Of a DNA stretch of 64,000 bases, positions 1 to 64,000 are shown piece after piece. Within the stretch, counting starts at the first letter, position 1; each line of letters begins with the position of its first letter. The notes under the pieces are model-generated. The model was not told the origin of the DNA, searched no databases, and saw only the letters and a list, made by a program, of their open reading frames with translations. The DNA is from Solanum dulcamara. Lineage: Eukaryota; Streptophyta; Magnoliopsida; Solanales; Solanaceae. Location of the stretch: contig NC_077240.1 in assembly GCF_947179165.1 (NCBI RefSeq), positions 4,223,501 through 4,287,500 of the forward strand, in the 5' to 3' direction. A program made the position numbers and the translations under genes.

Positions 1-780
1 AAAGATATCGATGAGATGTTCATCATTGTGCTAGACAAGGTATTTACCAAAAGCACCAGAAAAAATGACAAAGAAGAGGAAGAAGTTGAAAAGACAGCTT
101 TCAAGAGTCCCTCCAGTTAATCTTCCTCACCAGCTGTTGTGGGGAATGTTGCCATGTTTGAAGGTAAACAACAGGAGAAGCCCTTCTTCCTGTGTTAATA
201 CTTACATTTCTGGCAATAACAACAACATACTTCTTATTATTTATTTATTGAGGCAGAGTACCACAAAAGGTCGTTTGGTGGGTGAGGGAGAAGAAAGAAA
301 TTCATATTAAATATATCAATGTCAGAAAGGACATGTATGAAGGAGTCATCACTAACATGAGAATAATAGTAGGAGATACAAATACAAAGAGTTTCTCGTA
401 ACAGTGAGTTCACACTAGGGATCAACATTGAGCCCCGACTTGTTTATCCTAGTTATGGTTGAGCTAACCAACACAATATAAAATGAGGTCCCATGGTGGA
501 TGCTATTTGCTGATCATATTGTGTGAACCAACAAAACAAGTGTCAACCAAAAGCATGAACTATGGAGAAGCATTATAGAGAGTAAAGATCTTTAAAAAAA
601 ATAGAAGTAAAACTGAATATATGCACCAAGTTTAGTCAGAAGAGCGAAATTGAGGTGAGACTAGACGAAATCGTAGTGCAAAAATACAAACAATTTAGAC
701 ATAAAGGCTTGTTGTTTCAAGAGAATGGAATAATAAATGAAGATAATACTCATAAAAATAAAATTGGATGGTTGAAATGG

Positions 781-1425
781 AAATGTGTTACCGAGCGGCC
801 AAAGTGAATGGTAAGTTCTTCAGAAACTATAAGACCGACAATGCTATATGATAGTAAATGTTAGGTTGCTTAAGTCCGAGAGGCGGATTCTTAAGATGAA
901 TGTGCGTTCATACAAGATTTGTTAAAAATAAAAATGGTCACACTCGCCAAAATGTGCAAATAGCATGCAATGAAGATAAAATGAGAGAAGGTCACTCGAG
1001 ATGCTGTCATGTGTCGACCTATAGATGCACCAGTACGTAGGTGTGCAACTATGATGAGTGAGGATGTTAAAACGAGGGTAGACCTAAAATCACATGGAAG
1101 GAAGTCGTCGCGAAAGACCAACAATTTCTTGGAATCAATGGAGAATTAGCTAAAGATAGGGTATAATTGAAGAAAAAATTCCATATAGATAATATCTACT
1201 AGATGGGAATAGGTTTTAGACTTGTTAGAGAACTTCTAATAACATTGATTATTATTATTGCTATTATTATTATTATATATATTTAGTTTATCTTTTACTT
1301 ATATTTTTATTTGGTATGATGTCATTTGGTATGATGATGACATGAGTTGAGCTTAAATAGAAATGTGAGGATTCATATAGCCAACCCCAAGTTATTTGGG
1401 ATTGAGGTGTAGTCGTCGTTGTAGT
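781..1425 (+). mobile_element. RTE-type LINE 3' end relic
   Basis: Short stretches in shifting frames match the C-terminal end of plant RTE-type LINE reverse transcriptases: RPIDAPVRRC at about 1043-1072, then GRPKITWKEVVAKD followed by GINGELAKDRV at about 1076-1165, then a stop. The 3' part ends in CCAACCCCAAGTTATTTGGG and a TCGTCGTTGTAG tail typical of these elements. It is a decayed 5'-truncated copy in the 1.9-kb intron between REV1 exons 21 and 22. An (ATT)n run lies at 1246-1275. Confidence 0.7.
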
Positions 1426-4400
1426 ACAGAAAAGACCGCAAGTCTCTACCAGTCTGTGTCCTTCAAAATTTTACTTGAGAAGTCTTATCAAAATATTTAC
1501 TTGGAAAACTACACTTAGTGGCTGTCTAATTTCCTCATCACCCTGGGTTCTGCATGTATAAAACACACCACATTGAGTTTCTACTTCAAGATTCCAAAGA
1601 TGAAAGGAATACAATAGCATCAAAAAAGATTTAAGATCACACAGAGGAATGAAAATACAGAAGCACGTGCCAAGAAAATAGATGTGCTCAAGAAAATGAA
1701 CGCATACTGCAGGTAAGTTCAGTCTCTGGTACATACCTTCTTAAAAGGCAAGAACAAGTATAAACCTCTTCAATATCAGTTGAAATTTTTAATTTTAGAT
1801 ACTGCTTGATAAGCTCGCTTAAGAAACTAACAGCCTCGACCCATCCGTCAGTGCCGACATCAGGGAGAATATAAATCTGAGACATAGTCCTCTGCAATAT
1901 AGAGGATAACTGTTTCCTTGCCCCTGCGCTTTGATACATCTCTCCCAAAACGCACAAAATCTGACAATTGCTGGCTTTGAATATGTCAATCCATTCAGGT
2001 GGATTTCCAACCCACAAATCAATGCTTGAAATAGAAGGACTACAGTTCTGATTATTAGCACAGACCAAGGAAGCATCTAGTGAAGATTCATTGTTCCTGT
2101 GTGCAGGAAGGAGTTCAAGTATATCTGCCCTCAACTCCTCAGGTAATTCCTGAAAAACCGAGGTGTCTACTTGACTTAGAGAAGAGGGCATTAGACTGAT
2201 ACCTCCTGAGACAAGAGCATTAATAACCACATCCATATTTGGTACACTAGCATCAGACAGTGTCCCACTTTTCATATCAGCAAAAAGCTTATTAGGATAA
2301 GAGACCGCTTGGATTTCCTCTTCATTATGCTGATGCTCCAATTATAGTCACCAGAATCAACACCATGAAGTTGTAGAAACAAGATAAACCTCATCATCAA
2401 CATTAAACAAGGAGAAACAATAAGCCAGCCCAAGTAGAGGAGAAAAACTGAAGATACCTCATGAGCAGCAAAAACTTCATCCTGTGCAGCAGGGCAAACA
2501 GAAGATATGTTTTCTTTTTCTGATACACCTAATTTAAAAGATATGAGAATTGAGGCAAAAGCTTATAACAAAACGGTATATATGTATAAGCTAATTGGGT
2601 TAACCAACTGCCTTCTGTAATTTAAAGGAATGCATCCTTACCTTTGCTTCTCTTTTCAGTAATAAAATGAGCCAATTTTCCATCATACATGTCATTAATT
2701 TCTGAAAAGACCTCAGGAGGAAGAGACTCTATTACTCCTATATCAAGCTCGTTCATAGGAGGAAGAGTTCCTCTCTGTCCAAAACCAGCAGCACCGGAGG
2801 GCGACGTTGCAGTCATTTCAATGAAAGGTGTACTTGAATCACCCTGCAACTGAGCCTGGCGTTCATGAACACTGTTTTTACCGTTATCTGCCATATCAGA
2901 GAAGCAGATCGAACTCAGACTCATCCTGTCTTTAGTGGAAAATGAACTCAATAAAAGTTTAGGCGATACTTTTTAGTTAAGAACTTGTTGAAAACACAGA
3001 ATCGATGTTGGAATAAGTTGACATGAAGAAACAACATAAGACCATCATACTAACTTTTTAACAGAAGCATTAAAAAAGATATTCCATATCCATCAGTGCT
3101 GCTGAGATAAAAATCCCATTGAGTTGCTCATGTTGTAGACAGAGAAAGGAAACAATTATGATGTCCTCAAGTATTTCTTAGGACACGCAAATTAAAGAGA
3201 TTCCTATAAAAGGTATACCACCTTTCATGTGCTAGAACACGGCCAATGCAAGGAACCACAACAGAGTTTCAGTACCAGTTTAAGTGTGTTAGAAATACTT
3301 CTATCAAGTAATAGGCATGACTGGAGGCAATAAATATTTGGACAAGCCAATGAAAATAAGTGAAGAAGTCAAACCTGCATCAGCACCTTTCTCATGACTA
3401 CTGCTTCTGTTTTGGTAATTGGTCTTAGCAGAGGCAGCAGTGAGCCAAGATCTGATGGAGCATCTCTCTTTCCCTGGATTTATGTCAATGAAATTAGTAG
3501 AAAAACAGTTCATAAATGGCATACTGTCGTCATCATAACTGGCATAGAGAGAGATATAAAACGTGAAGAAAAGACCTTGCTTGGAACTATCCGCAGTTTC
3601 AAGCTTTGAGACCTGCAATCCCATGCCTCGTATGTCCTCCACATCTGCACAGCGATTGTCAAAACAGCATTTATATTAGAAGAAGAAACAGGGTAGACTA
3701 CAAGTCATACTGAGATCACACTGGGTATGTATTTGTTGTTGCTGAACAAAGATATGGTTGACGTGGAAGAAAAATCTAAGTTTGTTACTCTAAATTCATT
3801 TGGTCCAAAGGGAATTCTAACATCCTTAGAGAAAATTTTTGGTCTGCAATGTTCAAAATTCACCGTGAGTTGATTGATTCTGATACATCTAACAATTTAG
3901 AAAAAAGAAACGCCGCTAATGCAGAAACCAAAGAACATCAAAAATGCACTTAAAAGTTTCATCAGCATCAGAGCTGCACCAGTATATTTTTAGTTCCCCT
4001 TTAGGCTATACATAAGGTTTTTGAAGTTTCAGGCAATAGCATTCTCTGACAGGTCTCAAGCCCAACTCAAAAAAAAAACATACTGTAACATTCTTGGGTA
4101 ATAAAACAGAAACTCCCTATTGAAGGGAAAGAAAAAAAGGCTTTTCTGAGCTCTATTCACCATCCTAACACTTGGGACTCTAATATGAAATAGCTAAAAC
4201 ACGAATCTCAAGATTTTTTGGTTAACATGACTCTGAAAGACAAATCTTGTTTCTTGCAATAATTTGGCTAAAATCATGAAAAACAAGTGGTCGAGCTTCT
4301 GCATGTGAGGAAACGTGCATCTTTGCTCTTCACCATTTCTCCCTCTTTGTTAAGCTTATCAGCACAGAAATATCAGTAGAGAAAAGTTTGTCTGTGTCAA

Positions 4401-5039
4401 TACACAAAAACTATATCAAAGAGCGAAAATACAATGACATTACCTCAGCCCTAAAGAAGGTTGCGGACTTACGATTATTATTCTTACTCTTCCAAAAATC
4501 AAATGGGGGACAGAAGTGGAAGAAGCATAAGAAACAAGAAGCATAGGATGCTCAAAGGATTGGCTCAGTGTTTTCCTTAATAACATCATGTATCAAATGG
4601 ATTAGTTTACTGAAAGTTGCTCAGATATGGAATGTCACACACAAAAGCTGATACTCCGTCCCAAATTGATATGACCTATTTTGTTTATTTAAGTTTAATA
4701 TGACTTCATCTGCTGAGAATTAAATCAAGTACTAGAACTATATGAAAAACAATACAGTTCGATATTTTCCCATTTCATATGACAAAAAATATTTAAGAAT
4801 TACAGTCAAAAAATCTTTGTTCGACTTCCAAAGCAGATCAGATAATCATTTTGGCACAGATGTATCAAGATAAAAAACAAAACTAGGAAACAAGAAGGAT
4901 AATGCAGATTAAAATCACAACAAAAGCCCATAAGTGTGAATGTGAAGTGAATTGGTGGTCCCAAAGAACAAAGGTAAGCACACTATTCACATTGAAATGA
5001 CATTGAGATTAGCTAAAATTTCTTAAGATAATCCATTTC

Positions 5040-5175
5040 CATTTTGGAATTCACCCTAGAAATAAATCACCTAGTGTTTTTTTGTCTTTGCTGGAATTTG
5101 AACCTGATCTTCAAGGTTCACGCCCAGTTCATTGAACCACTAGGCCACACACTTGGGTGCGGTTTTAAACCCTTA
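5040..5175 (-). mobile_element. SolS-type tRNA-derived SINE in REV1 intron 16
   Basis: The minus strand shows a pol III promoter of tRNA type: A-box TGGCCTAGTGG at 5147-5137 and B-box GGTTCAAATTC at 5104-5094. It is followed by AAAAAACACTAGGTGATTT, which matches the body of Solanaceae SolS SINEs as I know them. The 3' end is degraded. The element starts within about 40 bases of the exon 16 splice donor at 5212-5211 and lies in the same orientation as the gene. Confidence 0.75.
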
Positions 5176-6162
5176 TTTTGAAGAGTAACATTCACATAGG
5201 GAAAGCAATTACCCACGTGTGAAGTCGTAAAAAGCTGTGAAACAATTCTCTCAAGCACATCAACACTATCTGTTGCCATTGGCACCTACAAGTGGCACAA
5301 TGCAATTAAAGGAAAATAGAAATTTCTTCAATTAAAAAACATAGAGAACAAGGTTATCACAGAAAATATTATACCGTGACAGAATGGCTCAAGTTATCAC
5401 ATACACCACAGCCCAAATACTTTACTGGCTCCCCTGCATCACCCTTTCTTTTCTTTATCTGTATTGATAAATATAGGTGCAAAAGCAGCATGAGAACCAA
5501 CTATACGACTACTTTATACTAAATGAACTATAATCTCAATATAAATAATGGTTTCATAAAGCAAAAAACAGAGAGAGACCTTTAAGGTAAACTTCCTCCC
5601 TATCACTCCACATCCCTGCAAACGTAATGAAACCTCCTTGCAAAGGTTTAACAGAAAATGTTGTACCTGAATTGAGGTGGTGTTTAGTGTCAATAAGCAT
5701 TAGTACAAATGGCCAAAACAACAACGATATTTAGTGGAGATCTAACGTCTTTCAGATCCTTGAACCTCACGCCCCAGTTAACATCTGCACCAATGGATTT
5801 GCTTTCCTGCAAACGTTATCGAGAGGTTTATATATTTGGCTTGAACACGCATGACTGATTATAAACAAAATGACAAACTTCATGATGCAGATTCGTGAAG
5901 CATGTAACTAGTATCTGCTTCCTTTTGACAGACACTAGAACAGCTTTTTAAGACCTCTACAGAAATACGATGCAAGTGTATATGTCCTACTTACTACATT
6001 CGAAACGGAACCAAAACTTGCTCTGAAAATACATAAATATATACGCGCGCGCACACAGTACCACTTGAGGGACTGCTTATATCAGCACCAGAATCAATGA
6101 CGCAAGTTAGAAGCAACAAGCAGCACAGGAGGCAAAATAATAACTCATCAATCATTAAGCAA

Positions 6163-6441
6163 GAGCCCGTTTGGATTGGCTTATAAGTTACTTATAAGCT
6201 GTTTTCAGCTTTTTTGAGTGTTTGGCTGTCCAACTTAAAGTCATTTTGTGCTTAAAATAAGTCACAATAAATAATTGGGTTTGTTTGGATGGACTTATTT
6301 GAAGCAACTTATAAGTTGAAAATAGCTTATAACTAAAAAAAAAATAAGTTGGGCTGCACCTACTTATTTTTTTAAAACTTATAAGCAGTTTTCAACTCAT
6401 AAGTTACTTAAAATAAGTCCATCCAAATTCCAAACAGGCTC
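6163..6441. mobile_element. Foldback MITE in REV1 intron 12
   Basis: The ends form terminal inverted repeats: GAGCCCGTTTGGA on the left, and GAGCCTGTTTGGA when the right end is read in reverse. The interior folds back around TTATAAGTTACTTATAAGC-like stretches. The family name and target-site duplication could not be settled. It is a non-autonomous DNA element of about 279 bp with no reading frame. Confidence 0.75.
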
Positions 6442-7462
6442 CAAGTCTCCAATATTCAAAAAAATAACAGTGAAATAAAGGAGTCAATGGGAGTTCGCGA
6501 GTCAGTTGTGTGAATGACAAAAATCCAAAAGAAAGCCTACAAATAAAAGCGATACAGTAAGATATTCTGTGTTGATCCTAACCTGTATCATGCCAACCAA
6601 CCGATCATCTATCCCTCTACTATAGTTCCATAGCATACTGCCAGTTTTAGAACCAAAGTCCCTCTGGAGAGTTTCCTGGAAACACGACAAATGAGTGGGA
6701 ATATATATAGTCCAATATTGAGTATAATGCATGTCAACCCAAAACATGGCAGGCCACATATATAAAATCATTCTTTGTGCCACCACGATTGGTGTATCGA
6801 TAAGTATCATATAAAGGAGAGAAGCATCCCACTCGTCCGGCTGAATAACAGCAAAAAAATTATGAAAGTATTCACAAATAAGAAATCGCTTCTTTAATCA
6901 GTAAGACAAGTCTTGAGCTATTCTAAGAAAAGATAACTAATCAACGAACAAACAAGTGTTGTAATGTGTTCGACATACTTCTCAAAAGAAACAACCCCCA
7001 TGCCAATAAGGGATTTCTTAAGCACTAATTAAGTAATAGTTTCCACAAGACGAGATATTCTCATTTCATCGAATGATCATACATTTGGAAACATTTTAAC
7101 CATGAGTTTAACAAAACATCATTAGCTGAAATAAACTCCAGGAGCTGAGTAAGCCAAATAGGTGTAAATGTTGTCTTAAATAAACAATATATCCGCTATT
7201 TCATCAGCTCTAGTTAATGAAGGTTCCAAGGATGCTTAACTTTACATGGGCAGGAATGTGCCCATGAAACTGGGGAACAAGTGACAAAGAGGACTCTGAC
7301 TCAAGCAGACAGCATGAATAACAAACCTCAATTTTCTTTGATAGCTATCCAGTTGAGATTACCTGTTAAATGTGAAACCCTTTTTCACAAGAAATGGAAA
7401 ATATAGTTTCATGGAGAGCTTTGGATGGAGAAGGCAAATAAACAAGAAGATTAATCCACCAA

Positions 7463-7640
7463 ATAACAACAACCCCCACTGGCCTAGGTATCAAACAACA
7501 CTACACCACCACAACTCCCTCCCTCCTTCCATAGCGTAGGAAGATCGGAATAATTCAACAAGTGTCGTCCATGCTAGACTGCAATCCTTGGTTTCCAAGG
7601 TTGTCACTCCAGCTCCTAAACGTTAGGCCACCCGGCTTGA
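7463..7640 (-). mobile_element. SINE-like element in REV1 intron 11
   Basis: On the minus strand it opens with GCCGGGTGGCCTAACGTTTA, which resembles a tRNA-derived head with an A-box. It ends with GGGGGTTGTTGTTATT, a TTG-type tail of Solanaceae SINEs. The B-box is not clear, so this is a decayed or unusual family member. Confidence 0.45.
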
Positions 7641-10545
7641 CAGAAATTCTTCTTAGGAACTCTTAAAAACACACACCTTAATACAATTTGCAGTACCTTC
7701 CTGGTACTAGCTTTGATAAAACACCATTATCTTATTATTTTTTAAAACAAATACTGTAGCAAGAGATTCAATGATTCATCATGAAGTATTCTTGTAGTGT
7801 TTTTTCAAGCGTGAAATGTATCTGAGAGAAACCAGATCAAAAGAGATGCAAAAGAGTGCTTGTTGTACACAAACTATAACGAGATAGAAAATCAAAACCG
7901 CAAGAGCAATCACCAATATATTGCAGAAGGAAACAAATACTAAACAATGAGAACCTTGGAAATCATACGCAGCTGCCCACAAGTTGTGATTTGTCTCCTG
8001 TTCAACTTCTCTTCCAACACATGACCGATTCCAGGAAGTGCTTTTACTGGAAGTTCACACAGGTGCTCCTCCACCTAATATAGCCAACAAGATAAATCAG
8101 GACAATAAAATCACAATAATTATTTTAATTCTCTAAAATGATCTTCAAGCCTTTGTTTTCCTCTGTTGCCACTACATGCAGTAGACACTAAAATATTAAG
8201 ATGATCAAAAAGGGAGTTAATCAGCGAAGATCTAAACAAGAGAAATGTCTTTGATATTGAATAGTATCTGTGATGGGATAAAACTAAGTGATCAAAATAG
8301 CCCTTTTCTGGGACTAATCCTTAATAAAATATCCGCAGATTGTTTTTCTTTTATAAAAGGTAATAAGAAAGTTGTAATTTATTAAAAAAACATTAGTAAA
8401 ATAATTCACGGATTCATGTTGATTTCCATCTAACACCAGATTCTTGCAGCGGAAAAGGTTATTATGCTTGACCAGGATCGACATAAACAAAGTGAAACAA
8501 AAAGAGCATCATGTGGCAATGGAGAAACATCTCACGTGGCAAGGGCATGGAGAAGCCCCGGCAGAAACTTCGCTTTATGAAAGTGGAGCCTATAAAATCT
8601 GATTTCACTTGCAGTCATGCCCTTTCTAGAAGTACATGCAAATTCACAATGCATGGTCATCAGGTAAGAAGAGATTTACTACAAATAGTTAAAGAGAAGG
8701 CAATGACATGTAACCAATAAAGATGTAGCTGCAAAATATAATTTGTGATACGGTAGAAGATGCACATATTTAGATGACAAAGATCAAGACATAAGTTTTC
8801 CCCCCTCTTCATACATCAAAAAGTCAGCTCGAAATAAGCTACCTTCTCGGCAGGGATGTAACACTGCCCGTCTGGTTTTGCAATCCTAGTAGCAAGCCGC
8901 GCCATAAGCATATTCTCAGCAATACCAGCACTAGCAGTACAGCCTGTCGCATCAAGAATCTCATCTCTGATCACTGAGACAAAAGCTTGAATTTCCTCTA
9001 CTCCAGAATCAGTGGCATCTAAAAATGCTTCGTCACAACTTACGGCCTGCATTCAGTAGCAATTATCAATCAAGAGATAAGAACATCGTGAAATTGTTCA
9101 ACAAGCAGTTTTGAGGCCATACCTGCACTTTGTTGCAGTACTTGTGCAATATGTTATAAAACCGATCAGCAACCTGAAAATGAAATCAGATTTTATAGGA
9201 CTCGATATCCAAATACAAAAGAATCCAATTAAAAGGGGAAAAAGAACAAGATGAAGAAACTGAAATATCATAACCACCTCCTCATAAGCCTCGAAGTCAT
9301 AAGAAAGAATGACTAGGTGAGGGCAACGTGACTTGGCATCTCTGACAAACATTCCAGCCTTAACTCCTATGAGAAAAAAACTTGAATGACAATCAAATTT
9401 CAAACACAGGATGATATTTAAGAAAAGGTTGGATTACTGACTGAAAGACTGACCATAACCCCTAGCAGGATAATTGGCTGAAGATATTTCTGCTGTTCCG
9501 CGTGGATTATCTGAATGGCAAATGGCAACAGGTTTATCCTTCAACTCGGGGCGATTTCTAATGACCACAGACACAAAAAAGCAATCCTGAACAAGTAAAG
9601 TTGAACTGATTGTTTTAGCACAGAGAATAATCAACAGAGACGGGTAGAATGTCATATATATGATCAAAGAGGGTGAGCCGGAAAAGGAGACAGAACATAG
9701 ACGCAGTCATAAAAACATAAAGAGGACAAGTCGAGTTTTCAGACCATCGAAGCAGAAATTACCATATCCACATGAATAATCATTGTCTTATTTGCTGTTG
9801 CTGAAGAACTAGGGCCTGAACTTATGCATCTAAACCCACCAGGGGAGCTAGGAAATCATTTACGATACCGGTTTCTCCAGGTGCCAATGAAATGCAACCT
9901 AGAATGCTGAAGACAAAAGCACCCGAGGAATATGTCAACCACTTTGTCACTAGGCGCTTTTAGTATTTAATATGCAATTACTTATCAATGTGCACATACA
10001 TTTATGAATATATTAGTTATACAATGCAATAGCTTCAAATAAACAAATTCAAAATAACAGATCCACAAGCAAAAGCAGGTAATTTCTTCACATCAGAAGG
10101 CCCCAGAAAATCTGATGCCAAGAATTTAGTAGAAGTAATATAAGCAACACAATATCTAGGTATGAGTTGGCTGTTGATTCTTGATATTCGGTTTCTCAAT
10201 TGAAAAAAAGAATTGAGATTAGATCTTCCACAATCTTGAAAGGTCCATCATTGTGTCATCCCAGATCCAGTAACAGCAGAAGCAAAAGCATAAAGTAAGT
10301 TGATAATGGTCAATCATTAAAGGAAATTATAACCCAAAAAAAGAAGGTTGCTATGAGCATGTGGATCTCCTTTTGGCAATTATTGAAAAAAAGAAAACCA
10401 ACGTCATATTCACCTTTAACATGTTTTTCTTTATGATCTCAGCCTTCTCTATCCTTTGAGCAAAAGCTTTTTGCACATGAAAAGCCCCTCTTTGGTGCCC
10501 TATTATGGTAAAAATAACATATCCTGGCATTTCACTTATCAAAGG

Positions 10546-10690
10546 TGTTGGAGATACATAACATCCCACAAGTTATCAGTGTGTGTATATACTATATCCC
10601 ACGTCGTTTGTATAAAGGGCATCCCGGGGAGTTCATCTTAAGTTACTCGACCCATTGCCTCAAAGTCCAGGTTGGATGTTTAGTCCAACA
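10546..10690. mobile_element. Possible solo LTR in REV1 intron 5
   Basis: A 145-bp segment begins TGTTGGAGATACATAACATC and ends GTTTAGTCCAACA, giving the TG...CA ends and the TGTTGGA/TCCAACA inverted termini usual for an LTR. ATCCCACA and ATCCCACGTCG stretches resemble short plant LTRs. No 5-bp target duplication directly at these ends was found, so the ends may be slightly different. Confidence 0.4.
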
Positions 10691-12494
10691 CATCTATCAA
10701 AATCGACTTCATAAGCCCATTTCCATACTTACAAGTCCGAATCGAAATTTACATGTGAACTCCAAAAAACAGGTTATATTTGCGGAGAGGTGTTGTAATA
10801 TGTGACGATAATTAACTTAACAATAATAACAATATAAACTAACTTTCTAACGCCAACACTCAACACTTAAGCAAAAAGGAAAAAGAAAAATGAACTTGAG
10901 AGTAGAGATTGTTCATTACAATCATTTTTTATTTTTTATTTTTTAATTTATTTATTTATTTATTTTTTGGGGGGGAGGGGGGCTGGAAGATAAATACAAG
11001 ATGTTCTAGCAAAGCCAATGTCAAGATAGCCACGTGTGTACCTTGAAGTAATTTTCCACAAAATTAGCATCAACTAGAGTTGAATGTCGCTGATTAGGAG
11101 ACCTAGGAATCTTTAAATTTGATGGGGCCGTGTTAACAGGATCACTCATCCAGTCGCTACAAACTGATGCATCGTTATGAGGACTGAAAGGTGCTGAAAA
11201 TGGAGCTTGGCTTCCATCTCCACTTGCAGCATCACTCAGTTCTTGCATTGCCATGCTACAACTTGACTCTTCGATTCTATCTACATTGTAGTTTGCTTGC
11301 ATTAGATCTTTAGATTCTAGAGCACGAGGCTCCAAATCTTCTGCAGATTGCGACTCTTCAAAGGATACAGGATCTTCAATTGGTCCAGAATATGACAATG
11401 GGCTCTCAACTCTAGATGTGGCTTGGACAGTTGAACATGTTGTCATATCATCATAAATAGCAATGTTTTTTGTGAAGAAAGCAGATAGCTTAGGCTGGTT
11501 ATTAACTTCACTTGCAAGCTGATCAAGCTGATAAGGAACCCCTGAAAACAACAAAACAATGATAGAAAAGCTAATAAGTAAACAAGCAGTCAACTTGCTC
11601 GTTTGCATTAAAAATCAAGTCATAGAAATATAAACTTACAATTCAGAAGCTTCTTTGCAGAGACAGAATCCAACACCCATGTGGGTTTGACTACTGGAAG
11701 TCCCCTGCTAAAGGACCTATATGAAATTCAGACAAAACTTAGACGAAAATACTTTTATTTTCAACAGAGATACAAAAAATAGGAAACTGATGAACTTGGT
11801 TTTACAACTGACCTTAAATTCTGGACCTTACTGTCAGGAAGATTACTACAGATTATATGAGTAACACGACGCCTAGAAAAATAATTTTCAAAACGGCCTC
11901 CATGCTTCAACATATATCCTCGAAGTTCCTGGATAGATATTGTTGAAATCAATAAACTACAAGAGAAGCAACCTAATCTTCCATATGAGAAAATCCAGTG
12001 AGGTACGGAAAAGAATATGATAGCTATATAGTCAAGGTATTGATTACAATGATGATGGATGTTTGTACACGGGTTTACATGCAGATTGAATGAACTCTTC
12101 TTACAAGTAAGAATACAAGTAATTGTTTGTTTCGCCAATTCAAAAGTTAGAGAAGTTTTTTATTGATGAAACAGTATTCGACATCATTCATTATTCGATT
12201 CAGGATCTTTTAAGTTGTCAATCTTCAAGCAATCATATCAGATTAATCCCCGGCAAGAAAATCACATGAAATAGACCAGAAAGAAACCATAATGTACTAA
12301 ACCTGACTGGAAGGAACCGTGTATCCATCAACAAAAATGGATACGCCCTGAAATATAGGTTTTGAAGAACTTGGACCACTGAGAGAAGTGCTTGATGCCT
12401 CCACCTCAAACTGCTCGTGAAGCTTCTGATTCTTCACGGCCATGTAACTACAGCAAAGTTGTCAAAAGCCACAATAAGAATATCAGGAAGTCAT

Positions 12495-13228
12495 CACCAA
12501 GAACAAGTCATAAAGCATACACTATACGCATCAAATCAGAGAGGAGAGGTGCATTTATGAAGTAAATTGTGCAAGAAGTAAATTGACCATATAGAGGAGA
12601 CATATGAAGTGAAACTCTAAAAATAATCCATAAAAATCAATCAACAATACCCAAAACCAACTAGTTGGCCTCACCTATAAAAACACTCTATATTCGTGCC
12701 TTTCTATGTGGACTCGTTTCATTCCAAGAATTAACGTCTATAAAGTAGCAAGAACAATATTTCTTGATGATCAACAAATTCCACTGGTTAAACTTTCTTG
12801 AAGATCGTCTATTCGAAATTAACTCAAAGGAAAACCATTCAAATATTTAAGATGATGTACAGCACCAAGAACAAGTCAAATAGCATACACTATGCACATC
12901 AAAACAGACTATCAGAGAGGAGGGGTGCATTTATGAAGTAGATTGTGCAAGAAGTGAACTAGCCCATATAGAGGAAGACATATGAAGTGAAACTCTAAAA
13001 ACAGTCCATAAAAAATCAATCAACTATACCCAAAATCAAATAGTAAGCCTCACCGACAAAAATACTCTATATTAATTCCATTCTAAGCAGACTCGTTTCA
13101 TTCCAAGCATTGACGTCAATAAAGTAATAAGAATAATATTTCTTGATGATCAACACCAACTTTCTTGATGATCATCTATTCGAAATCAACTCAGGGGAGA
13201 ACTGTTCAAATATTCAAGATAGTGTACA
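12495..13228. repeat. Two-copy 366-bp direct repeat in REV1 intron 1
   Basis: The blocks 12495-12862 and 12863-13228 are tandem copies of each other. Both start CACCAAGAACAAGTCA and end near GTACA, with many scattered substitutions and small indels. They are far more diverged than the 22-kb units, so this duplication is much older. Confidence 0.85.
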
Positions 13229-13481
13229 CAACGTTCAAAAATTCCCAAAATCAATCCAAACTAAGTAAAGAAAGAAGAAGAATAAACCTTCCGAAATTGG
13301 AGAAAGGTGAACTATAGAAGGCAGGACGAGAAGCAGAACGAGAATTGGCACCCCAGGCCATGCCTAGGGTCTTTTGACTCGCCTTCTTCTTCTTGTTGCT
13401 TTGATTGCTGCTGTTACTGCGATTTGAATTTGAGGTTCGTTTAGAATTGGAACCGGAATTAGCAGAGCGTGAGGGTTCCAT

Positions 13482-13600
13482 GCTCGTCTCCGATTTCTGG
13501 GAGTTGAGACGCAGAAGAGTTGCGCAATTTCTAAAATGAAGCGGGAAATATATGCAAGCAAGGGATCATTTATAAACACACGGATCTTAAGGAGGAATCG
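13482..13600 (-). promoter_or_regulatory. REV1 gene A proximal promoter with E2F site and TATA-like box
   Basis: Reading the minus strand, TTTATAAA lies at 13576-13569 and the perfect E2F/DP consensus TTTCCCGC at 13548-13541, about 60 bases ahead of the ATG at 13481. E2F sites are typical of plant genes for S-phase replication and repair, which fits REV1. The transcription start is not known, so the TATA assignment is tentative. Confidence 0.6.
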
Positions 13601-13720
13601 GGTCGGTTAACCCAAAACATTTTTATTTTTTGATGGAGAGGGTGAATTTAAAACATTTTTTTGTTATTTGTTATATTTTTTTTATTGTTTTCTTCTTCTT
13701 TACCTGATGTGTTGCTTGCA

Positions 13721-13847
13721 CCTGAACCAAGGGTCTTTCGAAAATAGTTTTTTTACCTCCACGAAGTAGTGTTAAGGTCTATGTACATTCTATCATCTCC
13801 ATATCTCACTTGTGGAATTTCACTAGGTATATTTTTGTTGTTGTTGA
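13721..13847 (+). mobile_element. TS-family SINE upstream of REV1
   Basis: The order CCTGAACCAAGGGTCTTTCG, then TACCTCCACGAAGTAG, GTTAAGGTCTATGTACATTC, CTCACTTGTGGAATTTCACT and a TTGTTGTTGTTG tail matches the 3' body of the TS SINE family of Solanaceae. The tRNA-like head is missing or unrecognisable. It lies about 240 bases upstream of the REV1 ATG, in the opposite orientation to the gene. Confidence 0.8.
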
Positions 13848-14301
13848 CTCTATCATTAGGGTTGCTTATCAAGCGTATAATTATGCTTGACGGGTTCGCT
13901 TATCGGGTATTAATTTTTAAATTATTAATATGCTAGCCAATAAATAAGATATCGATTGGTTCAGGATCGTGCTATAAATTATCAGTCGATGTATTGGGTC
14001 AATCATTTCATGCTCATTTCTTTCCGTTTCACTCACAAATATACTGATCTTTCAGCAAACAAAACAATTTTCTAGCTTTATTTAAGTTAACAAATATATA
14101 GTTATTACTCACAATGAGAAATACATGAAAAAGGCTAATTTTGAGAATGCATGAACATAAGCATTTATTTAACAAAGATTCACTTGTACAATAACTTATT
14201 GCTTCAAAAATAAAATATACATTTTTATATGCTAGAAGTGAAGATCCGTCCATTATGAACCAAACTAACTAAGTACACCGGTGAGAAATCCAACTCACAA
14301 A

Positions 14302-14426
14302 TACTATCTCCGTCTCATATTACATAAACACTACTAACTTTACACGATAATTAAGAAATCATTAATACATTGAAAAAAATTATTATTTTACCCTTTGTTT
14401 ATATCAATACAATATACACGGAGTAT
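14302..14426. mobile_element. Stowaway-like MITE
   Basis: The left end reads TACTATCTCCGTCTCATATT. The right end, read in reverse, starts ATACTCCGTGTATATTG. These are degraded CTCCGT termini of Tc1/mariner-type Stowaway MITEs, which insert at TA. The interior is AT-rich and has no reading frame. Confidence 0.55.
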
Positions 14427-14532
14427 AGAAATAGCTAGTATTGAAAATTGTTTACATTCAAAAGATCATATTAATTGTAGGGGTAAAATTAAAAAAAAAT
14501 TAATACAAATTAGAATTTCATTTATAGAAGCA

Positions 14533-15758
14533 CTAGTATTGTATTCGAAAAGTCTCATCTGCTGCATCTAAGATATTAGCTGTTAGCATTGTCCCTTTGT
14601 ATGCTCCTTTTAGAAAAGTTCCATCAACAACTACAATTGATCTACAATACTCCCATCCTTTTATCGATGTAAACAGAGCTACAAATGGATATAGAAAATG
14701 GTCATCCTCTGATTTGTGCAATCTTATATAAGAACCAGGGTAAGTTGCCTCTAGTATGTGAAAGTAACTTGACAACTTTGTATATGATTGAGCTGGATCA
14801 CCTCGGACTAATTCAAGAGCCGCACATCATATTCCTGTAACATATGAGCCGCACATCATATTCCTGTAACATGTCATTTTGTATATCTCTTGGTGTGTAG
14901 TTGGATCAATACATTTGGCAATAATAATACTCCCAACAACTGTCTTGCTTGATTGTCTTTTTCGATAATGAATTATGTAGCAACAAACACGTGTGTTCCC
15001 TTTCAAAATCTCTAATAGCGAACATTTGAGATTTATTCACGCTTGAAGCGCCTAAATTTCAGCTACAGTTTTCTCCGAGGCATTGTATTGAATAGCTGTT
15101 GATTTTTTTTATTAATATACAATCAATAATATAAACTAACTTGAATTTGAGTCTTACCATGTTGAGCTTGATCTCAATGTCTTGAATTTGAAGTGTTTAA
15201 GAATGGAATGTCTTTTTAGTGCACTAATAAGGACATATTTATTTTTGTAAACTTGATCTATCTCAAAAAAAGATTGATTAAGGTTTATAATGATGCCTGG
15301 TTGTATTTCTTCTTGCTCATCAACTTCCTCATATGATCCAAAGCCAATTAACTCTAGTGCATCATCGATACCACTAAATGCATTAGAATAGTATGAATTG
15401 TGTGTAATCCTCATATCTTCTGAAGTGTCTGAACATAATAGTGGAATTAGGGTGGAATCACTCTCCAAGTTGATCGATTCAGTTGTTGTGACACATAAAA
15501 GGTATTTTGACATATCTCTATGTTCCTTTTTTGGTTTCAACATACACTTTTACCCCCATATCGTTATGAATTTGAATTGGAGGAGACCTTTCATCAATCT
15601 TATAACTGATTTCAACTTTACTTGTTGATGTTTCTATTGGCAATTGAGTAGCAATCACAGAAAAAAGACTAGCAAATGTTATCTGCCAAGTAATTAATAT
15701 ACTTGTTACTAGAATTTCATGGACCATTGAAGTAAAGAAGCACAGCTAGATTAGCCAT
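14533..15758 (-). pseudogene. MuDR/MULE transposase relic, N-terminal half
   Basis: Starting at ATG 15758, broken frames give the usual order of plant MuDR-type transposases. MANLAVLLYFNGP is followed by a stop where the family has Trp, then a frameshift, then IQIHNDMGVKVYVETKKG. Next come an acidic linker (15543-15300) and the MuDR N-terminal DNA-binding part (VYKNKYVLISALKRHS). A Cys/His finger (QCLGENCSW ... HTC) lies at about 15080-14980. The catalytic core then begins with the block SIVVVDGTFLKGAYKGT (about 14645-14590), which holds the first Asp of the DDE triad. The frame ends at 14533, so the other catalytic residues are missing. Several frameshifts and a 29-bp internal duplication (14817-14872) show that it is dead. 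Confidence 0.85.
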
Positions 15759-15784
15759 ATTTTTCTCCTGCATTTTTTTTTGTT

Positions 15785-16276
15785 GAATTAGAAGGGAATT
15801 AGAGAATTAGACACGAATGAAACATGTAGCTAATAAAATCAGCCTTCAGTGATCTGTAGGCTACAAAAATGAATTAAACTTGAACAACAAATGTATTACA
15901 CACACATTAAATTTGAATTAGAATAGAATTAAAGATGAATGAAACATGTAGCTAACAAAATCAGCCTTCAGTGATCTGTAGGCCACAAAAATGAATTAAA
16001 CTTGAACAACAAATGTATTACACACACATTAAATTTGAATTAGAATAGAATTAAAGATGAATGAAACATGTAGCTAACAAAATCAGCCTCCAGTGATCTG
16101 TAGGCCACAAAAATGGATTAAACTTGAACAACAAATGTATTACACACACATTAAACTTGAATTAGAAGAGAATTAGACACAAATGAAACATGTAGCTAAC
16201 AAAACCAGCCTTCAGTAATCTGTAGGCCACAAAAATGAATTAAACTTGAACAACAAATGTATTACACACACATTAA
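15785..16276. repeat. 122-bp minisatellite, four copies
   Basis: The landmark ATGAAACATGTAGCTAA starts at 15817, 15939, 16061 and 16183, exactly 122 bp apart. Units contain CAGCCTTCAGTGATCTGTAG and ACAAATGTATTACACACACA. Units differ by a few bases, and the outer units start differently. The array sits directly upstream of the MULE relic's ATG, so it may belong to that element's 5' terminal region. Confidence 0.93.
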
Positions 16277-16279
16277 ATA

Positions 16280-17640
16280 AGTAATCGTGATAAACATAGA
16301 AACGTAAATAAACTTTCATGTTGAATCACAACTGAATACAAATCTTGTATTGCTAATGAATTAGGCATGCAATCTAATTCAAATCTTCAAACAATTAAAC
16401 ATTAAACCATTCAAATCTTTAAGTAATCACATATCTCTACTCAGAAATCACAATTCTTCAACTGATTCAAATCTGCATTCACCTAAATTTCGCAATTCTT
16501 CTGCAATAACCATCAAATACACATCACTGAATTCCAAAATTGGAGTATTAATGTTGTAGAAAGTCTTGGTTGAGAAGCTGGGAAGGTAAGTATTGCCCTA
16601 ATTTTTCAGAAAATCGTGGGTGTGAAGATTGGAGAGAATATTGGTGTAGCAAATTTGGAGAGAAACAGAGGAAGAGAAAATCGCGGGTGAGAGTTTTATA
16701 AGAGTAAGGACTGTACTTAATTTAATTCAAACAATATGCTATATATGGTTAAAATAATTATGTTGTTGTATGTGGTAAATATTTCTTGATTATCGTACAT
16801 TTAGATAATTTACCCTTAAATTTAGAGAAAATTATATCTTGATACATAAGTGAAATTATTTATCCAAATTGGATCAAATTCAAACTATTTACCCTTAATG
16901 GATCTATGGCCAAACTATTTACGCGCTACCCCACTTTTTTTTCTTATTTCGCGCATGACGTCAATATAACATCAGCATCACAATTACGAATTAATCCTTT
17001 GTGATACTCCATCAATATATTGATACCATATCGATATCATATAAGGCTAAACTTATTCCTCTTTGATATTCCGTCGATATATCTATACCCTATCAGTATC
17101 ATATACAATTTGGCTCTTTTTTAAGAAATAAATAAAAAACAATTAAGAAAAAACTTATTTATTAAACTCTAAATTAATAGAAAAAATATATTTTTTCATA
17201 ATTTTGTTCTCTTTTTTCAATTTTTTAAGAAAATTGTATCTAAATTATGAACTTTTTAATTGTTTTTAAATTAAAATTTTGAAGAATTGAAGCATATATC
17301 AATGCCATTACAATATGTAGATATATCATAGTGGTATCATGGATGATTGAATAATCTCATTGAAGGACTAAGACAAATCTCAATAAAAATACTGTCCAGT
17401 TATTCTTTGATACCACCAGAATATATTATATTTTGATGGTATCAAGGAGGAAGAAGCAGTCCTTCAATGAAGACACTGCTCAATTACTCTTTGATACACA
17501 AATTTAAAATTAAAAAAAAGATATGAAAATAATTGAACATTTAAGGATAAATATTTTTTTGGGGGCATAGTGTTCTTTTCCCTTAAATTTAACTCATATA
17601 TTAGCACTTGAAGTCGTGCTTTAACCTAACATTCAAAATT
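16280..17640. other. AT-rich intergenic DNA with palindrome
   Basis: No gene was recognised. The part up to about 16940 may be the outer 5' end of the MULE: AAACTATTTACCC and AAACTATTTACGCGCTACC lie close together near its end. At 17407-17445 an imperfect 39-bp palindrome pairs TTGATACCACCAGAATATA with TATATTTTGATGGTATCAA. Several GATATCGATACC-like motifs occur at 16990-17100. The same stretch recurs at 38283-39643 and 60287-61647. Confidence 0.5.
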
Positions 17641-19883
17641 CATAAAGTTGGAATCCTATCTCCACCCTTCCCGACATATGTAATTATAAATCAAAAAAAT
17701 TGTAAACCAACAGTACGGTTTCAACTGTTTAACATATACAGCACGCTGAAAAATGCATTGGCAAAGTAGATTTGAGCACGAGTGTATTCTTTCATTTTCA
17801 TGGTCAGACCAGGTGATGGCTGACCCTTGCATATATGCTTCAATTACGAGTTGCGACCATGACAGGCCACCGTTTTTCATGTAAACAAAGTTTCACCTGA
17901 GTCAACACATAATATCTACCTGAAATTCAGAAAATTATGTACTTGACTCAGCATAAAATATTCTATTTTCACTAACAAGAAAAATCAACACACACTCTGT
18001 TCGGTATGAGAAAAGATAAATACTCAGAAAAACGACCTACCTTCGGTATGGATAATAATGTTTACGTGTAGCAGTGATATGAGGTCAATAAGTTACGTAA
18101 CTGCAAAGAAGAATAACTTTAGTCGTAAAGTGAGAAAAGTCATTTTCCAATATCTTATGACATGCAAACACAATAAAAATGACTTTATCAAACCAAAGTT
18201 TGGTATAGTCATATCAGATCATAAGATAATTACCATCCAATGAACTCTAGAGCAATCCTTCTAGCACTTAATTTAGGTCACCCATGAGCTTTGCAACAAG
18301 CATTTGTCTGCCCCAACACTGCTTCTGAGCAATCCACAACCATGGAAACTGCTCCTCACTCCAACCAGTATTTACAGTGTAGTTAGGCCTGATCAATAAT
18401 GCCAAAGTACAGAGAAATGCAGACTCCTAGGACTCCTTTCTGCAATATTAATAAAATAAAAGATAAGCACTATCATCACTGGCACAATAAAACTAGAAAA
18501 GAAGAGAGAGAAAAGTGGGAAGAGAATAGAGCATACTTAAAGGCAGATAAAAATATCCTTAAACAGAAGAATCGAGCAAGTCAAGGACATACAGGCACTG
18601 TTTTCCATCAACCAGTTTTCTTGACAGCACACACCTAAATAGAAGTTGTAACAACCAAACTTCTTAGAATTTTTCCAAGCAAGACGAATAGACTGAGATG
18701 GTTGAAATTGAAAAAAGAAAACAACAATAGACTACATATGCATTTATTTAATCAGGACACTCCTTTCTTCTTTTGGCTAACACAGGTGAATCAAGAAATT
18801 GTTTTTGTGTGCAACTTTACTTGGACCTGACTAGTGCTGCAGTTTACCACTGAACTCTTAAATAATGTCAACAGCACTACTTCCTTAAGTTTAATCATTG
18901 ACAAATACAGAATGCAATGTTATCAGGTCTAAGTAATGATGACACAGAAGGGGAAAAGTTATCCTCACACAGGGCAAAGGAAGCAACACATGCCACTTCA
19001 TACTTTTGTTGTCTAATACCTCTCCAAATATTAATTTTGATGCCTTGTAAGCCACAAACTCCTTTCTCTTTTCTGTCTAATTGTGTCTCTACTACCTCAT
19101 CTAAAAGTTTAAATTATTAGAGAGAGAATATTTGTACTTATCCAATTAATTCTGTATGGACTCCTTCATTCCTTTTTCATGGGTAAGCACATTAAATACT
19201 AATCTGTTAACAGATGAATACCTACTTGGATAACCATGTTGAATTGTGTGAGCATGGCATAGAAAAGCTCCCAACTGCTAGAGAAGAGAGACTTTATTTA
19301 TTTGATTGTTTTAAACACTTCTCATTAACTAGATTCCCTCTAGGAAGAGACAACATTCAAACAAAGGTTTGCATCAACAATGGGAAGTTAAAAATAGCAT
19401 TCTTGTTTCACTATTCAGTTGGATTAATATCAAGGATGTTCTTGAACATCATCCATACAGGACCTTCAGAAAGTAAGCCTACGACAAAAATGAATACATT
19501 GTTCAACTGAATCAAGCAGTTCATATCACCTAACGTTATTCATCCAAAGAATGAAGCCCCACTTGACTTCAAGCAAGAGGGAAGACAAATGTATACCTAC
19601 ACAAATTGGAAATAACACTTCCAGAACAGACAGGTACCTACCATGATCTCCAGCACTATCAGTTTAACCTGGGAAGACATCTTATCAGACCCAATGCATC
19701 CCATGGGGTCCCCCACTCTATATGATTATGATTTCAACTTAGAGAGGATATCAGTGAAAGATGCGAGAACTTCAAGTAACATATGAAAATGAAAAGAAGA
19801 TACAAAAAATCACAAATGGAATGCGGACTTGTAGACATAGAGCACCTGACACTTTTTTCTTGGCAAAGAAGGCATGCCACACA
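17641..19883. other. 3' flank of REV1 gene B, no firm gene
   Basis: The part near 19883 should include the REV1 3' untranslated region. The rest has scattered short frames on both strands without family signatures. The one frame with a protein-like composition is listed separately at 18268-18388. The stretch recurs at 39644-41886 and 61648-63890. Confidence 0.5.
18268..18388 (-). other. Possible terminal exon of an unidentified gene
   Basis: After an AG at 18390-18389 the minus strand reads a 39-codon frame ending in TAA. It contains WSEEQFPWLWIAQKQCWGRQ and then MLVAKLMGDLN. Four Trp and a balanced composition look more protein-like than the surrounding DNA. The frame stays open a little further upstream before a TAG. 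I do not recognise the family and found no convincing partner exon, so it may be chance or a fragment. Confidence 0.25.
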
Positions 19884-20415
19884 TCACTCTGTCACAGAAG
19901 CCATGTAAAAGCTGCCACCATAGTTCTCACTAACCAATGCCTACAAATTGAGATAAAAAGTTGATCAGGCTAGGTCACAAATTCACTGTTAAAGCAGATT
20001 CTAAACTTGAATTTGCTATTGTAAAAAAAAGGATGCTATGCATCTAAACCAATGGTTTCAAAATCAAAGACTTTCTAAGATGTCACAACATTATACTTTA
20101 ACCTTTTTAAGCAAGTCTTCTGTAACCACTATCAAAAAATAGATTTTACCTACAATTAAAAATTTCATTATCATCTAAGTTTAACTGGCTTTGCAACTAA
20201 AAGCCTGCAGTTACTAATTAAAAAGGAGGAACAAAGGAAGCTATTTTGCTGCAAAGACAACTCCAACCAGAACAGTCCTGAATCATCAATGCAGTATTTA
20301 ACTATTTAACTTGACACACTTATATTACAAAGGGAAAAGGAATAAACTAATTAACGTGCACAGTGAGACCATTACATACTTAAGAGGAAGAACAGAATCA
20401 CCTGTGGAACCGCTT

Positions 20416-20840
20416 TGATAATGGACTTTGGCCCTAACTCTACCCCAAAATCAAGCTCATGAGGTGAGGATTGTCTAAGACCATATAACGAGATCATTTT
20501 TTCCTCGCACAACCGATGTGGGACTTCAACACCCCCTCGCATGCCCAGGATTGAACATTTGGAGCATGGACAATACAAGTTGGAGGCTTACATCGGGTAA
20601 ACAAAGAATTGGGATGGGCGTAGCTCTGATACCAAGATGAAGTATGTTATCATCTCATCTAAAAGCTAAGTTGTTACAGAGAGCACAGTTTTATTTACTT
20701 AATTCTTTCTGCTCCGATACCATGATAGGAAATGGCCCTTGGCCAAACTCAACTCCAAAAGCTAGCTCATGAGGCGAGTATTGCCCGAGATCATATAAAG
20801 AGGCCAATATTCCCTCCCACAACCGATGTGGACTTCAACA
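20416..20840 (-). mobile_element. TRIM retrotransposon with target-site duplication, REV1 gene B last intron
   Basis: On the minus strand the upstream LTR is 20840-20723 and the downstream LTR 20531-20416 (118 and 116 bp). Both start TGTTGAAGTCC and end in CA. Directly after the first LTR is a primer-binding site, TGGTATCGGAGC (20722-20711), complementary to initiator Met tRNA with one mismatch. A perfect TGGTATCAGAGC also lies at 20634-20623. A polypurine tract, GCGAGGGGG (20540-20532), directly precedes the second LTR. The element is flanked by 5-bp duplications, AAGCG on the minus strand, at 20841-20845 and 20411-20415. At 425 bp with no coding capacity it fits a terminal-repeat retrotransposon in miniature. 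Confidence 0.88.
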
Positions 20841-22783
20841 CGCTTGTTAACTGAAAGACTGGAATAATTTTCCATGCAAAATCTGTCAGCAGACCAACAG
20901 ATTGGGTACTACCTATTTGCAGACTTGAAGGAGTTTTTGATAGGTTTGGCATCAAAGAGGATACTCAACATCCAACACCATTACCAGATATGGTGGGGAA
21001 TTTTCTACCCATATAACAATCTAGCTGGGTAGACTTCAATAACATTTTCCAATATTCGTAAATGAAGTAACAGTATGTATTGTAACTACTGTAAGATTGT
21101 AATCGTGCACACAGCATTCTTACGAAATATCATCACCCTCATGCATTGTTACTTATTATATAAAATAAAACATGTTTGAATTGTTTACATGAAAACCAAA
21201 AGAAGTCAGCTGAATAAATGAGCACATAGTTATTCATTTAAGTCATGTTCCCAGGCCCTGAACTACACATTGGAAGTGGTTCTCCACATAGTAGAATCTT
21301 AAACAACTCTTAAGAAGTAAAACTAACCCTAGAACGATAGAACGAATCTAGAAGAAACCATATCAATTAATGGGTTAACGAGAACAGCAGGACAGCCTGC
21401 CCAGTTTTCGCAAACGTTGTTAAATCAATATCTAGAAGAAATTCTTTCAACAATGCATACAAGTCATATCATTCTTTTGGTACATGTCATAAACAAGGGA
21501 AACCAGTTTACAATGTGATATCATAGAGAGCCTGTAACTATAAGCAAAAACCATAAAGGGACCGAAACTAGTATCATGTACATAATCTTGCAAGGCAACA
21601 GCCAGCAAACATTTTTGCTTCCTACATATATAGCTAAATGTCATGATTTCCACTGAGAGTCAGAAAGACAAGTATGAGAAAAAGATTATCCGAACCATAT
21701 TTTTCCCTATAACACAATATGGATACACATCTCAACAAGAAAATAACTGGAACTGTTTATGTTACCTGAAAATGAGGAAGCAAGTTGTTGTAAACTTCTA
21801 TGAAAACTTTTGACCTTGCAGTTAACCTGATGTCACAATTACAATGTCAGACCCGGTCTTCATTCATCACAAATTACAAATGCATTTTCCCTGTTAAACT
21901 TCCCATGTTTACTTTTGCTACTGCTCGCAGTAAAAGAGGTAAATAGTATTATTTTAAATTTAAAAAAAAAACAATGCAAAAGGAATCCAAAACATCCAAA
22001 CAACAAAGATATCGATGAGATGTCATCATTGTGCTAGACAAGGTATTTACCAAAAGCACCAGAAAAAATGACAAAGAAGAGGAAGAAGTTGAAAAGACAG
22101 CTTTCAAGAGTCCCTCCAGTTAATCTTCCTCACCAGCTGTTGTGGGGAATGTTGCCATGTTTGAAGGTAAACAACAGGAGAAGCCCTTCTTCCTGTGTTA
22201 ATACTTACATTTCTGGCAATAACAACAACATACTTCTTATTATTTATTTATTGAGGCAGAGTACCACAAAAGGTCGTTTGGTGGGTGAGGGAGAAGAAAG
22301 AAATTCATATTAAATATATCAATGTCAGAAAGGACATGTATGAAGGAGTCATCACTAACATGAGAATAATAGTAGGAGATACAAATACAAAGAGTTTCTC
22401 GTAACAGTGAGTTCACACTAGGGATCAACATTGAGCCCCGACTTGTTTATCCTAGTTATGGTTGAGCTAACCAACACAATATAAAATGAGGTCCCATGGT
22501 GGATGCTATTTGCTGATCATATTGTGTGAACCAACAAAACAAGTGTCAACCAAAAGCATGAACTATGGAGAAGCATTATAGAGAGTAAAGATCTTTAAAA
22601 AAAATAGAAGTAAAACTGAATATATGCACCAAGTTTAGTCAGAAGAGCGAAATTGAGGTGAGACTAGACGAAATCGTAGTGCAAAAATACAAACAATTTA
22701 GACATAAAGGCTTGTTGTTTCAAGAGAATGGAATAATAAATGAAGATAATACTCATAAAAATAAAATTGGATGGTTGAAATGG

Positions 22784-23428
22784 AAATGTGTTACCGAGCG
22801 GCCAAAGTGAATGGTAAGTTCTTCAGAAACTATAAGACCGACAATGCTATATGATAGTAAATGTTAGGTTGCTTAAGTCCGAGAGGCGGATTCTTAAGAT
22901 GAATGTGCGTTCATACAAGATTTGTTAAAAATAAAAATGGTCACACTCGCCAAAATGTGCAAATAGCATGCAATGAAGATAAAAAGAGAGAAGGTCACTC
23001 GAGATGCTGTCATGTGTCGACCTATAGATGCACCAGTACGTAGGTGTGCAACTATGATGAGTGAGGATGTTAAAACGAGGGTAGACCTAAAATCACATGG
23101 AAGGAAGTCGTCGCGAAAGACCAACAATTTCTTGGAATCAATGGAGAATTAGCTAAAGATAGGGTATAATTGAAGAAAAAATTCCATATAGATAATATCT
23201 ACTAGATGGGAATAGGTTTTAGACTTGTTAGAGAACTTCTAATAACATTGATTATTATTATTGCTATTATTATTATTATATATATTTAGTTTATCTTTTA
23301 CTTATATTATTATTTGGTATGATGTCATTTGGTATGATGATGACATGAGTTGAGCTTAAATAGAAATGTGAGGATTCATATAGCCAACCCCAAGTTATTT
23401 GGGATTGAGGTGTAGTCGTCGTTGTAGT
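22784..23428 (+). mobile_element. RTE-type LINE 3' end relic (copy 2)
   Basis: Copy of the relic at 781-1425, inside the intron between exons 21 and 22 of REV1 gene B. It differs from the first copy by single bases such as A at 22985 and 23309. Confidence 0.7.
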
Positions 23429-26400
23429 ACAGAAAAGACCGCAAGTCTCTACCAGTCTGTGTCCTTCAAAATTTTACTTGAGAAATCTTATCAAAATATT
23501 TACTTGGAAAACTACACTTAGTGGCTGTCTAATTTCCTCATCACCCTGGGTTCTGCATGTATAAAACACACCACATTGAGTTTCTACTTCAAGATTCCAA
23601 AGATGAAAGGAATACAATAGCATCAAAAAAGATTTAAGATCACACAGAGGAATGAAAATACAGAAGCACGTGCCAAGAAAATAGATGTGCTCAAGAAAAT
23701 GAACGCATACTGCAGGTAAGTTTAGTCTCTGGTACATACCTTCTTAAAAGGCAAGAACAAGTATAAACCTCTTCAATATCAGTTGAAATTTTTAATTTTA
23801 GATACTGCTTGATAAGCTCGCTTAAGAAACTAACAGCCTCGACCCATCCGTCAGTGCCGACATCAGGGAGAATATAAATCTGAGACATAGTCCTCTGCAA
23901 TATAGAGGATAACTGTTTCCTTGCCCCTGCGCTTTGATACATCTCTCCCAAAACGCACAAAATCTGACAATTGCTGGCTTTGAATATGTCAATCCATTCA
24001 GGTGGATTTCCAACCCACAAATCAATGCTTGAAATAGAAGGACTACAGTTCTGATTATTAGCACAGACCAAGGAAGCATCTAGTGAAGATTCATTGTTCC
24101 TGTGTGCAGGAAGGAGTTCAAGTATATCTGCCCTCAACTCCTCAGGTAATTCCTGAAAAACCGAGGTGTCTACTTGACTTAGAGAAGAGGGCATTAGACT
24201 GATACCTCCTGAGACAAGAGCATTAATAACCACATCCATATTTGGTACACTAGCATCAGACAGTGTCCCACTTTTCATATCAGCAAAAAGCTTATTAGGA
24301 TAAGAGACCGCTTGGATTTCCTCTTCATTATGCTGATGCTCCAATTATAGTCACCAGAATCAACACCATGAAGTTGTAGAAACAAGATAAACCTCATCAT
24401 CAACATTAAACAAGGAGAAACAATAAGCCAGCCCAAGTAGAGGAGAAAAACTGAAGATACCTCATGAGCAGCAAAAACTTCATCCTGTGCAGCAGGGCAA
24501 ACAGAAGATATGTTTTCTTTTTCTGATACACCTAATTTAAAAGATATGAGAATTGAGGCAAAAGCTTATAACAAAACGGTATATATGTATAAGCTAATTG
24601 GGTTAACCAACTGCCTTCTGTAATTTAAAGGAATGCATCCTTACCTTTGCTTCTCTTTTCAGTAATAAAATGAGCCAATTTTCCATCATACATGTCATTA
24701 ATTTCTGAAAAGACCTCAGGAGGAAGAGACTCTATTACTCCTATATCAAGCTCGTTCATAGGAGGAAGAGTTCCTCTCTGTCCAAAACCAGCAGCACCGG
24801 AGGGCGACGTTGCAGTCATTTCAATGAAAGGTGTACTTGAATCACCCTGCAACTGAGCCTGGCGTTCATGAACACTGTTTTTACCGTTATCTGCCATATC
24901 AGAGAAGCAGATCGAACTCAGACTCATCCTGTCTTTAGTGGAAAATGAACTCAATAAAAGTTTAGGCGATACTTTTTAGTTAAGAACTTGTTGAAAACAC
25001 AGAATCGATGTTGGAATAAGTTGACATGAAGAAACAACATAAGACCATCATACTAACTTTTTAACAGAAGCATTAAAAAAGATATTCCATATCCATCAGT
25101 GCTGCTGAGATAAAAATCCCATTGAGTTGCTCATGTTGTAGACAGAGAAAGGAAACAATTATGATGTCCTCAAGTATTTCTTAGGACACGCAAATTAAAG
25201 AGATTCCTATAAAAGGTATACCACCTTTCATGTGCTAGAACACGGCCAATGCAAGGAACCACAACAGAGTTTCAGTACCAGTTTAAGTGTGTTAGAAATA
25301 CTTCTATCAAGTAATAGGCATGACTGGAGGCAATAAATATTTGGACAAGCCAATGAAAATAAGTGAAGAAGTCAAACCTGCATCAGCACCTTTCTCATGA
25401 CTACTGCTTCTGTTTTGGTAATTGGTCTTAGCAGAGGCAGCAGTGAGCCAAGATCTGATGGAGCATCTCTCTTTCCCTGGATTTATGTCAATGAAATTAG
25501 TAGAAAAACAGTTCATAAATGGCATACTGTCGTCATCATAACTGGCATAGAGAGAGATATAAAACGTGAAGAAAAGACCTTGCTTGGAACTATCCGCAGT
25601 TTCAAGCTTTGAGACCTGCAATCCCATGCCTCGTATGTCCTCCACATCTGCACAGCGATTGTCAAAACAGCATTTATATTAGAAGAAGAAACAGGGTAGA
25701 CTACAAGTCATACTGAGATCACACTGGGTATGTATTTGTTGTTGCTGAACAAAGATATGGTTGACGTGGAAGAAAAATCTAAGTTTGTTACTCTAAATTC
25801 ATTTGGTCCAAAGGGAATTCTAACATCCTTAGAGAAAATTTTTGGTCTGCAATGTTCAAAATTCACCGTGAGTTGATTGATTCTGATACATCTAACAATT
25901 TAGAAAAAAGAAACGCCGCTAATGCAGAAACCAAAGAACATCAAAAATGCACTTAAAAGTTTCATCAGCATCAGAGCTGCACCAGTATATTTTTAGTTCC
26001 CCTTTAGGCTATACATAAGGTTTTTGAAGTTTCAGGCAATAGCATTCTCTGACAGGTCTCAAGCCCAACTCAAAAAAAAAACATACTGTAACATTCTTGG
26101 GTAATAAAACAGAAACTCCCTATTGAAGGGAAAGAAAAAAAGGCTTTTCTGAGCTCTATTCACCATCCTAACACTTGGGACTCTAATATGAAATAGCTAA
26201 AACACGAATCTCAAGATTTTTTGGTTAACATGACTCTGAAAGACAAATCTTGTTTCTTGCAATAATTTGGCTAAAATCATGAAAAACAAGTGGTCGAGCT
26301 TCTGCATGTGAGGAAACGTGCATCTTTGCTCTTCACCATTTCTCCCTCTTTGTTAAGCTTATCAGCACAGAAATATCAGTAGAGAAAAGTTTGTCTGTGT

Positions 26401-27042
26401 CAATACACAAAAACTATATCAAAGAGCGAAAATACAATGACATTACCTCAGCCCTAAAGAAGGTTGCGGACTTACGATTATTATTCTTACTCTTCCAAAA
26501 ATCAAATGGGGGACAGAAGTGGAAGAAGCATAAGAAACAAGAAGCATAGGATGCTCAAAGGATTGGCTCAGTGTTTTCCTTAATAACATCATGTATCAAA
26601 TGGATTAGTTTACTGAAAGTTGCTCAGATATGGAATGTCACACACAAAAGCTGATACTCCGTCCCAAATTGATATGACCTATTTTGTTTATTTAAGTTTA
26701 ATATGACTTCATCTGCTGAGAATTAAATCAAGTACTAGAACTATATGAAAAACAATACAGTTCGATATTTTCCCATTTCATATGACAAAAAATATTTAAG
26801 AATTACAGTCAAAAAATCTTTGTTCGACTTCCAAAGCAGATCAGATAATCATTTTGGCACAGATGTATCAAGATAAAAAACAAAACTAGGAAACAAGAAG
26901 GATAATGCAGATTAAAATCACAACAAAAGCCCATAAGTGTGAATGTGAAGTGAATTGGTGGTCCCAAAGAACAAAGGTAAGCACACTATTCACATTGAAA
27001 TGACATTGAGATTAGCTAAAATTTCTTAAGATAATCCATTTC

Positions 27043-27178
27043 CATTTTGGAATTCACCCTAGAAATAAATCACCTAGTGTTTTTTTGTCTTTGCTGGAAT
27101 TTGAACCTGATCTTCAAGGTTCACGCCCAGTTCATTGAACCACTAGGCCACACACTTGGGTGCGGTTTTAAACCCTTA
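27043..27178 (-). mobile_element. SolS-type SINE (copy 2)
   Basis: Copy of the SINE at 5040-5175, next to the exon 16 donor of REV1 gene B. A-box at 27150-27140 and B-box at 27107-27097. Confidence 0.75.
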
Positions 27179-28165
27179 TTTTGAAGAGTAACATTCACAT
27201 AGGGAAAGCAATTACCCACGTGTGAAGTCGTAAAAAGCTGTGAAACAATTCTCTCAAGCACATCAACACTATCTGTTGCCATTGGCACCTACAAGTGGCA
27301 CAATGCAATTAAAGGAAAATAGAAATTTCTTCAATTAAAAAACATAGAGAACAAGGTTATCACAGAAAATATTATACCGTGACAGAATGGCTCAAGTTAT
27401 CACATACACCACAGCCCAAATACTTTACTGGCTCCCCTGCATCACCCTTTCTTTTCTTTATCTGTATTGATAAATATAGGTGCAAAAGCAGCATAAGAAC
27501 CAACTATACGACTACTTTATACTAAATGAACTATAATCTCAATATAAATAATGGTTTCATAAAGCAAAAAACAGAGAGAGACCTTTAAGGTAAACTTCCT
27601 CCCTATCACTCCACATCCCTGCAAACGTAATGAAACCTCCTTGCAAAGGTTTAACAGAAAATGTTGTACCTGAATTGAGGTGGTGTTTAGTGTCAATAAG
27701 CATTAGTACAAATGGCCAAAACAACAACGATATTTAGTGGAGATCTAACGTCTTTCAGATCCTTGAACCTCACGCCCCAGTTAACATCTGCACCAATGGA
27801 TTTGCTTTCCTGCAAACGTTATCGAGAGGTTTATATATTTGGCTTGAACACGCATGACTGATTATAAACAAAATGACAAACTTCATGATGCAGATTCGTG
27901 AAGCATGTAACTAGTATCTGCTTCCTTTTGACAGACACTAGAACAGCTTTTTAAGACCTCTACAGAAATACGATGCAAGTGTATATGTCCTACTTACTAC
28001 ATTCGAAACGGAACCAAAACTTGCTCTGAAAATACATAAATATATACGCGCGCGCACACAGTACCACTTGAGGGACTGCTTATATCAGCACCAGAATCAA
28101 TGACGCAAGTTAGAAGCAACAAGCAGCACAGGAGGCAAAATAATAACTCATCAATCATTAAGCAA

Positions 28166-28444
28166 GAGCCCGTTTGGATTGGCTTATAAGTTACTTATAA
28201 GCTGTTTTCAGCTTTTTTGAGTGTTTGGCTGTCCAACTTAAAGTCATTTTGTGCTTAAAATAAGTCACAATAAATAATTGGGTTTGTTTGGATGGACTTA
28301 TTTGAAGCAACTTATAAGTTGAAAATAGCTTATAACTAAAAAAAAAATAAGTTGGGCTGCACCTACTTATTTTTTTAAAACTTATAAGCAGTTTTCAACT
28401 CATAAGTTACTTAAAATAAGTCCATCCAAATTCCAAACAGGCTC
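28166..28444. mobile_element. Foldback MITE (copy 2)
   Basis: Copy of the element at 6163-6441, in intron 12 of REV1 gene B. Confidence 0.75.
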
Positions 28445-29465
28445 CAAGTCTCCAATATTCAAAAAAATAACAGTGAAATAAAGGAGTCAATGGGAGTTCG
28501 CGAGTCAGTTGTGTGAATGACAAAAATCCAAAAGAAAGCCTACAAATAAAAGCGATACAGTAAGATATTCTGTGTTGATCCTAACCTGTATCATGCCAAC
28601 CAACCGATCATCTATCCCTCTACTATAGTTCCATAGCATACTGCCAGTTTTAGAACCAAAGTCCCTCTGGAGAGTTTCCTGGAAACACGACAAATGAGTG
28701 GGAATATATATAGTCCAATATTGAGTATAATGCATGTCAACCCAAAACATGGCAGGCCACATATATAAAATCATTCTTTGTGCCACCACGATTGGTGTAT
28801 CGATAAGTATCATATAAAGGAGAGAAGCATCCCACTCGTCCGGCTGAATAACAGCAAAAAAATTATGAAAGTATTCACAAATAAGAAATCGCTTCTTTAA
28901 TCAGTAAGACAAGTCTTGAGCTATTCTAAGAAAAGATAACTAATCAACGAACAAACAAGTGTTGTAATGTGTTCGACATACTTCTCAAAAGAAACAACCC
29001 CCATGCCAATAAGGGATTTCTTAAGCACTAATTAAGTAATAGTTTCCACAAGACGAGATATTCTCATTTCATCGAATGATCATACATTTGGAAACATTTT
29101 AACCATGAGTTTAACAAAACATCATTAGCTGAAATAAACTCCAGGAGCTGAGTAAGCCAAATAGGTGTAAATGTTGTCTTAAATAAACAATATATCCGCT
29201 ATTTCATCAGCTCTAGTTAATGAAGGTTCCAAGGATGCTTAACTTTACATGGGCAGGAATGTGCCCATGAAACTGGGGAACAAGTGACAAAGAGGACTCT
29301 GACTCAAGCAGACAGCATGAATAACAAACCTCAATTTTCTTTGATAGCTATCCAGTTGAGATTACCTGTTAAATGTGAAACCCTTTTTCACAAGAAATGG
29401 AAAATATAGTTTCATGGAGAGCTTTGGATGGAGAAGGCAAATAAACAAGAAGATTAATCCACCAA

Positions 29466-29643
29466 ATAACAACAACCCCCACTGGCCTAGGTATCAAACA
29501 ACACTACACCACCACAACTCCCTCCCTCCTTCCATAGCGTAGGAAGATCGGAATAATTCAACAAGTGTCGTCCATGCTAGACTGCAATCCTTGGTTTCCA
29601 AGGTTGTCACTCCAGCTCCTAAACGTTAGGCCACCCGGCTTGA
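29466..29643 (-). mobile_element. SINE-like element (copy 2)
   Basis: Copy of the element at 7463-7640, in intron 11 of REV1 gene B. Confidence 0.45.
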
Positions 29644-32548
29644 CAGAAATTCTTCTTAGGAACTCTTAAAAACACACACCTTAATACAATTTGCAGTACC
29701 TTCCTGGTACTAGCTTTGATAAAACACCATTATCTTATTATTTTTTAAAACAAATACTGTAGCAAGAGATTCAATGATTCATCATGAAGTATTCTTGTAG
29801 TGTTTTTTCAAGCGTGAAATGTATCTGAGAGAAACCAGATCAAAAGAGATGCAAAAGAGTGCTTGTTGTACACAAACTATAACGAGATAGAAAATCAAAA
29901 CCGCAAGAGCAATCACCAATATATTGCAGAAGGAAACAAATACTAAACAATGAGAACCTTGGAAATCATACGCAGCTGCCCACAAGTTGTGATTTGTCTC
30001 CTGTTCAACTTCTCTTCCAACACATGACCGATTCCAGGAAGTGCTTTTACTGGAAGTTCACACAGGTGCTCCTCCACCTAATATAGCCAACAAGATAAAT
30101 CAGGACAATAAAATCACAATAATTATTTTAATTCTCTAAAATGATCTTCAAGCCTTTGTTTTCCTCTGTTGCCACTACATGCAGTAGACACTAAAATATT
30201 AAGATGATCAAAAAGGGAGTTAATCAGCGAAGATCTAAACAAGAGAAATGTCTTTGATATTGAATAGTATCTGTGATGGGATAAAACTAAGTGATCAAAA
30301 TAGCCCTTTTCTGGGACTAATCCTTAATAAAATATCCGCAGATTGTTTTTCTTTTATAAAAGGTAATAAGAAAGTTGTAATTTATTAAAAAAACATTAGT
30401 AAAATAATTCACGGATTCATGTTGATTTCCATCTAACACCAGATTCTTGCAGCGGAAAAGGTTATTATGCTTGACCAGGATCGACATAAACAAAGTGAAA
30501 CAAAAAGAGCATCATGTGGCAATGGAGAAACATCTCACGTGGCAAGGGCATGGAGAAGCCCCGGCAGAAACTTCGCTTTATGAAAGTGGAGCCTATAAAA
30601 TCTGATTTCACTTGCAGTCATGCCCTTTCTAGAAGTACATGCAAATTCACAATGCATGGTCATCAGGTAAGAAGAGATTTACTACAAATAGTTAAAGAGA
30701 AGGCAATGACATGTAACCAATAAAGATGTAGCTGCAAAATATAATTTGTGATACGGTAGAAGATGCACATATTTAGATGACAAAGATCAAGACATAAGTT
30801 TTCCCCCCTCTTCATACATCAAAAAGTCAGCTCGAAATAAGCTACCTTCTCGGCAGGGATGTAACACTGCCCGTCTGGTTTTGCAATCCTAGTAGCAAGC
30901 CGCGCCATAAGCATATTCTCAGCAATACCAGCACTAGCAGTACAGCCTGTCGCATCAAGAATCTCATCTCTGATCACTGAGACAAAAGCTTGAATTTCCT
31001 CTACTCCAGAATCAGTGGCATCTAAAAATGCTTCGTCACAACTTACGGCCTGCATTCAGTAGCAATTATCAATCAAGAGATAAGAACATCGTGAAATTGT
31101 TCAACAAGCAGTTTTGAGGCCATACCTGCACTTTGTTGCAGTACTTGTGCAATATGTTATAAAACCGATCAGCAACCTGAAAATGAAATCAGATTTTATA
31201 GGACTCGATATCCAAATACAAAAGAATCCAATTAAAAGGGGAAAAAGAACAAGATGAAGAAACTGAAATATCATAACCACCTCCTCATAAGCCTCGAAGT
31301 CATAAGAAAGAATGACTAGGTGAGGGCAACGTGACTTGGCATCTCTGACAAACATTCCAGCCTTAACTCCTATGAGAAAAAAACTTGAATGACAATCAAA
31401 TTTCAAACACAGGATGATATTTAAGAAAAGGTTGGATTACTGACTGAAAGACTGACCATAACCCCTAGCAGGATAATTGGCTGAAGATATTTCTGCTGTT
31501 CCGCGTGGATTATCTGAATGGCAAATGGCAACAGGTTTATCCTTCAACTCGGGGCGATTTCTAATGACCACAGACACAAAAAAGCAATCCTGAACAAGTA
31601 AAGTTGAACTGATTGTTTTAGCACAGAGAATAATCAACAGAGACGGGTAGAATGTCATATATATGATCAAAGAGGGTGAGCCGGAAAAGGAGACAGAACA
31701 TAGACGCAGTCATAAAAACATAAAGAGGACAAGTCGAGTTTTCAGACCATCGAAGCAGAAATTACCATATCCACATGAATAATCATTGTCTTATTTGCTG
31801 TTGCTGAAGAACTAGGGCCTGAACTTATGCATCTAAACCCACCAGGGGAGCTAGGAAATCATTTACGATACCGGTTTCTCCAGGTGCCAATGAAATGCAA
31901 CCTAGAATGCTGAAGACAAAAGCACCCGAGGAATATGTCAACCACTTTGTCACTAGGCGCTTTTAGTATTTAATATGCAATTACTTATCAATGTGCACAT
32001 ACATTTATGAATATATTAGTTATACAATGCAATAGCTTCAAATAAACAAATTCAAAATAACAGATCCACAAGCAAAAGCAGGTAATTTCTTCACATCAGA
32101 AGGCCCCAGAAAATCTGATGCCAAGAATTTAGTAGAAGTAATATAAGCAACACAATATCTAGGTATGAGTTGGCTGTTGATTCTTGATATTCGGTTTCTC
32201 AATTGAAAAAAAGAATTGAGATTAGATCTTCCACAATCTTGAAAGGTCCATCATTGTGTCATCCCAGATCCAGTAACAGCAGAAGCAAAAGCATAAAGTA
32301 AGTTGATAATGGTCAATCATTAAAGGAAATTATAACCCAAAAAAAGAAGGTTGCTATGAGCATGTGGATCTCCTTTTGGCAATTATTGAAAAAAAGAAAA
32401 CCAACGTCATATTCACCTTTAACATGTTTTTCTTTATGATCTCAGCCTTCTCTATCCTTTGAGCAAAAGCTTTTTGCACATGAAAAGCCCCTCTTTGGTG
32501 CCCTATTATGGTAAAAATAACATATCCTGGCATTTCACTTATCAAAGG

Positions 32549-32693
32549 TGTTGGAGATACATAACATCCCACAAGTTATCAGTGTGTGTATATACTATAT
32601 CCCACGTCGTTTGTATAAAGGGCATCCCGGGGAGTTCATCTTAAGTTACTCGACCCATTGCCTCAAAGTCCAGGTTGGATGTTTAGTCCAACA
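32549..32693. mobile_element. Possible solo LTR (copy 2)
   Basis: Copy of the segment at 10546-10690, in intron 5 of REV1 gene B. Confidence 0.4.
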
Positions 32694-34497
32694 CATCTAT
32701 CAAAATCGACTTCATAAGCCCATTTCCATACTTACAAGTCCGAATCGAAATTTACATGTGAACTCCAAAAAACAGGTTATATTTGCGGAGAGGTGTTGTA
32801 ATATGTGACGATAATTAACTTAACAATAATAACAATATAAACTAACTTTCTAACGCCAACACTCAACACTTAAGCAAAAAGGAAAAAGAAAAATGAACTT
32901 GAGAGTAGAGATTGTTCATTACAATCATTTTTTATTTTTTATTTTTTAATTTATTTATTTATTTATTTTTTGGGGGGGAGGGGGGCTGGAAGATAAATAC
33001 AAGATGTTCTAGCAAAGCCAATGTCAAGATAGCCACGTGTGTACCTTGAAGTAATTTTCCACAAAATTAGCATCAACTAGAGTTGAATGTCGCTGATTAG
33101 GAGACCTAGGAATCTTTAAATTTGATGGGGCCGTGTTAACAGGATCACTCATCCAGTCGCTACAAACTGATGCATCGTTATGAGGACTGAAAGGTGCTGA
33201 AAATGGAGCTTGGCTTCCATCTCCACTTGCAGCATCACTCAGTTCTTGCATTGCCATGCTACAACTTGACTCTTCGATTCTATCTACATTGTAGTTTGCT
33301 TGCATTAGATCTTTAGATTCTAGAGCACGAGGCTCCAAATCTTCTGCAGATTGCGACTCTTCAAAGGATACAGGATCTTCAATTGGTCCAGAATATGACA
33401 ATGGGCTCTCAACTCTAGATGTGGCTTGGACAGTTGAACATGTTGTCATATCATCATAAATAGCAATGTTTTTTGTGAAGAAAGCAGATAGCTTAGGCTG
33501 GTTATTAACTTCACTTGCAAGCTGATCAAGCTGATAAGGAACCCCTGAAAACAACAAAACAATGATAGAAAAGCTAATAAGTAAACAAGCAGTCAACTTG
33601 CTCGTTTGCATTAAAAATCAAGTCATAGAAATATAAACTTACAATTCAGAAGCTTCTTTGCAGAGACAGAATCCAACACCCATGTGGGTTTGACTACTGG
33701 AAGTCCCCTGCTAAAGGACCTATATGAAATTCAGACAAAACTTAGACGAAAATACTTTTATTTTCAACAGAGATACAAAAAATAGGAAACTGATGAACTT
33801 GGTTTTACAACTGACCTTAAATTCTGGACCTTACTGTCAGGAAGATTACTACAGATTATATGAGTAACACGACGCCTAGAAAAATAATTTTCAAAACGGC
33901 CTCCATGCTTCAACATATATCCTCGAAGTTCCTGGATAGATATTGTTGAAATCAATAAACTACAAGAGAAGCAACCTAATCTTCCATATGAGAAAATCCA
34001 GTGAGGTACGGAAAAGAATATGATAGCTATATAGTCAAGGTATTGATTACAATGATGATGGATGTTTGTACACGGGTTTACATGCAGATTGAATGAACTC
34101 TTCTTACAAGTAAGAATACAAGTAATTGTTTGTTTCGCCAATTCAAAAGTTAGAGAAGTTTTTTATTGATGAAACAGTATTCGACATCATTCATTATTCG
34201 ATTCAGGATCTTTTAAGTTGTCAATCTTCAAGCAATCATATCAGATTAATCCCCGGCAAGAAAATCACATGAAATAGACCAGAAAGAAACCATAATGTAC
34301 TAAACCTGACTGGAAGGAACCGTGTATCCATCAACAAAAATGGATACGCCCTGAAATATAGGTTTTGAAGAACTTGGACCACTGAGAGAAGTGCTTGATG
34401 CCTCCACCTCAAACTGCTCGTGAAGCTTCTGATTCTTCACGGCCATGTAACTACAGCAAAGTTGTCAAAAGCCACAATAAGAATATCAGGAAGTCAT

Positions 34498-35231
34498 CAC
34501 CAAGAACAAGTCATAAAGCATACACTATACGCATCAAATCAGAGAGGAGAGGTGCATTTATGAAGTAAATTGTGCAAGAAGTAAATTGACCATATAGAGG
34601 AGACATATGAAGTGAAACTCTAAAAACAATCCATAAAAATCAATCAACAATACCCAAAACCAACTAGTTGGCCTCACCTATAAAAACACTCTATATTCGT
34701 GCCTTTCTATGTGGACTCGTTTCATTCCAAGAATTAACGTCTATAAAGTAGCAAGAACAATATTTCTTGATGATCAACAAATTCCACTGGTTAAACTTTC
34801 TTGAAGATCGTCTATTCGAAATTAACTCAAAGGAAAACCATTCAAATATTTAAGATGATGTACAGCACCAAGAACAAGTCAAATAGCATACACTATGCAC
34901 ATCAAAACAGACTATCAGAGAGGAGGGGTGCATTTATGAAGTAGATTGTGCAAGAAGTGAACTAGCCCATATAGAGGAAGACATATGAAGTGAAACTCTA
35001 AAAACAGTCCATAAAAAATCAATCAACTATACCCAAAATCAAATAGTAAGCCTCACCGACAAAAATACTCTATATTAATTCCATTCTAAGCAGACTCGTT
35101 TCATTCCAAGCATTGACGTCAATAAAGTAATAAGAATAATATTTCTTGATGATCAACACCAACTTTCTTGATGATCATCTATTCGAAATCAACTCAGGGG
35201 AGAACTGTTCAAATATTCAAGATAGTGTACA
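34498..35231. repeat. Two-copy direct repeat in REV1 intron 1 (copy 2)
   Basis: Copy of the block at 12495-13228, in intron 1 of REV1 gene B. It has C at 34627 where copy 1 has T at 12624. Confidence 0.85.
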
Positions 35232-35484
35232 CAACGTTCAAAAATTCCCAAAATCAATCCAAACTAAGTAAAGAAAGAAGAAGAATAAACCTTCCGAAAT
35301 TGGAGAAAGGTGAACTATAGAAGGCAGGACGAGAAGCAGAACGAGAATTGGCACCCCAGGCCATGCCTAGGGTCTTTTGACTCGCCTTCTTCTTCTTGTT
35401 GCTTTGATTGCTGCTGTTACTGCGATTTGAATTTGAGGTTCGTTTAGAATTGGAACCGGAATTAGCAGAGCGTGAGGGTTCCAT

Positions 35485-35603
35485 GCTCGTCTCCGATTTC
35501 TGGGAGTTGAGACGCAGAAGAGTTGCGCAATTTCTAAAATGAAGCGGGAAATATATGCAAGCAAGGGATCATTTATAAACACACGGATCTTAAGGAGGAA
35601 TCG
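35485..35603 (-). promoter_or_regulatory. REV1 gene B proximal promoter with E2F site
   Basis: The sequence is the same as upstream of gene A. TTTCCCGC is at 35551-35544 and the TATA-like TTTATAAA at 35579-35572, with the ATG at 35484. The duplication therefore carried the promoter as well as the coding region. Confidence 0.6.
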
Positions 35604-35723
35604 GGTCGGTTAACCCAAAACATTTTTATTTTTTGATGGAGAGGGTGAATTTAAAACATTTTTTTGTTATTTGTTATATTTTTTTTATTGTTTTCTTCTT
35701 CTTTACCTGATGTGTTGCTTGCA

Positions 35724-35850
35724 CCTGAACCAAGGGTCTTTCGAAAATAGTTTTTTTACCTCCACGAAGTAGTGTTAAGGTCTATGTACATTCTATCATC
35801 TCCATATCTCACTTGTGGAATTTCACTAGGTATATTTTTGTTGTTGTTGA
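35724..35850 (+). mobile_element. TS-family SINE (copy 2)
   Basis: Copy of the SINE at 13721-13847, upstream of REV1 gene B. Confidence 0.8.
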
Positions 35851-36304
35851 CTCTATCATTAGGGTTGCTTATCAAGCGTATAATTATGCTTGACGGGTTC
35901 GCTTATCGGGTATTAATTTTTAAATTATTAATATGCTAGCCAATAAATAAGATATCGATTGGTTCAGGATCGTGCTATAAATTATCAGTCGATGTATTGG
36001 GTCAATCATTTCATGCTCATTTCTTTCCGTTTCACTCACAAATATACTGATCTTTCAGCAAACAAAACAATTTTCTAGCTTTATTTAAGTTAACAAATAT
36101 ATAGTTATTACTCACAATGAGAAATACATGAAAAAGGCTAATTTTGAGAATGCATGAACATAAGCATTTATTTAACAAAGATTCACTTGTACAATAACTT
36201 ATTGCTTCAAAAATAAAATATACATTTTTATATGCTAGAAGTGAAGATCCGTCCATTATGAACCAAACTAACTAAGTACACCGGTGAGAAATCCAACTCA
36301 CAAA

Positions 36305-36429
36305 TACTATCTCCGTCTCATATTACATAAACACTACTAACTTTACACGATAATTAAGAAATCATTAATACATTGAAAAAAATTATTATTTTACCCTTTG
36401 TTTATATCAATACAATATACACGGAGTAT
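36305..36429. mobile_element. Stowaway-like MITE (copy 2)
   Basis: Copy of the element at 14302-14426, between REV1 gene B and its upstream MULE relic. Confidence 0.55.
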
Positions 36430-36535
36430 AGAAATAGCTAGTATTGAAAATTGTTTACATTCAAAAGATCATATTAATTGTAGGGGTAAAATTAAAAAAA
36501 AATTAATACAAATTAGAATTTCATTTATAGAAGCA

Positions 36536-37761
36536 CTAGTATTGTATTCGAAAAGTCTCATCTGCTGCATCTAAGATATTAGCTGTTAGCATTGTCCCTT
36601 TGTATGCTCCTTTTAGAAAAGTTCCATCAACAACTACAATTGATCTACAATACTCCCATCCTTTTATCGATGTAAACAGAGCTACAAATGGATATAGAAA
36701 ATGGTCATCCTCTGATTTGTGCAATCTTATATAAGAACCAGGGTAAGTTGCCTCTAGTATGTGAAAGTAACTTGACAACTTTGTATATGATTGAGCTGGA
36801 TCACCTCGGACTAATTCAAGAGCCGCACATCATATTCCTGTAACATATGAGCCGCACATCATATTCCTGTAACATGTCATTTTGTATATCTCTTGGTGTG
36901 TAGTTGGATCAATACATTTGGCAATAATAATACTCCCAACAACTGTCTTGCTTGATTGTCTTTTTCGATAATGAATTATGTAGCAACAAACACGTGTGTT
37001 CCCTTTCAAAATCTCTAATAGCGAACATTTGAGATTTATTCACGCTTGAAGCGCCTAAATTTCAGCTACAGTTTTCTCCGAGGCATTGTATTGAATAGCT
37101 GTTGATTTTTTTTATTAATATACAATCAATAATATAAACTAACTTGAATTTGAGTCTTACCATGTTGAGCTTGATCTCAATGTCTTGAATTTGAAGTGTT
37201 TAAGAATGGAATGTCTTTTTAGTGCACTAATAAGGACATATTTATTTTTGTAAACTTGATCTATCTCAAAAAAAGATTGATTAAGGTTTATAATGATGCC
37301 TGGTTGTATTTCTTCTTGCTCATCAACTTCCTCATATGATCCAAAGCCAATTAACTCTAGTGCATCATCGATACCACTAAATGCATTAGAATAGTATGAA
37401 TTGTGTGTAATCCTCATATCTTCTGAAGTGTCTGAACATAATAGTGGAATTAGGGTGGAATCACTCTCCAAGTTGATCGATTCAGTTGTTGTGACACATA
37501 AAAGGTATTTTGACATATCTCTATGTTCCTTTTTTGGTTTCAACATACACTTTTACCCCCATATCGTTATGAATTTGAATTGGAGGAGACCTTTCATCAA
37601 TCTTATAACTGATTTCAACTTTACTTGTTGATGTTTCTATTGGCAATTGAGTAGCAATCACAGAAAAAAGACTAGCAAATGTTATCTGCCAAGTAATTAA
37701 TATACTTGTTACTAGAATTTCATGGACCATTGAAGTAAAGAAGCACAGCTAGATTAGCCAT
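36536..37761 (-). pseudogene. MuDR/MULE transposase relic (copy 2)
   Basis: Copy of the relic at 14533-15758 with the same stops, frameshifts and 29-bp duplication, so the damage predates the 22-kb duplication. Confidence 0.85.
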
Positions 37762-37787
37762 ATTTTTCTCCTGCATTTTTTTTTGTT

Positions 37788-38279
37788 GAATTAGAAGGGA
37801 ATTAGAGAATTAGACACGAATGAAACATGTAGCTAATAAAATCAGCCTTCAGTGATCTGTAGGCTACAAAAATGAATTAAACTTGAACAACAAATGTATT
37901 ACACACACATTAAATTTGAATTAGAATAGAATTAAAGATGAATGAAACATGTAGCTAACAAAATCAGCCTTCAGTGATCTGTAGGCCACAAAAATGAATT
38001 AAACTTGAACAACAAATGTATTACACACACATTAAATTTGAATTAGAATAGAATTAAAGATGAATGAAACATGTAGCTAACAAAATCAGCCTCCAGTGAT
38101 CTGTAGGCCACAAAAATGGATTAAACTTGAACAACAAATGTATTACACACACATTAAACTTGAATTAGAAGAGAATTAGACACAAATGAAACATGTAGCT
38201 AACAAAACCAGCCTTCAGTAATCTGTAGGCCACAAAAATGAATTAAACTTGAACAACAAATGTATTACACACACATTAA
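37788..38279. repeat. 122-bp minisatellite, four copies (copy 2)
   Basis: Same four-unit array as 15785-16276. The unit number is unchanged in the second 22-kb copy. Confidence 0.93.
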
Positions 38280-40270
38280 ATAAGTAATCGTGATAAACAT
38301 AGAAACGTAAATAAACTTTCATGTTGAATCACAACTGAATACAAATCTTGTATTGCTAATGAATTAGGCATGCAATCTAATTCAAATCTTCAAACAATTA
38401 AACATTAAACCATTCAAATCTTTAAGTAATCACATATCTCTACTCAGAAATCACAATTCTTCAACTGATTCAAATCTGCATTCACCTAAATTTCGCAATT
38501 CTTCTGCAATAACCATCAAATACACATCACTGAATTCCAAAATTGGAGTATTAATGTTGTAGAAAGTCTTGGTTGAGAAGCTGGGAAGGTAAGTATTGCC
38601 CTAATTTTTCAGAAAATCGTGGGTGTGAAGATTGGAGAGAATATTGGTGTAGCAAATTTGGAGAGAAACAGAGGAAGAGAAAATCGCGGGTGAGAGTTTT
38701 ATAAGAGTAAGGACTGTACTTAATTTAATTCAAACAATATGCTATATATGGTTAAAATAATTATGTTGTTGTATGTGGTAAATATTTCTTGATTATCGTA
38801 CATTTAGATAATTTACCCTTAAATTTAGAGAAAATTATATCTTGATACATAAGTGAAATTATTTATCCAAATTGGATCAAATTCAAACTATTTACCCTTA
38901 ATGGATCTATGGCCAAACTATTTACGCGCTACCCCACTTTTTTTTCTTATTTCGCGCATGACGTCAATATAACATCAGCATCACAATTACGAATTAATCC
39001 TTTGTGATACTCCATCAATATATTGATACCATATCGATATCATATAAGGCTAAACTTATTCCTCTTTGATATTCCGTCGATATATCTATACCCTATCAGT
39101 ATCATATACAATTTGGCTCTTTTTTAAGAAATAAATAAAAAACAATTAAGAAAAAACTTATTTATTAAACTCTAAATTAATAGAAAAAATATATTTTTTC
39201 ATAATTTTGTTCTCTTTTTTCAATTTTTTTAGAAAATTGTATCTAAATTATGAACTTTTTAATTGTTTTTAAATTAAAATTTTGAAGAATTGAAGCATAT
39301 ATCAATGCCATTACAATATGTAGATATATCATAGTGGTATCATGGATGATTGAATAATCTCATTGAAGGACTAAGACAAATCTCAATAAAAATACTGTCC
39401 AGTTATTCTTTGATACCACCAGAATATATTATATTTTGATGGTATCAAGGAGGAAGAAGCAGTCCTTCAATGAAGACACTGCTCAATTACTCTTTGATAC
39501 ACAAATTTAAAATTAAAAAAAAGATATGAAAATAATTGAACATTTAAGGATAAATATTTTTTGGGGGGCATAGTGTTCTTTTCCCTTAAATTTAACTCAT
39601 ATATTAGCACTTGAAGTCGTGCTTTAACCTAACATTCAAAATTCATAAAGTTGGAATCCTATCTCCACCCTTCCCGACATATGTAATTATAAATCAAAAA
39701 ATTTGTAAACCAACAGTACGGTTTCAACTGTTTAACATATACAGCACGCTGAAAAATGCATTGGCAAAGTAGATTTGAGCACGAGTGTATTCTTTCATTT
39801 TCATGGTCAGACCAGGTGATGGCTGACCCTTGCATATATGCTTCAATTACGAGTTGCGACCATGACAGGCCACCGTTTTTCATGTAAACAAAGTTTCACC
39901 TGAGTCAACACATAATATCTACCTGAAATTCAGAAAATTATGTACTTGACTCAGCATAAAATATTCTATTTTCACTAACAAGAAAAATCAACAAACACTC
40001 TGTTCGGTATGAGAAAAGATAAATACTCAGAAAAACGACCTACCTTCGGTATGGATAATAATGTTTACGTGTAGCAGTGATATGAGGTCAATAAGTTACG
40101 TAACTGCAAAGAAGAATAACTTTAGTCGTAAAGTGAGAAAAGTCATTTTCCAATATCTTATGACATGCAAACACAATAAAAATGACTTTATCAAACCAAA
40201 GTTTGGTATAGTCATATCAGATCATAAGATAATTACCATCCAATGAACTCTAGAGCAATCCTTCTAGCAC

Positions 40271-40391
40271 TTAATTTAGGTCACCCATGAGCTTTGCAAC
40301 AAGCATTTGTCTGCCCCAACACTGCTTCTGAGCAATCCACAACCATGGAAACTGCTCCTCACTCCAACCAGTATTTACAGTGTAGTTAGGC
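40271..40391 (-). other. Possible terminal exon (copy 2)
   Basis: Copy of the 39-codon frame at 18268-18388, unchanged. Confidence 0.25.
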
Positions 40392-41886
40392 CTGATCAAT
40401 AATGCCAAAGTACAGAGAAATGCAGACTCCTAGGACTCCTTTCTGCAATATTAATAAAATAAAAGATAAGCACTATCATCACTGGCACAATAAAACTAGA
40501 AAAGAAGAGAGAGAAAAGTGGGAAGAGAATAGAGCATACTTAAAGGCAGATAAAAATATCCTTAAACAGAAGAATCGAGCAAGTCAAGGACATACAGGCA
40601 CTGTTTTCCATCAACCAGTTTTCTTGACAGCACACACCTAAATAGAAGTTGTAACAACCAAACTTCTTAGAATTTTTCCAAGCAAGACGAATAGACTGAG
40701 ATGGTTGAAATTGAAAAAAGAAAACAACAATAGACTACATATGCATTTATTTAATCAGGACACTCCTTTCTTCTTTTGGCTAACACAGGTGAATCAAGAA
40801 ATTGTTTTTGTGTGCAACTTTACTTGGACCTGACTAGTGCTGCAGTTTACCACTGAACTCTTAAATAATGTCAACAGCACTACTTCCTTAAGTTTAATCA
40901 TTGACAAATACAGAATGCAATGTTATCAGGTCTAAGTAATGATGACACAGAAGGGGAAAAGTTATCCTCACACAGGGCAAAGGAAGCAACACATGCCACT
41001 TCATACTTTTGTTGTCTAATACCTCTCCAAATATTAATTTTGATGCCTTGTAAGCCACAAACTCCTTTCTCTTTTCTGTCTAATTGTGTCTCTACTACCT
41101 CATCTAAAAGTTTAAATTATTAGAGAGAGAATATTTGTACTTATCCAATTAATTCTGTATGGACTCCTTCATTCCTTTTTCATGGGTAAGCACATTAAAT
41201 ACTAATCTGTTAACAGATGAATACCTACTTGGATAACCATGTTGAATTGTGTGAGCATGGCATAGAAAAGCTCCCAACTGCTAGAGAAGAGAGACTTTAT
41301 TTATTTGATTGTTTTAAACACTTCTCATTAACTAGATTCCCTCTAGGAAGAGACAACATTCAAACAAAGGTTTGCATCAACAATGGGAAGTTAAAAATAG
41401 CATTCTTGTTTCACTATTCAGTTGGATTAATATCAAGGATGTTCTTGAACATCATCCATACAGGACCTTCAGAAAGTAAGCCTACGACAAAAATGAATAC
41501 ATTGTTCAACTGAATCAAGCAGTTCATATCACCTAACGTTATTCATCCAAAGAATGAAGCCCCACTTGACTTCAAGCAAGAGGGAAGACAAATGTATACC
41601 TACACAAATTGGAAATAACACTTCCAGAACAGACAGGTACCTACCATGATCTCCAGCACTATCAGTTTAACCTGGGAAGACATCTTATCAGACCCAATGC
41701 ATCCCATGGGGTCCCCCACTCTATATGATTATGATTTCAACTTAGAGAGGATATCAGTGAAAGATGCGAGAACTTCAAGTAACATATGAAAATGAAAAGA
41801 AGATACAAAAAATCACAAATGGAATGCGGACTTGTAGACATAGAGCACCTGACACTTTTTTCTTGGCAAAGAAGGCATGCCACACA

Positions 41887-44800
41887 TCACTCTGTCACAG
41901 AAGCCATGTAAAAGCTGCCACCATAGTTCTCACTAACCAATGCCTACAAATTGAGATAAAAAGTTGATCAGGCTAGGTCACAAATTCACTGTTAAAGCAG
42001 ATTCTAAACTTGAATTTGCTATTGTAAAAAAAAGGATGCTATGCATCTAAACCAATGGTTTCAAAATCAAAGACTTTCTAAGATGTCACAACATTATACT
42101 TTAACCTTTTTAAGCAAGTCTTCTGTAACCACTATCAAAAAATAGATTTTACCTACAATTAAAAATTTCATTATCATCTAAGTTTAACTGGCTTTGCAAC
42201 TAAAAGCCTGCAGTTACTAATTAAAAAGGAGGAACAAAGGAAGCTATTTTGCTGCAAAGACAACTCCAACCAGAACAGTCCTGAATCATCAATGCAGTAT
42301 TTAACTATTTAACTTGACACACTTATATTACAAAGGGAAAAGGAATAAACTAATTAACGTGCACAGTGAGACCATTACATACTTAAGAGGAAGAACAGAA
42401 TCACCTGTGGAACCGCTTTGATAATGGACTTTGGCCCTAACTCTACCCCAAAATCAAGCTCATGAGGTGAGGATTGTCTAAGACCATATAACGAGATCAT
42501 TTTTTCCTCGCACAACCGATGTGGGACTTCAACACCCCCTCGCATGCCCAGGATTGAACATTTGGAGCATGGACAATACAAGTTGGAGGCTTACATCGGG
42601 TAAACAAAGAATTGGGATGGGCGTAGCTCTGATACCAAGATGAAGTATGTTATCATCTCATCTAAAAGCTAAGTTGTTACAGAGAGCACAGTTTTATTTA
42701 CTTAATTCTTTCTGCTCCGATACCATGATAGGAAATGGCCCTTGGCCAAACTCAACTCCAAAAGCTAGCTCATGAGGCGAGTATTGCCCGAGATCATATA
42801 AAGAGGCCAATATTCCCTCCCACAACCGATGTGGACTTCAACACGCTTGTTAACTGAAAGACTGGAATAATTTTCCATGCAAAATCTGTCAGCAGACCAA
42901 CAGATTGGGTACTACCTATTTGCAGACTTGAAGGAGTTTTTGATAGGTTTGGCATCAAAGAGGATACTCAACATCCAACACCATTACCAGATATGGTGGG
43001 GAATTTTCTACCCATATAACAATCTAGCTGGGTAGACTTCAATAACATTTTCCAATATTCGTAAATGAAGTAACAGTATGTATTGTAACTACTGTAAGAT
43101 TGTAATCGTGCACACAGCATTCTTACGAAATATCATCACCCTCATGCATTGTTACTTATTATATAAAATAAAACATGTTTGAATTGTTTACATGAAAACC
43201 AAAAGAAGTCAGCTGAATAAATGAGCACATAGTTATTCATTTAAGTCATGTTCCCAGGCCCTGAACTACACATTGGAAGTGGTTCTCCACATAGTAGAAT
43301 CTTAAACAACTCTTAAGAAGTAAAACTAACCCTAGAACGATAGAACGAATCTAGAAGAAACCACATCAATTAATGGGTTAACGAGAACAGCAGGACAGCC
43401 TGCCCAGTTTTCGCAAACGTTGTTAAATCAATATCTAGAAGAAATTCTTTCAACAATGCATACAAGTCATATCATTCTTTTGGTACATGTCATAAACAAG
43501 GGAAACCAGTTTACAATGTGATATCATAGAGAGCCTGTAACTATAAGCAAAAACCATAAAGGGACCGAAACTAGTATCATGTACATAATCTTGCAAGGCA
43601 ACAGCCAGCAAACATTTTTGCTTCCTACATATATAGCTAAATGTCATGATTTCCACTGAGAGTCAGAAAGACAAGTATGAGAAAAAGATTATCCGAACCA
43701 TATTTTTCCCTATAACACAATATGGATACACATCTCAACAAGAAAATAACTGGAACTGTTTATGTTACCTGAAAATGAGGAAGCAAGTTGTTGTAAACTT
43801 CTATGAAAACTTTTGACCTTGCAGTTAACCTGATGTCACAATTACAATGTCAGACCCGGTCTTCATTCATCACAAATTACAAATGCATTTTCCCTGTTAA
43901 ACTTCCCATGTTTACTTTTGCTACTGCTCGCAGTAAAAGAGGTAAATAGTATTATTTTAAATTTAAAAAAAAAACAATGCAAAAGGAATCCAAAACATCC
44001 AAACAACAAAGATATCGATGAGATGTCATCATTGTGCTAGACAAGGTATTTACCAAAAGCACCAGAAAAAATGACAAAGAAGAGGAAGAAGTTGAAAAGA
44101 CAGCTTTCAAGAGTCCCTCCAGTTAATCTTCCTCACCAGCTGTTGTGGGGAATGTTGCCATGTTTGAAGGTAAACAACAGGAGAAGCCCTTCTTCCTGTG
44201 TTAATACTTACATTTCTGGCAATAACAACAACATACTTCTTATTATTTATTTATTGAGGCAGAGTACCACAAAAGGTCGTTTGGTGGGTGAGGGAGAAGA
44301 AAGAAATTCATATTAAATATATCAATGTCAGAAAGGACATGTATGAAGGAGTCATCACTAACATGAGAATAATAGTAGGAGATACAAATACAAAGAGTTT
44401 CTCGTAACAGTGAGTTCACACTAGGGATCAACATTGAGCCCCGACTTGTTTATCCTAGTTATGGTTGAGCTAACCAACACAATATAAAATGAGGTCCCAT
44501 GGTGGATGCTATTTGCTGATCATATTGTGTGAACCAACAAAACAAGTGTCAACCAAAAGCATGAACTATGGAGAAGCATTATAGAGAGTAAAGATCTTTA
44601 AAAAAAATAGAAGTAAAACTGAATATATGCACCAAGTTTAGTCAGAAGAGCGAAATTGAGGTGAGACTAGACGAAATCGTAGTGCAAAAATACAAACAAT
44701 TTAGACATAAAGGCTTGTTGTTTCAAGAGAATGGAATAATAAATGAAGATAATACTCATAAAAATAAAATTGGATGGTTGAAATGGAAATGTGTTACCGA

Positions 44801-47800
44801 GCGGCCAAAGTGAATGGTAAGTTCTTCAGAAACTATAAGACCGACAATGCTATATGATAGTAAATGTTAGGTTGCTTAAGTCCGAGAGGCGGATTCTTAA
44901 GATGAATGTGCGTTCATACAAGATTTGTTAAAAATAAAAATGGTCACACTCGCCAAAATGTGCAAATAGCATGCAATGAAGATAAAAAGAGAGAAGGTCA
45001 CTCGAGATGCTGTCATGTGTCGACCTATAGATGCACCAGTACGTAGGTGTGCAACTATGATGAGTGAGGATGTTAAAACGAGGGTAGACCTAAAATCACA
45101 TGGAAGGAAGTCGTCGCGAAAGACCAACAATTTCTTGGAATCAATGGAGAATTAGCTAAAGATAGGGTATAATTGAAGAAAAAATTCCATATAGATAATA
45201 TCTACTAGATGGGAATAGGTTTTAGACTTGTTAGAGAACTTCTAATAACATTGATTATTATTATTGCTATTATTATTATTATATATATTTAGTTTATCTT
45301 TTACTTATATTATTATTTGGTATGATGTCATTTGGTATGATGATGACATGAGTTGAGCTTAAATAGAAATGTGAGGATTCATATAGCCAACCCCAAGTTA
45401 TTTGGGATTGAGGTGTAGTCGTCGTTGTAGTACAGAAAAGACCGCAAGTCTCTACCAGTCTGTGTCCTTCAAAATTTTACTTGAGAAATCTTATCAAAAT
45501 ATTTACTTGGAAAACTACACTTAGTGGCTGTCTAATTTCCTCATCACCCTGGGTTCTGCATGTATAAAACACACCACATTGAGTTTCTACTTCAAGATTC
45601 CAAAGATGAAAGGAATACAATAGCATCAAAAAAGATTTAAGATCACACAGAGGAATGAAAATACAGAAGCACGTGCCAAGAAAATAGATGTGCTCAAGAA
45701 AATGAACGCATACTGCAGGTAAGTTTAGTCTCTGGTACATACCTTCTTAAAAGGCAAGAACAAGTATAAACCTCTTCAATATCAGTTGAAATTTTTAATT
45801 TTAGATACTGCTTGATAAGCTCGCTTAAGAAACTAACAGCCTCGACCCATCCGTCAGTGCCGACATCAGGGAGAATATAAATCTGAGACATAGTCCTCTG
45901 CAATATAGAGGATAACTGTTTCCTTGCCCCTGCGCTTTGATACATCTCTCCCAAAACGCACAAAATCTGACAATTGCTGGCTTTGAATATGTCAATCCAT
46001 TCAGGTGGATTTCCAACCCACAAATCAATGCTTGAAATAGAAGGACTACAGTTCTGATTATTAGCACAGACCAAGGAAGCATCTAGTGAAGATTCATTGT
46101 TCCTGTGTGCAGGAAGGAGTTCAAGTATATCTGCCCTCAACTCCTCAGGTAATTCCTGAAAAACCGAGGTGTCTACTTGACTTAGAGAAGAGGGCATTAG
46201 ACTGATACCTCCTGAGACAAGAGCATTAATAACCACATCCATATTTGGTACACTAGCATCAGACAGTGTCCCACTTTTCATATCAGCAAAAAGCTTATTA
46301 GGATAAGAGACCGCTTGGATTTCCTCTTCATTATGCTGATGCTCCAATTATAGTCACCAGAATCAACACCATGAAGTTGTAGAAACAAGATAAACCTCAT
46401 CATCAACATTAAACAAGGAGAAACAATAAGCCAGCCCAAGTAGAGGAGAAAAACTGAAGATACCTCATGAGCAGCAAAAACTTCATCCTGTGCAGCAGGG
46501 CAAACAGAAGATATGTTTTCTTTTTCTGATACACCTAATTTAAAAGATATGAGAATTGAGGCAAAAGCTTATAACAAAACGGTATATATGTATAAGCTAA
46601 TTGGGTTAACCAACTGCCTTCTGTAATTTAAAGGAATGCATCCTTACCTTTGCTTCTCTTTTCAGTAATAAAATGAGCCAATTTTCCATCATACATGTCA
46701 TTAATTTCTGAAAAGACCTCAGGAGGAAGAGACTCTATTACTCCTATATCAAGCTCGTTCATAGGAGGAAGAGTTCCTCTCTGTCCAAAACCAGCAGCAC
46801 CGGAGGGCGACGTTGCAGTCATTTCAATGAAAGGTGTACTTGAATCACCCTGCAACTGAGCCTGGCGTTCATGAACACTGTTTTTACCGTTATCTGCCAT
46901 ATCAGAGAAGCAGATCGAACTCAGACTCATCCTGTCTTTAGTGGAAAATGAACTCAATAAAAGTTTAGGCGATACTTTTTAGTTAAGAACTTGTTGAAAA
47001 CACAGAATCGATGTTGGAATAAGTTGACATGAAGAAACAACATAAGACCATCATACTAACTTTTTAACAGAAGCATTAAAAAAGATATTCCATATCCATC
47101 AGTGCTGCTGAGATAAAAATCCCATTGAGTTGCTCATGTTGTAGACAGAGAAAGGAAACAATTATGATGTCCTCAAGTATTTCTTAGGACACGCAAATTA
47201 AAGAGATTCCTATAAAAGGTATACCACCTTTCATGTGCTAGAACACGGCCAATGCAAGGAACCACAACAGAGTTTCAGTACCAGTTTAAGTGTGTTAGAA
47301 ATACTTCTATCAAGTAATAGGCATGACTGGAGGCAATAAATATTTGGACAAGCCAATGAAAATAAGTGAAGAAGTCAAACCTGCATCAGCACCTTTCTCA
47401 TGACTACTGCTTCTGTTTTGGTAATTGGTCTTAGCAGAGGCAGCAGTGAGCCAAGATCTGATGGAGCATCTCTCTTTCCCTGGATTTATGTCAATGAAAT
47501 TAGTAGAAAAACAGTTCATAAATGGCATACTGTCGTCATCATAACTGGCATAGAGAGAGATATAAAACGTGAAGAAAAGACCTTGCTTGGAACTATCCGC
47601 AGTTTCAAGCTTTGAGACCTGCAATCCCATGCCTCGTATGTCCTCCACATCTGCACAGCGATTGTCAAAACAGCATTTATATTAGAAGAAGAAACAGGGT
47701 AGACTACAAGTCATACTGAGATCACACTGGGTATGTATTTGTTGTTGCTGAACAAAGATATGGTTGACGTGGAAGAAAAATCTAAGTTTGTTACTCTAAA

Positions 47801-50800
47801 TTCATTTGGTCCAAAGGGAATTCTAACATCCTTAGAGAAAATTTTTGGTCTGCAATGTTCAAAATTCACCGTGAGTTGATTGATTCTGATACATCTAACA
47901 ATTTAGAAAAAAGAAACGCCGCTAATGCAGAAACCAAAGAACATCAAAAATGCACTTAAAAGTTTCATCAGCATCAGAGCTGCACCAGTATATTTTTAGT
48001 TCCCCTTTAGGCTATACATAAGGTTTTTGAAGTTTCAGGCAATAGCATTCTCTGACAGGTCTCAAGCCCAACTCAAAAAAAAAACATACTGTAACATTCT
48101 TGGGTAATAAAACAGAAACTCCCTATTGAAGGGAAAGAAAAAAAGGCTTTTCTGAGCTCTATTCACCATCCTAACACTTGGGACTCTAATATGAAATAGC
48201 TAAAACACGAATCTCAAGATTTTTTGGTTAACATGACTCTGAAAGACAAATCTTGTTTCTTGCAATAATTTGGCTAAAATCATGAAAAACAAGTGGTCGA
48301 GCTTCTGCATGTGAGGAAACGTGCATCTTTGCTCTTCACCATTTCTCCCTCTTTGTTAAGCTTATCAGCACAGAAATATCAGTAGAGAAAAGTTTGTCTG
48401 TGTCAATACACAAAAACTATATCAAAGAGCGAAAATACAATGACATTACCTCAGCCCTAAAGAAGGTTGCGGACTTACGATTATTATTCTTACTCTTCCA
48501 AAAATCAAATGGGGGACAGAAGTGGAAGAAGCATAAGAAACAAGAAGCATAGGATGCTCAAAGGATTGGCTCAGTGTTTTCCTTAATAACATCATGTATC
48601 AAATGGATTAGTTTACTGAAAGTTGCTCAGATATGGAATGTCACACACAAAAGCTGATACTCCGTCCCAAATTGATATGACCTATTTTGTTTATTTAAGT
48701 TTAATATGACTTCATCTGCTGAGAATTAAATCAAGTACTAGAACTATATGAAAAACAATACAGTTCGATATTTTCCCATTTCATATGACAAAAAATATTT
48801 AAGAATTACAGTCAAAAAATCTTTGTTCGACTTCCAAAGCAGATCAGATAATCATTTTGGCACAGATGTATCAAGATAAAAAACAAAACTAGGAAACAAG
48901 AAGGATAATGCAGATTAAAATCACAACAAAAGCCCATAAGTGTGAATGTGAAGTGAATTGGTGGTCCCAAAGAACAAAGGTAAGCACACTATTCACATTG
49001 AAATGACATTGAGATTAGCTAAAATTTCTTAAGATAATCCATTTCCATTTTGGAATTCACCCTAGAAATAAATCACCTAGTGTTTTTTTGTCTTTGCTGG
49101 AATTTGAACCTGATCTTCAAGGTTCACGCCCAGTTCATTGAACCACTAGGCCACACACTTGGGTGCGGTTTTAAACCCTTATTTTGAAGAGTAACATTCA
49201 CATAGGGAAAGCAATTACCCACGTGTGAAGTCGTAAAAAGCTGTGAAACAATTCTCTCAAGCACATCAACACTATCTGTTGCCAATGGCACCTACAAGTG
49301 GCACAATGCAATTAAAGGAAAATAGAAATTTCTTCAATTAAAAAACATAGAGAACAAGGTTATCACAGAAAATATTATACCGTGACAGAATGGCTCAAGT
49401 TATCACATACACCACAGCCCAAATACTTTACTGGCTCCCCTGCATCACCCTTTCTTTTCTTTATCTGTATTGATAAATATAGGTGCAAAAGCAGCATAAG
49501 AACCAACTATACGACTACTTTATACTAAATGAACTATAATCTCAATATAAATAATGGTTTCATAAAGCAAAAAACAGAGAGAGACCTTTAAGGTAAACTT
49601 CCTCCCTATCACTCCACATCCCTGCAAACGTAATGAAACCTCCTTGCAAAGGTTTAACAGAAAATGTTGTACCTGAATTGAGGTGGTGTTTAGTGTCAAT
49701 AAGCATTAGTACAAATGGCCAAAACAACAACGATATTTAGTGGAGATCTAACGTCTTTCAGATCCTTGAACCTCACGCCCCAGTTAACATCTGCACCAAT
49801 GGATTTGCTTTCCTGCAAACGTTATCGAGAGGTTTATATATTTGGCTTGAACACGCATGACTGATTATAAACAAAATGACAAACTTCATGATGCAGATTC
49901 GTGAAGCATGTAACTAGTATCTGCTTCCTTTTGACAGACACTAGAACAGCTTTTTAAGACCTCTACAGAAATACGATGCAAGTGTATATGTCCTACTTAC
50001 TACATTCGAAACGGAACCAAAACTTGCTCTGAAAATACATAAATATATACGCGCGCGCACACAGTACCACTTGAGGGACTGCTTATATCAGCACCAGAAT
50101 CAATGACGCAAGTTAGAAGCAACAAGCAGCACAGGAGGCAAAATAATAACTCATCAATCATTAAGCAAGAGCCCGTTTGGATTGGCTTATAAGTTACTTA
50201 TAAGCTGTTTTCAGCTTTTTTGAGTGTTTGGCTGTCCAACTTAAAGTCATTTTGTGCTTAAAATAAGTCACAATAAATAATTGGGTTTGTTTGGATGGAC
50301 TCATTTGAAGCAACTTATAAGTTGAAAATAGCTTATAACTAAAAAAAAAATAAGTTGGGCTGCACCTACTTATTTTTTTAAAACTTATAAGCAGTTTTCA
50401 ACTCATAAGTTACTTAAAATAAGTCCATCCAAATTCCAAACAGGCTCCAAGTCTCCAATATTCAAAAAAATAACAGTGAAATAAAGGAGTCAATGGGAGT
50501 TCGCGAGTCAGTTGTGTGAATGACAAAAATCCAAAAGAAAGCCTACAAATAAAAGCGATACAGTAAGATATTCTGTGTTGATCCTAACCTGTATCATGCC
50601 AACCAACCGATCATCTATCCCTCTACTATAGTTCCATAGCATACTGCCAGTTTTAGAACCAAAGTCCCTCTGGAGAGTTTCCTGGAAACACGACAAATGA
50701 GTGGGAATATATATAGTCCAATATTGAGTATAATGCATGTCAACCCAAAACATGGCAGGCCACATATATAAAATCATTCTTTGTGCCACCACGATTGGTG

Positions 50801-53800
50801 TATCGATAAGTATCATATAAAGGAGAGAAGCATCCCACTCGTCCGGCTGAATAACAGCAAAAAAATTATGAAAGTATTCACAAATAAGAAATCGCTTCTT
50901 TAATCAGTAAGACAAGTCTTGAGCTATTCTAAGAAAAGATAACTAATCAACGAACAAACAAGTGTTGTAATGTGTTCGACATACTTCTCAAAAGAAACAA
51001 CCCCCATGCCAATAAGGGATTTCTTAAGCACTAATTAAGTAATAGTTTCCACAAGACGAGATATTCTCATTTCATCGAATGATCATACATTTGGAAACAT
51101 TTTAACCATGAGTTTAACAAAACATCATTAGCTGAAATAAACTCCAGGAGCTGAGTAAGCCAAATAGGTGTAAATGTTGTCTTAAATAAACAATATATCC
51201 GCTATTTCATCAGCTCTAGTTAATGAAGGTTCCAAGGATGCTTAACTTTACATGGGCAGGAATGTGCCCATGAAACTGGGGAACAAGTGACAAAGAGGAC
51301 TCTGACTCAAGCAGACAGCATGAATAACAAACCTCAATTTTCTTTGATAGCTATCCAGTTGAGATTACCTGTTAAATGTGAAACCCTTTTTCACAAGAAA
51401 TGGAAAATATAGTTTCATGGAGAGCTTTGGATGGAGAAGGCAAATAAACAAGAAGATTAATCCACCAAATAACAACAACCCCCACTGGCCTAGGTATCAA
51501 ACAACACTACACCACCACAACTCCCTCCCTCCTTCCATAGCGTAGGAAGATCGGAATAATTCAACAAGTGTCGTCCATGCTAGACTGCAATCCTTGGTTT
51601 CCAAGGTTGTCACTCCAGCTCCTAAACGTTAGGCCACCCGGCTTGACAGAAATTCTTCTTAGGAACTCTTAAAAACACACACCTTAATACAATTTGCAGT
51701 ACCTTCCTGGTACTAGCTTTGATAAAACACCATTATCTTATTATTTTTTAAAACAAATACTGTAGCAAGAGATTCAATGATTCATCATGAAGTATTCTTG
51801 TAGTGTTTTTTCAAGCGTGAAATGTATCTGAGAGAAACCAGATCAAAAGAGATGCAAAAGAGTGCTTGTTGTACACAAACTATAACGAGATAGAAAATCA
51901 AAACCGCAAGAGCAATCACCAATATATTGCAGAAGGAAACAAATACTAAACAATGAGAACCTTGGAAATCATACGCAGCTGCCCACAAGTTGTGATTTGT
52001 CTCCTGTTCAACTTCTCTTCCAACACATGACCGATTCCAGGAAGTGCTTTTACTGGAAGTTCACACAGGTGCTCCTCCACCTAATATAGCCAACAAGATA
52101 AATCAGGACAATAAAATCACAATAATTATTTTAATTCTCTAAAATGATCTTCAAGCCTTTGTTTTCCTCTGTTGCCACTACATGCAGTAGACACTAAAAT
52201 ATTAAGATGATCAAAAAGGGAGTTAATCAGCGAAGATCTAAACAAGAGAAATGTCTTTGATATTGAATAGTATCTGTGATGGGATAAAACTAAGTGATCA
52301 AAATAGCCCTTTTCTGGGACTAATCCTTAATAAAATATCCGCAGATTGTTTTTCTTTTATAAAAGGTAATAAGAAAGTTGTAATTTATTAAAAAAACATT
52401 AGTAAAATAATTCACGGATTCATGTTGATTTCCATCTAACACCAGATTCTTGCAGCGGAAAAGGTTATTATGCTTGACCAGGATCGACATAAACAAAGTG
52501 AAACAAAAAGAGCATCATGTGGCAATGGAGAAACATCTCACGTGGCAAGGGCATGGAGAAGCCCCGGCAGAAACTTCGCTTTATGAAAGTGGAGCCTATA
52601 AAATCTGATTTCACTTGCAGTCATGCCCTTTCTAGAAGTACATGCAAATTCACAATGCATGGTCATCAGGTAAGAAGAGATTTACTACAAATAGTTAAAG
52701 AGAAGGCAATGACATGTAACCAATAAAGATGTAGCTGCAAAATATAATTTGTGATACGGTAGAAGATGCACATATTTAGATGACAAAGATCAAGACATAA
52801 GTTTTCCCCCCTCTTCATACATCAAAAAGTCAGCTCGAAATAAGCTACCTTCTCGGCAGGGATGTAACACTGCCCGTCTGGTTTTGCAATCCTAGTAGCA
52901 AGCCGCGCCATAAGCATATTCTCAGCAATACCAGCACTAGCAGTACAGCCTGTCGCATCAAGAATCTCATCTCTGATCACTGAGACAAAAGCTTGAATTT
53001 CCTCTACTCCAGAATCAGTGGCATCTAAAAATGCTTCGTCACAACTTACGGCCTGCATTCAGTAGCAATTATCAATCAAGAGATAAGAACATCGTGAAAT
53101 TGTTCAACAAGCAGTTTTGAGGCCATACCTGCACTTTGTTGCAGTACTTGTGCAATATGTTATAAAACCGATCAGCAACCTGAAAATGAAATCAGATTTT
53201 ATAGGACTCGATATCCAAATACAAAAGAATCCAATTAAAAGGGGAAAAAGAACAAGATGAAGAAACTGAAATATCATAACCACCTCCTCATAAGCCTCGA
53301 AGTCATAAGAAAGAATGACTAGGTGAGGGCAACGTGACTTGGCATCTCTGACAAACATTCCAGCCTTAACTCCTATGAGAAAAAAACTTGAATGACAATC
53401 AAATTTCAAACACAGGATGATATTTAAGAAAAGGTTGGATTACTGACTGAAAGACTGACCATAACCCCTAGCAGGATAATTGGCTGAAGATATTTCTGCT
53501 GTTCCGCGTGGATTATCTGAATGGCAAATGGCAACAGGTTTATCCTTCAACTCGGGGCGATTTCTAATGACCACAGACACAAAAAAGCAATCCTGAACAA
53601 GTAAAGTTGAACTGATTGTTTTAGCACAGAGAATAATCAACAGAGACGGGTAGAATGTCATATATATGATCAAAGAGGGTGAGCCGGAAAAGGAGACAGA
53701 ACATAGACGCAGTCATAAAAACATAAAGAGGACAAGTCGAGTTTTCAGACCATCGAAGCAGAAATTACCATATCCACATGAATAATCATTGTCTTATTTG

Positions 53801-56800
53801 CTGTTGCTGAAGAACTAGGGCCTGAACTTATGCATCTAAACCCACCAGGGGAGCTAGGAAATCGTTTACGATACCGGTTTCTCCAGGTGCCAATGAAATG
53901 CAACCTAGAATGCTGAAGACAAAAGCACCCGAGGAATATGTCAACCACTTTGTCACTAGGCGCTTTTAGTATTTAATATGCAATTACTTATCAATGTGCA
54001 CATACATTTATGAATATATTAGTTATACAATGCAATAGCTTCAAATAAACAAATTCAAAATAACAGATCCACAAGCAAAAGCAGGTAATTTCTTCACATC
54101 AGAAGGCCCCAGAAAATCTGGATGCCAAGAATTTAGTAGAAGTAATATAAGCAACACAATATCTAGGTATGAGTTGGCTGTTGATTCTTGATATTCGGTT
54201 TCTCAATTGAAAAAAAGAATTGAGATTAGATCTTCCACAATCTTGAAAGGTCCATCATTGTGTCATCCCAGATCCAGTAACAGCAGAAGCAAAAGCATAA
54301 AGTAAGTTGATAATGGTCAATCATTAAAGGAAATTATAACCCAAAAAAAGAAGGTTGCTATGAGCATGTGGATCTCCTTTTGGCAATTATTGAAAAAAAG
54401 AAAACCAACGTCATATTCACCTTTAACATGTTTTTCTTTATGATCTCAGCCTTCTCTATCCTTTGAGCAAAAGCTTTTTGCACATGAAAAGCCCCTCTTT
54501 GGTGCCCTATTATGGTAAAAATAACATATCCTGGCATTTCACTTATCAAAGGTGTTGGAGATACATAACATCCCACAAGTTATCAGTGTGTGTATATACT
54601 ATATCCCACGTCGTTTGTATAAAGGGCATCCCGGGGAGTTCATCTTAAGTTACTCGACCCATTGCCTCAAAGTCCAGGTTGGATGTTTAGTCCAACACAT
54701 CTATCAAAATCGACTTCATAAGCCCATTTCCATACTTACAAGTCCGAATCGAAATTTACATGTGAACTCCAAAAAACAGGTTATATTTGCGGAGAGGTGT
54801 TGTAATATGTGACGATAATTAACTTAACAATAATAACAATATAAACTAACTTTCTAACGCCAACACTCAACACTTAAGCAAAAAGGAAAAAGAAAAATGA
54901 ACTTGAGAGTAGAGATTGTTCATTACAATCATTTTTTATTTTTTATTTTTTAATTTATTTATTTATTTATTTTTTGGGGGGGAGGGGGGCTGGAAGATAA
55001 ATACAAGATGTTCTAGCAAAGCCAATGTCAAGATAGCCACGTGTGTACCTTGAAGTAATTTTCCACAAAATTAGCATCAACTAGAGTTGAATGTCGCTGA
55101 TTAGGAGACCTAGGAATCTTTAAATTTGATGGGGCCGTGTTAACAGGATCACTCATCCAGTCGCTACAAACTGATGCATCGTTATGAGGACTGAAAGGTG
55201 CTGAAAATGGAGCTTGGCTTCCATCTCCACTTGCAGCATCACTCAGTTCTTGCATTGCCATGCTACAACTTGACTCTTCGATTCTATCTACATTGTAGTT
55301 TGCTTGCATTAGATCTTTAGATTCTAGAGCACGAGGCTCCAAATCTTCTGCAGATTGCGACTCTTCAAAGGATACAGGATCTTCAATTGGTCCAGAATAT
55401 GACAATGGGCTCTCAACTCTAGATGTGGCTTGGACAGTTGAACATGTTGTCATATCATCATAAATAGCAATGTTTTTTGTGAAGAAAGCAGATAGCTTAG
55501 GCTGGTTATTAACTTCACTTGCAAGCTGATCAAGCTGATAAGGAACCCCTGAAAACAACAAAACAATGATAGAAAAGCTAATAAGTAAACAAGCAGTCAA
55601 CTTGCTCGTTTGCATTAAAAATCAAGTCATAGAAATATAAACTTACAATTCAGAAGCTTCTTTGCAGAGACAGAATCCAACACCCATGTGGGTTTGACTA
55701 CTGGAAGTCCCCTGCTAAAGGACCTATATGAAATTCAGACAAAACTTAGACGAAAATACTTTTATTTTCAACAGAGATACAAAAAATAGGAAACTGATGA
55801 ACTTGGTTTTACAACTGACCTTAAATTCTGGACCTTACTGTCAGGAAGATTACTACAGATTATATGAGTAACACGACGCCTAGAAAAATAATTTTCAAAA
55901 CGGCCTCCATGCTTCAACATATATCCTCGAAGTTCCTGGATAGATATTGTTGAAATCAATAAACTACAAGAGAAGCAACCTAATCTTCCATATGAGAAAA
56001 TCCAGTGAGGTACGGAAAAGAATATGATAGCTATATAGTCAAGGTATTGATTACAATGATGATGGATGTTTGTACACGGGTTTACATGCAGATTGAATGA
56101 ACTCTTCTTACAAGTAAGAATACAAGTAATTGTTTGTTTCGCCAATTCAAAAGTTAGAGAAGTTTTTTATTGATGAAACAGTATTCGACATCATTCATTA
56201 TTCGATTCAGGATCTTTTAAGTTGTCAATCTTCAAGCAATCATATCAGATTAATCCCCGGCAAGAAAATCACATGAAATAGACCAGAAAGAAACCATAAT
56301 GTACTAAACCTGACTGGAAGGAACCGTGTATCCATCAACAAAAATGGATACGCCCTGAAATATAGGTTTTGAAGAACTTGGACCACTGAGAGAAGTGCTT
56401 GATGCCTCCACCTCAAACTGCTCGTGAAGCTTCTGATTCTTCACGGCCATGTAACTACAGCAAAGTTGTCAAAAGCCACAATAAGAATATCAGGAAGTCA
56501 TCACCAAGAACAAGTCATAAAGCATACACTATACGCATCAAATCAGAGAGGAGAGGTGCATTTATGAAGTAAATTGTGCAAGAAGTAAATTGACCATATA
56601 GAGGAGACATATGAAGTGAAACTCTAAAAACAATCCATAAAAATCAATCAACAATACCCAAAACCAACTAGTTGGCCTCACCTATAAAAACACTCTATAT
56701 TCGTGCCTTTCTATGTGGACTCGTTTCATTCCAAGAATTAACGTCTATAAAGTAGCAAGAACAATATTTCTTGATGATCAACAAATTCCACTGGTTAAAC

Positions 56801-57488
56801 TTTCTTGAAGATCGTCTATTCGAAATTAACTCAAAGGAAAACCATTCAAATATTTAAGATGATGTACAGCACCAAGAACAAGTCAAATAGCATACACTAT
56901 GCACATCAAAACAGACTATCAGAGAGGAGGGGTGCATTTATGAAGTAGATTGTGCAAGAAGTGAACTAGCCCATATAGAGGAAGACATATGAAGTGAAAC
57001 TCTAAAAACAGTCCATAAAAAATCAATCAACTATACCCAAAATCAAATAGTAAGCCTCACCGACAAAAATACTCTATATTAATTCCATTCTAAGCAGACT
57101 CGTTTCATTCCAAGCATTGACGTCAATAAAGTAATAAGAATAATATTTCTTGATGATCAACACCAACTTTCTTGATGATCATCTATTCGAAATCAACTCA
57201 GGGGAGAACTGTTCAAATATTCAAGATAGTGTACACAACGTTCAAAAATTCCCAAAATCAATCCAAACTAAGTAAAGAAAGAAGAAGAATAAACCTTCCG
57301 AAATTGGAGAAAGGTGAACTATAGAAGGCAGGACGAGAAGCAGAACGAGAATTGGCACCCCAGGCCATGCCTAGGGTCTTTTGACTCGCCTTCTTCTTCT
57401 TGTTGCTTTGATTGCTGCTGTTACTGCGATTTGAATTTGAGGTTCGTTTAGAATTGGAACCGGAATTAGCAGAGCGTGAGGGTTCCAT
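41887..57488 (-). CDS. REV1: REV1 gene C: intact DNA repair protein REV1 (deoxycytidyl transferase)
   Basis: Exons: 57488-57295, 56454-56310, 55935-55820, 55723-55647, 55548-55049, 53912-53769, 53592-53460, 53372-53284, 53179-53129, 53052-52849, 52080-51961, 50681-50589, 49812-49753, 49672-49586, 49464-49381, 49291-49219, 47650-47582, 47479-47381, 46893-46648, 46534-46464, 46341-45743, 43829-43769, 41943-41887. About 1,123 residues, close to known plant REV1. Seen in order: basic KKKK patch near residue 30; BRCT about 95-185 with the conserved Trp of PTW at 165; N-digit SRLH at 346-349, where Arg347 matches by position the Arg that pairs with incoming dCTP; HVDMD with catalytic Asp391; SCDEAF with Asp488 and Glu489; ALPGIG helix-hairpin-helix; ubiquitin-binding motifs around LPPEV (835) and LPEELR (949); C-terminal domain about 995-1115. 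The start is the first ATG of exon 1, with G at +4. Residue 702 is Leu here but Met in genes A and B. The open frame makes this the likely functional copy; expression is not shown. Confidence 0.97.
42419..42843 (-). mobile_element. TRIM retrotransposon (copy 2), REV1 gene C last intron
   Basis: Copy of the element at 20416-20840 with the same target-site duplications (42414-42418 and 42844-42848). A third copy would lie just beyond the right edge. Confidence 0.88.
44787..45431 (+). mobile_element. RTE-type LINE 3' end relic (copy 3)
   Basis: Third copy of the relic, inside the intron between exons 21 and 22 of REV1 gene C. It shares the copy 2 variants. Confidence 0.7.
49046..49181 (-). mobile_element. 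SolS-type SINE (copy 3)
   Basis: Copy of the SINE at 5040-5175, next to the exon 16 donor of REV1 gene C. A-box at 49153-49143 and B-box at 49110-49100. Confidence 0.75.
50169..50447. mobile_element. Foldback MITE (copy 3)
   Basis: Copy of the element at 6163-6441, in intron 12 of REV1 gene C. It has C at 50302 where copies 1 and 2 have T. Confidence 0.75.
51469..51646 (-). mobile_element. SINE-like element (copy 3)
   Basis: Copy of the element at 7463-7640, in intron 11 of REV1 gene C. Confidence 0.45.
54553..54697. mobile_element. Possible solo LTR (copy 3)
   Basis: Copy of the segment at 10546-10690, in intron 5 of REV1 gene C. Confidence 0.4.
56502..57235. repeat. Two-copy direct repeat in REV1 intron 1 (copy 3)
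   Basis: Copy of the block at 12495-13228, in intron 1 of REV1 gene C. Confidence 0.85.
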
Positions 57489-57607
57489 GCTCGTCTCCGA
57501 TTTCTGGGAGTTGAGACGCAGAAGAGTTGCGCAATTTCTAAAATGAAGCGGGAAATATATGCAAGCAAGGGATCATTTATAAACACACGGATCTTAAGGA
57601 GGAATCG
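57489..57607 (-). promoter_or_regulatory. REV1 gene C proximal promoter with E2F site
   Basis: TTTCCCGC is at 57555-57548 and TTTATAAA at 57583-57576, with the ATG at 57488. The segment looks identical to the promoters of genes A and B, so expression differences between copies would not be expected from this part. Confidence 0.6.
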
Positions 57608-57727
57608 GGTCGGTTAACCCAAAACATTTTTATTTTTTGATGGAGAGGGTGAATTTAAAACATTTTTTTGTTATTTGTTATATTTTTTTTATTGTTTTCT
57701 TCTTCTTTACCTGATGTGTTGCTTGCA

Positions 57728-57854
57728 CCTGAACCAAGGGTCTTTCGAAAATAGTTTTTTTACCTCCACGAAGTAGTGTTAAGGTCTATGTACATTCTAT
57801 CATCTCCATATCTCACTTGTGGAATTTCACTAGGTATATTTTTGTTGTTGTTGA
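57728..57854 (+). mobile_element. TS-family SINE (copy 3)
   Basis: Copy of the SINE at 13721-13847, upstream of REV1 gene C. Confidence 0.8.
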
Positions 57855-58308
57855 CTCTATCATTAGGGTTGCTTATCAAGCGTATAATTATGCTTGACGG
57901 GTTCGCTTATCGGGTATTAATTTTTAAATTATTAATATGCTAGCCAATAAATAAGATATCGATTGGTTCAGGATCGTGCTATAAATTATCAGTCGATGTA
58001 TTGGGTCAATCATTTCATGCTCATTTCTTTCCGTTTCACTCACAAATATACTGATCTTTCAGCAAACAAAACAATTTTCTAGCTTTATTTAAGTTAACAA
58101 ATATATAGTTATTACTCACAATGAGAAATACATGAAAAAGGCTAATTTTGAGAATGCATGAACATAAGCATTTATTTAACAAAGATTCACTTGTACAATA
58201 ACTTATTGCTTCAAAAATAAAATATACATTTTTATATGCTAGAAGTGAAGATCCGTCCATTATGAACCAAACTAACTAAGTACACCGGTGAGAAATCCAA
58301 CTCACAAA

Positions 58309-58433
58309 TACTATCTCCGTCTCATATTACATAAACACTACTAACTTTACACGATAATTAAGAAATCATTAATACATTGAAAAAAATTATTATTTTACCC
58401 TTTGTTTATATCAATACAATATACACGGAGTAT
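58309..58433. mobile_element. Stowaway-like MITE (copy 3)
   Basis: Copy of the element at 14302-14426, between REV1 gene C and its upstream MULE relic. Confidence 0.55.
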
Positions 58434-58539
58434 AGAAATAGCTAGTATTGAAAATTGTTTACATTCAAAAGATCATATTAATTGTAGGGGTAAAATTAAA
58501 AAAAAATTAATACAAATTAGAATTTCATTTATAGAAGCA

Positions 58540-59765
58540 CTAGTATTGTATTCGAAAAGTCTCATCTGCTGCATCTAAGATATTAGCTGTTAGCATTGTC
58601 CCTTTGTATGCTCCTTTTAGAAAAGTTCCATCAACAACTACAATTGATCTACAATACTCCCATCCTTTTATCGATGTAAACAGAGCTACAAATGGATATA
58701 GAAAATGGTCATCCTCTGATTTGTGCAATCTTATATAAGAACCAGGGTAAGTTGCCTCTAGTATGTGAAAGTAACTTGACAACTTTGTATATGATTGAGC
58801 TGGATCACCTCGGACTAATTCAAGAGCCGCACATCATATTCCTGTAACATATGAGCCGCACATCATATTCCTGTAACATGTCATTTTGTATATCTCTTGG
58901 TGTGTAGTTGGATCAATACATTTGGCAATAATAATACTCCCAACAACTGTCTTGCTTGATTGTATTTTTCGATAATGAATTATGTAGCAACAAACACGTG
59001 TGTTCCCTTTCAAAATCTCTAATAGCGAACATTTGAGATTTATTCACGCTTGAAGCGCCTAAATTTCAGCTACAGTTTTCTCCGAGGCATTGTATTGAAT
59101 AGCTGTTGATTTTTTTTATTAATATACAATCAATAATATAAACTAACTTGAATTTGAGTCTTACCATGTTGAGCTTGATCTCAATGTCTTGAATTTGAAG
59201 TGTTTAAGAATGGAATGTCTTTTTAGTGCACTAATAAGGACATATTTATTTTTGTAAACTTGATCTATCTCAAAAAAAGATTGATTAAGGTTTATAATGA
59301 TGCCTGGTTGTATTTCTTCTTGCTCATCAACTTCCTCATATGATCCAAAGCCAATTAACTCTAGTGCATCATCGATACCACTAAATGCATTAGAATAGTA
59401 TGAATTGTGTGTAATCCTCATATCTTCTGAAGTGTCTGAACATAATAGTGGAATTAGGGTGGAATCACTCTCCAAGTTGATCGATTCAGTTGTTGTGACA
59501 CATAAAAGGTATTTTGACATATCTCTATGTTCCTTTTTTGGTTTCAACATACACTTTTACCCCCATATCGTTATGAATTTGAATTGGAGGAGACCTTTCA
59601 TCAATCTTATAACTGATTTCAACTTTACTTGTTGATGTTTCTATTGGCAATTGAGTAGCAATCACAGAAAAAAGACTAGCAAATGTTATCTGCCAAGTAA
59701 TTAATATACTTGTTACTAGAATTTCATGGACCATTGAAGTAAAGAAGCACAGCTAGATTAGCCAT
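58540..59765 (-). pseudogene. MuDR/MULE transposase relic (copy 3)
   Basis: Copy of the relic at 14533-15758 with the same breaks, plus a private A at 58964 where copies 1 and 2 have C. Confidence 0.85.
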
Positions 59766-59791
59766 ATTTTTCTCCTGCATTTTTTTTTGTT

Positions 59792-60283
59792 GAATTAGAA
59801 GGGAATTAGAGAATTAGACACGAATGAAACATGTAGCTAATAAAATCAGCCTTCAGTGATCTGTAGGCTACAAAAATGAATTAAACTTGAACAACAAATG
59901 TATTACACACACATTAAATTTGAATTAGAATAGAATTAAAGATGAATGAAACATGTAGCTAACAAAATCAGCCTTCAGTGATCTGTAGGCCACAAAAATG
60001 AATTAAACTTGAACAACAAATGTATTACACACACATTAAATTTGAATTAGAATAGAATTAAAGATGAATGAAACATGTAGCTAACAAAATCAGCCTCCAG
60101 TGATCTGTAGGCCACAAAAATGGATTAAACTTGAACAACAAATGTATTACACACACATTAAACTTGAATTAGAAGAGAATTAGACACAAATGAAACATGT
60201 AGCTAACAAAACCAGCCTTCAGTAATCTGTAGGCCACAAAAATGAATTAAACTTGAACAACAAATGTATTACACACACATTAA
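59792..60283. repeat. 122-bp minisatellite, four copies (copy 3)
   Basis: Same four-unit array as 15785-16276. The unit number is unchanged in the third 22-kb copy. Confidence 0.93.
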
Positions 60284-62274
60284 ATAAGTAATCGTGATAA
60301 ACATAGAAACGTAAATAAACTTTCATGTTGAATCACAACTGAATACAAATCTTGTATTGCTAATGAATTAGGCATGCAATCTAATTCAAATCTTCAAACA
60401 ATTAAACATTAAACCATTCAAATCTTTAAGTAATCACATATCTCTACTCAGAAATCACAATTCTTCAACTGATTCAAATCTGCATTCACCTAAATTTCGC
60501 AATTCTTCTGCAATAACCATCAAATACACATCACTGAATTCCAAAATTGGAGTATTAATGTTGTAGAAAGTCTTGGTTGAGAAGCTGGGAAGGTAAGTAT
60601 TGCCCTAATTTTTCAGAAAATCGTGGGTGTGAAGATTGGAGAGAATATTGGTGTAGCAAATTTGGAGAGAAACAGAGGAAGAGAAAATCGCGGGTGAGAG
60701 TTTTATAAGAGTAAGGACTGTACTTAATTTAATTCAAACAATATGCTATATATGGTTAAAATAATTATGTTGTTGTATGTGGTAAATATTTCTTGATTAT
60801 CGTACATTTAGATAATTTACCCTTAAATTTAGAGAAAATTATATCTTGATACATAAGTGAAATTATTTATCCAAATTGGATCAAATTCAAACTATTTACC
60901 CTTAATGGATCTATGGCCAAACTATTTACGCGCTACCCCACTTTTTTTTCTTATTTCGCGCATGACGTCAATATAACATCAGCATCACAATTACGAATTA
61001 ATCCTTTGTGATACTCCATCAATATATTGATACCATATCGATATCATATAAGGCTAAACTTATTCCTCTTTGATATTCCGTCGATATATCTATACCCTAT
61101 CAGTATCATATACAATTTGGCTCTTTTTTAAGAAATAAATAAAAAACAATTAAGAAAAAACTTATTTATTAAACTCTAAATTAATAGAAAAAATATATTT
61201 TTTCATAATTTTGTTCTCTTTTTTCAATTTTTTTAGAAAATTGTATCTAAATTATGAACTTTTTAATTGTTTTTAAATTAAAATTTTGAAGAATTGAAGC
61301 ATATATCAATGCCATTACAATATGTAGATATATCATAGTGGTATCATGGATGATTGAATAATCTCATTGAAGGACTAAGACAAATCTCAATAAAAATACT
61401 GTCCAGTTATTCTTTGATACCACCAGAATATATTATATTTTGATGGTATCAAGGAGGAAGAAGCAGTCCTTCAATGAAGACACTGCTCAATTACTCTTTG
61501 ATACACAAATTTAAAATTAAAAAAAAGATATGAAAATAATTGAACATTTAAGGATAAATATTTTTTGGGGGGCATAGTGTTCTTTTCCCTTAAATTTAAC
61601 TCATATATTAGCACTTGAAGTCGTGCTTTAACCTAACATTCAAAATTCATAAAGTTGGAATCCTATCTCCACCCTTCCCGACATATGTAATTATAAATCA
61701 AAAAATTTGTAAACCAACAGTACGGTTTCAACTGTTTAACATATACAGCACGCTGAAAAATGCATTGGCAAAGTAGATTTGAGCACGAGTGTATTCTTTC
61801 ATTTTCATGGTCAGACCAGGTGATGGCTGACCCTTGCATATATGCTTCAATTACGAGTTGCGACCATGACAGGCCACCGTTTTTCATGTAAACAAAGTTT
61901 CACCTGAGTCAACACATAATATCTACCTGAAATTCAGAAAATTATGTACTTGACTCAGCATAAAATATTCTATTTTCACTAACAAGAAAAATCAACAAAC
62001 ACTCTGTTCGGTATGAGAAAAGATAAATACTCAGAAAAACGACCTACCTTCGGTATGGATAATAATGTTTACGTGTAGCAGTGATATGAGGTCAATAAGT
62101 TACGTAACTGCAAAGAAGAATAACTTTAGTCGTAAAGTGAGAAAAGTCATTTTCCAATATCTTATGACATGCAAACACAATAAAAATGACTTTATCAAAC
62201 CAAAGTTTGGTATAGTCATATCAGATCATAAGATAATTACCATCCAATGAACTCTAGAGCAATCCTTCTAGCAC

Positions 62275-62395
62275 TTAATTTAGGTCACCCATGAGCTTTG
62301 CAACAAGCATTTGTCTGCCCCAACACTGCTTCTGAGCAATCCACAACCATGGAAACTGCTCCTCACTCCAACCAGTATTTACAGTGTAGTTAGGC
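62275..62395 (-). other. Possible terminal exon (copy 3)
   Basis: Copy of the 39-codon frame at 18268-18388, unchanged. Confidence 0.25.
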
Positions 62396-63890
62396 CTGAT
62401 CAATAATGCCAAAGTACAGAGAAATGCAGACTCCTAGGACTCCTTTCTGCAATATTAATAAAATAAAAGATAAGCACTATCATCACTGGCACAATAAAAC
62501 TAGAAAAGAAGAGAGAGAAAAGTGGGAAGAGAATAGAGCATACTTAAAGGCAGATAAAAATATCCTTAAACAGAAGAATCGAGCAAGTCAAGGACATACA
62601 GGCACTGTTTTCCATCAACCAGTTTTCTTGACAGCACACACCTAAATAGAAGTTGTAACAACCAAACTTCTTAGAATTTTTCCAAGCAAGACGAATAGAC
62701 TGAGATGGTTGAAATTGAAAAAAGAAAACAACAATAGACTACATATGCATTTATTTAATCAGGACACTCCTTTCTTCTTTTGGCTAACACAGGTGAATCA
62801 AGAAATTGTTTTTGTGTGCAACTTTACTTGGACCTGACTAGTGCTGCAGTTTACCACTGAACTCTTAAATAATGTCAACAGCACTACTTCCTTAAGTTTA
62901 ATCATTGACAAATACAGAATGCAATGTTATCAGGTCTAAGTAATGATGACACAGAAGGGGAAAAGTTATCCTCACACAGGGCAAAGGAAGCAACACATGC
63001 CACTTCATACTTTTGTTGTCTAATACCTCTCCAAATATTAATTTTGATGCCTTGTAAGCCACAAACTCCTTTCTCTTTTCTGTCTAATTGTGTCTCTACT
63101 ACCTCATCTAAAAGTTTAAATTATTAGAGAGAGAATATTTGTACTTATCCAATTAATTCTGTATGGACTCCTTCATTCCTTTTTCATGGGTAAGCACATT
63201 AAATACTAATCTGTTAACAGATGAATACCTACTTGGATAACCATGTTGAATTGTGTGAGCATGGCATAGAAAAGCTCCCAACTGCTAGAGAAGAGAGACT
63301 TTATTTATTTGATTGTTTTAAACACTTCTCATTAACTAGATTCCCTCTAGGAAGAGACAACATTCAAACAAAGGTTTGCATCAACAATGGGAAGTTAAAA
63401 ATAGCATTCTTGTTTCACTATTCAGTTGGATTAATATCAAGGATGTTCTTGAACATCATCCATACAGGACCTTCAGAAAGTAAGCCTACGACAAAAATGA
63501 ATACATTGTTCAACTGAATCAAGCAGTTCATATCACCTAACGTTATTCATCCAAAGAATGAAGCCCCACTTGACTTCAAGCAAGAGGGAAGACAAATGTA
63601 TACCTACACAAATTGGAAATAACACTTCCAGAACAGACAGGTACCTACCATGATCTCCAGCACTATCAGTTTAACCTGGGAAGACATCTTATCAGACCCA
63701 ATGCATCCCATGGGGTCCCCCACTCTATATGATTATGATTTCAACTTAGAGAGGATATCAGTGAAAGATGCGAGAACTTCAAGTAACATATGAAAATGAA
63801 AAGAAGATACAAAAAATCACAAATGGAATGCGGACTTGTAGACATAGAGCACCTGACACTTTTTTCTTGGCAAAGAAGGCATGCCACACA

Positions 63891-63947
63891 TCACTCTGTC
63901 ACAGAAGCCATGTAAAAGCTGCCACCATAGTTCTCACTAACCAATGC
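63891..63947 (-). CDS. REV1: REV1 gene D: last exon (exon 23) of a fourth REV1, rest beyond right edge
   Basis: This matches exon 23 of genes B (19940-19884) and C (41943-41887). After the acceptor AG it reads ALVSENYGG followed by nine more codons and TGA. It is the end of the Rev1 C-terminal domain. The other exons would lie to the right, so at least one more REV1 body, or a remnant of one, probably follows. Confidence 0.85.
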   Translation of the reverse strand, partial: ALVSENYGGSFYMASVTE

Positions 63948-64000
63948 CTACAAATTGAGATAAAAAGTTGATCAGGCTAGGTCACAAATTCACTGTTAAA

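Follow-up and report, generated by a model that had tools for sequence, protein, structure and literature searches.

The window analysed here—the whole 64,000-nucleotide stretch of Solanum dulcamara DNA—consists of a 22,003/22,004-bp unit repeated head-to-tail 2.91 times; the unit carries a gene identified by its sequence as REV1, the Y-family translesion polymerase. Among the copies that are readable in the window (a, b, and c), only copy c has a frame that is open through the polymerase domain. We consider the window to be part of a real and recent chromosomal 22-kb tandem array with the REV1 locus, holding mixed open and defective copies and grown by unequal exchange, and give this reading a probability of about 0.8.

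Array architecture and unit divergence

Offsets between identical 31-mers peak at 22,003 and 22,004, and again at 44,006/44,007, and of the 22,402 distinct 31-mers in the window, 19,280 are present in exactly three copies. These offsets and the alignment of the units agree with the sequence-only reading, which had described a head-to-tail repeat of 22,003 bp in about 2.9 units. Unit 1 occupies positions 1–22003 (its phase is arbitrary, the window start lying inside the array), unit 2 positions 22004–44006, and unit 3 positions 44007–64000, where the window end cuts it at 19,994 bp. Both window ends fall inside the array, which in the assembly therefore extends beyond 64 kb.

The units are about 99.9% identical. 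With the first row of the comparison excluded for a window-edge effect, units 1 and 2 show 12 differences (11 substitutions and 1 indel over 22,003 bp), units 2 and 3 show 5 (4 substitutions and 1 indel over 19,994 bp), and units 1 and 3 show 16 (14 substitutions and 2 indels). The earlier estimate by eye of one difference per 1–2 kb holds for units 1/2 and 1/3 but not for units 2/3, which differ once per 4 kb. There are 17 fixed differences among the three units, and the private sites are interleaved, with 11 marking unit 1 and 5 marking unit 3. The 1-bp indel that had been said to shift the period was recovered as an extra G at position 54120, in unit 3 and within intron 5 of copy c, which sets the period at 22,004; unit 1 has an extra T near position 19. 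The differences of unit 1 are clustered in two groups of four, each within 770 bp; among 100,000 draws of random placement two such groups appeared in 0.83% and one group in 5.8%, at a clustering distance that was picked post hoc with the data already seen. Several of the inter-unit differences are located at homopolymer edges.

REV1 copies and their coding state

A profile search of the encoded protein gave matches above cut-off to BRCT (residues 94–170), IMS (390–537), IMS_HHH_1 (562–614), and IMS_C (624–746), which is the order found in REV1: BRCT, then the Y-family palm/fingers, thumb, and little finger. The nearest solved chains by sequence carry the name “DNA repair protein REV1”, and an HSRLH segment preceding the palm, with a role in pairing with the incoming dCTP, aligns with these REV1 chains. 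A UBM match is weak (E 0.016, under the family cut-off), and the REV1 C-terminal family gave no match at E up to 1 in the profile search; the C-terminal end aligns with REV1 from Solanum verrucosum and Capsicum. A REV1 C terminus missing from the unit was considered and ruled out, as exons 22–23 sit across the arbitrary unit edge.

All copies lie on the minus strand. Copy a (1737–13481) is represented by exons 1–21, with exons 22–23 left of the window, copies b (19884–35484) and c (41887–57488) by all 23 exons, and copy d by exon 23, the last exon, alone (63891–63947), the remainder lying right of the window. Every one of the 22 introns in copies b and c is bounded by GT-AG, and the 23-exon gene proposed by the sequence-only reading is thus borne out by two full models. 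Comparison with relatives and with P0001, a database protein described below, moved the acceptors of exons 19 and 21, where early exon models had 14 and 2 residues too many, respectively.

The claim that every unit holds a complete REV1 gene did not survive. The gene crosses the arbitrary unit edge, and copies a and b carry a premature TGA at codon 361 (9856–9858 and 31859–31861, minus strand), ahead of the polymerase domain. Unit comparison and exon models place CGA (Arg) at this codon in copy c (53862–53864, minus strand), the open reading frame of which runs for 1,121 aa to a single terminal stop; 113 of 120 aligned homologues likewise have Arg here. The other coding difference, at codon 702 (49285, minus strand), gives Leu (TTG) in copy c versus Met (ATG) in copies a and b, so that each of the two coding differences seen in the window alters the protein. 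With two of the three readable copies carrying a nonsense codon, copy number therefore differs from functional dosage. A stop in the sixth of 23 exons would be expected to lead to mRNA decay. The exon itself (31766–31909 in copy b, minus strand) is 144 nt long and in phase at both ends, and skipping it preserves the frame to give a computed product of 1,073 aa.

A further variant and the alternative readings

Among 1,091 protein matches the top one, P0001, is a Solanum dulcamara “REV1-like isoform X3” whose agreement with the window extends even through one retained intron and an alternative final exon. Its frame is open. It is probably a further REV1 copy, distinct from those in the window, because it has three residues that none of the window copies encodes. 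P0001 is encoded on a contig of 82,469,251 bp, chromosome 4 measures 82.47 Mb in the HiFi/hifiasm assembly, and the array is probably located on this chromosome. A 360-aa query from the BRCT side returned 62 matches, none of them named S. dulcamara (many are unnamed), and among the best 120 listed of 1,028 matches to the post-stop query S. dulcamara is named in P0001 only. Neither result carries much weight, given that the database groups proteins at 90% identity and cluster members are not shown.

The main rival is an assembly artefact, in which one locus or two allelic copies were stuttered or mis-joined and the differences stem from allelic mixing or polishing. The units are 99.9% alike and, at 22 kb, exceed the 12–20 kb that HiFi fragments averaged, and tying unit 2 to unit 3 takes reads of more than 12.3 kb at one link. 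Local polishing errors may moreover lie behind some of the differences, because those of unit 1 cluster (the 0.83% above, at its post hoc distance) and several fall at homopolymer edges. Against this, the assembly, probably the common source of the window and P0001, was built from HiFi reads with hifiasm at QV 57.2 (genome note), which by arithmetic leaves about 0.1 base errors expected per 64 kb, and a single-copy locus offers no head-to-tail join of the kind that a stutter needs. The three distinct 22-kb haplotypes in line within the window, with their interleaved private sites, argue against simple contig stutter because they exceed the two that one diploid locus supplies, and P0001 adds a fourth. 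We therefore regard an artefact as unlikely. The preference of the sequence-only reading for recent amplification stands on the three haplotypes and the P0001 variant, but its accompanying picture of complete copies does not, given the nonsense codon in two of three.

A second and somewhat less probable alternative accepts the array as real and attributes its persistence to selection, on the view that extra REV1, or truncated and catalytically dead forms, benefit the plant, for example under UV. Two of the three readable copies are, however, truncated ahead of the polymerase domain by a stop expected to trigger mRNA decay, and neither coding difference among the window copies is silent. Since defective copies would also have multiplied, selection for REV1 dosage is not implied. 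Selection would be favoured by the openness of at least one window copy and of P0001, by the exon-6 skip that could bypass the stop in frame, and by the Arabidopsis phenotypes described in PMC6794406, where rev1 plants show reduced growth under chronic UVB and AtRev1 disruption lowers somatic mutation. Least probable of all is a 22-kb extrachromosomal circular DNA assembled as a linear repeat: such elements exist in plants, circular EPSPS elements being described in Amaranthus palmeri (PMC6808082), and identical head-to-tail sequence would result, but one circle would not yield three distinct haplotypes in line, and P0001 is on a chromosome-sized contig.

Proposed origin of the array and its significance

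If the array is a real chromosomal one, the gene coordinates imply that its duplication junction lies within the 6.4-kb intergenic segment that separates the stop codon of copy b from the copy a start (13482–19883), or within the equivalent segments. This segment contains a weak MULE-transposase-like ORF (14533–14826, minus strand; PF10551, E 0.0082, scoring 17.0 bits where the cut-off is 27.6) that is present in each intergenic segment, a 122-bp tandem repeat of 3.9 copies (15803–16278), and an inverted pair of 50 nt at 78% (14344–14393 and 16747–16796). No clear pair of flanking direct repeats was seen among the repeats in 13400–22003, Rfam gave no match in 1–22100 at gathering thresholds, and the profile search found no family for the ORFs at 15154–15549 and 15518–15745. 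Two ORFs that looked LINE-like by eye (586–807 and 985–1149) matched no reverse-transcriptase family in the profile search; their one match, to TssR_M (E 0.0013), fell short of the cut-off and was regarded as fortuitous.

A first duplication would have joined the REV1 5′ flank to the 3′ flank somewhere in the 6.4-kb segment, and later growth would have proceeded by unequal crossing over between copies. The resulting mix in the window is one open gene and two with a nonsense codon, and P0001, seen as a protein, would probably place one more open variant in the array. The TGA-type copy may itself have multiplied, or have spread via conversion, and this would make drift or hitch-hiking a likelier cause than selection for extra REV1.

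This kind of event is already known from soybean Rhg1 and Kochia scoparia EPSPS, and here too near-identical gene-bearing segments lie head-to-tail. Rhg1 (PMC4455779) is a gene-bearing direct tandem repeat of similar size (31 kb, up to 10 copies), but each repeat has several genes, varies between lines, and confers nematode resistance, whereas the S. dulcamara unit has one recognised gene, REV1, with two of three readable copies broken. Kochia EPSPS offers a wild-plant example of a housekeeping gene in tandem copies, modelled by unequal crossing over together with a mobile element with an FHY3/FAR1-like, MULE-derived gene; its units measure 56.1 and 32.7 kb and are herbicide-selected (PMC6808082). 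The weak MULE-like ORF in each S. dulcamara intergenic segment recalls the kochia element, with no element placed at the junction. Arabidopsis REV1 (At5g44750) shares the name and the domain order, BRCT then Y-family polymerase domains, but the review PMC6794406 gives Arabidopsis one REV1 gene, against at least three tandem copies and part of a fourth in S. dulcamara, two with a nonsense codon. Searches of one open-licence library of papers turned up no account of such a tandem amplification carrying REV1.

It is very doubtful, though conceivable, that the array is a standing, copy-number-variable one in which translesion dosage is set by how many copies are open, changes in that number feeding back on the recombination by which the array grows, shrinks, and undergoes conversion, and truncated or exon-6-skipped copies act as decoys or catalytically dead scaffolds; the feedback is suggested because AtRev1 loss in Arabidopsis, besides its effect on somatic mutation, raises homologous recombination (PMC6794406). 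Copies judged “complete” by eye in near-identical repeats can conceal a loss-of-function change. If the array is real, it would be a well-marked case of a young tandem array through which defective copies have spread, and, as REV1 helps set how mutagenic DNA-damage tolerance is, its natural open and nonsense copies would allow a test, in a wild plant, of whether REV1 dosage changes the rates of mutation and recombination.

Repeat units and their REV1 genes

A count of 31-mer offsets across the window gave periods of 22,003, 22,004, 44,006 and 44,007, with 19,280 of 22,402 distinct 31-mers present exactly three times. Together with an alignment of the three units (unit 1, 1..22003; unit 2, 22004..44006; unit 3, 44007..64000), this bears out the head-to-tail 22,003-bp repeat proposed in the sequence-only reading, and the array continues past the window at both ends. 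The alignment contains 17 variable sites in all: 11 private to unit 1 (against units 2 and 3), five private to unit 3 and one, 21361, at which units 1 and 2 differ and unit 3 has no coverage; unit 2 has no private states. Pairwise, there are 11 substitutions and one indel between units 1 and 2, four and one between units 2 and 3, and 14 and two between units 1 and 3. The first row of the unit-difference table, a window-edge effect and no real difference, was left out of these counts.

The 23-exon REV1 gene claimed for the repeat was likewise confirmed by a minus-strand exon model in which every one of the 22 introns has GT-AG. Because exons 22 and 23 fall past the arbitrary unit edge, the window holds exons 1–21 of the first gene (copy a), all exons of copies b and c (copy c, 23 exons from 57488 down to 41887), and only exon 23 of copy d (63891-63947), all on the minus strand. 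BRCT, IMS, IMS_HHH_1 and IMS_C follow in this order and exceed their Pfam cut-offs; the ubiquitin-binding motif is matched under its cut-off, and the REV1 C-terminal family is absent from the Pfam matches to the window protein. The nearest solved chains carry the name “DNA repair protein REV1” and are presumably the human and yeast proteins.

Within intron 22, a stretch of 89 nt occurs twice in direct orientation at 80% identity (20433-20831, with counterparts in units 2 and 3), and the minus strand at 20623-20634 could by eye be taken for the primer-binding site of an LTR element. Intron 21 at about 300–1200 resembles, by eye, an old LINE remnant; its ORFs 586-807 and 985-1149 gave no reverse-transcriptase family matches. 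The intergenic segment (13482..19883 and its equivalents) carries a weak MULE-like ORF on the minus strand (E 0.0082, below cut-off), flanked by two 50-nt inverted arms that are 78% complementary. Including its arms, this putative element spans 14344-16796 and encloses a 122-bp tandem repeat of 3.9 copies (15803-16278).

A nonsense codon in two copies and a further variant

The claim that each unit has a complete REV1 gene held for copy c, which is open and encodes a 1,121-aa product, but not for copies a and b, which read TGA instead of CGA at codon 361. This is one of two coding bases that distinguish copies b and c, the other giving ATG (a, b) or TTG (c) at codon 702; copy a is identical to copy b across its 21 exons. 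Since 113 of the best 120 of 1,091 homologues have Arg at residue 361 (otherwise Lys in three, Gln, Cys and His in one each, and one gap), TGA is the derived state; the changed C precedes a G in copy c, a CpG on the coding strand. Because this stop precedes the IMS domain (start at 390), the product of copies a and b could be no longer than a 360-aa fragment from the BRCT side, barring exon 6 skipping. Exon 6, which holds codon 361 (9763-9906, 31766-31909 and 53769-53912, minus strand), is 144 nt long with both ends in phase, so that a transcript lacking it would stay in frame: copy b without it has a computed open frame with a predicted product of 1,073 aa. The segment removed, which ends in HVDM and contains a catalytic aspartate, aligns with the palm start of the best solved chain.

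The best of the 1,091 protein matches, P0001 (“DNA repair protein REV1-like isoform X3 [Solanum dulcamara]”), has Arg361 and Met702. It is a variant additional to the window copies: where it has Pro17, Ile84 and Lys1095, all three of them have Ser, Ser and Gln. Its residues 723–813 are contiguous at 3648-3376, across an intron of the present model, and its alternative last exon (residues 1114–1152) lies in intron 21 at 104-220 (also 22107-22226 and 44110-44229, minus strand); a species further removed would be unlikely to have these stretches in common with the window. If P0001 comes from the same primary assembly as the window, as we infer, it would be another array copy. Its “-like” name and the nine member sequences of its cluster fit several annotated REV1 copies, without being proof of them.

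Array history and the assembly

The smallest distance, five differences, is between units 2 and 3, yet the stop is common to units 1 and 2. This would imply very unequal branches, unit 1 having 11 private sites and unit 2 none, or else a stop passed from copy to copy through conversion or unequal exchange. Plants mutate at about 7e-9 per site per generation, at which rate divergences of 0.05% (units 1 and 2) and 0.02% (units 2 and 3) would correspond to about 36,000 and 14,000 generations; inter-copy conversion would push the true ages above these estimates. The multiplication of nonsense copies argues against plain selection for extra REV1.

The array, apart from its exact length and order, is likely to exist. 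The S. dulcamara genome note describes 27-fold HiFi coverage sheared to an average of 12–20 kb, hifiasm 0.15.3, purge_dups and a single round of 10X polishing, with a QV of 57.2, at which about 0.1 base errors would be expected per 64 kb. The largest marker gap between units 1 and 2 is 7.1 kb, and from the final unit-2/3 marker in a unit to the first in the next unit the distance is 12.3 kb, so that reads of 12–20 kb could just order the units. Counting against a real array, local polishing error may lie behind the unit-1 differences, several of which sit at homopolymer edges and which are clustered: two clusters, each with four differences inside 770 bp (a distance picked after the data were seen), arose in 0.83% of 100,000 random placements, and one such cluster in 5.8%. 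A converted tract, or a copy of more distant lineage, would also account for this pattern. Seven private substitutions of unit 1 (982, 1306, 12624, 17227, 17560, 17699 and 17991) change to the neighbouring base of a homopolymer or short repeat, by either mutational habit or a polishing effect. Stuttering over one locus would require repeated phase switches and an invented join, since the window contains three haplotypes with interleaved private sites and a single diploid locus supplies two.

Comparison with other gene amplifications

Gene-bearing tandem amplification is a known kind of event, the nearest cases among those compared being soybean Rhg1 (a 31-kb repeat in up to 10 copies; PMC4455779) and kochia EPSPS (repeat types of 56.1 and 32.7 kb; PMC6808082). 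The kochia repeat includes a mobile element bearing an FHY3/FAR1-like gene (PMC6808082). The REV1 array has the weak MULE-like ORF in its intergenic segment. We found no report of REV1 as amplification cargo among the open-licence papers searched on REV1 duplication in plants or Solanum. Even if of drift origin, the REV1 array merits testing, because Arabidopsis plants that have lost AtRev1 show less somatic mutation and more homologous recombination (PMC6794406).
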